From Peptococcaceae bacterium (GTDB lineage Bacteria > Bacillota > Desulfotomaculia > Desulfotomaculales > Desulfocucumaceae): a DNA stretch of 58,852 bases. The DNA lies in contig JAILZP010000020.1 of the NCBI GenBank assembly GCA_023512435.1, positions 1 through 58,852 on the forward strand. The letters are read 5' to 3'. Made by a program: the position numbers and the translations under genes. The notes under the pieces were generated by a model that saw only the letters and a list, made by a program, of their open reading frames with translations, was not told the origin of the DNA and made no database searches. This document shows, in pieces, positions 1 to 58,852 of this stretch (positions within the stretch are counted from its first letter, which is position 1; the number at the start of each line of letters is the position of its first letter).

Positions 1-6
1 ACATTG

Positions 7-36
7 CCGCCAGTTGTAGAAAACGGCGGTTTTTTC
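7..36 (+). terminator. Rho-independent terminator of an upstream gene
   Basis: A CCGCC / GGCGG stem with a 13-nt loop is followed by a run of six T. The gene it ends lies outside the window. Confidence 0.65.
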
Positions 37-163
37 ATGCCTTTGGAGTCCCAGGCAGATAATTCTTTGGAGGGCTCCGGCATATCATATATATAATCAA
101 CATCCCTTGCAATACGGGGGAATCCATATCCGGCCAAAAATCCCAAGGAAAGGAGTGACTGTC

Positions 164-973
164 GTGGATTTCTGGAAGAGACTTGAAGAACACCGCGCCA
201 TAGAAAAGAGACTGGCTTGGGAAGGAAGTTTCAGCGACTACCTGGAAATTGTCAGGAAATCCCCCCATGTTTGCCAACTGGCCCATTCCCGCATGTATGA
301 AATGATCAGGTCCGCCGGAGTTGAGGAGGTTAACGGACAGAAGCGATACAATTTTTTCTCTTCCGAGATATTTGGCATAGATAGTACCCTGGAAAAGCTG
401 GTGGAGGAGTATTTCCACCCGGCCGCCCGCAGGCTGGACGTGCGCAAGAGAATACTCCTGCTGATGGGTCCGGTGAGCGGGGGCAAGTCTACCCTGGTGG
501 CCATGCTGAAAAAGGGGCTGGAGAAATTCAGCCGCACGGACCCGGGGGCTGTCTATGGAATAAAGGGCTGTCCCATGCACGAGGAACCTCTTCACCTTAT
601 CCCGAAAGAACTGAGGCCCGAGTTTGAAAAGGAGTACGGGGTCTATATCGAAGGGGAGCTCTGTCCGTCGTGCCGGGTGATGGTGGAACAGGAGTACGGC
701 GGAAAAATAGAAAACGTGTTGGTGGAAAGGGTCTTTTTCTCCGAGGAGAACCGGGTCGGAATAGGCACCTTCACCCCGTCGGACCCCAAGTCCCAGGACA
801 TAGCCGATTTGACAGGGAGTGTTGACTTTTCCACCATCGCGGAGTACGGGTCGGAATCGGATCCAAGGGCCTACCGCTTCGACGGTGAGCTGAACATCGC
901 CAACCGGGGGATTATGGAGTTTCAGGAGACGTTTAAATCCAAACCACTGTTCAGGTTAACAGACACCGGGTAA
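164..973 (+). pseudogene. prkA: PrkA serine protein kinase, 5' half (interrupted)
   Basis: N-terminal half of PrkA, the AAA+/serine kinase family linked to sporulation and stationary phase in Bacilli. I see the PrkA N-terminal region, the Walker A motif GPVSGGKST, the segment KGCPMHEEPLHLIPKELR, and the strongly conserved SDPKSQDIADLTGS and GELNIANRGIMEFQE. Start: GTG 164, eight bases after GGAAAGGAG; the in-frame GTG at 155 abuts the Shine-Dalgarno. Homology stops at base 929, after which 14 unrelated codons read into a stop at 971-973. The missing rest of the protein begins in frame at 18690. The break therefore marks the left end of an inserted element, not degeneration. Confidence 0.95.
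919..946 (+). repeat. attL: core repeat plus element arm
   Basis: Bases 919-929 (GTTTCAGGAGA) are the left copy of an 11-bp direct repeat; the right copy is 18679-18689. Element-side bases TTAA (933-936) and AAACCA (941-946) mirror TTAA and TGGTTT at the right end, at identical distances from the core centre (between 924 and 925). The nonpalindromic central dinucleotide would be AG. Confidence 0.88.
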
Positions 974-991
974 GCCCTGGCCCCGGAGAAT

Positions 992-2158
992 TTACACGGT
1001 CCCCTTTTCCTGGGCTGAAGCCGTGTTTTGGCTTTGCTCCTCCCGGCTGTACTCCTCCCTGTAAGTAATCACCCTCCTGGGGTAGGGAATCTCTATGCCT
1101 TCCCGGTCCAGGGCGTTTTTGAACCTTCTCAGCAGTTCCCTCTCCACCGCCCACTGCTCGCCGGGGACGGTCATGGCCACGGCGCGGATCTTCACCGCGA
1201 AGTCCTCCAGGGCCACCACCCCCTGGACCACCGGCACCTCCACGATGGCCGGGATCTCCCGGTGGGCCGCCTCGCACTCCCTTCTCAGCACCTCAATGGC
1301 CCGGTCGATATCCTCCTCGTAGGCGATGCCCACCACGGCCAGGGCCATCATGCGGCCCCGGTTGTAGTTGGTGACCTTGCTGATCTCCCCGTTGGGAATG
1401 ATCTGCAGCTGCCCGGTCCACCTGCGTATCTTGCAGGTCCTGAGGCCGATTTCCTCCACCACGCCCACCACTCCGGCGGCCTCCACGTAGTCTCCCACGG
1501 CGAACTGGTCCTCAAAGATGATGAAAAATCCGCTGATTACATCCCTGACCAGGTTCTGGGCACCGAACCCGACGGCCAGCCCCAGGATGCCGGCGCTGGC
1601 CAGGATGGCGCTGGTGTTCACGTTGAAAATCTGTAAAACCATCAGTCCGGCCAGGAAGAAAATCAGGTAGGTAACCCCGTTCTTCAGAAGCGACTCCAGG
1701 GTTTGGGCCCTCCGGTCCTCAATCAATCCTTTTTGCAGTTCTTTCCGGGCGAAAGTCTGGGTTATGGCTGTGCGGCCGAACCTTGCGGCCAGCCGGGCGG
1801 CCACCACCACGCCGATCACCTTCAGGGCAATCAGGCCCATGTTCTTGAGGTCGGCGGCGGACACCACCTCTACCCGGAAGATCTCCAGGATGACCACCGC
1901 CGCGGTGAATACGGCGCCGTAGAGGAATACCGTCCTCACCAGCATCCCCAGGGAAATCAATAAACTTCCCGCCATGGGCCCTGCTTCCGCGCTTTTTTGA
2001 CGCTCCCTTTCAATGGCCCGGTTCAGGATGGCGTTGACTGTCTTGACCGCCACAAAGGCCGCCGCCAGCACCAGGAGAGACCACAGCAGCCTGACCGCCA
2101 GTTCGTCGAGGCTCGTGGGCAACATTTCTGTTATCTTTTGACTGATTATTTCCGACAC
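992..2158 (-). CDS. MscS-family mechanosensitive channel
   Basis: Membrane channel of the small-conductance mechanosensitive family, which opens under membrane tension to release solutes in hypo-osmotic shock. 388 residues: several hydrophobic segments in the N-terminal half, then the family hallmark AVGFGAQNLVRDVISGF (pore helix and beta-domain entry), a beta domain with FAVGDYVEAAGVVGVVEEIGLRT, and a C-terminal alpha/beta domain. It resembles the compact YkuT type more than the long MscK type. It starts at GTG with a weak ribosome site. It is the first gene inside the left end of the prkA element and reads toward attL. Substrate specificity cannot be told. Confidence 0.88.
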   Translation of the reverse strand: MSEIISQKITEMLPTSLDELAVRLLWSLLVLAAAFVAVKTVNAILNRAIERERQKSAEAGPMAGSLLISLGMLVRTVFLYGAVFTAAVVILEIFRVEVVSAADLKNMGLIALKVIGVVVAARLAARFGRTAITQTFARKELQKGLIEDRRAQTLESLLKNGVTYLIFFLAGLMVLQIFNVNTSAILASAGILGLAVGFGAQNLVRDVISGFFIIFEDQFAVGDYVEAAGVVGVVEEIGLRTCKIRRWTGQLQIIPNGEISKVTNYNRGRMMALAVVGIAYEEDIDRAIEVLRRECEAAHREIPAIVEVPVVQGVVALEDFAVKIRAVAMTVPGEQWAVERELLRRFKNALDREGIEIPYPRRVITYREEYSREEQSQNTASAQEKGTV

Positions 2159-2253
2159 CGTCCCATTTATAAATTAAGCCTCTATTATTATATTAATTCC
2201 GGCAAAAGAAAAAAAGGCGGGTCTGTCCCGCCCGTGTGCTTATTGCAGTTTAT

Positions 2254-3270
2254 TCACATGACTATTTTTTGGGACAGCATCACCTTGTACAAAAGGGCCG
2301 CGGCCTCGGCCCGGGTAAGCTTGCCCTGGGGTCTGAAGGTCCCGTCTTCGTACCCCTTCATCAGGCCTTCGTTGACTGCCGCCGCCACATAGGGCTTAAG
2401 GCTTTCGGAGATGTTATCGCTGTCCGAGAAATTGTCGAGCACCGACAGGTCCGTGGCCGGCTCAAGGTCAAGGGCCTTGATTATGGCTGCCGCCATGTCC
2501 TCGCGGACCGCCGGGAGGTCCGGCCGGAAGAGTACGGTACCGGCTTGGGTTTCAAAACCGGTGAGGTAATCCTTGGCTGCTTCCACGTATTTGTAGCTCC
2601 AGTCCTGGGGACCCACGTCGGCGAAGGTCTGGGCGGTGGGTTCAGGCAGTTGCAGGCCCAGGGCCTTGACCAGCATGGTGGCGAATTGAGCCCTGGTCAC
2701 CAGGGCGCCCGGTTGGAACTTTTTATCGCCCATTCCCATGATTACCCTGTGCCTGGCCATTTCACGGATGGCCTTGGAGGCCCAGTGCCCGGGAGTGATA
2801 TCGGAAAATTCGTCATTCGAATCATAGACGTTTTCGTTGACCGATTCGTCATCATAGACCTCATCGCTGACCGATCTGGCAAGCACCCGCACCGCACTGA
2901 CTTCCATTACACTGCGGTGGGTGAACCTTTCAGCCAAAAGCTTGCCGCGAACCCGGACCCGGCAGTTCAAATTTTCGCTGAGTTTTTCAGCTATCCCCGG
3001 ACCGGCCGGAACCAGGAGGATCAAGTTTTCCCCTTGAACGATCTTGAAGTCGTACCCGTCTACTCCCGCATTTTTAAGCAGGCCGACCTTGGTGGCGACC
3101 TTCCCCCACTTGACGTCCGTCTGTTCATCCGTTACCGTGGTCGCTGCCTGTTCGCTTGTTACCGTGGCTCCCGGCTTTTTGCCCGTTTCCTGGGCCGCAA
3201 AAGCGCCGCCGGTCAGGGCCATTAACAGGACGGCAACCATGATCAGCGACAGCATGAATTTCTTTTTCAT
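2254..3270 (-). CDS. Secreted protein with three SLH domains
   Basis: Surface protein predicted to bind secondary cell-wall polymer through S-layer homology domains. Signal peptide at residues 1-25 ending AFA. The middle (about 50-150) has no recognised fold. SLH domains follow: the first with GHWASKAIREMARHRVIMGM, the second with DWSYKYVEAAKDYLTGF, the third with LKPYVAAAVNEGLMKGYEDG and LTRAEAAALLYK. The gene has a good Shine-Dalgarno (GGAGGTG). It is followed downstream by mscS and preceded by two other exported proteins, suggesting a cell-envelope group. Its ligand and exact role are unknown. Confidence 0.88.
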   Translation of the reverse strand: MKKKFMLSLIMVAVLLMALTGGAFAAQETGKKPGATVTSEQAATTVTDEQTDVKWGKVATKVGLLKNAGVDGYDFKIVQGENLILLVPAGPGIAEKLSENLNCRVRVRGKLLAERFTHRSVMEVSAVRVLARSVSDEVYDDESVNENVYDSNDEFSDITPGHWASKAIREMARHRVIMGMGDKKFQPGALVTRAQFATMLVKALGLQLPEPTAQTFADVGPQDWSYKYVEAAKDYLTGFETQAGTVLFRPDLPAVREDMAAAIIKALDLEPATDLSVLDNFSDSDNISESLKPYVAAAVNEGLMKGYEDGTFRPQGKLTRAEAAALLYKVMLSQKIVM

Positions 3271-3320
3271 CTATCACACCTCCGACATTTTCAATTCCGG
3301 GTATGGTTTTTCTGCTATCC

Positions 3321-3860
3321 TCACAATAACTGGTTGTTCAGCCTCTCCAGGTCTGACAGTATCCCGGACAGGGTATCTATCCTTTTCTGCTGGATATCGA
3401 TGATGTCGTCCAGCGCTCTCAGGAAAGCTTCCGGCCGGCGGTGATACCTGGCGGACTTGAGTTCGCTGTTTTTTACCTGGACGGTTTCCCGGGTGGATTG
3501 CAGCACCCGGTTAGCAACCTTGATGCTGTCCAGCGTTTGCTTGATGGAACTGATCTTGCCGGCGTCCAGGGTATGGAGTTGTTTTCGAAGCGTGTTCAAC
3601 CGGGACTTGGTTTGCCTGATCCGGCTGTTTAACTGCTGTTGCAGTTCCTTGATCTGCGCCCGTTGATTGCTGATTGCTTTCTGTCTCTCTTTGGCTTGTG
3701 CGGCGAACTCCATATTCTGGTCTTTTCCGTGGTCTGAAAACTGGCTGTACCGGTCCTTTTCCCGGAGCGGCGCCGGCCTTAAATCCGTATTCTGGGCAAA
3801 GGCGGCGCTTCCAACAATCAACAAGGCTGCTGACATTACGACCAGGATCGCTTTTTTCAT
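3321..3860 (-). CDS. Exported coiled-coil protein, unknown function
   Basis: I do not recognise the family. 179 residues from the ATG preceded by GGGGGTGGGCGGA. A signal peptide (MKKAILVVMSAALLIVGSAA...AQ) is followed by a polar helix-rich region with long heptad-like stretches, for example AQIKELQQQLNSRIRQTKSR and later RIDTLSGILSDLERLNNQL. It is probably a periplasmic or wall-space coiled coil. It sits between a lipoprotein gene and the SLH protein gene, all in one direction, and upstream lies the sensor kinase/response regulator pair; the group may respond to envelope state, but this is inference. Confidence 0.7.
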   Translation of the reverse strand: MKKAILVVMSAALLIVGSAAFAQNTDLRPAPLREKDRYSQFSDHGKDQNMEFAAQAKERQKAISNQRAQIKELQQQLNSRIRQTKSRLNTLRKQLHTLDAGKISSIKQTLDSIKVANRVLQSTRETVQVKNSELKSARYHRRPEAFLRALDDIIDIQQKRIDTLSGILSDLERLNNQLL

Positions 3861-3873
3861 TCCGCCCACCCCC

Positions 3874-4209
3874 TTAATACTCCAGTTCCGTGTCATCCAG
3901 GTCATCAAGCCGGTCCAGGGTGTCCATCAATTCGGTCAGCTGCTTGTCTAATTCATCCAGCATGGCGCCGGCTTCCTGGTTTGACACCGGGTTGTCCGTC
4001 TTGATGACAAGTTCGGGGGTGTCGCCGGGCGCGATCTTCGAGGTTGGTTTCGGGTTTTCCTTGGTTCGTTGGTTTTCCGTAGCTTCCACCCCGGGTTTTT
4101 TCTCCCTGTCATTGTCCCCTGCGGCTTTCCGGTCCGAGGAGCCCTTGCCGCAACCGGCCGCCGCCAGCAGGATGACCAGAGATAATGTCACCAGCACCTT
4201 TCTGATCAT
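3874..4209 (-). CDS. Small lipoprotein, unknown function
   Basis: 111 residues starting at ATG 4209 after AGAGGTGAG. A hydrophobic N-terminus ends in the lipobox LAAAGC (modified Cys about residue 20), so the mature protein should be anchored to the outer face of the cytoplasmic membrane. The remainder is polar, Lys/Glu/Pro-rich, and ends with an acidic helix (ELDKQLTELMDTLDRLDDLDDTE). No known family. It lies 13 bp upstream of the exported coiled-coil gene and is likely co-transcribed with it. Confidence 0.7.
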   Translation of the reverse strand: MIRKVLVTLSLVILLAAAGCGKGSSDRKAAGDNDREKKPGVEATENQRTKENPKPTSKIAPGDTPELVIKTDNPVSNQEAGAMLDELDKQLTELMDTLDRLDDLDDTELEY

Positions 4210-4332
4210 TGGACTCACCTCTGACGCTTGCTTGTGGTCTTACATGGCGTTTATCACCCCTTCCTTAAAGGGGATTCTAAACGCCGCTTGTAAACAGAGT
4301 TTATTTGAAATGTAAACAAATTGTAAATTTCG

Positions 4333-5745
4333 CTATCCGGAGGGCAGGGAAAAGGTGATTTCGGTGCCCCGGCCCACTTCGCTGCGCGCCGATATGGCAC
4401 CCCCGTGAAGTTCCACCAGTTCCCTGGCGATGGAAAGCCCCAGCCCGGTGCCGGCCGCCTGCCGGCTCCTGGATTCTTCCACCCGGTGAAACTTTTCGAA
4501 AATCAGTTCAAGCTGGTCTTCGGGGATGCCCGGCCCGTCGTCCTGTACCGTAACCGTGCACTTTCCGTTTTCAGCGCCCGCCCGTACCCGCACCCGGCCG
4601 CCGTCGCCGGTATAGTTGACGGCGTTGTGCAGGAGGTTCAGGATAATCTGCTTGAGCCTGTCCCTGTCGGCTAAGGCCGTGATGCCTTCCCCGGCCGCTT
4701 CGGCGGACAGGGCGATTCGCTTTTGTCGGGCCAGCAGGCTGACTTCCTCGATGATTTCGCCGATCAGTTCCCCGACGTCCACCATTTCCTTATTCAGCTT
4801 CAGGCTGCCCGACTGGATCCTGGCCAGTTGCAGGAGGTCGTCCACCAGCCTGCTCAGCCTGCCGGTTTCTTCATAGGCCCTGCGCAGGTATTTTTCCCGG
4901 TCTGCCGGCCCGATCACCCCCTCCAGGATGCCCTGGATAAAGCCCCGGACGGAGGTCAGGGGGGTGCGCAGTTCGTGGGAAACGTTGGCGATCAGGTTTT
5001 TGCGCATCTCTTCCACCTGCTTCAGCCGGTTTTTCATATAGTTGAAGGTTCCGGCCAGCTGCGCTATTTCATCCTTTCCCGAAGGAACCACATCCTCCGT
5101 GAATTCTCCCTCCGCGATGGCTGCGGCGGATTTCTGAATGTCCTCTATGGGCCTTGAAATGCGGCGGGAGGTGATAAAAACAACCGCCGCCGCCAGTACC
5201 AGTGAAGCCGCGGCGGTGCCCCAGATGATTTTGTATACCTCGAACAGGGCCTTGTTTATTTGGTCCAGCGGCGAGAAAAGCAGGACCACCCCGCATACTG
5301 TGCCGTTGATGTATACGGGCATCCCCACGAAGACCACGTAGGTGTTAAGCTGGCTGGAGAACTGCCTTTTCCGGGTCACTGTCCCGCCTTCCAGGATGGG
5401 CCTGATGTCCTCCGCAATCCCGGTTTCACCCAGGATCTCCTGCACCTGGTCGCCGTGGGATTTCAGTTCGGACAGCTTCTTGGAAACATGCAGCCGTATC
5501 CGGCTGTCCGTCACCTGGCCCAGGGAGTTTAGGGCCAGGGTCAGATCGTCCTGATCGATTTTTTTCTGAACATATTCCTGGACCAGTTCCTCCGCCCGGC
5601 GGCCCGCTGCAAAAAGCTGTTGCTGCTTCTGGTGAAAAAGGTAAAGGTTTAAAAAATAAGTTATCAGCGCGGCCAGCAGTGTGATCGCCAGGAGGATGAT
5701 CACGGCGTAAGTGAATAACAGCCTCTGAAAAATGCTCCTGAACAT
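4333..5745 (-). CDS. Membrane sensor histidine kinase
   Basis: Two-component sensor. 470 residues from ATG 5745, which follows GAGGTAAA and overlaps the stop of the response regulator by one base (TGATG). Order: TM1 (about 10-35), extracytoplasmic sensor region (about 36-165) of the PhoR/ResE-like sort, TM2 (about 170-195), HAMP (RRISRPIEDIQKSAAAIAEG), HisKA with the phospho-accepting His in NVSHELRTPLTSVRGF, and HATPase_c with NLLHNAVNYT, DDGPGIP and GTGLGLSIARELVELHGG. All catalytic boxes are intact. The signal is unknown; the neighbouring envelope proteins suggest an envelope or ion stimulus. Confidence 0.93.
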   Translation of the reverse strand: MFRSIFQRLLFTYAVIILLAITLLAALITYFLNLYLFHQKQQQLFAAGRRAEELVQEYVQKKIDQDDLTLALNSLGQVTDSRIRLHVSKKLSELKSHGDQVQEILGETGIAEDIRPILEGGTVTRKRQFSSQLNTYVVFVGMPVYINGTVCGVVLLFSPLDQINKALFEVYKIIWGTAAASLVLAAAVVFITSRRISRPIEDIQKSAAAIAEGEFTEDVVPSGKDEIAQLAGTFNYMKNRLKQVEEMRKNLIANVSHELRTPLTSVRGFIQGILEGVIGPADREKYLRRAYEETGRLSRLVDDLLQLARIQSGSLKLNKEMVDVGELIGEIIEEVSLLARQKRIALSAEAAGEGITALADRDRLKQIILNLLHNAVNYTGDGGRVRVRAGAENGKCTVTVQDDGPGIPEDQLELIFEKFHRVEESRSRQAAGTGLGLSIARELVELHGGAISARSEVGRGTEITFSLPSG

Positions 5746-6434
5746 CACTTTACCTCGAATTTGTAGCCCACGCCGTGAACCGTCCTGATTTCCCATCCGG
5801 CGCCGGGTTGAAGCTTTTCCCGTATTTTTTTTACGTGCATGTCCACGGTGCGGGTTTCCCCGACATAGTCATATCCCCAGACTTTTTCCAGGATTTGCTC
5901 CCTGGTCAGGACCATGTTTTTATTCAGCATTAAATAGTGAAGCAGTTGAATCTCTTTGGGCGTAAGGGTCACCGGCCTCCCGCGGCAAACAACCTCGTAC
6001 TTTTTTTTATCCAGGGATAGATCGCCGGCGACCAGCACATCCCTGCCGGCGGCGTCTCCCCCGGAGTCTTTTTTCCTGAGGCGGGCCCTGACCCGGGCGG
6101 CCACTTCCCGGGGGTCGAAGGGCTTGATCACGTAGTCGTCCGCCCCCATGTCCAGCCCCGATATCTTCTCCTCGCTGGTGTCCCGGGCGGTCAGCATGAT
6201 TATGGGCACGTTGCTTTGCTGCCTGATCATCCGGCAGACCTCCCAGCCGTTGATGACGGGCAGCATGATATCCAGAATGACCAGGTCCGGGCTCTCCCGT
6301 TTGAAGGCATCCAGGCCCTGGCTGCCGTCGTGGGCGAAAACCAGGCTGTGGCCGTCTTGAGCCAGGTACAGCTGCAGCAGGTCGCATATGTTCCTGTCGT
6401 CATCAATCACCAGTATTTTATGGTTACCGCACAT
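5745..6434 (-). CDS. OmpR/PhoB-family response regulator
   Basis: DNA-binding partner of the adjacent kinase. Receiver domain: acidic pair DDD near residues 13-15, phospho-acceptor Asp in LVILDIMLP, Thr in MLTARDT and Lys in VIKPFDPREV. C-terminal winged helix with VTLTPKEIQLLHYLMLNKN and REQILEKVWGYDYVGETRTVDMHVKKIR. The ATG at 6434 follows AAAGGTG at good spacing; a GTG nine bases upstream is the alternative. The kinase gene follows with overlapping stop and start codons, so the two are one operon. Confidence 0.94.
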   Translation of the reverse strand: MCGNHKILVIDDDRNICDLLQLYLAQDGHSLVFAHDGSQGLDAFKRESPDLVILDIMLPVINGWEVCRMIRQQSNVPIIMLTARDTSEEKISGLDMGADDYVIKPFDPREVAARVRARLRKKDSGGDAAGRDVLVAGDLSLDKKKYEVVCRGRPVTLTPKEIQLLHYLMLNKNMVLTREQILEKVWGYDYVGETRTVDMHVKKIREKLQPGAGWEIRTVHGVGYKFEVK

Positions 6435-6513
6435 TTTCTGCACCTTTTGTCAAAATTATCATTAATTAGTATTCTACCGGCAATGCATGGTTCCTTCTCC
6501 GGCAAGAGCATAA

Positions 6514-7666
6514 TTGCCCGCCTGCGGCACCGTTTCTGTGTGGTTCCCATTATCCGTGCCGATGGAGGGGATAAACCGGATTCAGCTGCTTTCCGGGAGG
6601 ATGTTTGAGAAGCACCCCCAGGGCGGGGGAGTGGAAGTACTGGTGGACAAAAGCTATTTTAAGGCCAACCGGCTGTCCTTCAACGACACTGTAGATATGG
6701 TGGCCGAAGGCAGAAAGGTTTCCCTCACCGTGACGGGCACCGGGACCGGGCCGGAGTTCATCTACGCCATGAAGGACGCGTCCACCCTGTTGCCCGACCC
6801 GGAGACCTTCGGCTTGATTATGATGCCTTTAAACCAGGCCCAGCAGGTCTTAAACCTGCCCGGTCAGATAAACCAGGTGGTAATTAAACTTTCACCCGGG
6901 GCCGATGAGGAAAAAACGGCCGAACAGGTCAGGGCGCTGCTGGATCCTTACGGCAACCTTTCCAGTTACCCGCTCAAAAAGCAGCTCAGCCATGCCGTGC
7001 TGCAGGGAGAGCTGGACGGCCTCAGGGCTGTCTCCACCTTTATGCCGGTTATATTCCTGGGCATTGCCGCCGCTATCCAGATGGTCATGCTGGGCAGGAT
7101 GATCGCCGGGCAGCGCCTGCAGATCGGCATCATGAAGGCCCTGGGCTACAACAGCAGGCAAATAATGACTTACTATACCGCCTATTCCCTGTCCTCATCC
7201 CTGCTGGGCGCGCTGTTGGGCACTATTATGGGAATAGGGCTGTCTTCGGCCATTTCAGGGATGTATGCCGATTTCTTCAACCTGCCCCGGGCTATAGGGG
7301 GGGTAAACACCGCCGCAGTGATTAACGGCCTTTTATTAAGCCTTTCGGTGGGAGCCGCGGCCGGGATTGCGGCCTCCAGGAAAGTGGTGTCGTTCAACCC
7401 CGCCGAATCCATGCGCCCGGCACTCGGTGGAAACCCTGAGCCGCCGCAATGTTCTTCTGGCGCCCCTGGAATCGGTGATCACCGGGGCTGGCGGCCAGAA
7501 GGAAGTCATGGCGGTGGTGAATAACCGCGTTGTCCGCCGCACTGTGATCACCGGCATCAGCGACGGGGAAAACGTCGAGATAACCGGGGGTCTGGAGGAA
7601 GGTGACATAATCGTCAGGGACGGCGGCCTGGGCCTGCCCGACAGGACAAGAGTGAGGCCGCAATAA
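6514..7666 (+). pseudogene. Remnant of ABC permease fused to efflux adaptor end
   Basis: Two pieces of a MacAB-like efflux operon. From about 6560 to 7425, one frame encodes the periplasmic part and last three membrane segments of an FtsX-like ABC permease (QIGIMKALGYNSRQI, then VVSFNPAESMRP); the N-terminal membrane segment is missing and no start with a ribosome site is seen. At about 7425 homology jumps to the next frame, which encodes the C-terminal barrel of an HlyD/MacA-type membrane-fusion protein (RTVITGISDGENVEITGGLEEGDIIV), ending at 7666. An internal deletion joining the two genes explains the chimera. It is the main plus-strand coding relic in this half of the element. Confidence 0.8.
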
Positions 7667-7716
7667 AAATAAGCCGGGTTGTTGAACAGGTCAAAAAGCT
7701 GCCGGCAAGATCAAAA

Positions 7717-7744
7717 AAGGGCCGTGGAATTGTTCCCGGCCCTT
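7717..7744 (-). terminator. Terminator of arsM
   Basis: Perfect 8-bp stem AAGGGCCG / CGGCCCTT. Read on the minus strand it is followed by TTTTTT, directly after the arsM stop codon. Confidence 0.85.
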
Positions 7745-7757
7745 CTTACCCTCTTTC

Positions 7758-9023
7758 TCAAAGGTCCAGTTTCATGCATATGCCGCACCGGCAAGAGCCG
7801 TCCAGGGCCGATTTGTGCAATAGGCGGGCGGGAATCAGGCCGCGGTCGATTTTGGCAAAACCCCACCGCTCCATGTATTTTTCCGCCGTGCCGGTGATCA
7901 GGTAGACCTGGGTGACCCCTGCTTTTCGGGCTGTTTCCAGCATGCGGTCCACCAGGGCGGCGGCAATGCCCGACCTGCGGCGGTCCGGACGGACGGCCAG
8001 GGACCTCAGCAGCGCCGATGTACCGTCCTGCTCCATGCCGATGACCCCCGCCACTCCTGAGTCATCGGCCACCAAAAATTTGTCCGGGTCTTCCCGCACC
8101 CCGGCGGACGGCAGTCCGCAAGAACTTAACAGGGTTTCAATGGATTGACAGTCTTCGCTCTCGGCCGGGCGAACCCGGAAGTCGATATCCGGCCTCAGCC
8201 GGCGGGCCGGCTTTCTGGCCCGGATGAAGGCGCTGACCACCGCCCCGCTCAACTCGCGGCGTTCGGATTCGGACAGATTGGGGAGCACCGACTCCGCCAG
8301 GGGATCGGTGAGGTCAAAGGTCCTGGTGATCTCAACCCCGATGCCGGTAAACCCGGCGGCGGCCAGTTTATCCCGGTATTCCTCTTCCGTCAGGGCGCCT
8401 GCTACGCAGCCCGCCCAGGCCATGAGGTCCTGCTGCACCTTCAGGGGAAGGGGCCGGGTCAGCACTATGTCCGACACGGCGAACCTGCCGCCGGGCTTCA
8501 ATACCCGGTATGCCTCCCGCAGGACCCGGTCCTTGTCCGCCGAGAGGTTGATCACGCAGTTGGAGATGATCACGTCCACGGTATCACCGGGGAGGGGTAT
8601 GTCTTCTATGTGCCCTTTCAAAAATTCCACGTTGCCCAGGCCGGCCCGGGCCGCGTTCGACCTGGCTTCAGCCAGCATCTCATCGGTCATGTCCAATCCG
8701 TACGCCTTTCCGTGCGGCCCCACACGCCGGGCCGAAAGGAGCACATCCAGGCCCGCCCCGCTGCCCAGGTCCAGGACCGTTTCCCCGGGGTGCAGTTCGG
8801 CCAGGGCGGTGGGGTTGCCGCAGCCGAAGGACGCCTCCACCACGTCCGGGGGCAGCCCCTCAACTTCCTCGGGGCGGTACAAATCCCTGGTGATGACACC
8901 GGCGGTCCTACCCAGGTTATCCCCGGAGCAGCAGCCGGCCGGCCCTTCCCCGCAGCAGCCGGACCTGACGGTGATGGCCCGGGCGTATTTCTTTCTGACC
9001 ACCTCTCTGATGTCTTCGGCCAT
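7758..9023 (-). CDS. arsM: ArsM arsenite methyltransferase fused to ArsN-type GNAT
   Basis: SAM-dependent methylation of As(III) to volatile or less retained methylarsenicals. Residues about 1-265 are ArsM: N-terminal Cys cluster ([12 protein letters not shown]), SAM motif [16 protein letters not shown], and the conserved arsenic-binding Cys residues in [11 protein letters not shown] and [14 protein letters not shown], with Cys also in ASFGCGNP. Residues about 275-420 are a GNAT acetyltransferase-like domain ([18 protein letters not shown]) as in ArsN proteins. Fusion of the two is uncommon but consistent with a single arsenic-detoxification protein. Start ATG 9023 follows AGGAGGATTTCA. An operator-like repeat matching the arsR promoter lies just upstream. 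Confidence 0.93.
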
Positions 9024-9038
9024 TGAAATCCTCCTCAT

Positions 9039-9054
9039 ATCAATTTTTTTTGAT
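9039..9054 (-). promoter_or_regulatory. ArsR-type operator before arsM
   Basis: ATCAATTTTTTTTGAT, an ATCAA-N6-TTGAT dyad, lies 16 bp upstream of the arsM start. An almost identical 16-mer sits upstream of arsR, so both units are probably repressed by ArsR in the absence of arsenite. Confidence 0.75.
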
Positions 9055-9113
9055 TTATCAGGGCTAAAAAAATGTTTTCGGTTGGCTGGACGGGATCCGG
9101 ATCATCCTGGCCG

Positions 9114-9440
9114 CTAATCCCAATCCCTGGTTAAAGCAAAGTCATTTTTAAGCTGTTCGATGTACTGCCTCAGCGTCTTGGTGTTGATGAAATAGACCTT
9201 CCACCTGCCCCGGGGCTCCTCGGTCACCAGCCCGGCTTCGGTCAGTTCTTTCATGTGGTAGGAAACCCGGGACTGGATCATGCCCAGCACGGCCATCAGC
9301 TCGCAGTTGCACAATCCGGGCCGGCGGCCGCCTTCGCCGGGCAGGGGGCAGCACCCTTCACCGCTCCGGGCGAGCATCTGCATGATCTTGTAGCGGATGG
9401 GGTCGCCTAAAGCCCTGGCGATTTTAACATTATCAACCAT
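9114..9440 (-). CDS. arsR: ArsR-family metalloregulator
   Basis: Winged-helix repressor, 108 residues. DNA-reading helix region MIQSRVSYHMKELTEAGLV, wing GRWKVYFIN. Cys residues that could bind As(III) are in the dimerisation/alpha3 area: GEGCCPLPG and LCNCELMAVLG, the second resembling the ELCVCDL metal site of the family. It is transcribed in the same direction as arsM, 90 bp upstream, and both have the same operator motif, giving autoregulated arsenic control. Confidence 0.9.
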   Translation of the reverse strand: MVDNVKIARALGDPIRYKIMQMLARSGEGCCPLPGEGGRRPGLCNCELMAVLGMIQSRVSYHMKELTEAGLVTEEPRGRWKVYFINTKTLRQYIEQLKNDFALTRDWD

Positions 9441-9451
9441 GAGCTGATCAT

Positions 9452-9467
9452 ATCAAATTTTTTTGAT
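9452..9467 (-). promoter_or_regulatory. ArsR-type operator before arsR
   Basis: ATCAAATTTTTTTGAT, 11 bp upstream of the arsR start; compare the copy at 9039-9054 (one base different). Confidence 0.75.
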
Positions 9468-9546
9468 GTTTGCAACCATAGTTTTTGACCAGGCTGAATG
9501 GGCCGCCCTTCAGCCCCTCTGTTCCGGCAATCAAAGAAGGCAAGGT

Positions 9547-10929
9547 TTAACACAGCCCCAGGGCGCGGGCGGCCTGGGCCACGGTGAAACATACCAGGCA
9601 GGCCGCGGCCAGGGGAATAAGTGCGGCCGTTAGTGTCCATTTCAGGCTCTTTGTTTCCTGCCTGATGGTAAGCAGGGTTGTGGCGCAGGGAAAGTGCAGC
9701 AGGGAGAAAAGCATGGTGCACAGGGCGGTGATCCAGGTCCAGCCGTGATCTTCAACCAGCAGGACTCTAAGGGCCTCCAGGCTGTCCAGCGACGCCATCG
9801 AACCCGTGCTGAGGTAGCTCATGATCAGTATCGGCAGGACAATTTCATTGGCCGGGAGCCCCAGGATGAAGGCGGTCAGGATGTGGCCGTCCAGGCCCAG
9901 GGCCCGGCCGAAAGGTTCCAGCGTTCCGGCCAGCAAACCGATGACGCTCATTTCCCCCACCCTGATGTTGGCCAGCAGCCAGACAATGCCCCCCGCCGGC
10001 GCGGCAACGGTAACGGCCCGTCCCAGGACGAACACGGTCCGGTCCATGATGGAGCGGACCAGTATCCGGCCCACCTGGGGCTTACGGTAGGGGGGGAGTT
10101 CCAGGGTGAAGGAGGATGGCATCCCCCTGAGCAATGTTTTTGAAAGTACCCGGGATGTGACCAGGGTAACCCACAGTCCCGCCAGGACCATGCCCGCCAC
10201 TGCGGCCGCCGCTGCGGCAACGCCGTATGCCGTTGCCGCCATTCCTCCCATGAAAACGGAAGACAGGGTGATCAGGGTGGGGAACCGCCCGTTGCAGGGC
10301 ACGAACACGTTGGTGAGGATGGCGATGATGCGCTCCCTGGGGGACTCGATGATGCGGCAGGCGATTACCCCGGCGGCGTTGCAGCCGAATCCCATGCTCA
10401 TGGTCAGGGACTGCTTTCCGTGCGCCCCGGCCCTTTTAAAAAAATTGTCCAGGTTAAAGGCCACCCTGGGCAGATACCCAAGGTCTTCCAGCAGGGTAAA
10501 TAGGGGAAAGAATATGGCCATGGGAGGCAGCATCACCGATACCACCCAGGCCAGGGTCCGGTATACCCCGTGGACAAAGAAACCTTCCGCCCAGGACGGC
10601 AGGCCGGCCCGGACAAATAATCCGGCCAGCCAATCCTGTACCCGGAAGAGGGCGGAGGCGATCAGTTCCGAAGGCACATTGGCCCCGGCCACCGTCAGCC
10701 AGATGACCGCGCCCAGGAGCGCCATCATGACCGGAAAGCCAAGCCACCGGGAGGTCAAAATATCGTCTATCTTCCCGTCCCAGTCCACCCGCCGGGTGTC
10801 CGCCGGCTTCACTGTCCTGGCGGCTATGTACTCGGCATGGCTGTATATGGTCCTGACAACCCGGTCTCTGATTATTCCGTCGCCGGCGGGGTCAAGCACG
10901 CGATCCGGCAGGGCAGTGTCCTGTTTCAA
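9547..10929 (-). CDS. feoB: FeoB membrane domain (split FeoB, C-terminal part)
   Basis: Ferrous iron permease part of FeoB, here encoded apart from the GTPase. 460 residues; after a soluble lead of about 60 residues come the two Gate domains with repeats typical of FeoB: LPPMAIFFPLFTLLEDLGYLPRVAF, SMGFGCNAAGVIACRIIESPRER, FVPCNGRFPTL, and later ILGLPANEIVLPIL and LHFPCATTLLTI. The Cys residues of the pore (GCNA, PCNG, PCAT) are kept. Start is TTG 10929 after GGGAGGGAA; it overlaps the 3' end of the GTPase gene by 38 bp, so translation is probably coupled. Confidence 0.92.
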   Translation of the reverse strand: MKQDTALPDRVLDPAGDGIIRDRVVRTIYSHAEYIAARTVKPADTRRVDWDGKIDDILTSRWLGFPVMMALLGAVIWLTVAGANVPSELIASALFRVQDWLAGLFVRAGLPSWAEGFFVHGVYRTLAWVVSVMLPPMAIFFPLFTLLEDLGYLPRVAFNLDNFFKRAGAHGKQSLTMSMGFGCNAAGVIACRIIESPRERIIAILTNVFVPCNGRFPTLITLSSVFMGGMAATAYGVAAAAAAVAGMVLAGLWVTLVTSRVLSKTLLRGMPSSFTLELPPYRKPQVGRILVRSIMDRTVFVLGRAVTVAAPAGGIVWLLANIRVGEMSVIGLLAGTLEPFGRALGLDGHILTAFILGLPANEIVLPILIMSYLSTGSMASLDSLEALRVLLVEDHGWTWITALCTMLFSLLHFPCATTLLTIRQETKSLKWTLTAALIPLAAACLVCFTVAQAARALGLC

Positions 10930-11692
10930 CGGCCGGTTCCCTCCCGTAAGAAATCTTGGAACTGTATTCCCTCATGGCGTCCAGGACGGTTCTGTCCCCC
11001 TCCAGGATCCGGAGGGACAGCCACCTGCTGTTGACGCCGGGCGGGATCAGTGCCTTCAGGCTGTGTTCCAGGCAGGAGACGGCCTCTTCTATTTCGGGAT
11101 CGTAGACAAGCCGGCGGGGGTTGGTGGTCAATTTCCCAAAAGCCACCTGGTGTATTCTCTCTTTCAGTTCCGCTATGCCCAGTCCGCTGCGGGCCGCCGT
11201 GGCCACCACCGGAACGCCCAGCTGGGCCGACAGCTCTTCCAGGTCGATGGATATTTTTTTCCGGCGGGCCTCATCAATGAGGTTGACGCAAACCACCACC
11301 CTGGAGGTGATCTCCATGACCTGCAGAACCAGGTTTAAATTGCGCTCCAGGCAGGTGGCGTCCGCCACCGCCACCGTGGCGTCCGGTTGGGCAAAACAGA
11401 GAAAATCCCTGGCGGCCTGCTCGTCAGCCGAGCTGGCCAGCAGGGAGTAGGTTCCCGGCAAGTCCACCAGGATGTACGAACTGCCCCCGTATGAAAAGGT
11501 TCCCCGGGTCTGGATCACGGTTTTGCCGGGCCAGTTGCCGGTGTGCTGGCGCAGGCCGGTCAGGGCGTTAAAGATTGTGCTTTTCCCGGTATTGGGATTC
11601 CCCGCCAGGGCCACCACCTTCTGGCCGGATGATTTTTTTGTGATGTTGAATTTTTTTCGGATCCCCTCGGTCGGCAGGCGGTCGCTCAACAT
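10892..11692 (-). CDS. feoB: FeoB GTPase domain (split FeoB, N-terminal part)
   Basis: Cytosolic G-protein domain of the ferrous iron transporter. 266 residues. G1 GNPNTGKST, G3 DLPGTYSL, G4 NLIDEA (NxxD) and the G5 region TAARSGLG are present, followed by the GDI-like helical region. In most bacteria this is continuous with the membrane part; here the reading frame stops at 10892 and the membrane part starts in another frame. Both halves look intact, so this is a stable split rather than an obvious mutation. Preceded by feoA. Confidence 0.92.
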   Translation of the reverse strand: MLSDRLPTEGIRKKFNITKKSSGQKVVALAGNPNTGKSTIFNALTGLRQHTGNWPGKTVIQTRGTFSYGGSSYILVDLPGTYSLLASSADEQAARDFLCFAQPDATVAVADATCLERNLNLVLQVMEITSRVVVCVNLIDEARRKKISIDLEELSAQLGVPVVATAARSGLGIAELKERIHQVAFGKLTTNPRRLVYDPEIEEAVSCLEHSLKALIPPGVNSRWLSLRILEGDRTVLDAMREYSSKISYGREPAVETGHCPAGSRA

Positions 11693-11711
11693 GATTTCTC
11701 CTCTTCTTTGT

Positions 11712-11945
11712 TCAATGTAAGGAAACCGTTATTTTGTCCGCGTCCTCTTTTCTCAGGGCGATAATGGCTCCCCTGATGCTGAAGGCCGTGGGATCCCCGG
11801 CCGGGCTGCGGCGGACAGCCTCCACGGCGGTGCCGGGCACGAGGCCCAGGTCCAGCAGGCGGCGCCGGGCCATGCCTTCGGCGGACAGGGAGGTAACCAC
11901 TCCCCGCTTCTTCAGGGGAAGCTTTGAAAGCGGCATTTCCTGCAT
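11712..11945 (-). CDS. feoA: FeoA family protein
   Basis: Small SH3-like partner of FeoB, 77 residues from ATG 11945 (after GGAGGGGACGGA). Signature GMARRRLLDLGLVPGTAVEAVRRSPAGDP with the C-terminal SIRGAIIALRKEDA strand. It lies 19 bp upstream of the FeoB GTPase gene in the same direction, forming feoA-feoB(N)-feoB(C). A tandem TTAG-N6-CTAA motif upstream suggests control by an iron-dependent repressor. Confidence 0.9.
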   Translation of the reverse strand: MQEMPLSKLPLKKRGVVTSLSAEGMARRRLLDLGLVPGTAVEAVRRSPAGDPTAFSIRGAIIALRKEDADKITVSLH

Positions 11946-11982
11946 TCCGTCCCCTCCCCCGCTGATTAACACGCACCCGGAG

Positions 11983-12015
11983 TTAGTCCCGGCTAAGAAA
12001 GTTAGACGGGACTAA
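11983..12015 (-). promoter_or_regulatory. Tandem operator-like dyads upstream of feoA
   Basis: Two copies of TTAG-N6-CTAA (11983-11996 and 12002-12015) spaced 19 bp start to start; together they also form a larger dyad TTAGTCCC...GGGACTAA. The half-site resembles DtxR/IdeR-type iron boxes. Binding protein not identified here. Confidence 0.55.
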
Positions 12016-12113
12016 TTTGAGCTGCGAGGCCGGGCATAATAAGCCCGACGATGTATTCTATGCCGCGGCCTTAAATGGTGTTACCGGGAGTATTCAGGAA
12101 TGGCGTTCCCAGT

Positions 12114-12404
12114 TTACCCGCCCACCAGGAGCGGGGTGGTAAAAATTACCACATCCCCGGATTTGAGGACCTGGTCAAACTGCGCGGTGTCCACCCTCCT
12201 GCCGTTGACCATCACCCAGGCGGTCACCGGCAAATTACCCGTTTTGTCAATAAGCTTTTGGCGGAAATTTTCCCCGTGCTTGCCGGCCAGCATGTTTATC
12301 ACACCCCAAAGGGTGCAGCCGCCGTCCATTTCCAGTTCTTCCTCCCGGCAAAAACCCGCGGCGACACAAAACACCGAGTAGTATTTCACGGTGATCCTGA
12401 TCAT
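12114..12404 (-). CDS. MoaD/ThiS-like sulfur carrier protein
   Basis: 96 residues with a beta-grasp pattern and C-terminal Gly-Gly (TTPLLVGG), the thiocarboxylate site used for sulfur transfer in molybdopterin or tungstopterin synthesis. Conserved tail region VMVNGRRVDTAQFDQVLKSG and VVIFTTP. Its start overlaps the AOR stop by 4 bp. MoaD-like genes are commonly linked to AOR-family genes, consistent with supply of dithiolene sulfur to the cofactor; a specialised carrier rather than the housekeeping MoaD is likely. Confidence 0.82.
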   Translation of the reverse strand: MIRITVKYYSVFCVAAGFCREEELEMDGGCTLWGVINMLAGKHGENFRQKLIDKTGNLPVTAWVMVNGRRVDTAQFDQVLKSGDVVIFTTPLLVGG

Positions 12405-14296
12405 TTCGTTTCTTCCGCCGCCTCCAGCCCCAGTTCTCTTAATTTAGCCTCTGAGGGGATCCCGGTTTCCGGGTCCCATCCCCGGAGGAGGTAGTATTCT
12501 TCCAGAATGCGGACGAATTTCTCCCTCCGGATGCCGTGCCCCCTGGCCGGGCCGGTGGTGATCGGATCGTTTAAAAGGCGCGGGGGCGGCATGTCGTCCT
12601 CCCGTCTGATTCCCTCCCTTACTCCAAACATGCGCTCCAGGTTCCATATCCTTTCACCGATCCGCTCCAGATCTTCGACACTGATATCCCAGCCGGTGGC
12701 CGAAGCCAACAGCATGCGGAAATGGGCGGGCAGCAAGGGCTTTAACGCTATGCCTTCCAGTTTGCAGATACCCAGGGAGTCCACCACGCAGTGCCAGTTT
12801 TCATGCCAGTACATCAACCGGGCCTTGGTTTCGTACCTCAGCCAGTAATCGGGGGTGGTTTCTATGCCGATCTGCTCCCTGATGTCCCGGGCATATATGT
12901 CCGGTGCCACTTCGTACATCGGCAGTCCCTTCAGGTGGTCGCCGCCCCGGGGTGACACCGCGAAAGAGAGGGCCATGCCCTTGGTGCCCCTCACGTCCAC
13001 CGCCGGGTAATCCATACCCTTGCTCTGTACAACCAGGTCCGACCCTCCCAGCTTCCGGGACGCCTTGGGGGCTCCCTCGGCCAGAACATCACCGGCCCCC
13101 TCCCGGAAGGCGATCTTGCGGACCAGTTCTATCATCGCCCGGTGGTCCCCCCAGTGCAGCCGGACGCCGTCCAGGATCGCGGGGGTGAGGATTTGCTTTT
13201 CGGAACACTCCATGGCCCAGGCGATGGTGTTGCCGGTGGAAATGGTATCCAGGCCGAGCTGGTTGCAGATCATGTTGGCGTGAAGCACGGCTTCCAGGTT
13301 GTCGTTGCCGCACTTGGACCCAAAGGCTGCGGTGGATTCGTATTCCGGGCCCTCCCCCATGGTTCCGGCATAGGGACCGTGATCCACCCTGCAGTACCGG
13401 CTGCAGCTGACGGGGCAATTGTAGCAGCCCTTGTGACCGGTGACGTATTTTTCCAGCATCACTTCTCCCCGGAGCTTTTCGGCCCCTTCGAAGGTTGACT
13501 GCTGGAAGTTCCTGGTGGGCAGGAAGCCCAGCATCTGGGCAAGGCCGGTTATGGCGGTGGTTCCGAAGGTGCTGGCCACTTCGTACAGCGGGTCTTTCTT
13601 TATTGCTTCGACGGCGGTTTCAACGGCCTCCCTGAATTCCGCCGGCCGGGCCACCTCCACTCCGCGGTTCCCCCGGACGGCCACCGCCTTGAGATTCTTT
13701 GAGCCCATCACCGCTCCGGGGCCGCAGCGGGCGGCGGCCCTGGCAAGGTTGCAGATTATGGCGGCATACCGCACCAGATTTTCTCCGGCCGGGCCGATGC
13801 AGGCCACCTGGATAGTGTTGTCCGCCGTTTCCTGCTTGATGGCGGCGTCGGTTTCCCAGGTGTTTTTGCCCCAGATGTGTCGCGCGTCCCGGATTTCCGC
13901 CCGGTCGTCGTCTATCCACAGGTATACGGGGTGTTCCGCCCTGCCGGTGATAACGATGTGGTCATACCCGGCCATTTTCAGCTCGGGCCCCCAGTGCCCT
14001 CCGCAGTTGGAATCGCCGAATATGCCCGTCAAGGGGGACTTGAAGGTGACGGTAAAGCGCCCCGAACAGGGAGCCATGGTGCCGCCCAGGGGTCCCACCC
14101 CGAATATGAGAGGGGCGGCCGGATCCAGGGGGTTCATCCCCCGGCCGGCCAGGTCGTACAGGATCCGGGCGTTGATCCCGGCCTGCCCGAGAAAGCCGTA
14201 GGCCAGATTTTCCGGAAGATCCCTTTTTATTATTGTTTTGCTGGAAAGATCGACCTCCAGTATTTTGCCGGCCCAGCCGAACCACCTCTTACTCAC
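12401..14296 (-). CDS. aor: Aldehyde:ferredoxin oxidoreductase (AOR family)
   Basis: Tungsten or molybdenum bis-pterin enzyme oxidising aldehydes to acids with ferredoxin. 631 residues, the usual length. N-terminal AOR domain: GWAGKILEVDLSS, the pterin-binding FGVGPLGGTMAPCSGRF and GDSNCGGHWGPELK, and KAVAVRG. [4Fe-4S] ligands: CYNCPVSC plus a later Cys in SLGICKLEG. Middle and C-terminal alpha-helical domains are complete. Substrate cannot be assigned; residues near the active site are not diagnostic to me. It is the middle gene of a three-gene operon (FeS protein, AOR, MoaD-like) preceded by a cobalamin riboswitch and terminator. Confidence 0.93.
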   Translation of the reverse strand: MSKRWFGWAGKILEVDLSSKTIIKRDLPENLAYGFLGQAGINARILYDLAGRGMNPLDPAAPLIFGVGPLGGTMAPCSGRFTVTFKSPLTGIFGDSNCGGHWGPELKMAGYDHIVITGRAEHPVYLWIDDDRAEIRDARHIWGKNTWETDAAIKQETADNTIQVACIGPAGENLVRYAAIICNLARAAARCGPGAVMGSKNLKAVAVRGNRGVEVARPAEFREAVETAVEAIKKDPLYEVASTFGTTAITGLAQMLGFLPTRNFQQSTFEGAEKLRGEVMLEKYVTGHKGCYNCPVSCSRYCRVDHGPYAGTMGEGPEYESTAAFGSKCGNDNLEAVLHANMICNQLGLDTISTGNTIAWAMECSEKQILTPAILDGVRLHWGDHRAMIELVRKIAFREGAGDVLAEGAPKASRKLGGSDLVVQSKGMDYPAVDVRGTKGMALSFAVSPRGGDHLKGLPMYEVAPDIYARDIREQIGIETTPDYWLRYETKARLMYWHENWHCVVDSLGICKLEGIALKPLLPAHFRMLLASATGWDISVEDLERIGERIWNLERMFGVREGIRREDDMPPPRLLNDPITTGPARGHGIRREKFVRILEEYYLLRGWDPETGIPSEAKLRELGLEAAEETK

Positions 14297-14582
14297 TTTC
14301 GGACACCTCCCGGGCCATTTTTATTCCGCCGAAAAGGCAGCTGGTCACGCACAGGGGTTCATCATCCATTTTTTTGCCGGGATCAGCCTTGCCGCAAAAC
14401 CGGTCCAGGCACGTCTGGTTAAAAACCGGGTAAACCTTTCCCTCTTCCTCAAGTTTCCAGATTCTGATCCCAGCCAGCCGCGGGTTGACCGTTCCGTACT
14501 CTGTCCAGGAGCAGGCCACCTCGCACCTCCGGCATCCCCGGCAGTTTTCCGGGTGCACTTCAATCCTCGGCTTTCCGTACAT
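14289..14582 (-). CDS. Ferredoxin-like [4Fe-4S] protein partner of AOR
   Basis: 97 residues from ATG 14582 (after GGAGGGAAGC). Cys pattern CRGCRRCEVACSW (C-x2-C-x2-C-x3-C) near residues 14-24, with further Cys in TCLDRFCG and LCVTSC, fitting two or more clusters of the kind found in DmsB/HycB-like or AOR-associated electron-transfer subunits. It overlaps the AOR start by 8 bp, so it most likely takes electrons from AOR. One Cys per second cluster is not obvious, so the number of clusters is uncertain. Confidence 0.82.
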   Translation of the reverse strand: MYGKPRIEVHPENCRGCRRCEVACSWTEYGTVNPRLAGIRIWKLEEEGKVYPVFNQTCLDRFCGKADPGKKMDDEPLCVTSCLFGGIKMAREVSESE

Positions 14583-14631
14583 TTGCTTCCCTCCTCGAAT
14601 CTTACGCGTTTCCCGGTCAGCGCGGCCCCGC

Positions 14632-14670
14632 AAAAAAGAAAGTCCCAACCCTCTGCAAGGGCGGGACTTT
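14632..14670 (-). terminator. Riboswitch expression-platform terminator
   Basis: On the minus strand an AAAGTCCC / GGGACTTT stem is followed by CTTTTTT, between the B12 aptamer and the first gene of the AOR operon. This fits transcription termination when cobalamin is bound. Confidence 0.85.
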
Positions 14671-14720
14671 ACCATCATCCCTGCCGCGATCTCCCCCCGG
14701 CGGGGAGACGACCAGCAGTC

Positions 14721-14885
14721 TCCAGGCAGGTCTCCTGGCTCCCGGATCATCGCAGAACCGCGCCTTCCCCCGCCATGCGGAGTGGCTTTTGTGCGGGTCT
14801 CCTTCCCGGTTACAGTGGCGGGACCGCTCAGGTTTTCCACCTGATTCCCTATTCTCCCCGCCCTGGGCGGGGCACCTGGAAACAT
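14721..14885 (-). ncRNA. Cobalamin (B12) riboswitch
   Basis: The minus strand carries the conserved B12-aptamer blocks in order: AGGTGCC, GGGAATCAGGTGGAAAACC, GCGGTCCCGCCACTGTAA, and the B12 box AGCCAGGAGACCTGCCTGG (14721-14740). A terminator follows at 14632-14670, then the ferredoxin/AOR/MoaD operon. Between 14583 and 14952 there is no gene other than this leader. Control of an AOR operon by B12 is unusual. Confidence 0.95.
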
Positions 14886-14952
14886 AATGAAATTGTTATA
14901 ACGGTATTCTACAGGTCGGGCCGGATTTCCTCCCGGGAAAAGCAGAAAAGTA

Positions 14953-15588
14953 TTAGTGATTTAGTTCCAGCAGCACCACCTGCGGATTGGTGGGCAGGTC
15001 GCCGGCGGTAACCTGCAGTTCCCGTTCCACCCGGTGCCCCGGGTAGTTCTTCAGGAATTCATCTGCCGGGCTGATGGGGAAGTCTATGTACCCGGTCTTG
15101 TAGTGCATGGGCAGTATGTAGCGCGGTTTAATCTGGTCCGCCACCTTCACCGCTTCGCCGGGGCCGATGGTGTAGAATCCCCCCACCGGGACCATAAGGA
15201 CGTCCACCTTGCCGATCTGGTCCAACTGACCCTTCTCCAGGACATGTCCCAGGTCTCCCAGGTGGCAGATCCGCAGCCCTTCGGCCTCGATGACAAAAAT
15301 CATGTTTCTGCCCCTTTTGCTTCCCCCGCTGTTGTCGTGGAAGGAAGGAATTCCGGTAAAGACAATTTCCCCGCAGGAATGCCGTCCTTCTTTCCGGACC
15401 GCCTCCGGATTGCCGGGGACGGTTTTCACCGCGTTGTGGTCAAAATGATCGTGGCTGACGGTAACGTAGTCGGCGGGAAGGTTTGGTTGCGGGTACCCGA
15501 TGCTCTGGTCGAAGGGGTCTGTGATAACGGTCCGGCCGCTTGACAGGGTGACGGCAAAGCAGGCGTGTCCCAGCCACTTTATCTTCAT
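14953..15588 (-). CDS. UPF0173-type metallo-beta-lactamase-fold hydrolase
   Basis: 211 residues from ATG 15588. Metal ligands: WLGHACF near the start, HDHFDHN (HxHxDH-like, here SHDHFDH), and the later His of ILPMHYKTG, with GDLGH as the bridging Asp motif. This is the compact UlaG-like hydrolase family for which the substrate is unknown. It is transcribed toward the riboswitch; the AOR operon has its own promoter. No firm functional link to AOR. Confidence 0.85.
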   Translation of the reverse strand: MKIKWLGHACFAVTLSSGRTVITDPFDQSIGYPQPNLPADYVTVSHDHFDHNAVKTVPGNPEAVRKEGRHSCGEIVFTGIPSFHDNSGGSKRGRNMIFVIEAEGLRICHLGDLGHVLEKGQLDQIGKVDVLMVPVGGFYTIGPGEAVKVADQIKPRYILPMHYKTGYIDFPISPADEFLKNYPGHRVERELQVTAGDLPTNPQVVLLELNH

Positions 15589-15615
15589 CACTATTCCCCC
15601 TTGAACGTTTTTGGC

Positions 15616-15647
15616 GTCCCCGCCGGGAGGGACACCCGGTTTTTTTT
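15616..15647 (+). terminator. Hairpin with T run in intergenic gap
   Basis: CCGGG / CCCGG stem (15623-15639) followed by eight T on the plus strand. No plus-strand gene ends just before it, so it may terminate a short leader transcript or be an attenuator of the next gene at 15798. The rest of 15589-15797 shows nothing else. Confidence 0.5.
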
Positions 15648-15797
15648 GTTATTTATATCCCGGACAGGCCGAAAATCCTGCAATAGGGTGTGTTTTTTTT
15701 TAAATCAAATCAATAACAAGATTTACCTGCTCAGTGAAAGGGCTGATCACTTGCCAACTCACCCTGCATGTGGTAAAACAGGTTATAAGTTTCGGAG

Positions 15798-16778
15798 GTG
15801 AAGAATCTGGACAACCTGCCTGTTAAAACCATACCCCTGCCGACGCCTTTTCCCGTTGGCGATATCAACGCCTACCTGTTCACGGCCGACCCGGTGACCA
15901 TCATAGACCCCGGGCTGTATTACCCGCCCGCGGTGGAAGCCTTGGAACGGGCCCTGGGAGAATGCGGCCTTAAGGTGTCCGACATAAAAAGAATAGTGAT
16001 TACGCACGGGCACCCCGACCATTACGGATTGGCCGGGAAAATTCAGGAGGACGCCGGGGCCGAGGTGCTGGTCAGGGAGGAGGAAGTGGGCAAAATCAAG
16101 CCCGACCGTGAATTTGTCGGCCGCATGGTCCAGTCCCTGAAAACTACCGGCATGCCTGAAGACATAATCAGTCTTAACTGGATCGTGGACTTCGGCGCCA
16201 ATATTCCTTACACCCATCCCATTGAAAGGATAAAAACCTATTCCGGGGAGTTTGTCCTGGAGTTTTCGGGATTCAACCTGAAACTGATGCACATGCCGGG
16301 CCACAGCGGGGGGCACACCTGCCTTTACTGGGAGGAAGAGAACATTCTGCTTTCGGGCGACCTTCTTTTACCCGACATAACCGCCGTACCTTCGGTTGAG
16401 TTTGATCCCGGAAGGGATAACCTGCGCAGCCGGAGCCTTTCCCAAATCATGGGAAGCCTGGAACGGGTCCGCAGCCTTAAACCCGGCCTGTGCCTTCCCG
16501 GCCACGGGGAACCCATACCCGAACCGGGGGAACTGGCCAAATCCAGGATAGATTTTCACATGGGCAGGCTGGAGGAAATATACAAACTTGTTCCCCGGGG
16601 CGAGGAGAACGGGATTACCCCCTACCGGGTGTCCAGGCTGTATTATCCCGAGGTGCGGGGTTTCGACAAGTTTCTGGCCGTGATGGAGGTGGTTTCACAC
16701 CTGGACCGGCTGGCCGACGACGGAAGGATAGCGGAAAGGATAGATGAAAGGGGTGTGTCCCATTTTTACCGTCCTTGA
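15798..16778 (+). CDS. Metallo-beta-lactamase-fold hydrolase
   Basis: 326 residues. Catalytic motif THGHPDHYG (HxHxDH), downstream ligands in MPGHSGGHTCLY, bridging Asp in LLSGDLLLPD and the last His in LPGHGEPI, followed by a C-terminal winged-helix-like region typical of LACTB2/RBL-type MBL proteins. Substrate unknown; relatives act on thioesters, RNA or glutathione adducts. The first possible start, GTG 15798, sits inside the Shine-Dalgarno GGAGGTG, with no other standard start nearby, so the true start is uncertain. Terminated at 16839-16862. Confidence 0.85.
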   Translation: MKNLDNLPVKTIPLPTPFPVGDINAYLFTADPVTIIDPGLYYPPAVEALERALGECGLKVSDIKRIVITHGHPDHYGLAGKIQEDAGAEVLVREEEVGKIKPDREFVGRMVQSLKTTGMPEDIISLNWIVDFGANIPYTHPIERIKTYSGEFVLEFSGFNLKLMHMPGHSGGHTCLYWEEENILLSGDLLLPDITAVPSVEFDPGRDNLRSRSLSQIMGSLERVRSLKPGLCLPGHGEPIPEPGELAKSRIDFHMGRLEEIYKLVPRGEENGITPYRVSRLYYPEVRGFDKFLAVMEVVSHLDRLADDGRIAERIDERGVSHFYRP

Positions 16779-16838
16779 GCCGGAGGGACCGGAGAATAGG
16801 GACTGACCGCTCTTTTTTCGGGAATACAAAGGATCGAT

Positions 16839-16862
16839 CCGCCAAGGGGCGGTTATTTTTTC
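16839..16862 (+). terminator. Terminator after MBL hydrolase
   Basis: CCGCC AAGG GGCGG stem followed by TTATTTTTT on the plus strand; it overlaps the stop of the small minus-strand gene. Confidence 0.75.
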
Positions 16863-17038
16863 GGTTCTGAACCGCCCGGGGATATATTTCCCTCGCCGGA
16901 TAAATAATCATTTAAAAGGAAAGAACGGCCTGCGGGGTTATCCCCGGCGCGGTCCAGGAGTTTTATTACCAGCAGCAGGGCCCTGATCACGTAATCCTCG
17001 TCCTCCGGCCGGCTGCTGTAGTGCTTTTCGATGATCAT
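16853..17038 (-). CDS. Small protein divergent from the recombinase, unknown
   Basis: 61 residues from an ATG preceded by GGAAGGTG. The composition is protein-like: a polar N-terminus (MIIEKHYSSRPEDEDYVIRA), an aliphatic helix (LLLVIKLLDRAG) and a flexible Lys/Pro-rich tail. It matches no family I know. It is transcribed divergently from the serine recombinase gene with 72 bp between the starts, a position where recombination directionality factors or recombinase regulators are sometimes found. It is the only unknown gene adjacent to the recombinase, hence a candidate excision factor; this is inference from position alone. Confidence 0.55.
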   Translation of the reverse strand: MIIEKHYSSRPEDEDYVIRALLLVIKLLDRAGDNPAGRSFLLNDYLSGEGNISPGGSEPKK

Positions 17039-17110
17039 CCCAACACCTTCCGGTTTGCCGGGTTCGTCTATACTGGAATATATGCTGCGGCGAGAAAGGG
17101 GTTTCTTTAT

Positions 17111-18676
17111 TTGCGGGTGGCATTTTATGGCAGGGTCAGTACCGAGGAGCAGGCCGACCGGGGAAATATCACCGGCCAGGTTGAGTTTGCCCGAAAGTAT
17201 TTTGAACTGCACGGCCGGGCTGAGAATATCGACGGCTACGAAATGTACCTGGACGAAGGGGTTTCCGGGGCCATTCCGCTGGAGGAACGCCCGGAAGGGG
17301 CGAGGCTGCTGGCCGACGCCAGGGCCGGCAAAATATCCGCGGTTTATTTCTACCGCCTGGACAGGCTGGCCAGGTCCACCCAGGTGGTCCTGAGCACGTA
17401 CAATGAGCTGGAAAAGCTGAATATCAGCATTAAGTCCATGACCGAGGCCTTTGACACCGGCACCCCGGTGGGAAAATTCTTCATGACCCTGCTGGCCAGC
17501 ATAGCGGCCCTGGAACGGGACACCATCCTGGAGCGGACCCAGATGGGGAAGGAAAGGAAGGCCAGGGAAGGATGCTGGACCTCGGGTCCCCCGCCCTTCG
17601 GCTACCGCATCGGGGCCGACAAGAGGCTGGTTGTCCATAACCCGGAGGCCGAAACGGTCAGGCTTATCTTCCGGCTGTACAACGAGGGCATGAGCATGGT
17701 GCCCCTGGCCGGATACCTAAACGCCAGAGGGGTTCCGACCCCGACGGCCTCGAAAAAAAACAAAAAGGCCGGCGCCGGGCTGTGGCATGCCGGACATATC
17801 AGCCTAATCCTCCGGAACACGGTGTATATGGGTGAGTACCGCACCATGAGGAGGTCGAAAAAAAAGAAAAGTCCGGATATGATCAGGGTCCCGGCCATCG
17901 TGTCCGCCCACGAGTTCAACCGGGCCGGAAGGCTGCTGGCCGAAAACGGCCAGGCCGTCCGGGGGTTCCGGGGCAGGCGGTACCTGCTGCGGGGAATCAT
18001 ATACTGCGGTCATTGCGGCCTGGCCATGATAGGCAACAGCGGGGGCGGCGGAAGGTTTTACTACCGCTGTGCCGGCACGGTCAACCGGGGCCGGGGCAGG
18101 TCCTGCGGAAACAAGCAGGTCCGCGCGGCGTACATCGAACAGGCGGTCTGGAGCGACATCAGGGATTTCATCTGCAGCCCGGGACGGGTGGTGGAAAAAA
18201 TAAGGGTTTTGCTGGAACGGGACCATGGGGACATGGAACCGGTGGAACGGGAACTTGACCTTGTGGACCGGGCCCTGGAGGAAAAAAAGTCGGCCAGGGC
18301 CAGGATACTGTCCATGGTCTCCAGGCTGCTGATCACCGACCGGGAGGCTGAAAACGAGCTGAACAGGCTGGCCGCTGAAGTCAGTTCCCTTTCCCGCCGG
18401 CGGGACACCCTTCTGTCCCGCCGCATAGAAATCCAGGCGGCGCGAAACCACGCCGCGGATAGCGCCCTCCTCCTGGAGAAACTGTCCCGCCGGATTGACC
18501 AACTTCCGCCCAGCATGGAGGTGGTCAGGCTGCTGGTGGAAAGGGTGGTGGTGAAAACAGAAGCACGGGAGGGCAAAAGGGTTTCCCGGGCCGAGGTCCA
18601 TTACCGGTTCCGGCCCGGGGTGCAGACGGGTCCCGGCCGGGCGGATTCCGTCCCGCCAGGATTGGTTTCGAGTTAA
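17111..18676 (+). CDS. Large serine recombinase of the prkA element
   Basis: Site-specific recombinase expected to integrate and excise the element. 521 residues from TTG 17111 (after GAAAGGGG), which puts the nucleophile at Ser10 in VAFYGRVSTEEQ, as in resolvases. N-terminal catalytic domain with the Arg motif YRLDRLARS and LLASIAALERD; recombinase (DNA-binding) domain with NPEAETVRLIFRLYNEG; zinc ribbon CGHCGLAMI ... YYRCAG ... SCGNK; then a long coiled coil and a C-terminal DNA-binding tail. The gene runs to the right end of the element, its stop lying in the attR arm. Domain order and location match SpoIVCA-like enzymes of spore-gene-interrupting elements. Confidence 0.95.
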   Translation: MRVAFYGRVSTEEQADRGNITGQVEFARKYFELHGRAENIDGYEMYLDEGVSGAIPLEERPEGARLLADARAGKISAVYFYRLDRLARSTQVVLSTYNELEKLNISIKSMTEAFDTGTPVGKFFMTLLASIAALERDTILERTQMGKERKAREGCWTSGPPPFGYRIGADKRLVVHNPEAETVRLIFRLYNEGMSMVPLAGYLNARGVPTPTASKKNKKAGAGLWHAGHISLILRNTVYMGEYRTMRRSKKKKSPDMIRVPAIVSAHEFNRAGRLLAENGQAVRGFRGRRYLLRGIIYCGHCGLAMIGNSGGGGRFYYRCAGTVNRGRGRSCGNKQVRAAYIEQAVWSDIRDFICSPGRVVEKIRVLLERDHGDMEPVERELDLVDRALEEKKSARARILSMVSRLLITDREAENELNRLAAEVSSLSRRRDTLLSRRIEIQAARNHAADSALLLEKLSRRIDQLPPSMEVVRLLVERVVVKTEAREGKRVSRAEVHYRFRPGVQTGPGRADSVPPGLVSS

Positions 18677-18689
18677 GCGTTTCAGGAGA
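18663..18689 (+). repeat. attR: element arm plus core repeat
   Basis: TGGTTT (18663-18668), TTAA (18673-18676) and the 11-bp core GTTTCAGGAGA (18679-18689). Together with attL the arms make a dyad TGGTTT-N4-TTAA-N16-TTAA-N4-AAACCA in the circularised element, centred on AG at 18684-18685. Confidence 0.88.
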
Positions 18690-19706
18690 TGTTGAAGTGC
18701 GACGAGAAGTTCCTGTGGAACCTGCTGTCCCTATCGCAGGAGGGCAACTTCAAAGCCGGGCGGTTCGCCCTGATATACGCCGATGAGATGATCGTGGCCC
18801 ACACCAACGAGAACGAATACAAGGCTTTCATCGCCAACAAGAAGAACGAGGCCCTGCAGTCCCGGATCATTGTGATGAAGATACCGTACAACCTGAAGGT
18901 CAGCGACGAGGTGAAAATCTACGAAAAGCTGATCAGGCAGAGCGATCTCAAGGATATTCACATCGCCCCGCACTCCCTCAGGGTGGCCAGCATATTCTCC
19001 GTCCTGTCGAGGCTGAAGGAAAGCAAAAAGCAGGGCATGGACATTGTCAAGAAAATGAAGCTCTATGACGGGGAGGACGTGGAAGGGTTCAAGCAGAAGG
19101 ACGTTTCCGAACTGCGCAGCGAGTTTACCGACGAGGGCATGAGCGGGGTTGACCCGAGGTACGTGATTAACCGCCTCTCCTCTGCCCTGATCCGCACGTC
19201 CACCCGGTGCATCAACCCGCTGGATGTGCTCAGGGCGCTGAAGGACGGCCTGGACCAGCACGCGTCCATCACCAGGGAGGAAAAGGAGAGGCTGCTGAAT
19301 TTCATCTCCGTGGCCCGGAAGGAGTATGACGAACTGGCCAAGAAAGAAATCCAGAAGGCCTTCGTCTATTCCTACGAGGAGTCGGCCAAGGTGCTTGCAG
19401 ATAGGGATATCCGAGAACGCCAAGAAGAGTTTCCGGGAGGAAATACTGATCAGGCTTTCCACCTACGCCCGGAAAGGAAAGAAATTCGACTACCGTTCCC
19501 ACGAGCGGCTCAGGGAGGCGGTGGAGAAAAAACTGTTCGCCGACCTCAAGGATGTGGTGAAGATAACCACCTCCACCAAGACCCCGGACCCCGAGCAGCT
19601 TAAACGGATAAACGAAGTCACCGCCAAGCTTGTGGACGAGTACGGCTACTGCCCCATCTGCGCCAACGAGCTGCTCAAGTACGTGGGCAGCTTGCTGAAC
19701 CGGTAG
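18690..19706 (+). pseudogene. prkA: PrkA serine protein kinase, 3' half (with frameshifting deletion)
   Basis: C-terminal part of PrkA resuming immediately after the repeat: LKCDEKFLWNLLSLSQEGNF, ADEMIVAHTNENEY, APHSLRVASIF, DEGMSGVDPRYVINRLSSAL, and FVYSYEESAKVL. At about 19397-19403 the frame breaks: the next homologous residues, QIGISENAKKSFREEILIR, are one frame over and continue to the stop at 19706 (NELLKYVGSLLNR, the normal PrkA end). Joined halves total 1783 nt against 1896 for a 631-residue PrkA, a shortfall of about 113 nt, not a multiple of three. The lost part corresponds to the stretch between VLADNY-like and EEQIG-like residues of homologues. An assembly error cannot be excluded. 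Confidence 0.9.
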
Positions 19707-19739
19707 GGGTGGTGAACCCCGTTCCGGCAGAAAATATAC

Positions 19740-19760
19740 AATCCTGCCGGCAGGATTTTT
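19740..19760 (+). terminator. Terminator after prkA
   Basis: AATCCTGCC / GGCAGGATT inverted repeat followed by TTT, 34 bp after the prkA stop. The gap up to 20006 also holds a TATAAT-like box (19864-19869) and the leader hairpin at 19934-19991. Confidence 0.7.
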
Positions 19761-19933
19761 GAGTCTGGAAGCGAATTTATAAATATGGCAAAAATGGTGG
19801 CTGGAGCCACGTGTTAGGGAACAATGAGCAGCTGATCCGCCCCAGGGAGGCCGTCCTTAATCATTATAATCACGCGGCCCGCGGATAAATGCCCGGCGGC
19901 TTATGCTCTTCGAATCAGGATGTTTAAAAAGTG

Positions 19934-19991
19934 GCCACGAAGGCGACGTTTCCTCTTGATAGGAGGCTTTTGACTTCGTGGCTTTTTATTT
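19934..19991 (+). promoter_or_regulatory. Leader terminator/attenuator A, before the ABC operon
   Basis: GCCACGAAG / CTTCGTGGC, a 9-bp stem with a nested CCTC/GAGG hairpin, followed by TTTTTATTT. It lies 15 bp before the first gene of the transporter/CobN operon, where a terminator makes sense only as an attenuator. A look-alike leader precedes the first radical-SAM gene at 25249. Confidence 0.65.
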
Positions 19992-20006
19992 ATAAGGATG
20001 CTGGAA

Positions 20007-20945
20007 ATGGGTTCTGCAGTGCTTCGGGTTAACAACTTAGCGGTCGAATTTCCTGCTCCGGCGGGCGTCGTCAGGGCGGTGGACAGGGTGGAGCTGGCTG
20101 TCCGGGAAGGAGAGAAGGTAGCGCTGATAGGGGAAACGGGCAGCGGTAAAAGCGTGCTGCTGCTGGCTCTTTTGCGCCTTTTGCCGGCCGGTGCCCGGGT
20201 TTTGGGTGAGGTGTGGTACCGCGGAAAAGATTTGCTTGGCTGCTCACCTGATGAATTGCGCCGGATGCGCGGCAAAGAGTTGGCCTACATCCCCCAGGGC
20301 GCGGGCGGGGCGCTTAATCCCGTATTAACCGTGGGCATCCAGGTGGCTGAACCCATGGTGGTTCATTTGGGATTGACCAGGAAGGAATCCTTGCGACGGG
20401 CAATCTCTCTCCTCGATCGGCTTGGCATTCCCGAAGCTTCCCGCAGAGCTTTTGAATATCCCCACCAGTACAGCGGGGGAATGAAGCAAAGGGTGCTGGT
20501 GGCCATGGGGATGGCCGCCGAGGCGAAGGTTCTGCTGGCCGACGAGCCCACCAAAGGGGTGGACTGGCCAAGGCGGGATGAGATCCTGAATCTCTTCCTG
20601 AGTTTAAAGGAAAAGACCGTCTTGACCGTTACTCACGACCTCTGGTTTGCCGAAAGATTTTCCCAAAGGGTGGCGGTGATGTACGCAGCCCAGCTCGTGG
20701 AGGTGGCTCCGCGGGAAGATTTTTTCAGCCGGCCGCTCCATCCGTATGCGCAGGCATTGCTGGCTGCCCTGCCGGCCCGGGGGCTGAAGCCCCTGCCCGG
20801 TTACGCGCCGGCCAACACCAGCTACGGGGAGCCGGGGTGCCGCTTTCGCGGGCGCTGCCCCCGAGCTTTCAGCCGCTGCTTGGAGGAGCCGCCGCTTTTT
20901 GAGCGGAATGGCCGCCGGGTGAGGTGCTGGTTTTATGCTGATTGA
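20007..20945 (+). CDS. Peptide/nickel-type ABC transporter ATPase (OppD-like)
   Basis: One of two ATPases driving the oligopeptide/nickel-type importers of this island. 312 residues from ATG 20007 (AAGGA upstream; ATG 19998 abuts the ribosome site). Walker A GETGSGKS, Q-loop region YIPQGAGGALNPV, signature YSGGMKQRV, Walker B VLLADEPTKGVD and switch His in TVTHDLWF. The C-terminus has the family's Cys-rich tail (CRFRGRCPRAFSRC). It overlaps the next ATPase by 11 bp. There is only one ATPase pair in the window but two permease pairs (32.1 and 35.7 kb), so it may serve both. Confidence 0.93.
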   Translation: MGSAVLRVNNLAVEFPAPAGVVRAVDRVELAVREGEKVALIGETGSGKSVLLLALLRLLPAGARVLGEVWYRGKDLLGCSPDELRRMRGKELAYIPQGAGGALNPVLTVGIQVAEPMVVHLGLTRKESLRRAISLLDRLGIPEASRRAFEYPHQYSGGMKQRVLVAMGMAAEAKVLLADEPTKGVDWPRRDEILNLFLSLKEKTVLTVTHDLWFAERFSQRVAVMYAAQLVEVAPREDFFSRPLHPYAQALLAALPARGLKPLPGYAPANTSYGEPGCRFRGRCPRAFSRCLEEPPLFERNGRRVRCWFYAD

Positions 20946-21636
20946 AGGAATAGATTTGCGCAAAAGCTACCGGGTGGGCTGGCTGAAAAAAAGAGTGGTC
21001 AGGGTGCTGAGCCGGGTCAGCCTGGCCGTCAGCGAAGGAGAAACTGTCGGCATAATCGGCGGTAGCGGCAGCGGGAAAACCACCCTGGGCTTGATTTTAA
21101 CCGGCCTTATAAAGCCGGAGGGGGGCCGGGTCCTCTTTCGCGGGCGGGAATTGGACGGGATGAACGTGCGGGAAAGGAAATCTTACCGGCGCAAAGTGCA
21201 GATTATCTTTCAGCATCCCGAGACGGCTTTCAATCCCAAATGGAAACTGCTTCGCAGCTTGTCCGAACCCTATCGTCTGTATAAAATTCCCTTTGCCGAG
21301 GAGTCAGTTTTAAAGCAAATAGAGGCTGTGGGTCTTGGCGCCGAGCACCTTGCCCGTTATCCTGCGCAGTTGAGCGGCGGCGAACTGCAAAGGGCGGCCA
21401 TTGCCCGGGTCATGGCTTTGGATCCGGAGTTTATTGTCCTGGACGAGCCCACCGGTATGCTGGACGCCATTACCCAGGCGCAAATCATCAGGCTTTTCCA
21501 GGATCTCCAGAAGGATAAAGGGGTGGCCTACCTTTTCATCAGCCACGATTTGGAACTGGCCCGGTTGTTTTGCCGGCGCATATACCGGCTGCGGGAAGGG
21601 GAGCTGGAAACTTTGGGGCCGGAAAAAGGTGTTTAA
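20935..21636 (+). CDS. Peptide/nickel-type ABC transporter ATPase (OppF-like)
   Basis: Second ATPase of the pair, 233 residues. Walker A GGSGSGKTT, Q-loop IIFQHPETAFNPKW, signature LSGGELQRAAIARV, Walker B FIVLDEPTGMLD and H-loop FISHDLEL. It lacks the long C-terminal tail of OppF, which is common in the NikE subgroup. The start codon lies within the end of the preceding gene, so translation is coupled; DUF2162 follows after 3 bp. Confidence 0.92.
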   Translation: MLIEGIDLRKSYRVGWLKKRVVRVLSRVSLAVSEGETVGIIGGSGSGKTTLGLILTGLIKPEGGRVLFRGRELDGMNVRERKSYRRKVQIIFQHPETAFNPKWKLLRSLSEPYRLYKIPFAEESVLKQIEAVGLGAEHLARYPAQLSGGELQRAAIARVMALDPEFIVLDEPTGMLDAITQAQIIRLFQDLQKDKGVAYLFISHDLELARLFCRRIYRLREGELETLGPEKGV

Positions 21637-21639
21637 AAG

Positions 21640-22332
21640 ATGCCGTTTCTCAATCTGTGGATGTCGATAGTTGTTTTAGCCTGTAAAACAGGTTTTCTGG
21701 CCGCCGGTTTGGAAGCGAGAAGGCTGGTTTTAACGAGCCTTGTTTCCGGATTGGTTTTCTTTCTCGGCACATTCCTTAAGCTGGCTCCGCCGGCTGGCGA
21801 TCGGGTTCTTTTCGCCGGTCTGGCCGGCGGCGCTTTGCTCCTGATTTATCTGGGCTGGCTCGAGGCGGCAAAAAGAAGCTGGATAATCCAGGCGCTGCTG
21901 TTCGCTCCCTATCTGGCCTGCCTGATTTTCGCGGGGCTGGGGGCGGCTTTACTGGAAGGCGCCGGGGAGTTCGGCCCTTTGCAAACAACCCTGTTTTTTA
22001 TGCTGCTGGTTGCGGTGGCCGGCCTGGGCGCTAAAAAATTGCCCGGCCTGGGCAACGCTTTTAACCAGGGCCTGATCAACTTAGGGGTAATAATCATTTT
22101 TTTGCTGCTGTTCTTTCCCGGCGCAGCCACGGCGCTTGTCCTGCAAACAAGGCCGCTGGGCGTAGAGATGCAAATAAACTTTATCCCTTTGCAGATTGCC
22201 CCGGAGATTGCCGTAAAACCATTGGAAACAGTGCCCCCCGGCAAGCTGGCCATTTTGATCGCCGCTTTTGGCGGGCTGCTCTTCTCTGGTTATTTAAGCT
22301 GCGGTGTTAAGGAATGGTGGAGAGCAAGATAG
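21640..22332 (+). CDS. DUF2162-like polytopic membrane protein
   Basis: 230 residues, almost wholly hydrophobic, with about six or seven membrane segments and few charged loops. Order and context (ABC ATPases before; ExbB-like, DUF2149 and CobN-like after) match a gene set best known from methanogenic archaea in which this position is held by a DUF2162 putative transporter. My family assignment is from context and general look rather than from a firm motif. It may form a permease or a partner of the proton channel. Confidence 0.65.
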   Translation: MPFLNLWMSIVVLACKTGFLAAGLEARRLVLTSLVSGLVFFLGTFLKLAPPAGDRVLFAGLAGGALLLIYLGWLEAAKRSWIIQALLFAPYLACLIFAGLGAALLEGAGEFGPLQTTLFFMLLVAVAGLGAKKLPGLGNAFNQGLINLGVIIIFLLLFFPGAATALVLQTRPLGVEMQINFIPLQIAPEIAVKPLETVPPGKLAILIAAFGGLLFSGYLSCGVKEWWRAR

Positions 22333-22419
22333 TAGCCGGCAACAGACCGGCCCGCGGTAAAGCCCGGCAAGGGCGGAGCGGTGCCAAAACATCGTTTTGC
22401 CGGCGCAGGAGGTTGCCTG

Positions 22420-23103
22420 ATGGTCATCCCCGGTTCGGAATACCTGGTCAAAATTTTGCACGCCATCTCCCAGAGTCTTTTGATACCCGGGATTGTCGCT
22501 CTTCTTTTCTTTTTGGTCATGACCTGTTTCCAGGTGGGATCTTTTGTCGCCGAGACAAAGGAGCGACGAACCAAAAAGGCTTTTAGAACGGACGAAGTGA
22601 TGGGGAGGACAGGCCATGCCCGGAACGTGCAAATCCAAGAATTGAAGCAATTAATAGCAGAAAGAATATTCTCCCCGGAACTGAAAAAATCCATAGATCT
22701 TTTAGACTCCCGGGAGCTGTCTGTTGAGGAAAGGAAGCTGGTTGCCCAAGAGATTCTGGAGAGGCAGGAAATGCTGGCCAATAAGAAACTGGAAAAAACC
22801 GACCTGATAGCAAGGCTGGGCCCACTTTTAGGTTTAATGCTCACTTTAATTCCTTTAGGACCGGGGCTTGCCGCCCTGGGTCAGGGGGATGTGCATGCTC
22901 TGGCCCAGGCCATCATTGTTGCCTTTGACGCCACCGTGGTGGGCATTGCCACCGGGGGAACGGGCTTTTTCCTGTCCAAAATAAGAAGGCGCTGGTATGA
23001 CCAGGAGCTGAATACTCTGGAGCTGCTTTTAAATGTTGTCCTCGGGGGGGAAGGCCATGCAGGTCAAACGGAAGAAGAGGACGTGGCCGGAGGAAGAAGT
23101 TGA
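22420..23103 (+). CDS. MotA/TolQ/ExbB-family proton channel
   Basis: Membrane protein that would couple the proton gradient to work on a partner in or outside the membrane. 227 residues from ATG 22420 after AGGAGGT. One TM near residues 15-40, a long charged cytoplasmic helix region (about 45-130), then two TM segments: ARLGPLLGLMLTLIPLGPGL and HALAQAIIVAFDATVVGIATGGTGFF, the second with the Thr/Gly pattern of TolQ/ExbB. DUF2149 starts within its 3' end and would be the ExbD/TolR-like partner. Confidence 0.88.
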   Translation: MVIPGSEYLVKILHAISQSLLIPGIVALLFFLVMTCFQVGSFVAETKERRTKKAFRTDEVMGRTGHARNVQIQELKQLIAERIFSPELKKSIDLLDSRELSVEERKLVAQEILERQEMLANKKLEKTDLIARLGPLLGLMLTLIPLGPGLAALGQGDVHALAQAIIVAFDATVVGIATGGTGFFLSKIRRRWYDQELNTLELLLNVVLGGEGHAGQTEEEDVAGGRS

Positions 23104-23386
23104 TCCCAGGGTAGGCCTGCTCAACTTGATAGACCTGATGCTGGTTTTTGCGGTTGGTTTACTGGTTTCCCTGGTTTTATCCTGGAATCTCCCGGCCCTT
23201 TTCAAGACCAGTGCGGAAGAACGGAAGGAAATGCTCACCCGCATTCAAAAAGTGATCAACGTGGAAAAAGGGCGGGAGTTAAGGGAGCCGCCAGAAATCC
23301 AGAAAGGCGGCGGCGCCGGTTACCAGGAAGTGGGGACAGTTTACCGCGATTTGAAAACCGGAAAGCTGATTGTTGTCGAAAATTAA
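23057..23386 (+). CDS. DUF2149 protein (ExbD/TolR-like partner)
   Basis: 109 residues from ATG 23057, overlapping the ExbB-like gene by 47 bp. A short charged N-terminus, then DPRVGLLNLIDLMLVFAVGLLVSLVLSW: a single TM with an Asp at its start (LIDLMLVF), the place of the proton-carrying Asp in ExbD/TolR/MotB proteins. A C-terminal motif GYQEVGTVYRDLKTGKLIVVE is the DUF2149 hallmark. With the ExbB-like protein it forms a plausible energiser for the extracytoplasmic CobN-like protein. Confidence 0.88.
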   Translation: MQVKRKKRTWPEEEVDPRVGLLNLIDLMLVFAVGLLVSLVLSWNLPALFKTSAEERKEMLTRIQKVINVEKGRELREPPEIQKGGGAGYQEVGTVYRDLKTGKLIVVEN

Positions 23387-23421
23387 TCAGAAAATAGTAC
23401 CAGTCAAAAAGGATGCAGGAC

Positions 23422-25107
23422 ATGGGCAGGAAGATCGTCCCGATTTTAACCCTCGGTATAATTCTGGCGGTTTGTTGTTTTCCGGCCACGGCAGGCGGGA
23501 ACACCGCCTCTCCCAGCCGGGCCGCTTATCAGAAAGGGAAGGACCTGGCCGAAGCAGTCACCGCCGGCGTTTACAAGCAGCAGGGGCTTTTTCCTAAAAA
23601 AGTCGCTGCCTTGGTCTGGTGCGGGGAAACAGCAAGGGACGAGGGGATAATGGCCTCTTTTGTTATGAACCTGCTGGGGGTGCAGCCCGTCTGGGACCGG
23701 GAGGGGGCGATAAAGGGACTGGAACTGATCCCGGCGCGCGAACTGGCCAGGCCCCGCCTGGACGTAGTGGTTATTATCAGCGGCCTGTTCAGGGACAACT
23801 ATGCGCCGACCGTCGTTTTGATGGAGCGGGCCTGGAAAATGGCCCTGGCGGCCTCTGCTCGGGAAATTGCCAGGGATTGTCCGGAATTGAAAGATGCCCT
23901 GGCGGCGGCGCTCTTCTCTTTGGGGACGGATGCGTATTCCGCTGAAGGCGGAGAGCCCCTGGCGCAAAATTTTCCGGCCAGCAGCTGGGTGGATCTGACT
24001 AAAAAATACCTGGCGGCGGGTGAAAGTCCCGGGATTGCCGGAAGGCTGGCCGCGGCCAGAATTTTTGGCCCTTCCGTGCACGGCTACGGTGCGGGGATCA
24101 GCAGGGAAATCAAAAAGGATAGGGAAGAACTGGCTACCCTCTATCCGGATCAGCTGGGCCATTCCTACGGAGAGGAAACCTGGGGGGGGGAAAACGCTTT
24201 TCTTTTCAAGGAACACTTGAAAGACATAGAATTTGCTTTCCACAGCAGAAATACCGAATTGTACGGTTTGCTGGACAACACGGTGAGTTACGATTACGGC
24301 GGGGGGTTGCTTTTATGCCTGGAAAAGCTGAACCGGTGGAAGGAGGCAAAGCTGTTTATCTTGAGCGAAACCGCTCCTTCCGGACAAATTCAGACCCTGG
24401 CCGGATACATCGCCGGCGAATTGAGTACGAAATACTTTAATCCCCGGTGGGTGGAAGCCAATTTCGAAAAAAGTTTTGATTTTCTTCCCGGCCTGTGGGG
24501 ATGGCAGGTGACCAGCCCCCATGCCGTCCAGGAGTGGATGTGGCAGGCTGCGTACGATACCTACCTGCAAGACAGGTACGGCCTCAACGTCAGGCAAAAA
24601 ATAATTCAAGCCAATCCCTGTCTCCTCATCAGGTTTGCCGGGATCCTGATCGCCGCCAGCCGTAAGGGTTACTGGCATCCCGACCAGGTTGCCCTGAAGG
24701 AACTGGCCACCAGCTGGCTGCAGTTAACTGCGGCTTACGGCGGGAAATGCGCCTGGTACCAGGAAAACATGGAAATTACAAACTGGGCCAAATCCTTCCT
24801 GGAAAAAGCCACCCCCACGGCTCCGGAGACGGAGGAACCGGGCGGCCCGGCGTCAAAAACGGCGCTTAAAGTCAGGGATCCCGGGGAAGCGCCTGCGCCG
24901 GACAAAAAAAGCCAGGGACCCGCCGGTGGCGAAAGAAAAGCGGAAAAACAAAAAGCGCCGGAAAGGAGAGCCTATGAAGTTGAAGTGGCGCAACCTTCCG
25001 GGCTGTCCAAAATAGACCCGTCACTGCTGCCCGTTATAGGGGTGGTTATCCTTGTCATTGCAAGAACGGTAAAGCATTTTGGCGGGCGGTTAAAAAGGCA
25101 GGGTTAA
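23422..25107 (+). CDS. Secreted, membrane-anchored CobN-like chelatase domain protein
   Basis: 561 residues. Signal peptide (MGRKIVPILTLGIILAVCC...ATAGG), then a region homologous to the C-terminal half of CobN/magnesium-chelatase large subunits: VAALVWCGETARDEGIMASF, GVQPVWDREGAIKGLELIP, LDVVVIISGLFRDNYAP, and ELYGLLDNTVSYDYGGGL. A Pro/Lys/Glu-rich linker (about 455-520) leads to a C-terminal TM (LLPVIGVVILVIARTVKHFG) and a basic tail. Ordinary CobN is cytoplasmic and far longer; this form faces outward. It may strip or load a metal on a tetrapyrrole or other ligand, powered by the ExbB/DUF2149 pair. The function is inferred, not known. Confidence 0.85.
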   Translation: MGRKIVPILTLGIILAVCCFPATAGGNTASPSRAAYQKGKDLAEAVTAGVYKQQGLFPKKVAALVWCGETARDEGIMASFVMNLLGVQPVWDREGAIKGLELIPARELARPRLDVVVIISGLFRDNYAPTVVLMERAWKMALAASAREIARDCPELKDALAAALFSLGTDAYSAEGGEPLAQNFPASSWVDLTKKYLAAGESPGIAGRLAAARIFGPSVHGYGAGISREIKKDREELATLYPDQLGHSYGEETWGGENAFLFKEHLKDIEFAFHSRNTELYGLLDNTVSYDYGGGLLLCLEKLNRWKEAKLFILSETAPSGQIQTLAGYIAGELSTKYFNPRWVEANFEKSFDFLPGLWGWQVTSPHAVQEWMWQAAYDTYLQDRYGLNVRQKIIQANPCLLIRFAGILIAASRKGYWHPDQVALKELATSWLQLTAAYGGKCAWYQENMEITNWAKSFLEKATPTAPETEEPGGPASKTALKVRDPGEAPAPDKKSQGPAGGERKAEKQKAPERRAYEVEVAQPSGLSKIDPSLLPVIGVVILVIARTVKHFGGRLKRQG

Positions 25108-25161
25108 AAAAAGATGCCTTCCAGGAGGTTAATGTCAAGAACAGTTTAGCCGATTTTTAAA

Positions 25162-25191
25162 TTGACAAACTCCGCCAGGAATTGGTATAAT
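25162..25191 (+). promoter_or_regulatory. Sigma-A promoter for the radical-SAM/MFS/SBP operon
   Basis: TTGACA (25162-25167), 18-bp spacer, TATAAT (25186-25191); both boxes are perfect. Confidence 0.82.
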
Positions 25192-25247
25192 ATAGAAAAT
25201 CACCCTGCGAAAGGGTATAAACCAGACAATCATTTTAAAAAAAACCT

Positions 25248-25312
25248 AAGCCACGAAGGTTTTCGATCCTGCCGCAGAAGGCAGGAAAAGGAATCATTGG
25301 TGGCTTTTTATT
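25248..25312 (+). promoter_or_regulatory. Leader terminator/attenuator B, before radical-SAM gene 1
   Basis: AAGCCAC / GTGGCTT stem enclosing a TCCTGCC / GGCAGGA hairpin, then TTTTTATTTT, 16 bp before the gene. It shares GCCACGAAGG and GTGGCTTTTTATTT with leader A at 19934. Position between a perfect promoter and the gene implies attenuation. Confidence 0.68.
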
Positions 25313-25327
25313 TTCCTTGAGGAGGAG

Positions 25328-26380
25328 GTGAGCTGGCAAATTTACCTGCCCTTAACTGTCACTCTTGAGTTGACCAACCAGTGCAATTTAAGGTGCCGCC
25401 ATTGCTACGCCGGCTGCGGGGAAAAGCTCAGGAACGAGCTGACCCTGCCCGAGACCGGGTGCTTGCTGGACGAGCTGTCCCGACTGGGTACGGTGGAGTT
25501 GGAGCTGAGCGGGGGAGAACCTTTATTAAGACCCGACTTGTTTGAAATTATTGGCCGCGCCAAAGATCTCAATTTTTCCATCACCTTGATTACCAACGGT
25601 ACTTTGCTTGACCGGGAAAAGGCGAAAAGGCTGGGCGGCTTCGACTTAAAGCACGTCCAGATAAGCCTGGACGGCTTGAAGGAAAACCACGAATCATTAA
25701 GGGGGTGGGGAACCTATGCGGAAACCATAAAGGCCATAGAAATTTTAAGCCGGGAAGGAGTCAAAGTTGCCGTAAGAACAACCGTAAACAAAAGAAATGT
25801 CAAGGAAATCGAAGAAGTGGCCGATTTGGCGGTTCGCATGGGGGCTTGCAAACTGGGCATGGTCAGGTTTTTCCCGGCCGGCCGCGGCATGGCCTGCAAG
25901 GATGAGTTGATGCTCGATGCCGGGGAAGTATTTTTATTCCACCAAAGCATCCAGAGGGTTAAAGAGAAGTACGCCGGCGAGATTGAGATTTCGGCAGATC
26001 CCTGTGGCTTTTTAGAGGACGAAATATTTTTGCGGTACTTGCGGGAAGAAAATATTCTCTGCCCCTGCGGCAAAACCTGGTGCCTGATCAAGGCAGACGG
26101 AGTGGTGAGCCCCTGCGAGATGATGGTATTTTACGCCGGTGACGCAAGAAGGCAGAAGATTGCCGAAATCTGGGAAAAGGCTCCCATCATGAAAAAATTT
26201 CGCGAGTTTGACCCCGCCATGCTCAAAGGGGCCTGCGGTACCTGCAAATACAAAAAAGTCTGCGCCGGCTACTGCCGGGCTTTGGCCGTGCTGCACACCG
26301 GGGATTTTTATGCCGAAGATTTCACCTGCTACCACGTTTTAAAAAAAGGGGGGGCGGTGTATCAATCATGTGATCAGTAA
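25328..26380 (+). CDS. Radical SAM/SPASM enzyme 1
   Basis: 350 residues. Radical-SAM cluster CNLRCRHC (C-x3-C-x2-C) near residue 19; SAM-binding GGEP. C-terminal SPASM/twitch cysteines: CPCGKTWC, SPCEMM and CGTCKYKKVCAGYCRA, ending GDFYAEDFTC. Such C-terminal patterns occur in peptide-modifying enzymes (PqqE, MftC) and in tetrapyrrole enzymes (NirJ, AhbC/AhbD). Paralogous to the enzyme at 30168. The only standard start, GTG 25328, follows GAGGAGGAG closely. First gene of a unit with its own promoter; overlaps the MFS gene by 11 bp. Confidence 0.92.
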   Translation: MSWQIYLPLTVTLELTNQCNLRCRHCYAGCGEKLRNELTLPETGCLLDELSRLGTVELELSGGEPLLRPDLFEIIGRAKDLNFSITLITNGTLLDREKAKRLGGFDLKHVQISLDGLKENHESLRGWGTYAETIKAIEILSREGVKVAVRTTVNKRNVKEIEEVADLAVRMGACKLGMVRFFPAGRGMACKDELMLDAGEVFLFHQSIQRVKEKYAGEIEISADPCGFLEDEIFLRYLREENILCPCGKTWCLIKADGVVSPCEMMVFYAGDARRQKIAEIWEKAPIMKKFREFDPAMLKGACGTCKYKKVCAGYCRALAVLHTGDFYAEDFTCYHVLKKGGAVYQSCDQ

Positions 26381-27605
26381 TCTTTATGCCGTTTGCACCG
26401 GTTACAGGCAAACGGCCGGTACCCTGCGGGGAGTGCCGGGAGTTATAATCCTGGCCAACATCCTGATAGGAACCGGCGCCGGATTGGTCAGCCCGCTGTT
26501 TACCCGCTATCTGGAGGCGCTGGGAGCCACTCCCAGGGTTGTCGGTGGGTTGATGGCGGTGGATTACCTCATGCTTATCTTCGGGCTGGCAGGGGGGTAT
26601 CTTGCCGACAAGCTGGGGAGGAAAAGATTTATTGTCGTCACCCACTACTTTTTTCCTTTCATTTTGCTCCTTTTCCTTTTCGCAAGGAACTGGGTCTGGG
26701 TTCTTGTCGGGATGTGCCTTTTGGGAATCCGGGCGGCGGCCGGGCCGGCGATTGATGCCGTAATGGCCGATCACACGGCCGCCGCCGAGCGGGGCAGGAT
26801 CTACTCCTTAAACTGGCTGGCCGTAACGGTGGTCACCATCGTTACTTCCTCTGTTCTGGGACTGATTGTGCACCGTTTGGGTGTTTACCAGGGAACAAGA
26901 CTGGGTTTTCTTGTCTACCTGGTTCTGGCCCTGATGGTGTCCATCCTGTTTGGGTCCAGGCTCAAAGAAGCCGGACGGGCGGGGGAGAATTCCTCTGCCG
27001 GTTTAAGACAGTTTTTTCGTCACCTGGCCGGGGCGGCAAGGAACTCATCCCCGGCGCTGCGTCTGTTCGTAGTCTACTACCTGCTCCAGATCCCGGCGGC
27101 AGGGATGCTTTCCACCTATTACGTTCTTTACCTGGTGCATGTTGCCGGAGTAAGCGACAGCGCAGCGGCGGCAGCTTACAGTACGGCCAATGGAGTTTAC
27201 CTGTTTGCCCAATTATTGTTGGGACCGTTAACGGACCGGCTTAACCGGGCGGTGATTCTGTCTCTGGTGACCTTAACTGTCATCTTCAGTTCGCTCACTT
27301 TAATCACCTTTCACACACTGGCGGCGGTAGCGATACTAAGCATCGTCTTAATGCTATGCGGACTTTCCCTGGCTGTCTACTATAACAAAATTTTTTTTGC
27401 CGACCTGACCGGCCGGCGGGACAGGGCCGCCCTGTTCGGCCTCATTTCCACCTTCGCGGCTCTGGAGGGGGCGTTGAGTTTGCTGTTGGGGGGAAGGCTG
27501 CTGGAGTTCAATCCCAAATATCCTTTTCTCCTTTCTGCTTTCTTTCTTTTGGCCGCCTTTTTCGTCTTAAGAAGAATCTCAAAAATGGAGGTTTCTCACC
27601 AATGA
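26370..27605 (+). CDS. MFS transporter
   Basis: Major facilitator with about 12 membrane segments, 411 residues. The A-loop motif after TM2 is seen as GGYLADKLGRKRF, and the equivalent in the second half as GPLTDRLNRAVIL. It is coupled to the upstream radical-SAM gene (11-bp overlap) and the downstream binding-protein gene (ATGA overlap), so it probably exports or imports the product or substrate of this system. The exporter role is the simpler idea, because uptake is covered by the ABC importers. Drug-efflux function cannot be excluded. Confidence 0.85.
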   Translation: MISNLYAVCTGYRQTAGTLRGVPGVIILANILIGTGAGLVSPLFTRYLEALGATPRVVGGLMAVDYLMLIFGLAGGYLADKLGRKRFIVVTHYFFPFILLLFLFARNWVWVLVGMCLLGIRAAAGPAIDAVMADHTAAAERGRIYSLNWLAVTVVTIVTSSVLGLIVHRLGVYQGTRLGFLVYLVLALMVSILFGSRLKEAGRAGENSSAGLRQFFRHLAGAARNSSPALRLFVVYYLLQIPAAGMLSTYYVLYLVHVAGVSDSAAAAAYSTANGVYLFAQLLLGPLTDRLNRAVILSLVTLTVIFSSLTLITFHTLAAVAILSIVLMLCGLSLAVYYNKIFFADLTGRRDRAALFGLISTFAALEGALSLLLGGRLLEFNPKYPFLLSAFFLLAAFFVLRRISKMEVSHQ

Positions 27606-29701
27606 AGCGGTGCAAAAAGTTTCTAAGCATCCTTTTAGTTGTGGCTGTGGCCGCAGGCTTGGTTCTTTCCGGCCCGCCTGTTCATTCCCAGGCCGGGGCA
27701 ACATCCCCGGATGCCGGGCAGAGAGGATTGATTGCTGCGGACATCCCGTCTGAACATGGGGTAACAATTCATATCGACGGAGAACTTTTGGCCTGCGACG
27801 TTCCCCCGCTGATTGAAGAAGGGAGAACCTTGGTTCCCCTGCGGGCCTTGTTTAATAACATAGGGGCACAAGTCGAATGGGAAGAAGAGACCAGGACCGT
27901 CACCGCCGTAAAAGGGGATCTGACCGTCAGGGTGACTGTTGGGAGCAGCCTTGCCCACGTCAGCGACAAACCGGTTGCTTTAGACGTGCCGGCGAAAATC
28001 GTAAACGGCCGGACCCTCATTCCCGTGCGCTTCGTCAGCGAATCTTTAGGAGCCAGGGTGACCTGGGACGGGGCCAAGCGCCTGGTCAGTGTGGCCACGG
28101 CGGCCTTTATCGCCAAAGAAAGTGAAAAGATCGCCGGCGAAAAGCCCACGGAAGAGCTGGCCGAAAAGCCGGCAACGACGCCGTCCGGGGGCGGAGGGGC
28201 GCCGTTGCCCCAGAAAGAGCTTGTCTTGGGCACACTATCGCCCCTTGACCCTTTAAATCTTTTCAGTTCGGACGGAGCCTGGGAGAGAATATGTTCAACC
28301 GGCTTTTCGCATCTCCATTTGGTAAGGTTCGACCCGGATTTGAATGTGATCCCCTGCGTGGCGGAAAGATGGGAAGTATCGCCGGATGGAAAATCGATAA
28401 AATTCTTTTTAAATAAGAATGTCAAATGGCACGATGGCCAGGAAGTGACTGCAGAAGATGTGAAGTTCACCTTCGAATATAAACTCAAGCATCTTGTCGG
28501 CACTGACATGTGCACTGCTGAGCCGTTTTTCAAAGACGCAGCGGTTGTTGACAAATACACAGTTGTTTTAAACCTGAAAGAACCCGTGGTGATGATGCTG
28601 CTAAAAGAGCTTGCCATTGGTTATCTAATCCCCAAGCATATCTGGGAAAATGTCAATGAACCTTTAAAGTACACGGATAAAAGAAATATGATTGGGTGCG
28701 GACCTTATATTTTTGAAGATTACGACCGGGCAGCGCAAACGGCCACCTTCCGGGCCAATCACAACTATTTCCAGGGCAGGCCTTCTGTCGAAACAGTCAA
28801 GATCAAATACTTCAAAAATTTTGACCATGTTGTTCTCGCCCTAAAGAAAGGGGAAATCGATGCCGTCAGCGACTATTCGATGCCCGTTCCGGGTTCATAC
28901 GCCCCCGCCCTGGCAAGCGACAAGAATATAAACCTGGGCGAGACCCCCGGCCTTCAGGTTCCGGCCTACCTGGGCTTTAGCTTCAAGAACCACCCGACAA
29001 AGGAGAAGGTTTTTCGGGAAGCTGTTTCTTACGCCATAAACTATGAAAATATTGTTCGGTCGATTTGCGGCAAGTATGGCGAAGTTCCCGGAAAAGGTCT
29101 CATACCTCCTTCCATGCCAGGTTTTTATCCGTCTGTCTCCAAGCTGGAATATAATCCGCAAAAAGCGAGACAGCTTCTGGCTTCTTTAAATATAAAAGAA
29201 CCGGTTTATGTGCTGCCGCAAACCAGGCCTGGGAAAGAGGAGATAATGGTTCGCGTGGCCGAAATGATCTGCGGCCAGCTAAAAGAAGTGGGAATCGACG
29301 CCCGCATTGACCAGGAGGTAATAGGCAACTACAGCAAGTGGAAAGAAAAAGCATGGAAGGAAAGGGATTTCAGCATACTTGTCGGCCATATGACCGTGTT
29401 TGGCGTGCTTGGCGACGCAGGCGGATCCTATTTAATTGATTATCCCGGTGGTTATGGTACATGCGCTGATCAAAAGTACGTGGAAGCCTATGAGAAAGTA
29501 ATATACGCAAAAGATAATTCTGAAATGAAGGAAGGCGTTAAGGAAATGCAATATTACCATGCCCGCGAATTGCCTGGGATTGCCCTGGCGTGGGACACGG
29601 TGCTTTATCCTTTCCGGACGGACAAATTTGACGGGTGGATAATGCAAAGGGGCCTCGGACCCGTATGTTACCATACGCTGTTCAATCTTAAACAAAAGTA
29701 G
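27602..29701 (+). CDS. Family-5 solute-binding protein with amine-oxidase-like N-domain
   Basis: 699 residues. Signal peptide (1-30), then a copper-amine-oxidase-N-like domain (about 45-170) with two repeats: EEGRTLVPLRALFNNIGAQV/EWEEETRTV and VNGRTLIPVRFVSESLGARV/TWDGAKRLV. A Glu/Lys/Pro-rich linker follows, then an SBP_bac_5 domain (about 205-699) with KFFLNKNVKWHDGQEVTAEDV and GCGPYIFEDY. There is no lipobox; the N-domain may anchor the receptor to the wall. Binds peptides, nickel ligands or similar for the ABC importer. The fusion is unusual. Confidence 0.88.
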   Translation: MKRCKKFLSILLVVAVAAGLVLSGPPVHSQAGATSPDAGQRGLIAADIPSEHGVTIHIDGELLACDVPPLIEEGRTLVPLRALFNNIGAQVEWEEETRTVTAVKGDLTVRVTVGSSLAHVSDKPVALDVPAKIVNGRTLIPVRFVSESLGARVTWDGAKRLVSVATAAFIAKESEKIAGEKPTEELAEKPATTPSGGGGAPLPQKELVLGTLSPLDPLNLFSSDGAWERICSTGFSHLHLVRFDPDLNVIPCVAERWEVSPDGKSIKFFLNKNVKWHDGQEVTAEDVKFTFEYKLKHLVGTDMCTAEPFFKDAAVVDKYTVVLNLKEPVVMMLLKELAIGYLIPKHIWENVNEPLKYTDKRNMIGCGPYIFEDYDRAAQTATFRANHNYFQGRPSVETVKIKYFKNFDHVVLALKKGEIDAVSDYSMPVPGSYAPALASDKNINLGETPGLQVPAYLGFSFKNHPTKEKVFREAVSYAINYENIVRSICGKYGEVPGKGLIPPSMPGFYPSVSKLEYNPQKARQLLASLNIKEPVYVLPQTRPGKEEIMVRVAEMICGQLKEVGIDARIDQEVIGNYSKWKEKAWKERDFSILVGHMTVFGVLGDAGGSYLIDYPGGYGTCADQKYVEAYEKVIYAKDNSEMKEGVKEMQYYHARELPGIALAWDTVLYPFRTDKFDGWIMQRGLGPVCYHTLFNLKQK

Positions 29702-29710
29702 CATTTTAAA

Positions 29711-29871
29711 GCTGGCGGGGAATGTTGAAGAATTAAATCCAACCGGCGACCGGAGGAGGTGAGATATGATGCGTGGATACATTAAACCTGTTGTCAGGAT
29801 CCGCAGGGTTGCCTGCACGCCTCATACTCTCGGGGTAAGTAGATAATCAGGCCCTTTCATTCCCCGCCAGC
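29711..29871 (+). repeat. 14-bp perfect inverted repeat around the small peptide gene
   Basis: GCTGGCGGGGAATG at 29711-29724 and its exact complement CATTCCCCGCCAGC at 29858-29871, followed by ATTTATTTTTT. The 133-bp loop holds the Shine-Dalgarno and all of the 26-codon peptide gene. It could form a long terminator or a stem that shields downstream translation. Confidence 0.85.
29766..29846 (+). CDS. Putative 26-residue precursor peptide
   Basis: Not reported by ordinary gene length cut-offs. A perfect Shine-Dalgarno (AGGAGGTGA, 29754-29762) precedes ATG 29766. The peptide begins MMRGYIKPVVRIRR and ends VACTPHTLGVSR; it is basic with a single Cys17 and His20 in the core-like motif CTPHTLG. 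It lies directly before pqqD and a radical-SAM/SPASM gene, the usual position of a RiPP precursor. No homologue family recognised. Alternatives: a leader peptide of an attenuator, since it is inside the 29711-29871 inverted repeat. Confidence 0.65.
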   Translation: MMRGYIKPVVRIRRVACTPHTLGVSR

Positions 29872-29895
29872 ATTTATTTTTTAGGGGTGAGTTTT

Positions 29896-30201
29896 ATGGA
29901 AGTATTTGTGAAAAAAGAGAAATTGAAATGCAGAGACCTTGGATCGGTGCTCTTGATCTATGATTACGCAAACGGGGTTGTGGTTGAGCTCAACGAAAGC
30001 GCCAGATTTGTTTGGGATTGTTTGGATAATTCCAATGTAAAAGACGTTATTCAGAAATTCTCTGATCATTACGGCGTTGATATCAATATCGCTTCTGAAG
30101 ATGTATATTCGGTATTAAATGAGCTGGAGGCAAAGGGTATTATTAACAGGAAAGCGGTGTTGAAACAATGCACAAACTTGATTACGAACTTGATAATGTG
30201 A
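29896..30201 (+). CDS. PqqD-family peptide chaperone (RRE)
   Basis: 101 residues from ATG 29896 after AGGGGTGA. The PqqD/RRE pattern is clear: VVVELNESARFVWDCLDN, DVIQKFSDHYGVD, and DVYSVLNELEAKGII. PqqD proteins bind the leader of a precursor peptide and present it to the partner radical-SAM enzyme. The radical-SAM gene starts 34 bp before its stop, so the two are coupled. AT-rich compared with the rest of the window. Confidence 0.93.
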   Translation: MEVFVKKEKLKCRDLGSVLLIYDYANGVVVELNESARFVWDCLDNSNVKDVIQKFSDHYGVDINIASEDVYSVLNELEAKGIINRKAVLKQCTNLITNLIM

Positions 30202-31184
30202 CTTTGGTTGTTACCAATGAGTGCAATTTAAGGTGTAAACATTGTTATGTAGATGCTGGGAGAAAGTTGGAAAACGAACTCAGTCTGGATGAAATTAAAG
30301 ATTTATTGGAACAGTTGTATTTTATGGGCGTAATGCAGCTGGATATTACAGGGGGGGAGCCGTTACTAAGGCCGGACCTCGAGGCAATATTGCATACGAT
30401 CCGGGAAATGGGTTTTGTTGTTACGCTTCTTACCAATGGAACACTGTTGGACGGGAATGTAACCGGGATTTTGTCCTCGATGGATATAAAGTTTGTCCAG
30501 ATTCCCCTTGAAGGAATGCCGGAAAACCACGAGTTCGTGAGAGGTGGCGGCACATTTGACCGTTGTGTGGATTCCATAAGACTGTTAAAAAGGGCAAACA
30601 TTCCTGTTCAGGTAAGGACCACTGTAAGCAAAAGGTCCCTTAACGACCTGGAAAATTTGGCACAATTACTGGTGGGTTTAAATGTTGACAGTTTACTGCT
30701 TGCCGAATTCATTCCGGTAGGAAGGGGGATGGCCTGGGAAAAGGATTTCTTCCTGAATAAAGAGGAAAAGACAATGTTTAAAGAAACATATGTCAGAATA
30801 AAAGCAATGTTTCCGGAACTGGCTGTCCAGGGAGGCCCTTACGGTTATCTGGAGGGCCACAAGGGGTTCAAAGAGGCCGGGGAATTCAAGAAATCCTTTA
30901 TGTGCGGGCTGGTGCGCGGAGACTGGTGCCAGATAATGCCGGACGGAACTGTAACTCCGTGCGATCTGATCATCTTTCATGCGGGTAATGTGAGAACCCA
31001 AAGCATGCGGGAAATCTGGCGTGAGTCACCGGTTTTTAGAGCATTTCGGGGATTCGATGCCGAAAAACTTAAAGGAAGTTGCGGTGACTGTGGATATAAA
31101 TATATCTGCGGCGGTTGCCGCGCCCTTGCCTTTTTGTATAACGGCGACTTTTACGCCGAAGACCCGGTGTGCATGAAAGTATAA
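30168..31184 (+). CDS. Radical SAM/SPASM enzyme 2, PqqD partner
   Basis: 338 residues. Cluster motif CNLRCKHC near residue 20, GGEP, and SPASM cysteines CGLVRGDWC, TPCDLI, CGDCGYKYICGGCRA and final GDFYAEDPVC. The CGGCRA...GDFYAEDP tail resembles both PqqE/MftC and the heme enzymes NirJ/AhbD. The overlap with PqqD argues for peptide modification. Strong similarity to enzyme 1 (shared FxPxGRGMA, GDFYAED) suggests an old duplication. The gene is AT-rich, with codons such as TTA, AAT and ATT used far more than in the flanks, a sign of transfer. Confidence 0.93.
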   Translation: MHKLDYELDNVTLVVTNECNLRCKHCYVDAGRKLENELSLDEIKDLLEQLYFMGVMQLDITGGEPLLRPDLEAILHTIREMGFVVTLLTNGTLLDGNVTGILSSMDIKFVQIPLEGMPENHEFVRGGGTFDRCVDSIRLLKRANIPVQVRTTVSKRSLNDLENLAQLLVGLNVDSLLLAEFIPVGRGMAWEKDFFLNKEEKTMFKETYVRIKAMFPELAVQGGPYGYLEGHKGFKEAGEFKKSFMCGLVRGDWCQIMPDGTVTPCDLIIFHAGNVRTQSMREIWRESPVFRAFRGFDAEKLKGSCGDCGYKYICGGCRALAFLYNGDFYAEDPVCMKV

Positions 31185-31243
31185 AGGGCGCCCCGACATG
31201 GGGCCTAGAATGGCTAAAGAATGGGAATGGCGAAACTTCATCC

Positions 31244-31363
31244 ATGGAATATTATGCCCGGTTTGCTGATTTGGAGCTGGATTTGGCCGCCGCCCGGGAA
31301 GATGAAATATTTAAGGATCTGCAAAGAAGAGGTGGCCTAAATGAATTTGGACTGGGCCAATGA
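31244..31363 (+). CDS. Possible small acidic protein before the methyltransferase
   Basis: 39 residues if read from ATG 31244 (MEYYARFADLELDLAAARED...), an acidic, helix-prone sequence that overlaps the methyltransferase start by 23 bp. There is no clear ribosome site, and another frame of the same stretch (31198 or 31210 to 31269) also reads a short peptide ending CPVC. Either could be real, or the stretch is a frameshifted remnant. Low confidence. Confidence 0.35.
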   Translation: MEYYARFADLELDLAAAREDEIFKDLQRRGGLNEFGLGQ

Positions 31364-32144
31364 GTGGCACAAAAAACACGGGGAGTGTTTTTGGACCAAA
31401 AAACTGAATGAGAAGGGAATGACCAATGAGGGGTACTGGGATAGCCGGTCTGACGAAATATACGCGGCACATGACAAAATAACCAACTACCCAGGCGCCA
31501 TTTTGGAAAAGATGATCCCCTTTCTTGCCCCGGAAGCGAAGGTTTTGGACATTGGCGCAGGCAGCGGGGCGTACTCCGTACCTTTTGCTAAAATCTCCAG
31601 AGAAGTAACGGTGGTGGAACCCTCGAAAGGACAGCTCAGGCGCCTTGCCCAAAAAGCCCGGGGGCTTGAAAACATTAAAATTGTCAATAAGCGCTGGGAA
31701 GAGGTAAACCGGGAGGAACTGGAAGAATATGACCTGGTTAATGCCGCCTATTGCTTTAGCATGCCGGACATTAAAGAGGCCTTGGGGAAAATGATCTCCT
31801 GCACCAAAAATGTCCTTTTCCTGGTTGCTTTTGCCGGAAGCTCCCTTACACCCGTATTGGCCTCAATTATACCCGGCTACAACCCTTCCCCGGATTACAT
31901 TTATCTTTACAACCTCTTATACCAGATGGATATCAAGGCCAACGTCGAAATCATCACCAGGCGCTACCTTTATCCCTGGGGACTGTTGCAAAAGCTTTGG
32001 GCAGAAGACTACGACCTCGCCCCGGATGAAAAAGAGAGTGCTCTGGCTTTCTTTCAAAAGAACAATTTGATCGTCAGCCGGGATGGCGCCATGCTGATCA
32101 AATGCTGGTACAGGGATGCCGTGATCTGGTTTCAAAGGGGGTAA
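31341..32144 (+). CDS. Class I SAM-dependent methyltransferase
   Basis: 267 residues from ATG 31341 (AGAGGTGG upstream). Motif I VLDIGAGSGAYSVPFAKI, motif II VVEPSKGQL, then NKRWEEV and a YDLVNAAYCF strand. The family is generic; the substrate is unknown. It sits between the radical-SAM gene and the first permease gene (3 bp gap), so it probably acts on the product transported by the system. Similar methyltransferases accompany metallophore loci, but that link is inference. Confidence 0.85.
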   Translation: MNLDWANEWHKKHGECFWTKKLNEKGMTNEGYWDSRSDEIYAAHDKITNYPGAILEKMIPFLAPEAKVLDIGAGSGAYSVPFAKISREVTVVEPSKGQLRRLAQKARGLENIKIVNKRWEEVNREELEEYDLVNAAYCFSMPDIKEALGKMISCTKNVLFLVAFAGSSLTPVLASIIPGYNPSPDYIYLYNLLYQMDIKANVEIITRRYLYPWGLLQKLWAEDYDLAPDEKESALAFFQKNNLIVSRDGAMLIKCWYRDAVIWFQRG

Positions 32145-32146
32145 AC

Positions 32147-33139
32147 ATGCCGGGATTATACCTTGTCTCCAGGATCGGCCGGTACCTGGCGGCCTTCCTT
32201 TTAATTGTCACTCTGAACTTTTTCCTGGCGCGTTTCATGCCAGGCGATCCATTAATCCATTTGTTGGGCGAAGAGAGCTACAACTATCTTTATGTGCATG
32301 AGCCCGACACCCTGGAGGGTGTGAAAGCGCAGTACGGCCTGGACAAGCCTTTGCCCGTCCAGTATTGTCTTTACCTTGCCGGTTGCCTGAGAGGAGACTT
32401 CGGCTGGTCTTACCAGTACGGACAGCCGGTCTTTGCGGTGATCGCCTTTCGCTTGAAGTGGACCCTTGTTTTGCTCCTGCCGGCAACCGTCATTTCAGTT
32501 CTTCTAGGGGCCTGCCTGGGTGCCCTCTCCGGCTGGGAAAAGGGCCGGCGGGTGGATTTAATCCTTACCCCGTTGTTCTTGTTTTTTTATACCCTGCCTA
32601 CCTACTGCTTTGGAATGCTCCTAATCTTGTTTTTTGCCTTTTCCCTGGACCTCTTTCCGTTGGGCGGCATGGTCAGCGGAAATATTTCCGGCATTCGGAG
32701 GCTGGTGAACATCTTGTGGCACCTGTGCTTGCCTCTGATCGTCCTGGTTGTTCATAACACTGCTTATAATTATCTCATCATGCGTAATGCTGTGGTCCAG
32801 GTAAAAACCGAAGAGTATGTCCTGACCGCGCTGGCCAAGGGATTAAAGGAGAGGCAGGTTTTATTCGGCCATGTTTTTAAAAACGCCCTGCCTCCCCTGG
32901 TGACGGTGGTGGCTTTAGACTTTGGCTTTTTGCTGGCCGGGGCGCTGCTGGTGGAAATAGTCTTCTCCTGGCAGGGGATGGGCACTTTAATCTACGAATC
33001 GGTTATATCCCGTGATTACCCGTTGCTTCAGGGTTGCTTCCTTATTCTGGCCATCTGCGTTATGCTGGCCAATTTCCTGGCGGATGTCATTTGCGCTTTC
33101 CTTGATCCACGTATTAAAGAAGGTGAAAGCAATGCTTAA
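32147..33139 (+). CDS. Peptide/nickel-type ABC permease (DppB-like), set 1
   Basis: 330 residues from ATG 32147 after AAGGGGGTAA. DppB features: N-terminal FLARFMPGDPL, the loop KAQYGLDKPLPVQYCLYLAGCLRGDFGWSY, about six TM segments, and the EAA-like loop YVLTALAKGLKERQVLFGHVFKNALPPLV that contacts the ATPase. The next permease overlaps it by 8 bp. Confidence 0.92.
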   Translation: MPGLYLVSRIGRYLAAFLLIVTLNFFLARFMPGDPLIHLLGEESYNYLYVHEPDTLEGVKAQYGLDKPLPVQYCLYLAGCLRGDFGWSYQYGQPVFAVIAFRLKWTLVLLLPATVISVLLGACLGALSGWEKGRRVDLILTPLFLFFYTLPTYCFGMLLILFFAFSLDLFPLGGMVSGNISGIRRLVNILWHLCLPLIVLVVHNTAYNYLIMRNAVVQVKTEEYVLTALAKGLKERQVLFGHVFKNALPPLVTVVALDFGFLLAGALLVEIVFSWQGMGTLIYESVISRDYPLLQGCFLILAICVMLANFLADVICAFLDPRIKEGESNA

Positions 33140-33989
33140 AAGCAAAAGGGCTGTCGTGGCCGCGTCAGGCCCGTTTTCTTCAGGGTCTCAGAACAAAGTG
33201 GCGGCAGCGGGCATAATCATCCTTTCATTTTTTATTATCATGGCAGTTTTTGCCCCTCTTGTGGCACCACATGACCCTTTTGCGCTGGACACCCCTTATC
33301 TGCCCCCGGGAAAAGGACACCCGCTGGGCACCAACGATATCGGCCAGGATCTTTTGAGCGAACTGGTGTACGGCGCCCGGGTCTCTCTGTTCATCGGCTT
33401 TTTGGCCGCTTTTTTGGCCACCTCGGCGGGTGCTGCGATTGGGCTTTTCGTCGGTTATTTAAGGGGCGCCTGGGATGAGTTATGCATGCGCCTTGCCGAT
33501 CTTTTTTTCTTGATTCCTGCCCTGCCCCTGGTTATTGTGTTGGTGGCTTATTTAAAACCAGGCATTTGGAATATAATTGTCGCCATCGCCATTTTAGGCT
33601 GGGCGTCGACGGCCCGGGTGGTGCGCGCCAGAGTCTTGCAGGTAAGGGAAATGCCCTTCGTCAAAAGCGCCAAGGCCCTGGGGGCAGGCGGTTTATACAT
33701 TGTGCTTCAACACCTTTTGCCCAATACAATGGAGGTAATCTTGGCCAAGGCTTCCCTGGCAATTGCCGGGGCGATGCTCACGGAAGCCGGGATAAGTTTT
33801 TTGGGCTTGGGCGACCCCACCCAAAAAAGCTGGGGAATGATGCTGCACTACGCTTTTTCCCACGGCGGGGTGATTAACGGCTACTGGTGGTGGTATCTTC
33901 CCCCCGCCCTCTGTATCTCCCTGGCCGTGCTGGGCTTTGTGCTGTTGAGTTATGCCGGCCGGGAGGAGAAAGGGGGGTGGGGAAATTAG
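33132..33989 (+). CDS. Peptide/nickel-type ABC permease (DppC-like), set 1
   Basis: 285 residues from ATG 33132 after AAGGTGAAAGC. DppC hallmarks: HPLGTNDIGQDLLSELVYGARVSL, and the EAA loop FVKSAKALGAGGLYIVLQHLLPNTM, then FLGLGDPTQKSWGMML. With set-1 DppB it forms one membrane channel; the ATPases are presumably those at 20-21.6 kb. Confidence 0.92.
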   Translation: MLKSKRAVVAASGPFSSGSQNKVAAAGIIILSFFIIMAVFAPLVAPHDPFALDTPYLPPGKGHPLGTNDIGQDLLSELVYGARVSLFIGFLAAFLATSAGAAIGLFVGYLRGAWDELCMRLADLFFLIPALPLVIVLVAYLKPGIWNIIVAIAILGWASTARVVRARVLQVREMPFVKSAKALGAGGLYIVLQHLLPNTMEVILAKASLAIAGAMLTEAGISFLGLGDPTQKSWGMMLHYAFSHGGVINGYWWWYLPPALCISLAVLGFVLLSYAGREEKGGWGN

Positions 33990-34062
33990 ATAGGGGTGGC
34001 GCTTCGTTTTAAGAAATTGCCGGAGGAGGAGAACTGTAATCATGTTTTGAAAAAGGGGGAAA

Positions 34063-35655
34063 ATGAGAATGAAGCCCTGGAAAAGATTTGGTTTTCTGGT
34101 TGCCTTTTTGCTGGCCGTTCTGCTTGCCGGATGCGGAAAACAGCAGGCGGCGGATCCCCCGGCAACGGGGGAAAAAACGGTGGTGATCGCCCCCAAATAC
34201 GAAGACGATCACCTGAATCCCGTCCTGGGCTACGGCCAGTATGGCGGGTCTAAGTTTTTCAACGGATTGGTCAGGTTTGATGAAAACCTTAACCTGGTTC
34301 CGGACCTGGCGGAATCCTGGGAGATTTCGCCGGACGGCAAGATCTATACCGTAAAGCTGCGCCCGGGCGTAAAATGGCACGACGGCATGGAATTTACCGC
34401 TCATGATGTCAAATTTACATACGAGAAAATCCGCGACCCAAACGTGGCCTCTCCGCTCAAGCCGTACTTCGATTTTGTCGACGGGATCACGGTGGTGAGC
34501 GATCACTCTATAAAGATTCACCTCTCAAAACCCTACGCCCCTTTTCTGGAAAAGCTTGTCGTGGGGATTGTGCCCATGCACTTGCTGGATGGAAAGGATA
34601 TGAAGACGGCGGAGTTTAATCAGCATCCGGTGGGTACCGGTCCCTTCAAATTTGTCGAGTGGAGAAAGGGCGAGAAGTTGGTGATGGCGGCCAACCGGGA
34701 GTATTTTAGGGGAAAGCCGAAGGTTGACCGGGTGGTGGTCTCCTTTATTCCTGACGAAAACACCCGCCTGCTGCAATTAACCAAAGGTGAGGTCGATGCG
34801 GCCTTTTTACCGCCCAAAATGGCCGCAAAGGCCCAAAGCGACAAAATCAAAGTATACTCTGTTCCCACGGGGGAATGGTGCGGTCTCGGACTACCCTCCA
34901 AAAACCCTCTTTTCCGAGATGTCCGGTTGCGCCAGGCCATTGCTTACGCCATTGACAAACAGGCGGTGGTGGACAAGATCCTGGATGGAAAAGGGGAACC
35001 GGCCAGCAATCCCCTGCGCAGCAACCACCGGGCATACAATCCTGAAGCGAAAAAATATCCGTATGATCCCGGGAAGGCGAGAGCCCTTCTGGCGGAGGCC
35101 GGCTGGAAGGACTCCGACGGTAACGGGATTTTGGATAAAGACGGCAGGCCGTTCCGCTTCACTTTGATGTATGCGGCAGACGACGTTCTGCGCAAGGATA
35201 TTTGCACAGCGGTAAAGACGGATCTTAAAAAAGCAGGCATTGACGTGGAACTGGCCGGCCTCAGCTGGGACCAGATCAAGCCCCGGATGGATGCGGACGC
35301 AACCCTGTTTTTCTGGGCAACGGTGTATGACGTAGACGATCCCAACTACCAGCTTTGGCACTCGCAATTCATCGGCCAGGGGTGGAATAACCCTGCCTGC
35401 TACCAAAACAAGAAAGTGGACGAGCTTTTAGAGAAGGGCCGGGTCACCCCGGAGGGAGGCGAAAGGAAAAAAATTTACGCTGAACTGCAGCAGATTCTGG
35501 CGGAAGAACAACCGGTCGTGTTTATTGCCCACATGGACCACACCTATGCCGCCAGCGCCAGGATCAAGGGAATCAAGGCCCAGCCGGAAGGCCACAGCGG
35601 GTACCTGACGGAAGGGTTGTGGTGGAACCTGGAAGAGTGGGAATTGCCGGAATAA
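34063..35655 (+). CDS. Family-5 solute-binding lipoprotein
   Basis: 530 residues. Signal peptide with lipobox LLAGC, so membrane-anchored. SBP_bac_5 features: VRFDENLNLVPDLAESWEIS, KLRPGVKWHDGMEFTAHDVKF, GTGPFKFVEW, and FRDVRLRQAIAYAIDKQAVVDKI. About 26% overall resemblance by eye to the CAO-fused receptor is not claimed; the two differ in anchoring. It lies between permease set 1 and set 2, so either could use it. Confidence 0.92.
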   Translation: MRMKPWKRFGFLVAFLLAVLLAGCGKQQAADPPATGEKTVVIAPKYEDDHLNPVLGYGQYGGSKFFNGLVRFDENLNLVPDLAESWEISPDGKIYTVKLRPGVKWHDGMEFTAHDVKFTYEKIRDPNVASPLKPYFDFVDGITVVSDHSIKIHLSKPYAPFLEKLVVGIVPMHLLDGKDMKTAEFNQHPVGTGPFKFVEWRKGEKLVMAANREYFRGKPKVDRVVVSFIPDENTRLLQLTKGEVDAAFLPPKMAAKAQSDKIKVYSVPTGEWCGLGLPSKNPLFRDVRLRQAIAYAIDKQAVVDKILDGKGEPASNPLRSNHRAYNPEAKKYPYDPGKARALLAEAGWKDSDGNGILDKDGRPFRFTLMYAADDVLRKDICTAVKTDLKKAGIDVELAGLSWDQIKPRMDADATLFFWATVYDVDDPNYQLWHSQFIGQGWNNPACYQNKKVDELLEKGRVTPEGGERKKIYAELQQILAEEQPVVFIAHMDHTYAASARIKGIKAQPEGHSGYLTEGLWWNLEEWELPE

Positions 35656-35685
35656 GGAATCTGATTGTTGGCGAGGAGATAGGCG

Positions 35686-36669
35686 ATGGACCTGGGCCGC
35701 TATATTTTTAGAAGGGGGAGCCAGCTTCTCCCCCTCCTTTTTGGGATCAGCATCTTGGCTTTTTTGCTCATTCATATGTCACCGGTGGACCCCGTCGAGG
35801 CCCGCCTGGGGAAAGAAGAGGCAAGCCTCCTTTCTCCGGAAGACCTCGCCGGGCTGAGGGCCTCTTGGGGACTGGACAGGCCTTTGTACTGGCAGTACAT
35901 TATCTGGCTAACCCATGTTCTTCAGGGAGATTTCGGCATCTCCCACCTAAGCGGAAGACCGGCTCTGGCCGTAATTGCCGGGTGTATTCCAGCCACTCTG
36001 GTTCTGATGGGTACAGGGTACCTGCTGGTGGTTGCGATCAGCATTCACCTGGGAGCAATCAGCGCCAAAAAGCGGGATACTTTACTTGACCACACCTGCA
36101 CTGTCCTCAGCTTCATTTTTTACTCCACCCCAAATTTTTGGCTGGCGCTCATCATGGTTTACCTTTTTTCCATTAAGCTGGGCCTGCTTCCCGTCTGCGG
36201 AACGGCTTCCCCAAAAGCGCTTGCTTTTTCCCTTCCCGAACTGTTGCGGCACTTAATTCTGCCCGCCGCTGTTCTGACCCTGACCACCTCACCCTGGTAT
36301 ATCCGCTTTCTACGCGCCAGCATGCTGGAGGTGCTGGCGCATGATTACGTTTTGCTGGCCCGGGCAAAAGGACTTCCGGAAAAGACGGTTGTCTTCAGGC
36401 ATGCCCTTCGCAACGCCCTTTTACCATTTCTTACCCTGCTGGGACTGGCCTTTCCTCATTTAATCGGGGGGGCGGTGGTGATTGAAACGATCTTCGCCTG
36501 GCCGGGGGTGGGCAGGCTGTTGGTGGAAAGTGCGCTACGGGCCGATTACCCGGTGGTGATGGGGCTTGTTTTTCTCCTCAGCATCTTTGTGCTTCTGGGT
36601 AACTTCCTGGCGGACATTGCTTATCTGCTTGTTGATCCCCGCATCAGGTACGGGGGTGAGAGCGATTGA
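35686..36669 (+). CDS. Peptide/nickel-type ABC permease (DppB-like), set 2
   Basis: 327 residues from ATG 35686 (GAGGAGATAGG upstream). FLLIHMSPVDPVEARLG, GLDRPLYWQYIIWLTHVLQGDFGISH, about six TMs, and the EAA loop YVLLARAKGLPEKTVVFRHALRNALLPF. The family variant MSPVDPVEA instead of MPGDP is typical of the NikB-like branch, favouring a nickel/cobalt or metal-ligand substrate. Confidence 0.92.
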   Translation: MDLGRYIFRRGSQLLPLLFGISILAFLLIHMSPVDPVEARLGKEEASLLSPEDLAGLRASWGLDRPLYWQYIIWLTHVLQGDFGISHLSGRPALAVIAGCIPATLVLMGTGYLLVVAISIHLGAISAKKRDTLLDHTCTVLSFIFYSTPNFWLALIMVYLFSIKLGLLPVCGTASPKALAFSLPELLRHLILPAAVLTLTTSPWYIRFLRASMLEVLAHDYVLLARAKGLPEKTVVFRHALRNALLPFLTLLGLAFPHLIGGAVVIETIFAWPGVGRLLVESALRADYPVVMGLVFLLSIFVLLGNFLADIAYLLVDPRIRYGGESD

Positions 36670-37481
36670 ACAAAAAAGCGTATGCCGGTGCCTGTTTTCT
36701 TTCCCTGGTTGTCTTGATCGCCGTTTTGGCTCCGCATATCTGTAACTATCATCCTGTGGACACTTCTCTTGGTGACGCCAGTCTTCCTCCTTCCCGGGAA
36801 CACCTCTTTGGGACTGACGACCTGGGCCGGGATGTATTCTGCCGGTGTGTGTTCGGAGCCCGGGTCTCTTTAGCCGTGGCCTTTTCGGTGGCTTTGATCA
36901 CCACGGCCGTCGGGGTGGCTGTCGGTCTTGTCTGCGGGTATACCGGAGGCTTGGTTGACAACATCCTGATGCGCGCTGTCGACATTTTAAATTCCTTGCC
37001 GAATATTATTATTTCCATTGTTATTCTGGCTTTTTTAAAACCGGGGATCTTCAATGTCCTTGCCGTGCTGGCCTTTACCGGCTGGACGGCGACTGCCCGC
37101 GTTGTGCGGAGCGAGGCGTTCTCGCTGAAAACAAGAGAGTTTGTTTTGGCCGCCCGGGCCCTGGGCGCTCCGGACGCCCATATCATCTTTTTGCACCTTT
37201 TGCCCAACGTGCTGGCTCCTGCCCTGGTGGCCGCCACCTTCAGCGTGGCCCACGCCATTCTGGCGGAGGCGACTTTGAGTTTTTTGGGTCTCGGCATACC
37301 TCCGCACGAGCCCAGCTGGGGAAACATCATGATGGAAGAAATGGACGACCTGATGGTTGGCGTCTGGTGGACGGTTTTCTTTCCGGGCGTACTGGTCGTT
37401 TCTACTGTGCTGGCCGTGAATTTTCTGGGCGAGGGGTTGAAGGACGCTCTGGAGACGGGAAAGGGAGACAGGCATGTTTAG
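36666..37481 (+). CDS. Peptide/nickel-type ABC permease (DppC/NikC-like), set 2
   Basis: 271 residues from TTG 36666 after GGGGGTGAGAG, overlapping the previous gene by 4 bp. Contains HLFGTDDLGRDVFCRCVFGARVSLAVA, EAA loop FVLAARALGAPDAHIIFLHLLPNVL, and FLGLGIPPHEPSWGNIMMEEM. Last gene of the island; no further transporter genes follow. Confidence 0.92.
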   Translation: MNKKAYAGACFLSLVVLIAVLAPHICNYHPVDTSLGDASLPPSREHLFGTDDLGRDVFCRCVFGARVSLAVAFSVALITTAVGVAVGLVCGYTGGLVDNILMRAVDILNSLPNIIISIVILAFLKPGIFNVLAVLAFTGWTATARVVRSEAFSLKTREFVLAARALGAPDAHIIFLHLLPNVLAPALVAATFSVAHAILAEATLSFLGLGIPPHEPSWGNIMMEEMDDLMVGVWWTVFFPGVLVVSTVLAVNFLGEGLKDALETGKGDRHV

Positions 37482-37584
37482 CCGCCGGGAACAAAGCGTT
37501 TCGCCGTTCAGGGCGACCGGTTTGTCTTGCGCTTCCCGGACAGGGGTTTGGGGTGCCTTTCTTCCCTCTTTGCGTTTGTGAGCC

Positions 37585-37636
37585 GGCGGTGCTGTTCACC
37601 GCCCTCCGTCTCCGGTGCCTGCAGGGGGCCGGAGAC
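37585..37636 (+). other. Two adjacent perfect hairpins in non-coding gap
   Basis: GGCGGTG / CACCGCC (37585-37603) and GTCTCCGG / CCGGAGAC (37608-37636). No T run follows. They lie in the 37482-37797 gap after the island, where I see no gene. Possibly a structured RNA or a terminator remnant; identity unknown. Confidence 0.4.
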
Positions 37637-37797
37637 CTGCGGTCCCGTCATGACATGGCCCGGCTGAATTAACCCGAAGCAGGAAAATGGCACAAGTTGC
37701 TGAAATTTATAACATTATGACCGAATGTTATAGCCCTGCGGCCGCAATCAGCCGGCAATGCAAGAATGGCCGCCTGCCCGCAGGACGGGGCAATGGC

Positions 37798-38826
37798 ATG
37801 ATTGACGCATGCATTCCCGGGGAGAAAGTAAAACACAACCGCAAGCCCGGGCGGAAAACGGCCATTTTCGCTTTTTTCCTCGCTTTGCTGCTGGTTAATC
37901 CCGCCTGTGTTTCCACGGCGGGATCAGGAACCATCAGCGCTTTATTCGCCAGCGGGTTAAACAAGTATTACGTTAACGGTTTAAATGAGGTAACCATGGA
38001 CGCCCGGCCCTTCATAAAGGAGGGCAGGTTTTTCGTGCCTGTGCGTTATCTGGGTAGCGCCCTTGGCCTGGACGAAGGTATGATCACCTGGGACGGCGAA
38101 ACCCGGACCGTCACCCTGAGAGGTGACATTACCCTGCAAATGACCGTCGGCAAGGCGGAAGTGGTTAAAGACGGGCGGCCTGAGGACATTGACGCGGCCC
38201 CGGTGCTGACCGGCGGCCGGACGTACCTCCCGGCCAGGCATGTCGCCGGGGCCCTGGGATACGAAGTTGAGTGGGACGGGGCTTCCCGGACCGTCCTGTG
38301 CTGGCCCAAAGGGATGCCGAAGCCGGACGCCAGTGAGGCGAAGCGATTGGCGATGGGAGAAGAAAGATCGGCCTTGATTGGGGAATACGAGATAATCTTT
38401 CCCGGCAACCCGGAGGATGACAAGAACATCCAAAACGCCATCATTGCCTTGGGCAAGGTGAACGGCCACACCCTGGCCCCGGGAGAGGTTTTTTCGTTTA
38501 ACGCCGCAGCCAAACCCCGCACCCTGGACAATGGTTACGTGGTCGGCTATTCCTACAGCGGCAATCAGAAGGTACCCGATGTGGGCGGGGGGGTGTGCAG
38601 GGCCAGTGCGGTGATTTACGCGGCGGCCCTCAACGCCGGACTGCCAGTGATAGAGCGCCACACCCACAGCGTGGCCGTAGACTATGTGCCGGGACACCTT
38701 GACGCGGCGGTGTGGAGTGGTGTGCTGGACCTTAAGTTCAGAAACGACCGCAATGTACCCCTGCTGATCAAGGCATCGGGTTCGGAAAGGCGAGTCTGGG
38801 CCGGTATCTGGGAAGTATACAATTGA
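37798..38826 (+). CDS. VanW-like protein with amine-oxidase-like domain
   Basis: 342 residues from ATG 37798. A hydrophobic stretch (AIFAFFLALLLVNPACV) after a basic N-terminus acts as signal or anchor. A copper-amine-oxidase-N-like repeat region follows (PFIKEGRFFVPVRYLGSALG, WDGETRTVTLRG, TYLPARHVAGALGYEVEWDGASR), then the VanW domain (ALGKVNGHTLAPGEVFSFN, GGGVCRASAVIYAAALNAGLPV, ERHTHSV). VanW domains occur in wall-associated proteins of unknown function. Related in domain to the receptor at 27602. Confidence 0.88.
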   Translation: MIDACIPGEKVKHNRKPGRKTAIFAFFLALLLVNPACVSTAGSGTISALFASGLNKYYVNGLNEVTMDARPFIKEGRFFVPVRYLGSALGLDEGMITWDGETRTVTLRGDITLQMTVGKAEVVKDGRPEDIDAAPVLTGGRTYLPARHVAGALGYEVEWDGASRTVLCWPKGMPKPDASEAKRLAMGEERSALIGEYEIIFPGNPEDDKNIQNAIIALGKVNGHTLAPGEVFSFNAAAKPRTLDNGYVVGYSYSGNQKVPDVGGGVCRASAVIYAAALNAGLPVIERHTHSVAVDYVPGHLDAAVWSGVLDLKFRNDRNVPLLIKASGSERRVWAGIWEVYN

Positions 38827-38906
38827 ACGGAAATATATTTTAGTAAATTAATTTTTCCGGCGGCCGCCATGACAATCCTAAACTTTTGATCAGAGGGGCA
38901 TTATTA

Positions 38907-39155
38907 ATGGCGAGAATAAAATTACTGCCCGATAACCGGATCATAATCCACCGGGACGGGGGAACCCTCTGTGAAGCCTTGCCCGGCGTGTAGTCAATTG
39001 GGAGGGCCAGGCCGCTTTTTTGCTTGTCCCCGAAGATGAAAAAAACGGTCAGAGGGCGATCCAGTGCAAAAAATATTGAGCTGTCGGCCAGGGCCGATTT
39101 CCAGGAAGCTTTTGTAGATGCCCTGGCCTTTGGCGGGTTCGACCGCAATATATAA
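38907..39155 (+). pseudogene. Remnant of a corrinoid-activating (DUF4445/RACE-type) protein
   Basis: Two ends of one gene. ATG 38907 begins MARIKLLPDNRIIIHRDGG, like the N-terminal 2Fe-2S domain of these reductive activators, and hits a stop at 38993. Near 39060-39155 another frame reads KNIELSARADFQEAFVDALAF, resembling the C-terminus of the same family. Several hundred codons between are gone. The neighbour is a UroD-family gene of the kind found with corrinoid methyltransferases, so a B12-dependent methyltransfer module has decayed here. The 38827-38906 bases hold nothing recognised. Confidence 0.6.
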
Positions 39156-39167
39156 GGGGTTTGCCGC

Positions 39168-40112
39168 ATGGATAATTCAGGGATGAACGGTGTCCGGAGG
39201 GTAATGGCAGCCATCAACCGGACCCGCTGTGACCGGATACCCAGGGGAGAGTTCGTGGTGGACATGGATTTCATCAGGGACTTTGCGCGGGTTTTCGGGG
39301 GCAATGACGCCGGAACTGCATATCCAACCGGCACAAGCATGGCAGTTGAGTTTTACAGGCGCCTTGGACTGGACCTGGTTTGCATACCCGCCGGTGATTT
39401 CATAAACGGTGACGGTGATTTAGAGAGTTGCACCGGCGTGAAGCGGGATCAGGGACTCTTTATTTTTTCGGTGGTGGACGGCGCCTTTCAATCGGTCATG
39501 AAGCGGAAGGGATTTGCCGATTTCTGCCTGAGCTCGGCTATTCAGCCGGAACGGCTGGGAAGGGAGATTCGCCTTTATTCGGATGAAATTCTGCCTGTCA
39601 TTGAAAGGGTTATAAACAAAGGGGCGCACGGCGTGATCATAGCTGACGATATTGCCTACAAACAGGGGACATACGTTGCCCCCGGTTTCATCGCGAAATA
39701 CCTTCTGCCGTGCTGGAGGGATCAGGTCCTGGCGGCAAAAAGATTTAAGGCGCCGGTTTTTTTTCACTCGGACGGGAATATAAACGCAGTCCTCCCTTAT
39801 GTCGTAGAAGCCGGCTTCGGGGGGCTGCAGTGCCTTGACCCTTCCTCCGGCATGGACATGAAAACGGTTAAGGATGTCTATGGGCAATGTCTTTGTCTTA
39901 TGGGCAACATCGATCCGGCACTGCTCTCCCCTGATGATGTCCCGGGCGGCGGTTTTCCCGAACTGGCCCGGGCGGTGGAAGAACTTATTCGTGCGATGGG
40001 GAGGGAGGGCGGCTTCATTTTCGGCACCAGCAGCGGACTGTATCCGGGGCTGTCCCCGGAGAAGGTCCTCTTCATGTACGAACTGGCGGACAAGTCAGGC
40101 CGCACTTCCTGA
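39168..40112 (+). CDS. UroD-family (corrinoid methyltransferase-like) protein
   Basis: 314 residues of the uroporphyrinogen-decarboxylase superfamily. Late strands with FHSDGNINAVLPYVVEAGFGGLQCLDPSS and GNIDPALL, and FGTSSGLYPG, resemble MtaA/MtbA/CmuA-like proteins, which move methyl groups to coenzyme M or corrinoids through a zinc site, rather than true HemE. A HSD(G)N motif with Cys downstream could bind zinc. Start ATG 39168 after AAGGGG. Substrate unknown. Confidence 0.8.
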   Translation: MDNSGMNGVRRVMAAINRTRCDRIPRGEFVVDMDFIRDFARVFGGNDAGTAYPTGTSMAVEFYRRLGLDLVCIPAGDFINGDGDLESCTGVKRDQGLFIFSVVDGAFQSVMKRKGFADFCLSSAIQPERLGREIRLYSDEILPVIERVINKGAHGVIIADDIAYKQGTYVAPGFIAKYLLPCWRDQVLAAKRFKAPVFFHSDGNINAVLPYVVEAGFGGLQCLDPSSGMDMKTVKDVYGQCLCLMGNIDPALLSPDDVPGGGFPELARAVEELIRAMGREGGFIFGTSSGLYPGLSPEKVLFMYELADKSGRTS

Positions 40113-40310
40113 TGCAAAATGGCGACAGGCGCAACCGGCGGTTATACAGCCGCCGGTTTTATTTCCATGGCATTTTCATTTGGTAATTTTTCTATAATAA
40201 TGTGACATATTATAGCAGGATATGTCAAATTTATAGCAAATATTAAAACGACGGGGAAGTGGAGGTGAAGAAAAAGGTATAATATATAAAATTATAAAGT
40301 AGTGTGTAGA

Positions 40311-42218
40311 ATGTCAGTCGATGTGCAGGTCGGGTTGGTTGTGTCGTCGAAAGGAGGTCTTACTATTAAAAGCGTAAGGACGAAATTGATCATAAGTATT
40401 ATCATCATCTTGATGCTGGGATTGGGCGGTTTGTCTTTTCTGAATTATCAAAAAACAAAGCAGATCCTCGTAAACAACCTGGAGCAGTCAATGATTTCCC
40501 TGGCCGAGTCCTCCGGCAGGGAAGTCAGCCTGTGGCTGGACGCCAGAAAAGCTGAAATTACTCTTTTAAGCAATACCCAAGTGGTTGTCGGCGGCAAGCA
40601 GGAGGAGTTCATCCCCTACCTTGCGTCAGAGGTCAAGAGAAACAAGGTTTATGAAATGTTTTTTGTTTCCGACAAGAAGGGTAATGCTCCCACAACGGGG
40701 GGGACAACAGCCGATATTAGCGACAGGGACTATTTCAAACAGGTCATGGCCACAGGACAGCCGGTGGTTTCAGACCCGCTGGTTTCAAAGGCCAGCAACA
40801 AGCTAATCGTGGTGGTGGCGGCCCCTATAATCAGGAATGGGACAGTGGACGGGGTTATGGGCGGGACTGTGCTGGTGGATGACCTGTCCAAGAAAGTATC
40901 TTCGGTTAAAGTGGGGCAAACCGGGTACGCCTACATGGTTCAGGGGGACGGAACGTTCATCGCCCACCCGGACAGGGAACTGGTGATGAAGTACAACCCG
41001 CTGAAAGACGGAAAGGCTGATGCGGGGCTGGCGGAGGCAGTGAAAAGAATGGTCGGAGGCGAGACCGGGGTTGCCCGCTATGTCTTTGAGGGAGTGGACA
41101 GGTACGTGGCCTTCGCCCCGGTGCCCGGGGTCAACTGGTACATGGCGGCGACCGCTCCGGCGGCGGAGCTGTCGTCCCAGCTTTTATCGCTGCCGGTGAC
41201 CAGTGCGGTGACGGCCATGGTGTTTGTAATTGTGATTGGCATTATATCCGGGGTGGTCCTGTCCAGGATGGTGGGCGGTCTCAAACAGGTTTCGGCAGGG
41301 GCGGCCAGAATCGCCCGGGGGGATCTCACCGGCGACGAAATAGCGGTCAAATCCGGGGATGAGCTGGGCCAGCTGGCCGGGGCCTTCAATTCCATGCTGG
41401 CCACCTTGAAGGAAATCGCCGGCCAGCTTCAGGAAAAATCGCGGATACTGTCATCGTCCTCCGGCGAACTGTCGGCCAGCGCCGAAAACATAACCGCTGG
41501 GGCAAGTGAGACCGCTTCCACCGCGAGCCAGGTGGCCTCAACGGTGGATCAGGTTACGTCCAACGTCCGGAATATAGCCGAATCTTCGGCCCGGGCGGCC
41601 GGCTATGCCGAGGAAGGAAGCCGGGGGATCCAGCGCATCACCGACCAGATGGAGGCCATACAACGCGCCGCGGCTGCCAGCGGGGAGGTTATCGGCGGGC
41701 TGAACGAGTCCGCCGGGAAGATTTCCCAGATCGTCGAACTGATCACCCAGATTGCCGAGCAGACCAACCTGCTGGCCCTGAACGCGGCCATCGAGGCGGC
41801 CAGGGCGGGGGAACAGGGCCGCGGATTTGCGGTGGTGGCCGAAGAAGTGCGCAAGCTGGCCGAGCAGTCCGCCAGCGCGGCCGGCGAGATCAACTCTCTG
41901 ATCAGTTCCATCCAGCAAGAGACCCGGGAAGCTGTGCGGAGCATGCAGGAAGGGGCCGGCCAGGTGCAGGCCGGGTCGGATGTGGTGCGGGAAGTGGGCG
42001 GCACCCTTGAAAAAATAATCGAAGCGGTCCGGGGGCTGGCCTCGGACATCCAGATGGTGGCCGATGCCGCCGGGCAGATATCCTCGGCGGTGGAAAACGT
42101 GGCTGCGGCGGCCGAGGAGCAGACGGCCACCATGGAGGAGGTGTCCTCCACCACCCAGGCCCTGGCCGCGCTGGCCAGGGAACTGGAGGAACTGGCCGGG
42201 CGTTTTAAAATCCGTTAG
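40311..42218 (+). CDS. Methyl-accepting chemotaxis protein
   Basis: Chemoreceptor of about 620-640 residues. TM1 ([19 protein letters not shown]), extracytoplasmic dCache sensor domain (about 40-275), TM2 ([19 protein letters not shown]), HAMP, then the long signalling coiled coil with the hairpin tip [36 protein letters not shown]. The start is uncertain: the best Shine-Dalgarno (AAAGGAGG, 40350-40357) is followed at normal spacing by ATT 40365 (IKSVRTKL), not ATG/GTG/TTG; ATG 40311 and GTG 40341 lie upstream of or within reach of it. Ligand unknown. Confidence 0.93.
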
Positions 42219-42292
42219 GGCAGGAGATTGAAATAAGCTGCCCGCCGCCGGTCAGGCGAGGTGAAAATTAACGGAACGGCACGAATAAAAAC

Positions 42293-42316
42293 GGACCCCC
42301 TGAACGCAGGGGGTCC
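42293..42316 (+). terminator. Terminator after the chemoreceptor gene
   Basis: GGACCCCCT / AGGGGGTCC stem with a 6-nt loop, followed by TGCATTTATG. The rest of 42219-42562 shows only a TATAAT box at 42471-42476 (within CATATAAT) before yhbH. Confidence 0.7.
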
Positions 42317-42468
42317 TGCATTTATGTGCGCCGGCCGGAGAAGGGACCGGTGCCGGATAAGCCGGGTATTTATCGTTCAGATATGACGCTTTGAAGCGCT
42401 AAAGCGAAAGTGCCGGTCAAAAGGCTTTTTTATTCAGGGCTGAAATATTATTCCTTTAGGCTGAAAGG

Positions 42469-42476
42469 CATATAAT
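42469..42476 (+). promoter_or_regulatory. Possible promoter -10 of yhbH
   Basis: CATATAAT resembles the sigma-E -10 (CATACAMT), and contains a sigma-A TATAAT. A sigma-E-like -35 (AAATATT) is 19 bp upstream, longer than usual, so assignment is tentative. Confidence 0.3.
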
Positions 42477-42562
42477 GTATTACTCGGGGGCCGACGGAGG
42501 ACGCCCGCTTTCCGGGCGGGCCGTTTGAACCAATTTTTGCGGTTGCCCAGGAGGGATAAAAT

Positions 42563-43714
42563 ATGTCCGGACAATACATGGTTTCCAGGGATGACTGGTC
42601 TCTGCACCGCAAGGGGGAGATCGACCGCCAGCGCCACCGGGAAAAGGTCAAGGAAGCGATAAAGAAAAACCTGGCCGACGTGGTGAGCGAGGAAAGCATC
42701 ATCCTTTCGGACGGGAGCAAGGTGATCAGGGTGCCTATCAGGTCCCTTGACGAGTACCACTTCCGGTTTGACCCGGGGAAAAAGAAGCACGCCGGCCAGG
42801 GAGACGGCAAAAGCAATGTGGGGGATGTCTTGGGGTCTGAGCCCCAGCAGGGAAGCGGCAAGGGCAAGGGGGCCGGGGAGGAGCCGGGCCTGGATTATTA
42901 CGAGACCGATATCACCATTGACGAGCTGGCGGAGATGATCTTCGAAGACCTGGGACTGCCCAACCTGGAACAAAAGAAAAAGCCGGATCTTTCCTCGGAA
43001 TCCCTGGAGTTCAAGGATGTCAGGAAAACTGGGATATCCGGAAACATAGACCGCAAGCGGACCATATACGAGGTGCTGAAACGCAACGCCCTGGGCGGAA
43101 AGCCCGGACTTTACGGCATAAAGAAAGACGACCTGCGTTTTAAAACCTGGGAAAAGACATATAAGTACGAATCCAGCGCCGTTGTCCTGGCCATGATGGA
43201 CACCTCGGGGTCCATGGGCGCGTACGAGAAGTATATCGCCCGCAGTTTTTTCTTCTGGATGGTCAGGTTTTTGAGGACCAAATACCAGAATGTGCACATC
43301 GTTTTTCTGGCCCACCACGTGGAGGCCAGGGAAACCACCGAGGAGGAGTTTTTCACCAAGGGCGCCAGCGGGGGAACGCGCTGTTCCTCGGTGTACCGCC
43401 TGGCCCTGGATATAATTGAAAAGAGATACAGCCCCCAGGATTACAACATCTATGCCTTCCATTTCTCCGACGGGGATAACCTGGCTTCGGACAACGACCT
43501 GTGTGTCAGGCTGGTGGGCGAACTTCTGACCAAGTGCAACCTGGTGGGGTACGGGGAGATTGAGGGCCCCTACTACTACACCAGCACCCTGAGGTCGGCT
43601 TTCAAAAAAATAACCGACCCAAAATTTACGGCGGTGGTCATAAAGGACAAGAGCGGCGTCTACCCCGCCCTTAAAAAATTCTTTTCCCCGGGACCGGAAA
43701 ACGTCAGGGCGTAA
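42563..43714 (+). CDS. yhbH: YhbH/DUF444 sporulation protein
   Basis: 383 residues from ATG 42563 after AGGAGGG. Conserved N-terminal region (SRDDWSLHRKGEIDRQRHREKVKEAI, DGSKVIRVPIRSLDEYHFRF), a Gly/Lys-rich linker, then a von Willebrand-A-type domain with the metal site DTSGSMG and HFSDGDNL. YhbH-type proteins are co-expressed with PrkA and SpoVR in sporulating and stationary bacteria. The three genes usually lie together; here yhbH is 22.9 kb from prkA and 7.6 kb from spoVR. Confidence 0.92.
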   Translation: MSGQYMVSRDDWSLHRKGEIDRQRHREKVKEAIKKNLADVVSEESIILSDGSKVIRVPIRSLDEYHFRFDPGKKKHAGQGDGKSNVGDVLGSEPQQGSGKGKGAGEEPGLDYYETDITIDELAEMIFEDLGLPNLEQKKKPDLSSESLEFKDVRKTGISGNIDRKRTIYEVLKRNALGGKPGLYGIKKDDLRFKTWEKTYKYESSAVVLAMMDTSGSMGAYEKYIARSFFFWMVRFLRTKYQNVHIVFLAHHVEARETTEEEFFTKGASGGTRCSSVYRLALDIIEKRYSPQDYNIYAFHFSDGDNLASDNDLCVRLVGELLTKCNLVGYGEIEGPYYYTSTLRSAFKKITDPKFTAVVIKDKSGVYPALKKFFSPGPENVRA

Positions 43715-43889
43715 GAGGAAGAGAACGGGGGAAAAAACGGGAGCATTGGACCGAATACTTGATCATAAATGCTGCCTAATCAGAATGGGGGTGTTAACTA
43801 ACCTAAACAGAGCTTGACGAAAAAAGGGTTTTAATCCAAAGTGTTGTTAGGAAGCCCGTCTAGGCGTAGAGAACAGGAAGTGCATACCC

Positions 43890-44291
43890 GTGGAAGTCAT
43901 AAGCATCACTCCCAGCTCGCCTCTGTGCCGGACTTTTGAGGACGACGAGCTGTTGTGTTTCGCCTGGATTTCCGATCTGCTGGACTGCAACTTCAACGGC
44001 ATCCTGGACAACGGTGAACTGGCAGCCAGAATCGCGTGGCAACTTGATCCCCCCTGGTGTCCGGAAAAGGGCGTGGTGGGCATAGTATCGGTGGAAACGC
44101 TGCCCAGATACCGGAGGCGGGGTTACGCCAGGGCGCTGGTGGATTACGTGCGCCAGAAACACCCCGACCGGCCGGTGGTGTTTGAGTTGAACACACCCTG
44201 GGCCTTCCAGTTCTGGAAGCGGTACGAACCCGATTTCCTGGGCAGGGGCAGGGGATACTCCAGCCTGATGAAGCTTCTCCCCCTGGGCTAG
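43890..44291 (+). CDS. GNAT-family acetyltransferase
   Basis: 133 residues from GTG 43890. The acetyl-CoA motif A region VSVETLPRYRRRGYARALVDYVRQ is clear; the N-terminal third is short for the fold, and a C-terminal FWKRYEPDFLGRGRGY follows. Substrate unknown. Lies between yhbH and a minus-strand aminotransferase-like gene, with no visible operon partner. Confidence 0.72.
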   Translation: MEVISITPSSPLCRTFEDDELLCFAWISDLLDCNFNGILDNGELAARIAWQLDPPWCPEKGVVGIVSVETLPRYRRRGYARALVDYVRQKHPDRPVVFELNTPWAFQFWKRYEPDFLGRGRGYSSLMKLLPLG

Positions 44292-44391
44292 GCGGCCCGT
44301 GCCGCTTAAAAAACAGGTCAGGAAAGAAATCCTGGTCTTTTTGTTTTTTCAAGATCTTGTTCAAACAAGTTTGCTTTTGTTTGGTTTTTCA

Positions 44392-45600
44392 CTATTGCCT
44401 GGCGAAATGGCTGATCACTCTGCAGACAGCGGTTATGACGTCTTCCACGTCCCGGTCGGTCATGGCCGGATATATAGGCAGGCAGATCAGGTTTTCATAA
44501 ATCTCCTCGGCCGCCGGGCAGAGGCTGTCCGTGATGGTGCACACGTCCGGGTGGCCGATCCAGAGATAGTATGGTTGCAGGTGCACCGGCAGGTACATGA
44601 CATCCAGGCCGATGTTCTCTTTTTGAATGGCCTCGAATACCTCCCTGCGGCCGGCTAGGGTCCCGGGCCTGAGGCGCAGGGGATAGAGGTCCCAGGAGGG
44701 TTCAGCCCCGTCCACGGGTTGCGGGGTGACAAGCTGTTCAAGTTGCTGAAAGGCCCTGGTGTATTTTCCGGCGATCTCCGCCCGCCGCTTCAGGAAGAGG
44801 CCGGCTTTTTTCAGCTGGGAAAGGCCCAGGGCCGCCTGCATCTCGGTCATGCGGTAATTGTACCCCAGGTCCTGCATCTCCCGGTGCCAGGGCCCGGGGT
44901 ATTTGGTCAGCCTTTCCCTGTCCCGGACCATTCCCCCGTCCCGGAACATGGCCAGCCAGCGGGCGGTTTCCCCGTCGTCGGTGACCACCATGCCTCCCTC
45001 GCCGGTAGTCACACCCTGCGTTCCGGAAAAGCTGAACACCCCCATGTGGCCGTATCTTCCCGTCATTTTGCCCCGGTAAAGGGCGCCCAGGGAGCGGGTG
45101 GCGTCTTCAATCACCAGGAGGTCCCTTTTCCGGGCGATTTCCATGAGCCGGTCCAGTTGGCAGGGAAAACCCCCGTAGTGGGTGATGATCATGGCCCTGG
45201 TGCGCTCGGTCAGCCTGGCCTGGACCTGGTCCGGGTCCAGGGTCATGGTGGACGGGGAAACGTCGGTAAAGATGGGCACGGCCTTCTGGTACAGGATGCA
45301 GTTGGTGGAAGCCGGGTGAGTCAGGGGCGGGGCGATAACCTCCTCCTGGGGTCCGATCCCGCCCGCCATGAGGGCGATATGCAGTCCCGCCGCGCCGCTG
45401 GATACCGCCACCGCGTATTTTGACCCGGTGTAGGAAGCGAAGGCCTCTTCAAACCTGGAAACGGCGCTGCCCATGGACAGCACGTCCCCCTTCAAGGTTT
45501 CGGTGACCGACCGGATGTCGTCCTGGTCTATCATGGGCAGGGCAAAGGGCAGGAAACTTTCCCGCACCGGTTTGCCTCCCGCCGCCGCCGGGGTGTTCAT
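44392..45600 (-). CDS. DegT/DnrJ/EryC1/StrS-family protein lacking PLP lysine
   Basis: 402 residues from ATG 45600 (AGGAGGAAAAG upstream). The fold I PLP family is clear: AVAVSSGAAGLHIAL, PLTHPASTNCILY, VIEDATRSLGALYRG, FSFSGTQGVTTGEGG, and GYNYRMTEMQAALGLSQL. The position of the Schiff-base lysine in FSF-x3-K-x-x-T-T-G-E-G-G is occupied by Gln195. Family members without the Lys include sugar 3-dehydratases with His there and some non-enzymatic forms; with Gln, ordinary transamination is unlikely. Function unknown, despite a normal length and intact rest of the site. Confidence 0.85.
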   Translation of the reverse strand: MNTPAAAGGKPVRESFLPFALPMIDQDDIRSVTETLKGDVLSMGSAVSRFEEAFASYTGSKYAVAVSSGAAGLHIALMAGGIGPQEEVIAPPLTHPASTNCILYQKAVPIFTDVSPSTMTLDPDQVQARLTERTRAMIITHYGGFPCQLDRLMEIARKRDLLVIEDATRSLGALYRGKMTGRYGHMGVFSFSGTQGVTTGEGGMVVTDDGETARWLAMFRDGGMVRDRERLTKYPGPWHREMQDLGYNYRMTEMQAALGLSQLKKAGLFLKRRAEIAGKYTRAFQQLEQLVTPQPVDGAEPSWDLYPLRLRPGTLAGRREVFEAIQKENIGLDVMYLPVHLQPYYLWIGHPDVCTITDSLCPAAEEIYENLICLPIYPAMTDRDVEDVITAVCRVISHFARQ

Positions 45601-45771
45601 AATCTTTTCCTCCTGTAATTTACTGCCGGATCAATCCGCCGCCCGGAATTAAACCCGGCCAACAATATTTATTCAAGGTATTGTGCCGGAACCCTTCAAT
45701 AATCATTCCGCAGCCAATGGCCGGCGGCCTGTTCCCAGGCTCTCTGCGTGTTCTCCCGCGGATAATTAGAA

Positions 45772-45828
45772 TTGACAAAATGGCTTGCCGGTGATATTAA
45801 TATATTCAAATAAATGTTTTAATGAATG
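45772..45828 (+). promoter_or_regulatory. cadC promoter and CadC-type operator
   Basis: TTGACA (45772-45777), 17-bp spacer, TATTAA (45795-45800). Just downstream, ATTCAAATAAATG...TTAATGAAT (about 45802-45827) is an imperfect dyad resembling CadC/CzrA operators. Confidence 0.6.
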
Positions 45829-45829
45829 G

Positions 45830-46204
45830 GTGGACTGTTCAGTGGACGATGTTTGCGATATCTTCTGTTCCGACCGGGAAAAGGTGGACCGGATCAGAAA
45901 GCGGGTGGCCGTTACCGGGGGAATGGCCCGGATTTTCAAGGCCCTGGCGGACGACACCAGGCTCAAGATAATTTACGCCCTGTCCCTGGAGGAGCTGTGC
46001 GTCTGCGACGTGGCGGGGATCATAGGCAGTTCGGTGGCCACGGCCTCGCATCACCTCAGGTTCCTGAGGAACACCGGGCTGGCCAGGTACCGCCGGAAGG
46101 GGAAGCTGGTGTTTTACAGTCTCCGGGACGAGTGCGTCAGGGAAATAATCAACATTGCCCTGGAACACGGGCGGCATGACGGGAGAGACAGTGATGAACG
46201 GTAG
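45830..46204 (+). CDS. cadC: CadC/ArsR-family metal sensor
   Basis: 124 residues from GTG 45830, consistent with CadC start positions; the frame is open upstream to 45785. CadC features: N-terminal Cys residues DCSVDDVCDIFC, the alpha3 metal motif ELCVCDVAGIIG, recognition helix TASHHLRFLRNTGL, and wing RRKGKLVFYSL. With the N-terminal Cys plus CVC it should sense Cd, Pb or Zn. The P-type ATPase starts within its last 11 bases, giving a cadC-cadA unit. Confidence 0.9.
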   Translation: MDCSVDDVCDIFCSDREKVDRIRKRVAVTGGMARIFKALADDTRLKIIYALSLEELCVCDVAGIIGSSVATASHHLRFLRNTGLARYRRKGKLVFYSLRDECVREIINIALEHGRHDGRDSDER

Positions 46205-48338
46205 GCGGGCCGCCGGGGCCGCAAGTGACACAACGGCCGTCCGAAGGCCGGAGGTGAAGACAACCTGCCTCCGCCTTGCAGGCCTGGACTGCGCGGACTG
46301 CGCCGTCAAACTGGAAAAAAGGATTGCTTCCCTGGAAGGCGTGGAGGCGGTTGACGTCAATTTCGGGTCCGGGAAAATGAACGTGGTCCACACCGCTTCC
46401 GTGGAGGCCGTAATCAAGGCGGTCAGTGATTCCGGCTACGGCGCCTCCCTGTGGCCGGCAGACTCCGGCGGGGACCCGCCATTGGGCCGGGAGAAAATGG
46501 CAAGGCTGGCCGGCACCGCTTTATCCGGGATCTTCCTGGCGGCGGGCGCCGCCGCCGGCGGGGAGGCGTCCGTCTGGCTTTATCTGCTGGCCATCCTCAC
46601 CGGTGGTTTCCCGGTCTTTAAAAGCGGCCTTTACGCCGCCAGGTCCCTGGTTTTGGACATGAATTTCCTGATGACGGCCGCCGTTATCGGCGCCGCGGCC
46701 ATAGGCGAGTGGTCCGAAGGGGCGGCCGTGGTGTTTCTGTTTTCCCTGGGCAACCTTCTTCAGACCTACACCTTTGACAAGACCCGCAACTCCATCCGGG
46801 CGCTGATGGACCTTTCGCCCAGGGAAGCCCTGGTCAGGCGGGACGGCACGGAAATAACCCTGCCGTTGGATCAGATCAGGCCGGGGGACACTGTTATGGT
46901 GAAGCCCGGCCAGAAAATTCCGGCGGACGGGAAGGTGAGGGAGGGCAGTTCAACGGTGAACCAGGCCCCCATCACCGGGGAGTCGGAGCCGGTGGAGAAG
47001 GTCCCCGGCGACCGTGTGTATGCGGGGACAATCAACGGGCAGGGGGCCCTGGAGGTGGAGGTTGCCCGCTGTGCCGCGGACAGCACCCTTTCCCGCATCA
47101 TCAGCCTGGTGGAGGAAGCCCGGGAACAGAAGGCTCCTTCCCAGCAGATGGTGGACAGATTTGCCCGCTACTACACCCCGGCCGTTCTGCTGGGGGCCGT
47201 GGCGGTGGCCGTTTTGCCGTCCCTGTTGTTTCACCGTCCCTTCGTCCCCTGGTTTGAAAAAGCCCTCATTCTCCTGGTCATCGCGTGTCCCTGCGCCCTG
47301 GTGATCTCCACTCCGGTATCCATTATCTCGGCCATCGGCAGCGCGGCCCGGAAGGGCGTGCTGTTCAAGGGCGGGGTCCACCTGGAGGAGGCCGGATCCG
47401 TTAAAATAGTGGCTTTTGACAAAACGGGCACCCTGACCCGCGGGAAGCCGGAGGTTACTGACGTAATCGCCGCCGAAGGAGTGTCCCCGGAACGGGTTCT
47501 CGGCATAGCGGCCGCCGTCGAGAAATTTTCGGAGCACCATCTGGCCGGAGCGATTCTGGAAAAGGCGGCCGAACAAAAACTGGAAGCGCCCCCCGCCACC
47601 GGCTTCAGATCCTTTGCCGGAAAGGGCGCCTGCGCCGAAATCGGCGGCAGGACCTTTTACGTGGGGAACGACAGGCTGTTTCGGGACCTGGGGGCCGATA
47701 CAGGGCGGTGGCGGATCTCCATCGAAAGGCTGCTGGCGGACGGGAAAACCGTGGTGATGGTGGGTACAGGGGAGGGGATCAGCGGAATAATCGCCGCCGC
47801 CGACCGGGTAAGGCCGCACAGCCGGGCGGCCGTTGCCGCCCTGACCCGGGCGGGGGTTGAAAAAGTAGTCATGCTTACCGGAGACAACCGGAAGACCGCC
47901 GGGGCCGTGGCCAGGGAAGTGGGAGTGGATGACTTCAGGGCCGAACTGCTGCCCCGGGATAAGCTTGAGGCCATCAGGCAGCTGAAATCCGGGGGCAAGG
48001 TGGCCATGGTGGGCGACGGCATCAATGACGCCCCGGCCCTGGCCGCTGCCGATGTGGGCATCGCCATGGGCGGGGCCGGGTCAGACGCGGCCATAGAAAC
48101 GGCGGACATAGCCCTCATGGCGGATGACCTTTCCAGGCTGCCCTACGCCATCAAGCTGAGCCGGAAAGCCCTGGCCGTCATAAAGCAGAATATTCTTTTC
48201 TCTCTTTTGATCAAGGCGGCGTTCATCGCGGCCGCCCTTACGGGCCACGCCACCCTCTGGATGGCGGTGTTTGCGGACACCGGGGCTTCCCTGCTGGTCA
48301 CCTTGAACGGGATGAGGCTGATGCTGGTTAGGGAGTGA
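46194..48338 (+). CDS. cadA: Cd/Zn/Pb-exporting P1B-type ATPase (CadA/ZntA)
   Basis: 714 residues from ATG 46194 (GGGAGAG upstream). N-terminal HMA domain with GLDCADC, TM segments, phosphatase loop TGES (APITGESEPVEK), CPC membrane metal site IACPCALVIS, phosphorylation site DKTGTLTRG, HP motif SEHHL, and hinge GDGINDAPALAAAD. The CPC, HP and the N-domain are typical of P1B-2 pumps for Zn/Cd/Pb. Regulated by the adjacent CadC. Confidence 0.94.
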   Translation: MNGRRAAGAASDTTAVRRPEVKTTCLRLAGLDCADCAVKLEKRIASLEGVEAVDVNFGSGKMNVVHTASVEAVIKAVSDSGYGASLWPADSGGDPPLGREKMARLAGTALSGIFLAAGAAAGGEASVWLYLLAILTGGFPVFKSGLYAARSLVLDMNFLMTAAVIGAAAIGEWSEGAAVVFLFSLGNLLQTYTFDKTRNSIRALMDLSPREALVRRDGTEITLPLDQIRPGDTVMVKPGQKIPADGKVREGSSTVNQAPITGESEPVEKVPGDRVYAGTINGQGALEVEVARCAADSTLSRIISLVEEAREQKAPSQQMVDRFARYYTPAVLLGAVAVAVLPSLLFHRPFVPWFEKALILLVIACPCALVISTPVSIISAIGSAARKGVLFKGGVHLEEAGSVKIVAFDKTGTLTRGKPEVTDVIAAEGVSPERVLGIAAAVEKFSEHHLAGAILEKAAEQKLEAPPATGFRSFAGKGACAEIGGRTFYVGNDRLFRDLGADTGRWRISIERLLADGKTVVMVGTGEGISGIIAAADRVRPHSRAAVAALTRAGVEKVVMLTGDNRKTAGAVAREVGVDDFRAELLPRDKLEAIRQLKSGGKVAMVGDGINDAPALAAADVGIAMGGAGSDAAIETADIALMADDLSRLPYAIKLSRKALAVIKQNILFSLLIKAAFIAAALTGHATLWMAVFADTGASLLVTLNGMRLMLVRE

Positions 48339-48431
48339 CATGCCGCGCTAAAAAGTTAACCTGAGTTGAAATAAGATAATGCGAACCTGGGAAACTAATC
48401 CCCAGTCCCTGATTCGAATTCATATTTGTAA

Positions 48432-48460
48432 TTGACACAGGTATGCCCCTGGATTATATT
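48432..48460 (+). promoter_or_regulatory. Sigma-A promoter for ubiX
   Basis: TTGACA (48432-48437), 17-bp spacer, TATATT (48455-48460). Confidence 0.72.
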
Positions 48461-48551
48461 TGACTTGTTCCAACAGGAACGGGCGGAACCGGCCGGTCCA
48501 ACCCGGACCGCGTCGCACCGGAGATATTCCCGGCCGAAAGGAGCAGAAATT

Positions 48552-49109
48552 TTGAAGCTGGTTGTAGCCATCAGCGGAGCCTCGGGCGCCATATACGGGA
48601 TAAGGATACTGGAGGAATTGAAGAAAGCGGGGGTGGAATCCCACCTGGTGATCAGCAGGTGGGGAAAGGTTACCATCGCCAGGGAAACCGGTTATACCCC
48701 GGAGAAGGTGCAGGCTTTGGCCGGTTTTTATTACGATGCCGATAACCTGGGGGCCGCCATATCCAGCGGGTCCTTTAAATGCGAGGGCATGATCGTGGCC
48801 CCCTGCAGCATGAAAACTTTGGCCGCCATTGCCGGCGGATTCTCCCAGGACCTTATCGCCAGGGCGGCTGATGTCGCCTTGAAGGAAAAAAGAAAGCTGG
48901 TGCTGATGGTCCGGGAGACCCCGCTGAGCCCCATCCACCTGGAAAATATGCTCAAACTGTCCCGCATCGGGGCGGTGATCATGCCTCCGGTGCCGGCCTT
49001 TTACACAAACCCACGCTCGCTGGACGATGTTATCAGTCAGGCGGTGGGAAGGGCCCTGGAACAGTTCGGCATAGAGATTAACGCCCCGGACCGGTGGCAG
49101 GGCATATAG
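48552..49109 (+). CDS. ubiX: UbiX-family flavin prenyltransferase
   Basis: 185 residues from TTG 48552 after AAAGGAG. N-terminal flavin motif VVAISGASGAIYGIRILEEL, then the conserved APCSMKTLAAIAGGFSQDLIARAADVALKE and LVRE-like LMVRETPLSPIHLENMLKLS, and MPPVPAFY. UbiX makes prenylated FMN, the cofactor of UbiD-type decarboxylases. No UbiD partner is in the window, so it may serve a distant gene. Confidence 0.92.
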   Translation: MKLVVAISGASGAIYGIRILEELKKAGVESHLVISRWGKVTIARETGYTPEKVQALAGFYYDADNLGAAISSGSFKCEGMIVAPCSMKTLAAIAGGFSQDLIARAADVALKEKRKLVLMVRETPLSPIHLENMLKLSRIGAVIMPPVPAFYTNPRSLDDVISQAVGRALEQFGIEINAPDRWQGI

Positions 49110-49183
49110 GACCGGACCGTAAAACGGGGCCGGCCCCGGAATCCGGAGTATTAACCAGACGAACAGGGAGGGAAATGGTGATT

Positions 49184-49642
49184 ATGTACGAAGCCAAACT
49201 GAAGGAAATGGGGATAAACCTGCCTCCGGTTCCGAAGCCGGTGGCCTCCTATGTCCCGGCGGTCCGGGCGGGTGAGTATGTGTACACCTCGGGCCAGCTC
49301 CCCTTTGCGGACGGGGAGATCAGGTACAGGGGCAAGGTGGGGGACGGGCTGTCCGAAGAAGACGGCTACGAGGCCGCGAAAATCTGCGCCATTAACTGTT
49401 TAAGCGCGGTGAAGGACCTGGCCGGAAGCCTGGACAACATTGAAAGGATTGTCAAAGTCACCGGTTTTGTCAACAGCGCCCCCGGCTTTGTCAGCCAGCC
49501 AAAGGTGGTCAACGGCGCTTCGGACCTGCTGGGCGAAGTGTTCGGGGAAGCCGGGAAACATGCCAGGGCGGCGGTGGGAGTCAGTGAACTGCCCCTGGGG
49601 GCGGCGGTGGAGATAGAAATGGTGGTCAAGCTGAAGGGTTAG
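49184..49642 (+). CDS. ridA: RidA family protein
   Basis: 152 residues from ATG 49184 (GGGAGGGA upstream; GTG 49178 is an alternative). YjgF/YER057c/UK114 family: VRAGEYVYTSGQLPFADGEI, INCLSAVKDLAGSLDNIERIVKVTGFVNS, and RAAVGVSELPLGAAVEIEMVVKL. The Arg of the RAAVGV region, needed for imine deaminase activity, is kept. This longer subfamily (about 150) is common in Proteobacteria and Firmicutes. It lies 75 bp after ubiX. Confidence 0.9.
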   Translation: MYEAKLKEMGINLPPVPKPVASYVPAVRAGEYVYTSGQLPFADGEIRYRGKVGDGLSEEDGYEAAKICAINCLSAVKDLAGSLDNIERIVKVTGFVNSAPGFVSQPKVVNGASDLLGEVFGEAGKHARAAVGVSELPLGAAVEIEMVVKLKG

Positions 49643-49853
49643 ATTACGAGTCATTGAAAATGCCTCATTGCAGGGGGACCGCTTACGAAAGTGATAACAG
49701 GTTCTTAACCGTGAGTGAAATTTACGCCTTACTATTTTTAAAATTGGGAGGCTTAAAAATACAATTCGTGCCGTAATGGTTGCTTTTCCATGTTCGCGCG
49801 GGTACAATATGGATAAAAGACGAACAATTCCTGAAATTCAGGACCGTGGGGGG

Positions 49854-50270
49854 ATGGCGGTGGCCCCTTTAGCTAAAATTGTGGAGAGTATAAAAAGCAG
49901 TCTCAATGCAATCGCCGACGAAGCCACCACTTTCAAGCTGGAGCCGTACCAGGGAGATTTGACCGGGGTGGACGGCTGGCTTGCTCCCGATGGTACTTTT
50001 TACGCGTGTAATTATTACGACCACCTGATATACGCGGATAAGCTGGTGGCCAGAATGGGATACAAAAAGGTCAACCGGTTTCCTCACGAGCTTAACGGGG
50101 AGTACACCCTGGAAAAAAACGGATGGGTGAAGGTGAGCCTGGGCAGGGTCGTGGTCCACAAGGAGATGCAACTGACCAAGAAGCAGCTGGACTTTCTCTT
50201 CGATTACTATGTGAGCAACAGCAGGGAAGAGGAGTTCATGGAGATCCTGGAGAAGTACGAAAACAACTGA
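49854..50270 (+). CDS. Conserved-looking protein, unknown function
   Basis: 138 residues if it starts at ATG 49854, after GTGGGGGG. The frame is open from 49776, but a TACAAT box at 49803-49808 suggests the transcript starts after ATG 49809. Sequence: a helical lead (KIVESIKSSLNAIADEATTF), WLAPDGTFYACNYYDHLIYADKL, and a C-terminal helix KKQLDFLFDYYV. I do not recognise the family. Preceded by its own promoter and followed by a terminator, so it is a single-gene unit. Confidence 0.68.
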   Translation: MAVAPLAKIVESIKSSLNAIADEATTFKLEPYQGDLTGVDGWLAPDGTFYACNYYDHLIYADKLVARMGYKKVNRFPHELNGEYTLEKNGWVKVSLGRVVVHKEMQLTKKQLDFLFDYYVSNSREEEFMEILEKYENN

Positions 50271-50291
50271 CCGGCTGTCAAGGATCGCAAT

Positions 50292-50316
50292 AGCCCCTTC
50301 AGGGGGCTTTAATTTT
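50292..50316 (+). terminator. Terminator
   Basis: AGCCCC / GGGGCT stem followed by TTAATTTT, 21 bp after the stop of the preceding gene. Confidence 0.75.
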
Positions 50317-50350
50317 AAGATTACCCAATTGCGGCCCGGGAGGGGCGCCC

Positions 50351-51220
50351 GTGAAGCTTCCGGCGCAGGTTACCGTAGTCGAGGTGGGACCGAGGGACGG
50401 CCTGCAGAATGAACCCTTCTTTTTGGAGACCGGCTTGAAGGCGGAACTGATAAACTGCCTTATTGAGGCCGGTTTTAAGCGGATTGAAGCCACCTCCTTC
50501 GTCCGCCCGGAATGGATACCCCAGCTCCGGGACGCCGAAGAGGTGCTGAAGCTGGTGGGCCGGCCGCCCGGGGTCAGGCTCAGCGCCCTGGTGCCGAACC
50601 TTAAGGGCTACCAGAGGGCGGTAAGCAGCGGCATTGCGGAAATAAACATGGTGGTTTCGGCCAGTGAACTGCACAACCGGAAAAACGTGAACCGCAGCAT
50701 AGAAGAGTCCCTGCGCGATTTTGCCCGCATCGCCGGGGCCGCCCGCGGTGACGGAATCCTGGTCAGGGGCAGCGTGGCTGTCTCTTTCGGCTGTCCTTAC
50801 CAGGGCGGGGTTGACCCGGGGAAGGTGATCGGCCTTGCTTCCGCCCTATGGGATATGGGCTGCTGCGAGGTGGTTCTGGCCGACACCATCGGGTGCGCCA
50901 ATCCGGTTCAGGTTTACAGGGTGGTGTCGGCAGTCCTGGAGAAAATACCCGGGATCTGCCTGGCGGCCCATTTTCACGACACCAGGGGCATGGGGCTGGC
51001 CAACGTGCTGGCGGCACTCCAGGCCGGGGTAGCCGTGTTCGACTCCTCCATCGGGGGCCTCGGCGGGTGCCCGTATGCCCCGGGCGCCCCGGGGAACATC
51101 GCCACCGAGGATCTGGTCAACATGCTGGCCGCGATGGACGTGGAAACCGGCATTGATCTGACCAGGGTAATAAAATGCGCGGACCGGCTTCAGCGGAAGG
51201 GAGAAAAACGGCTGAGATAA
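50351..51220 (+). CDS. Hydroxymethylglutaryl-CoA lyase-like enzyme
   Basis: 289 residues from GTG 50351. DRE-TIM family: VEVGPRDGLQNEP with the catalytic Arg-Asp, IEATSFVRPEWIPQL, FGCPYQGGV, LADTIGCANP, HFHDTRGMGLANVLAAL (metal His-x-His), and IGGLGGCPYAPGAPGNIATEDLV with the flexible-loop Cys. This is the HMG-CoA lyase signature and cleaves HMG-CoA to acetyl-CoA and acetoacetate in leucine breakdown, though lyases on related acyl-CoAs exist. Followed by a hairpin and spoVR. Confidence 0.9.
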   Translation: MKLPAQVTVVEVGPRDGLQNEPFFLETGLKAELINCLIEAGFKRIEATSFVRPEWIPQLRDAEEVLKLVGRPPGVRLSALVPNLKGYQRAVSSGIAEINMVVSASELHNRKNVNRSIEESLRDFARIAGAARGDGILVRGSVAVSFGCPYQGGVDPGKVIGLASALWDMGCCEVVLADTIGCANPVQVYRVVSAVLEKIPGICLAAHFHDTRGMGLANVLAALQAGVAVFDSSIGGLGGCPYAPGAPGNIATEDLVNMLAAMDVETGIDLTRVIKCADRLQRKGEKRLR

Positions 51221-51274
51221 AAAACAGGGCCGGACCTGTTCTGAATACGGCCCCAAATATCTTTAAATTTGTAC

Positions 51275-51313
51275 AACCCTCCCGGCATATGGTGTTATAT
51301 GGGGGGTTTTTTT
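51275..51313 (+). terminator. Terminator-like hairpin overlapping the spoVR ribosome site
   Basis: AACCCTCCC pairs with GGGGGGTT (51301-51308), then a T run leads directly into the spoVR ATG. It can end the upstream gene, but also hides the G-rich ribosome site of spoVR. Confidence 0.55.
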
Positions 51314-52810
51314 ATGAAAACAAAAGATGAAATCAGGCTCCTGGAGGAGGCCATCGGGGAGATCACCGCCAAGGCCAGGGAATTCGGCCTGGACTTCTAC
51401 AACATGTATTTTGAAATATGTCCGGCCGAGATTATTTACACCTTCGGGGCTTACGGCATGCCCACCAGGTTCTCGCACTGGTCGTTCGGCAAGGCCTACC
51501 AGAAAATGAAGACCCAGTACGACTACAACCTGAGCCGGATTTACGAGCTGGTGATCAACAGCGATCCCTGCTATGCCTTCCTGCTGGAGGGCAATACCCT
51601 GATTCAGAACAAGCTGGTGGTGGCCCACGTGCTGGCCCACTCCGATTTTTTCAAGAACAACGCCTATTTCCGGCAGACTTCCCGGGGCATGGTGGAGAGC
51701 ATGGCCAGCGCCGCCAACCGGTTCAGGGAATACGAGTTCAAACACGGCAAGCAGAAGGTGGAAGCCTTTCTGGACTCGGTGATTTCCATCCAGGAGCACG
51801 TGGACCCGTACCGTTATATAAAAGGGAAGGCCGGCGACTCTTTTGACGGCGGGGAAAGGGACTCCTGCGGATCCGGGAAATGCGGCGCCGGATGCGGCTG
51901 CGGGAGCGGGGGGGGCCGCGGGTGCAGTGGAGGCGGCCCGCGGAAAGGCAAGGAAACCCCCTATGATGATCTGTGGGACCTGGATAGAAAGGGTGAACGC
52001 GACTGCCCGGAGGAAGAGAAGCCAAAGAAGTTTCCCGAAAAGCCGGAAAAGGACCTGCTTCTTTTTATCATGCAGCACGCCAGGGACCTGGAGGACTGGC
52101 AGAGGGACGTCATCTCGGTAATCCGGAATGAGATGCTGTACTTCTGGCCCCAGATGGAGACCAAAATCATGAACGAGGGCTGGGCCACGTACTGGCACAT
52201 GAGGATTATGAGGGAAATCGACCTGGATGAGGATGAAACCGTCGAGTTTTCAAAGATGCACGCCGGGGTGGTGCAGCCGTCCAAAATGCGCCTCAACCCT
52301 TACCTGCTGGGCCTGAAGATATTCGAGGACATAGAGAGGCGCTGGGACCACCCGACGGAGGAGGAGAAGAAAAAGTACGGCCGCCCGGGAGGGGAGGGCA
52401 GGCGGAAGATCTTCGAGGTCAGGGAAACCGAAAACGACATATCTTTTTTAAGGAATTACCTGACCAGGGAATTGATCGAGGATATGGATCTATACCTGTT
52501 TAAAAAGGTGGGCTACGAGTGGAAAATAACCGACAAGAACTGGGAGGAAGTGCGGGACAATATTGTGGCCGGCATGACCAACTGCGGCCACCCCTACATC
52601 GTTGTGGAGGACGGGGACTTCAACAGGCGCGGCGAGCTTTACATTAAGCACCAGTACGAGGGGGCGGAACTGGACGTTTTTTACCTGGAGCGCACCCTGC
52701 CCCACGTTTACAAGCTCTGGGGCCGCCCGGTGCACCTGGAAACCGTTCTGGACAACAAGAGGGTGGTCTTTTCCCACAACGGGGAGAAGGGGTCAAAGAA
52801 ATTCATTTAA
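51314..52810 (+). CDS. spoVR: SpoVR family protein with Cys/Gly-rich insert
   Basis: 498 residues from ATG 51314. Conserved SpoVR sequence: [66 protein letters not shown], and [28 protein letters not shown]. SpoVR is required for cortex formation in B. subtilis and is linked to PrkA and YhbH. Odd: residues 185-204 hold five Cys in a Gly-rich segment ([14 protein letters not shown]...GC), which I do not expect in SpoVR and which may bind metal. Confidence 0.93.
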
Positions 52811-52831
52811 AGCCAAGTGCTGTTTCAGTGT

Positions 52832-52851
52832 CTCCGCCCGCCGGGGCGGAG
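52832..52851 (+). terminator. Hairpin after spoVR
   Basis: CTCCGCCC / GGGCGGAG stem, with a T-rich run 22 bp later. Probable terminator. Confidence 0.5.
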
Positions 52852-52954
52852 ATGCGCTTTCCGGGCAAGGTTTTTTCTTTGCATTGCGTAATTGTGGTGT
52901 ATAATAATCTATAGGTTTTTGCGGGCCGGGGGAAGCATTGGGATCTGCGGGGGG

Positions 52955-53665
52955 ATGCCGGTACTGATGGACTTCAAGCCGATAAAAACCAAAAAGATCT
53001 ATGAGGAAATTATCGAACAGGTCAAGGTGCTGATTGCCGAGGGCGCCCTTTCCCCAGGCGACCGGCTGATCTCCGAGCGGGAACTGGCGGACAAGCTCCA
53101 GGTGGGGCGGTCCGCCGTCCGGGAGGCATTCCGGGCCCTGGAGGCCATGGGCATTATCGAGATCAGGCCCGGTGAGGGAACATTCATCAGGGAAGCCAAC
53201 ACCCTCCCCTTTATGGAGGTGCTGGCCCACCTGCTGGTCACCGAGCAGAATTCGGTAAGGGAACTTCTGGAACTGAGAAAGATACTGGAAGTGGAGTCGG
53301 CCGGCCTGGCCGCCCTTAGACACACGGCGGAAGAGATTGAAAAAATGGAAAGACATCTCGAGCAGATGCGCCTGGACATATTGAACGGGGAACTGGGGGA
53401 ACAGGCGGACATGAATTTTCACTACGCCATTGCCGAGGCTACCCACAACTCGCTTCTCCTGAAGCTGATGAACGCCATCGCCGACACCATGAGAACAGGG
53501 CTGAGGCAGGCCAGGGAGAAGCTTTACCGCACCCCCGGCACCCCGGAAAGGCTTCTCCGGGAACACATCGAAATCTGCCACCAGATAAAAAAATCAAATG
53601 TTGAGGGTGCCCGGAGGGCCATGCTGGAACATCTGGAGAAAGTGGAAAAGGGCCTGCAGAAGTAG
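52955..53665 (+). CDS. FadR/GntR-family regulator 1
   Basis: 236 residues from ATG 52955. N-terminal winged helix (GDRLISERELADKLQVGRSAVREAFRALEAMGIIEIRPGEG) and all-helical FCD ligand domain (ELRKILEVESAGLAALR, NFHYAIAEATHN, LREHIEICHQI). The FCD metal/ligand residues (Asp, His, His) appear present. FadR/LldR members sense 2-hydroxyacids; the next gene is an FMN hydroxyacid dehydrogenase. A TATAAT at 52900-52905 precedes it. Confidence 0.9.
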   Translation: MPVLMDFKPIKTKKIYEEIIEQVKVLIAEGALSPGDRLISERELADKLQVGRSAVREAFRALEAMGIIEIRPGEGTFIREANTLPFMEVLAHLLVTEQNSVRELLELRKILEVESAGLAALRHTAEEIEKMERHLEQMRLDILNGELGEQADMNFHYAIAEATHNSLLLKLMNAIADTMRTGLRQAREKLYRTPGTPERLLREHIEICHQIKKSNVEGARRAMLEHLEKVEKGLQK

Positions 53666-53755
53666 CCGCAAAACCGGGAAACCAATAAAATAACCGGTTG
53701 ATTAGCGGTTGCCGGCTGAATTAAAGATAAATGTATGCAAGGAAGGGGATTTGAG

Positions 53756-54772
53756 TTGGACTGGAAGGAAATAAGACAGAAGGCCAGGGAAATGCTGGAG
53801 GGATTCTGCCGGGTATGCCCGGTGTGCGACGGCAGGGCGTGCGCCGGGGAGGTCCCGGGCATGGGGGGAATCGGCACCGGTTCGTCATTCAGGGCCAACC
53901 TGCAGGCCCTGGAAAAGTACAGGGTCAACCTGAGAACCCTGCACGGCGCCTCCAACCCCGACACCGGCACCGAAATTTTCGGGCGCCGGATCTCCTTTCC
54001 CATACTGGCTGCGCCCCTGACCGGGGCATCCTATAACATGGGCGGCCGGCTTACGGAAAGGGAGTTCATCGGGGCGGTGATCAAGGGCAGCAGGCAGGCC
54101 GGAACCATTGGCATGTGCGGGGACGGGGGAGACCCGGGGTTTTTCGATTCCGGGCTGGAGGCCATTGCCGGAGAGGAAGGGAACGGCATAGCCATTATCA
54201 AGCCCAGGGCCAACGAGGCTATTATTGAGAGAATGGCCAGGGCCGAAAAGTCCGGGGCGCTGGCAGTGGGCGTTGACGTGGACGGGGCGGGGCTGGTGGT
54301 CATGGCCCTGCACGGACAGCCGGTGGGGCCCAAGACCGAAGGGGAGTTGAAGGAACTGGTTTCGGCCACCGGGCTTCCCTTTATCGTCAAGGGGGTAATG
54401 ACGGCGGACGAAGCCGTCGCCGCCGCCAGGGCCGGCGCCGCCGCCATCGTGGTTTCCAATCACGGCGGAAGGATTCTGGACCACACTCCCGGGGCCGCCG
54501 ACGTTTTGCCCGACATCGTTGCCGAGCTGAAGGGAACGCTGACCATCCTGGCCGACGGCGGAGTGCGGTCCGGTGTTGACGTGCTGAAGCTGCTGGCCCT
54601 GGGAGCGGACGCCGTGCTGGTGGGGCGTCCCGTGGTGTGGGGCGCCTTCGGGGCGGGGGCCGAAGGAGTTAAGTTCGTGCTGGAAAAAATGGCCGCCGAG
54701 CTGAAGCAGGCCATGATCCTTACGGGCTGCCCCACCATTAAAGAAATTGGCCCGGGTGTTGTCGCCCGGTGA
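53756..54772 (+). CDS. FMN-dependent alpha-hydroxyacid dehydrogenase
   Basis: 338 residues from TTG 53756 (AAGGGGA upstream). TIM-barrel: FPILAAPLTGASYNMGG, GVDVDGAG, LPFIVKGVMTADEAVAAARAGAAAIVVSNHGGR, and ILADGGVRSGVDVLKLLALGADAVLVGRP. The SNHGGR motif and the catalytic Lys of VKGV fit the lactate/glycolate oxidase family. An N-terminal Cys group (FCRVCPVCDGRACAGE) is unusual and might bind an Fe-S cluster or metal. Operon with the regulators, permease and GlcD-like gene. Confidence 0.9.
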   Translation: MDWKEIRQKAREMLEGFCRVCPVCDGRACAGEVPGMGGIGTGSSFRANLQALEKYRVNLRTLHGASNPDTGTEIFGRRISFPILAAPLTGASYNMGGRLTEREFIGAVIKGSRQAGTIGMCGDGGDPGFFDSGLEAIAGEEGNGIAIIKPRANEAIIERMARAEKSGALAVGVDVDGAGLVVMALHGQPVGPKTEGELKELVSATGLPFIVKGVMTADEAVAAARAGAAAIVVSNHGGRILDHTPGAADVLPDIVAELKGTLTILADGGVRSGVDVLKLLALGADAVLVGRPVVWGAFGAGAEGVKFVLEKMAAELKQAMILTGCPTIKEIGPGVVAR

Positions 54773-54796
54773 CACTCTAAAAGGAAAAGTGGTCTT

Positions 54797-55534
54797 ATGG
54801 AGTTCGTGCCGGTAAAGGTAAAAAGGGCCGTTGAGACAATAATCGATCAGATTAAAAACCACATATTGTCAGGACAACTGAAGCCCGGGGACAAGCTCCT
54901 CACCGAACGGGAACTGGCCGATCACCTAAAGGTCAGCCGCGCTTCGGTCAGGGAGGCCCTGTCGGCCCTGAACATGGCAGGCATACTCGAAATCAGGCAC
55001 GGCGACGGCATCTACCTGAAAAAGGCCGACGCCAACCTGGCCATTGAGCCCCTGACCATGATCATCCTCCTGGAGAGGGACAAGATTAAAAACATCCTTG
55101 AGGTAAGAAAGGCGCTGGAGGTTGAGTCGGCGGGGCTTGCGGCCGAGCGGCACAGGCCGGAACACCTGGAAAAGATGAAGGCCGCCCTGCGGGAGATGGA
55201 GGACGACCTGGCCACCGGCAATTCCGGGGAGCAGGCCGACCTCCGGTTTCATTTCTTTATCGCCGAAAGCACGGGCAATCCCCTCCTGACCATGCTGATG
55301 AACACGATTCACAGCGCCATGAACCAAACTCTCAGTGTTACCAGAAGGCTATGGATTTCCGGCACCTCGGGCACGGCCCGCAGGCTTTTTGAAGAACACC
55401 GGGACATATATGAAGCTATAAGCGCGGGGGACAAGGACAAGGCCAGGGAGATAATGTACCAGCATTTGCATAAAGTGGAAACGGAACTTGAAAAAATACA
55501 CAAAACATATTTTGAAACAAAGAATAAAAAGTGA
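54797..55534 (+). CDS. FadR/GntR-family regulator 2
   Basis: 245 residues. Same architecture as regulator 1 (DKLLTERELADHLKVSRASVREALSALNMAGILEIRHGDG; FCD domain LEVRKALEVESAGLAAERH, RFHFFIAEST). It lies 25 bp after the dehydrogenase gene. It shares many identical residues with regulator 1, suggesting duplication. The palindromes at 55692 are probable binding sites for one or both. Confidence 0.9.
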   Translation: MEFVPVKVKRAVETIIDQIKNHILSGQLKPGDKLLTERELADHLKVSRASVREALSALNMAGILEIRHGDGIYLKKADANLAIEPLTMIILLERDKIKNILEVRKALEVESAGLAAERHRPEHLEKMKAALREMEDDLATGNSGEQADLRFHFFIAESTGNPLLTMLMNTIHSAMNQTLSVTRRLWISGTSGTARRLFEEHRDIYEAISAGDKDKAREIMYQHLHKVETELEKIHKTYFETKNKK

Positions 55535-55691
55535 AAAACAAAAATTTTTTATAATGAAAGCAGGAAATTCCTACGAAAGGGAGAAAAATTTTAATTAATT
55601 GGCCTGGCCACTAGTCCACATTACCTCTTGGGAAAAAATTTTTGTCAGAAAAAAAGGAATATTACAAATGAAAAAGAATATGTTAAACATC

Positions 55692-55806
55692 TGATGGTCA
55701 TACCATCAAATATATTTACCCGAGGTTTATGGTTCTGAACCGATCAGGGGCCGTCCCGATGAAGACCTGCAGCAAATCGGGCACCGCTAGGTCCTACCAT
55801 CAGATG
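55692..55806 (+). promoter_or_regulatory. GntR/FadR-type operators before the lactate permease
   Basis: TGATGGTCATACCATCA (55692-55708), a dyad with 7-bp arms of the TGGT-N3-ACCA type, and a second site TAGGTCCTACCATCA (about 55788-55802). CATCTGATGGT (55688-55698) is also repeated inverted as ACCATCAGATG (55796-55806). The rest of 55535-55918 is AT-rich, with no gene seen. Confidence 0.65.
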
Positions 55807-55918
55807 GCCTGCTATGCATTATCTTGTTGACTGACTGACATTTCGGGGGGTGGTTTTATAGGCTAGGCGGAATTTTCGCGGACTAAATACCGAATAACTT
55901 TTAAGGAGGTATCTTTTG

Positions 55919-57664
55919 ATGACCTGGACACAGGCGATCAACCCGTTCAACAACCTGGGGCTGTCCGCCCTGGTGGCCGCCATCCCGCTTATTTTTATGT
56001 TTATCGCCCTGGGCGCCATGCGCATGAAAGGGCACATTGCCGGTCTTATCGCCGTCACATTGGCGGTGCTGGTGGCTATAGCGGGATTCGGGATGCCGGC
56101 GAAGTACGCGCTGCTCTCCACCTTATACGGCGCCATGTTCGGACTTTTACCCATCAGCTGGATCGTTGTGACCGCCGTTTTCCTGTATAACATGACGGTC
56201 AAGACGGGACAGTTCGAGATCATCAAGGATTCCATCGCGGCTGTTTCGGATGACCGGCGCCTGCAGGCGCTCCTCATAGCCTTTTGCTTCGGCGCCTTCC
56301 TCGAGGGGGCGGCCGGATTCGGCACCCCCGTGGCCATCACCGCCGCCATGCTGGTGGGCCTGGGCTTCAACCCCCTTTACGCGGCCGGCATCTGCCTTAT
56401 CGCCAACACCGCGCCGGTGGCCTGGGGGGCCATCGGCATCCCCATCATAACCGCCGGGGCGGTGTCCGGCATTGATGCCATGGCCATCAGCCAGATGACC
56501 GGCCGGCAGCTGCCCTTCCTTTCGGTTTTCGTGCCTTTCTGGCTGGTGCTGATCATGGCCGGCTGGAAGGGGGCCAGGGAAGTGATGCCGGCCATACTGG
56601 TGTGCGGCGTTTCCTTCGCCTCCATGCAGTGGTTTTCTTCCAACTACCTGAGCCCCATGCTGCCGGACATCATGGCCTCACTGTTTTCCATAGTCTGTCT
56701 GGTAATTTTCCTGCGGTACTGGAAACCCAGGAACACCTGGCGCTTTGCCGACGAGCCCCCGGCCACCCTGGCGGTCAGGCGGCACAGCGCGGGTGTCATA
56801 CTGAAGGCATGGTCCCCCTTTATCGTGCTTACCGTGCTGATCGCCGACTGGGGACTGAGTCCTGTAAAAACCCTTCTTAACACGGTGAACATAAAAATTG
56901 TTTTTTCCGGGCTGGACAAGATGATCCTGGTGGGCGGCAAGCCCCTGTCGGTGGTCTACACCTTGAACTGGCTTTCGGCCACCGGCACCTCCATCCTGAT
57001 CGCCGCCGTCGTCACCGCCTTCATCCTGCGGGTGGGGCCGGGACAGTTTTTCCGGATCTTCGGTGAGACGCTCTACAACCTGCGCTTTGCCATTATCACC
57101 GTGGCATCGGTGCTGGGACTGGCTTACGTGTCCAACTGGTCTGGCATGACCACCGCCATGGGCAAGGCGTTCACCGTCACCGGAATGGTCTTCCCCCTCC
57201 TGTCGGCGTTCCTGGGCTGGCTGGGAGTGTTCCTCACCGGCAGCGACACCTCGTCCAACGCCTTGTTCGGCAGTATGCAGAAAATAACGGCGGAATCCAT
57301 GGGCATCAATCCGGTGCTGACTGTGGCCACCAACGGCGCGGGGGGAGTGGCCGGCAAGATGATCTCGCCCCAGAGCATCGTGGTGGGCTGCGCCTCCACC
57401 GGGCTGGTGGGCCGCGAGGGAGACCTGTTCCGGTTCACCCTGCCGCACAGTATCTTTTTTACGGCGCTGGTGGGACTGATCGCCCTCCTGCAGGCCTATG
57501 TCTTCCCGTGGATGATACCGCCCATGGTTAAGGCGGCGGCCGCGTCGGCGGGGGCATCCCAGGGGGGAGTGCAGATTCTCGCCGTATCGGGAGTATTCGT
57601 GCTAATACTGGCCGTTTACGCCTACATGCAGAAAAACGGCGACGCCAAAAAGGTGTCGGCGTAA
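55919..57664 (+). CDS. lctP: L-lactate permease (LctP family)
   Basis: 581 residues from ATG 55919 after AAGGAGGT. About 13 TM segments; family motifs LLIAFCFGAFLEGAAGFGTPVAITAAML, NTAPVAWGAIGIPI and FLTGSDTSSNALFGSMQ. It imports lactate or glycolate with protons. Between the regulators and the GlcD-like oxidase, it completes a 2-hydroxyacid utilisation unit. Confidence 0.94.
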   Translation: MTWTQAINPFNNLGLSALVAAIPLIFMFIALGAMRMKGHIAGLIAVTLAVLVAIAGFGMPAKYALLSTLYGAMFGLLPISWIVVTAVFLYNMTVKTGQFEIIKDSIAAVSDDRRLQALLIAFCFGAFLEGAAGFGTPVAITAAMLVGLGFNPLYAAGICLIANTAPVAWGAIGIPIITAGAVSGIDAMAISQMTGRQLPFLSVFVPFWLVLIMAGWKGAREVMPAILVCGVSFASMQWFSSNYLSPMLPDIMASLFSIVCLVIFLRYWKPRNTWRFADEPPATLAVRRHSAGVILKAWSPFIVLTVLIADWGLSPVKTLLNTVNIKIVFSGLDKMILVGGKPLSVVYTLNWLSATGTSILIAAVVTAFILRVGPGQFFRIFGETLYNLRFAIITVASVLGLAYVSNWSGMTTAMGKAFTVTGMVFPLLSAFLGWLGVFLTGSDTSSNALFGSMQKITAESMGINPVLTVATNGAGGVAGKMISPQSIVVGCASTGLVGREGDLFRFTLPHSIFFTALVGLIALLQAYVFPWMIPPMVKAAAASAGASQGGVQILAVSGVFVLILAVYAYMQKNGDAKKVSA

Positions 57665-57711
57665 CGGCCAGAAACCTGGCCGCGAAAATAAACCATTCCG
57701 GGGGAGATGTT

Positions 57712-58852
57712 ATGTCCGGGGCAGAAGTATTAAATGCGCTTGTTGACTTGCTGGGCGGGGAAAAGGTGATCACAAAGCCGGAGGAACTGGCCTGCTACTC
57801 CTACGATGCCACCCCGGACCTTCCGGCCGGAAGGCCCCTTGCCGTGGTGATGCCGGAGAACACCGGCCAGGTGGCGGGAATTGTCAACATTGCCCGCCGG
57901 TTTGCCGTCCCGGTTTATCCCCGGGGGTCCGGCACCAATTTGAGCGGCGGGTCGGTTCCCCTTAAGGGGGGGATAGTCCTGTCCACCCTTAAAATGAACA
58001 GGATTCTGGAAATAGATGCCGACAACCTGACGGCCACGGTGCAGCCCGGGGTGATCATCCAGTCCCTGAACGACGCGGTGGCTTCCCACGGCTTGATTTA
58101 TCCCCCGGACCCCGGAACGGTGGCCACGGCCACCATGGGCGGCAGCGTGGCCGAGTGTTCCGGCGGCTTAAGGGGCCTGAAATACGGGGTAACCAAGCAC
58201 TACGTGACGGGTCTGCAGGTTGTCCTGGCCGACGGGCAGGTCATCCGGGCGGGCGGCAAAACCGTCAAAAACGTCACCGGGTACGACCTGGTCAAGCTGT
58301 TCACCGGCTCCGAAGGAACCCTGGGCGTGATCACCGAGATCACCGTGCGGCTGGTGCCGGCGCCCAAGGCCAGGCGCACCATGCTGGCGGTGTTTGACCG
58401 GCTGGAGGACGCCGGTGAGGCGGTGACCGACATTGTGCGGCAGAGGGTGATTCCGGCCACGCTGGAGATAATGGACCGGGTCACCGTCCAGACGGTGGAG
58501 AACTACTCCCGGGCCGGCCTGCCCACCGACGCCGAGGCCGTCCTGCTTATCGAGGTGGACGGCCTGCCCGGGGTGGTGGAGGAAGAGGCCCAAACCGTGA
58601 TCAGGGTGGTGGAGGGCCGCCGGGGCCGGATCAGGATGGCCAAGGACGACCGGGAAAGGGACGAAATCTGGCTGGCCAGGAGGGCCGCCCTGCCGGCCCT
58701 GGCCCAGTTGAAGCCCACCACCGTGCTGGAGGACGCCACCGTCCCCCGGAGCAAGATTACCGATATGCTGAAGGCCTTGCAGGAGATAGCCCAAAAGTAC
58801 CGGCTGACCATAGGAACCTTCGGCCACGCCGGGGACGGCAACCTGCACCCCA
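57712..58852 (+). CDS. glcD: GlcD-type FAD-linked oxidase (D-lactate/glycolate), 3'-truncated by window
   Basis: At least 380 residues; runs off the window without a stop. ATG 57712 follows GGGGGAGATG. FAD-binding PCMH domain: VYPRGSGTNLSGGSVPLKGGIVLSTLKMNRI, TVQPGV, TMGGSVAECSGGLRGLKYG, KNVTGYDLVKLFTGSEGTLGVITE; then the FAD-oxidase C domain with LEIMDRVTVQTVE and GTFGHAGDGNLHP at the edge. A D-lactate or glycolate dehydrogenase that would pass electrons to a GlcE/F or LutA-like partner, presumably next. Confidence 0.9.
   Translation, partial: MSGAEVLNALVDLLGGEKVITKPEELACYSYDATPDLPAGRPLAVVMPENTGQVAGIVNIARRFAVPVYPRGSGTNLSGGSVPLKGGIVLSTLKMNRILEIDADNLTATVQPGVIIQSLNDAVASHGLIYPPDPGTVATATMGGSVAECSGGLRGLKYGVTKHYVTGLQVVLADGQVIRAGGKTVKNVTGYDLVKLFTGSEGTLGVITEITVRLVPAPKARRTMLAVFDRLEDAGEAVTDIVRQRVIPATLEIMDRVTVQTVENYSRAGLPTDAEAVLLIEVDGLPGVVEEEAQTVIRVVEGRRGRIRMAKDDRERDEIWLARRAALPALAQLKPTTVLEDATVPRSKITDMLKALQEIAQKYRLTIGTFGHAGDGNLHP

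Follow-up and report, generated by a model that had tools for sequence, protein, structure and literature searches.

In the window (the whole stretch of 58,852 nucleotides that we analyzed, from a Peptococcaceae bacterium), prkA is interrupted after codon 255, with 17,760 bp between exact 11-bp repeats (919-929 and 18679-18689). The insertion point lies in the coding region of a gene that, from what is known of Bacillus subtilis, is a mother-cell sporulation gene: there, sigma-E drives prkA transcription, and without prkA the expression of sigK falls and sporulation is defective (PMC4415436). The best explanation, which we hold to be about 67% probable, is a serine-recombinase element that resides in prkA, is excised in the mother cell so that prkA is rejoined, and probably descends from a phage. 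For the window's copy, we infer the excision, its timing, the directionality factor and the phage ancestry. The parts of the split gene are as follows.

164..928, + strand: 5' part of prkA, 255 codons, with the AAA+ domain up to the cut (Pfam PF08298, E = 4.5e-85)
919..929, + strand: left core (attL core), GTTTCAGGAGA, exact repeat
18679..18689, + strand: right core (attR core), GTTTCAGGAGA, exact repeat
18689..19396, + strand: 3' part of prkA, reference codons 257-492, intact (PF08298 and PF06798)
19396..19397, + strand: deletion point in prkA, 113 bp missing (size by arithmetic), frame shifted
19398..19706, + strand: 3' end of prkA, codons 531-632 (19398-19703) and the stop, in a different frame

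The initial annotation had described a prkA gene split by a 17.76-kb element, a repeat at both ends, a reading frame restored by joining the copies, and a large serine recombinase gene that ends in the right arm; each of these was confirmed. Both halves are matched by Pfam and by intact PrkA from a relative, whose start matches the 5' part. The Pfam model AAA_PrkA has 358 positions, of which 2-245 match the N half and 242-356 match the C half, so a single AAA+ domain has been cut in two. The N half starts with GTG at 164, and its homology to PrkA continues to 928, followed by 14 codons from the element and a stop at 971-973. No other PrkA ATPase-domain matches above the cut-off are present in the window's assembly. 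The 11-bp repeat is weak by itself: with one mismatch permitted, GTTTCAGGAGA has three matches in the window, as against 0.76 expected, and three were reached in 6 of 100 shuffles. The case therefore depends on the restored frame. When the flanks were joined by a script, they read GELNIANRGIMEFQEMLKCDEKFLWNLL in frame across the joint, and we rejected a chance repeat on this ground.

The recombinase gene stops 2 bp before the right repeat. It and the features around it are as follows.

17111..18676, + strand: large serine recombinase, 521 amino acids, TTG start (Pfam Resolvase, Recombinase and Zn_ribbon)
16856..17038, - strand: small divergent ORF, about 61 amino acids, with an I-x(3)-YS motif
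930..945, + strand: left attP arm, CGTTTAAATCCAAACC, by eye the inverted counterpart of the right arm; similar in relatives
18664..18678, + strand: right attP arm, GGTTTCGAGTTAAGC, read by eye; similar in relatives

Judged by its sequence, the recombinase is an intact member of the large serine recombinase family with its catalytic residues present: Ser10, Arg8 and YRLDRLAR are invariant in 11 aligned recombinase sequences, and the protein matches the integrase family phrog_95 in PHROGs (E = 7e-105). The attP arms of the window, G081 and viral contig L210 form inverted repeats that are centered on AG (centers counted by hand). We propose that the recombinase would bring the two cores together in a synapse and cut at this central AG, a position that the arms' symmetry predicts; the element would be released as a circle, and one core would stay within a continuous prkA. 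Since the uncut chromosome persists in the spore, whereas the mother cell does not survive, the element could be inherited without cost. Of the 13 recombinases of this clade that we examined, 11, including two on viral contigs, have a small ORF similar to the divergent one upstream. The divergent ORF matched no Pfam or PHROG family and may be a directionality factor or a regulator. In the 13 regions upstream of the recombinases, inspection by eye revealed no promoter that could be assigned to sigma-E or sigma-K. A TATAAT-like box upstream of the recombinase is kept in the viral copies and is degenerate in the elements of the window's family. Split and uncut copies of prkA have in common an upstream GCATATAAT-type motif, which we take to resemble the -10 box of sigma-E.

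Among the order's 106 genomes with prkA, 13 have the gene cut at the same codon; these belong to four families and include all seven genomes of the window's family. In six of them (G000, which is the window's genome, G003, G006, G032, G065 and G081), the C half has a recombinase of the clade immediately next to it, and in G072 such a recombinase adjoins the N half. It is 1.9 kb from the C half in G007 and about 16 kb from it in G005, whose element is about 118 kb. We did not find the clade's recombinase in three of the 13 (G002, G031 and G064). In G001, a congener of the window's genome, the C half of prkA was not found; the contig with the recombinase runs on for 700 bases without prkA. Stops that were flagged in the prkA pieces of G005 and G006 fall where the match extends into the element. 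Ten other genomes with partial, broken or doubled prkA were not counted (G010, G015, G045, G053, G058, G068, G088, G089, G100 and G105); these matches are contig ends, frameshifts or fragments, part of which we inspected individually.

We considered whether the split might be an assembly chimera, given a draft assembly in 80 contigs, with 88% completeness, and a repeat of just 11 bp. However, the arm types recur along with the codon in these 13 genomes, both junctions are visible in seven, and the reading frame continues across the joint. That so many genomes have the same codon split in essence refutes a chimera, to which we give almost no credence. The initial annotation had proposed looking for empty sites in related genomes. 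This succeeded outside the window's family: the site is uncut in congeners from other families (G040 and G048, beside the split G072 and G031, and G041, G073 and G080, beside G032), and none of the members of the window's family has an empty site. A single origin for the family's split was rejected, as the recombinases of G003 and G006 group with viral contig L210, apart from those of G000, G001, G005 and G007. Because of this separation in the tree, the family probably underwent two or more insertions or replacements, and we propose one ancestral element for the latter four genomes only.

The C half in the window is damaged, a point that the initial annotation had missed. The 113-bp deletion brings the joined frame to an end at 559 amino acids, and excision alone, from the window's assembly in its present form, would not yield full-length PrkA. 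The deletion may be true decay or an assembly fault. Outside of it, there is no stop in either half; in G003 and G007, all 255 + 379 codons of the two halves are clean.

Across genomes, the split halves have dN/dS of 0.02-0.10 overall. The values for N halves are 0.04-0.10, including 0.053 for G000/G001 and 0.092 for G002/G005, which are both split at sites A and D; the D pieces of G002, G005 and G006 give 0.02, and the C half of G000/G007 gives 0.033 over 240 codons. Pairs with a split C half have dN/dS of 0.023-0.090, versus 0.006-0.013 among uncut copies. The split halves are under purifying selection that is somewhat weaker than in uncut copies, and since dN/dS is somewhat higher in the pairs with a split C half, constraint may be relaxed.

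These data bear on whether the element is degenerate or only once mobile, with prkA a permanently inactive pseudogene on which the recombinase no longer acts. The deletion would fit this, as would the element's feoB, which is likewise in two frames, the C half that was not found in G001, and dN/dS slightly above that of uncut copies. Against it stand the absence of stops outside the deletion and the low dN/dS in the window's genome, the clean halves in G003 and G007, and the intact recombinase, and we consider permanent inactivation improbable. The initial annotation had also inferred that this is a skin-type element that targets prkA and might be developmentally excised. The anatomy, the recurrence of clade, core and codon, the purifying selection, and an intact copy of the sporulation marker spoIVA in the window's genome agree with this; the frame-breaking deletion speaks against a working switch in the window's assembly. 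Because the joined gene is not full-length, we describe the window's copy as working like the skin-type elements rather than as a proven member.

Besides the recombinase, the element carries the following genes, all identified with Pfam.

992..2158, - strand: MscS-type mechanosensitive channel
2254..3270, - strand: SLH-domain protein
4333..6443, - strand: sensor histidine kinase (4333-5796) and response regulator (5745-6443)
6514..7524, + strand: FtsX-like permease
7758..9440, - strand: methyltransferase-GNAT fusion (ArsM-like reading) and ArsR-family regulator
9547..11972, - strand: FeoB (two overlapping frames) and FeoA
12114..14885, - strand: small protein (MoaD/ThiS-like by eye, no Pfam match itself), aldehyde ferredoxin oxidoreductase and ferredoxin-like protein
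14953..15591, - strand: metallo-beta-lactamase-fold hydrolase
15798..16778, + strand: second metallo-beta-lactamase-fold protein

Several of these have homologs in relatives. MscS homologs are on the recombinase contig of G001 and the N-half contig of G007; homologs of both the methyltransferase-GNAT fusion and the ArsR-family regulator are near the recombinase of G005. The hydrolase at 14953..15591 has a 55-amino-acid remnant (G001) and a whole homolog (G005) beside the recombinase, and a 75% identical copy of the second metallo-beta-lactamase-fold protein adjoins the recombinase of G001. That G000, G001, G005 and G007 have part of their cargo in common favors an origin of these elements from a single old one. 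When 19 ORFs of the element were compared to Pfam and 10 of the 19 to PHROGs, no phage structural, packaging or lysis genes were recognized. The matches to phage families were the integrase and weak or domain-level matches for the SLH protein (tail and endolysin families), the methyltransferase-GNAT fusion and the metallo-beta-lactamase-fold proteins.

Related recombinases, 44-54% identical, are encoded on eight viral contigs. On four of the eight, an uncut attP-like site that matches the prkA core lies right after the recombinase gene, and one ends in the C half of prkA; no prkA-like site was seen in three others (L124, L126 and L127). One viral contig that lies inside prkA is 46 kb. The circular joint of the window's element was absent from the viral contigs that we searched. 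A generic attP pattern picked out three contigs, which we set aside: L275 and L214 are one contig, and L276 and L277 are chance matches, without arms or a recombinase match. Among deposited phages, 16 of 50,697 records match PrkA; each match covers 80% or more of the PrkA length at below 60% identity, so none of them is a piece of prkA. The top-ranked match to the recombinase in deposited phages (within the best 15 of 1330) shows 38% identity across 78% of the query.

Such contigs raise the alternative that these are ordinary temperate phages or islands at prkA that are inducible by damage, lack developmental control, and rejoin prkA incidentally. The uncut attP-like sites, the 46-kb contig within prkA, and viral contigs at another prkA codon are what this would predict. 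But the halves are constrained across genomes with a common split, which would require regular rejoining when prkA is used, and the window's element has no recognized structural gene; we find this alternative doubtful. The two readings overlap because SP-beta of B. subtilis, a working phage with a large serine recombinase and its att site in spsM, is also excised in the mother cell (PMC4191935). Under our preferred reading of a developmentally excised element, the ancestors would most likely be temperate phages that used this prkA codon as their attachment site.

The codon split in the window is one of several sites in prkA. Three further clades of recombinases are found at three other codons, and a fifth codon is used in viral contigs. 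Two or three elements are present at once in prkA in G002, G005, G006, G032 and G065; prkA is in three pieces in G005 and in four pieces in G006, which would need three excisions. G009 was left out of the count for site B because both of its contigs end at the site, and G064, which was not counted at site C, may be cut there too. In these other members of the order, the recombinases at other codons would make two or three excisions necessary for a single mRNA. We lean, by a little, toward viewing prkA as a "multi-dock" gene whose DNA is spliced in the mother cell, with at least five recombinase/site systems at different codons in Desulfotomaculum-like hosts and hosts with Bacilli-like PrkA, permanent interruption in one family, and some species needing two or three excisions in the same cell to make PrkA.

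Skin-type elements interrupt sporulation genes and are excised in the mother cell. Like skin in sigK of Bacillus and Clostridioides, the window's element combines a serine recombinase, a mother-cell sporulation gene, an in-frame core and excision that would rebuild the gene; unlike skin, it targets prkA and carries metabolic cargo, and its excision is predicted. The prkA-related viral contigs are, from their sequence, counterparts of SP-beta in anatomy, whereas the window's element differs from SP-beta in target gene and host group and in having no phage structural gene. The gin element in gerE of B. cereus ATCC10987 is non-prophage-like, with a reported sporulation-specific rearrangement (PMC5595907); the window's element also appears to be non-prophage-like, with a different target gene and a predicted rearrangement. 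Elements in other sporulation genes include vfbin (spoVFB), vrin (spoVR) and yin (yabG) (PMC4191935 and PMC10747680), and the relevant parts of these papers describe one element per gene, as against the five or more recombinase/site systems of prkA.

We found no report of prkA as a target of intervening elements. Among the listed papers that combine prkA with intervening elements or prophages, no title concerns split prkA, and the word prkA is absent from the main text of PMC5595907, PMC4191935 and PMC10747680. PMC12700454 is among the matches, with prkA and an intervening-element or prophage term occurring once each. A paper that could mention prkA is Abe et al. 2013 (Mol Microbiol), which reportedly describes vfbin and vrin.

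If the main reading is correct, then prkA joins the short list of sporulation genes that are rebuilt by programmed DNA excision, and this list extends to Desulfotomaculum-like bacteria. Several elements per gene would make bacterial DNA splicing a multi-step process. Viral contigs whose attP-like site is uncut and, at the same codon, a resident element with cargo could represent a series of stages by which a phage becomes a developmental switch. The five site/recombinase pairs also add new serine integrases, for which attB and attP sequences are predicted.

We also looked at two sporulation genes that are interrupted in other bacteria. A split yabG in the window's genome was rejected, as the gene is whole. 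Within the window's family, sigK is split in G003, G005 and G006, with the halves 3.1-8.2 kb apart. The C half of a split sigK was not found in the window's genome, where the N half adjoins a serine recombinase; that recombinase and the one in prkA belong to different clades.

In the window, prkA begins with a GTG at 164 and continues for 255 PrkA codons, followed by 14 codons of unrelated sequence; the remainder of the gene restarts at 18689. As the initial annotation claimed, an exact copy of GTTTCAGGAGA lies at each end of the element, and when we joined the flanks by script, they read in frame as ...GIMEFQEMLKCDEKFLWNLL.... The large serine recombinase gene that it saw ending in the right arm also held up: it stops 2 bp short of the right repeat, and in its 521-amino-acid product, Ser10, Arg8, and YRLDRLAR are invariant across 11 aligned sequences. 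The AAA_PrkA domain (Pfam) is interrupted at position 242-245 of 358, so the ATPase domain is whole in neither half. These halves are the only PrkA-domain matches above the cutoff in the window's genome (G000), a 3.18-Mb draft with 80 contigs that is 88% complete.

The C half lacks 113 bp, which the initial annotation overlooked. Codons 257-492 are intact and 531-632 are in another frame, so the joined frame stops at 559 amino acids. Given this deletion, prkA in this assembly may be dead or mis-assembled.

We surveyed 113 genomes of the order, 106 of which had a match to prkA. The gene is cut at the window's site (site A, after codon 255) in 13 genomes from four families:

Genomes with prkA split at site A, by family
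f1 (the window's family): G000, G001, G002, G003, G005, G006, G007
f16: G032, G065
f14: G031, G064, G072
f17: G081

Among these 13, we found the left junction in 11, the right junction in 9, and both in 7. Within f1, prkA is split in all seven genomes that have it; in the eighth (G004, 1.6 Mb), neither prkA nor spoIVA was found. spoIVA is present in 19 of the 22 genomes that we tried, including G000 (where it is intact), and was not found in G006 (84% complete) or G081 (72% complete), which both have split prkA. The comparison for empty sites that had been proposed turned up uncut prkA in close relatives, in families other than f1: G040 and G048 are close to the split G072 and G031, and G041, G073, and G080 are close to the split G032. 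The drafts yielded no C half for G001 or G072, no N half for G031, no middle for G002 or G032, and no end for G065. G040, besides its intact prkA, has a fragment (codons 252-320; L089:2872-3078) behind a site-A-like right arm, possibly left over from a former junction. Contigs C88 and C135 of G064 carry two differing prkA 3' ends, each broken by the contig end at codon 564.

Three other sites in prkA are also cut:

Further cut sites, by reference codon
Site B, about 141-143: G032, G043
Site C, about 287-290: G006, G062, G065, G077
Site D, about 467-469: G002, G005, G006

A serine recombinase lies within about 0.7 kb of each B, C, or D junction examined, save in G062, whose contig begins at the junction. 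In a tree of 17 recombinases, those for A, B, C, and D form one clade each (3 changes for the four groups, versus a mean of 7.0 when shuffled); the tree has long branches and was read for these sets only, not for relations between them. In G005, three pieces of prkA lie on one contig in one orientation, with about 118 and 18 kb between them. Because several sites are cut in G006, four pieces of its prkA are spread over three contigs, and there is a stray fragment of the N terminus as well. This second fragment (codons 34-134) is on contig C130 (L075:4228-6286), separated from the main N half by a region with the remains of a related recombinase. Three viral contigs (L278-L280) encode PrkA codons 1-505/510 and then a serine recombinase, which gives a fifth site at codon 505, following AYCN (in L278, SYCN); by eye, their PrkA is Bacilli-like. 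The window's 113-bp deletion covers this fifth site, which may be a coincidence.

Low dN/dS ratios indicate strong constraint on split prkA, and this constraint may be slightly relaxed. For N halves, dN/dS was 0.04-0.10 for split copies (pairs with usable dS) versus 0.04-0.05 for uncut relatives; for C halves, it was 0.02-0.09 for pairs including a split copy versus 0.006-0.013 for uncut pairs; in many pairs, dS is above 1 (near saturation), and all that can be relied on for these is that dN is low. G002 and G005, which are both cut at A and D and have similar site D recombinases, gave 0.092 for the N half (39 synonymous and 15 other changes) and 0.024 for the last 168 codons (33 synonymous and 4 other changes). 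G000 versus G007 gave 0.033 across 240 codons of the C half. Since the gene is split yet constrained, it must be put back together, at the DNA level or, less likely, at another.

In B. subtilis, prkA is described as being under sigma-E control and as required for normal sporulation and for sigK expression (PMC4415436), and a prkA null mutant of B. anthracis is described as sporulation-defective (PMC13001217). On the model of skin, SP-beta, gin, vfbin, vrin, and yin, as these are presented in PMC4191935, PMC5595907, and PMC10747680, the element is likely excised in the mother cell, which would rebuild prkA. As with skin in sigK, the N half of sigK adjoins a serine recombinase on contig C14 of G000 (L119:5520-5906 and 3918-5495). 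Both sigK halves are present in G003, G005, and G006, at 3.3, 8.2, and 3.1 kb apart, respectively, and contig C42 of G000 encodes an intact SigK-like paralogue. In addition, murA (in the cell-division cluster) of G000 is split near residue 110-117 (C12, L122:3782-10840) by about 5.6 kb, in which lie a serine recombinase gene and, for hydrogenase maturation, hydE, hydF, and hydG. A GCATATAAT-type motif lies 5' of split and uncut prkA alike (95-105 in the window, and the relatives' upstream regions).

The closest recombinases in relatives are 52-77% identical to the window's. The recombinase immediately adjoins the C half of prkA in the window, G003, G006, G032, and G081, as does a partial recombinase in G065. 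In G072, the gene is beside the N half, and in G007 and G005, it is 1.9 kb and about 16 kb, respectively, away from the C half; in G001, the contig stops short of prkA. G002, G031, and G064 had no match to a recombinase of this clade. Two scans of viral contigs yielded eight with recombinases that are 44-54% identical. Four of these (L210, L212, the near-identical L213, and L214) have an uncut attP-like site with the site A core directly after the recombinase gene, and a 46-kb contig (L123/L211) runs on into the C half of prkA; no prkA-like attP site was seen in L124, L126, or L127. The element ends bear inverted arms. By hand count, the attP that they form has its centre at the AG of TTTC-AG-GAGATG in the window (42 bp), G081 (46 bp), and L210 (50 bp). 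In L214, the centre is AA and the core is CTCAAGAAATG, which is compatible with CAAGAAATG, the spelling of these codons in the uncut G073.

In a tree of 22 recombinases, one clade (100/100 support) takes in all of the site A and viral recombinases just described. Within it, G003 and G006 group together as sister to L210, apart from a group made up of G000, G001, G005, and G007. This grouping argues that the phages and the resident elements are of one recombinase lineage, and site A elements likely entered or re-entered f1 at least twice. In 11 of the 13 clade members inspected, two of them viral, the recombinase is preceded by a short divergent ORF that has an I-x(3)-YS motif; this ORF is the best candidate for a directionality factor.

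The element's cargo (Pfam) comprises a mechanosensitive channel, an SLH protein, a two-component pair, a permease, a methyltransferase-GNAT protein, ArsR, FeoB/FeoA, an aldehyde ferredoxin oxidoreductase, a ferredoxin-like protein, and two MBL-fold genes. Of 19 picked element ORFs, 10 were compared with PHROGs, which gave a match for the integrase and domain-level matches for the SLH, methyltransferase-GNAT, and MBL proteins. Among the loci compared, G001 has counterparts of the window's MscS channel and second MBL gene, and also a remnant of the first; near its recombinase, G005 has counterparts of ArsR, the methyltransferase, and the first MBL gene; G007 has MscS on its N-half contig; and G002, G003, and G006 have 0 of the 18 cargo and small ORFs. 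Given the shared cargo at these loci, the split likely predates the divergence of G000, G001, G005, and G007. feoB is in two overlapping frames (10892-10929 in the window), and thus there is a further indel beside the prkA deletion, in the element or in the assembly.
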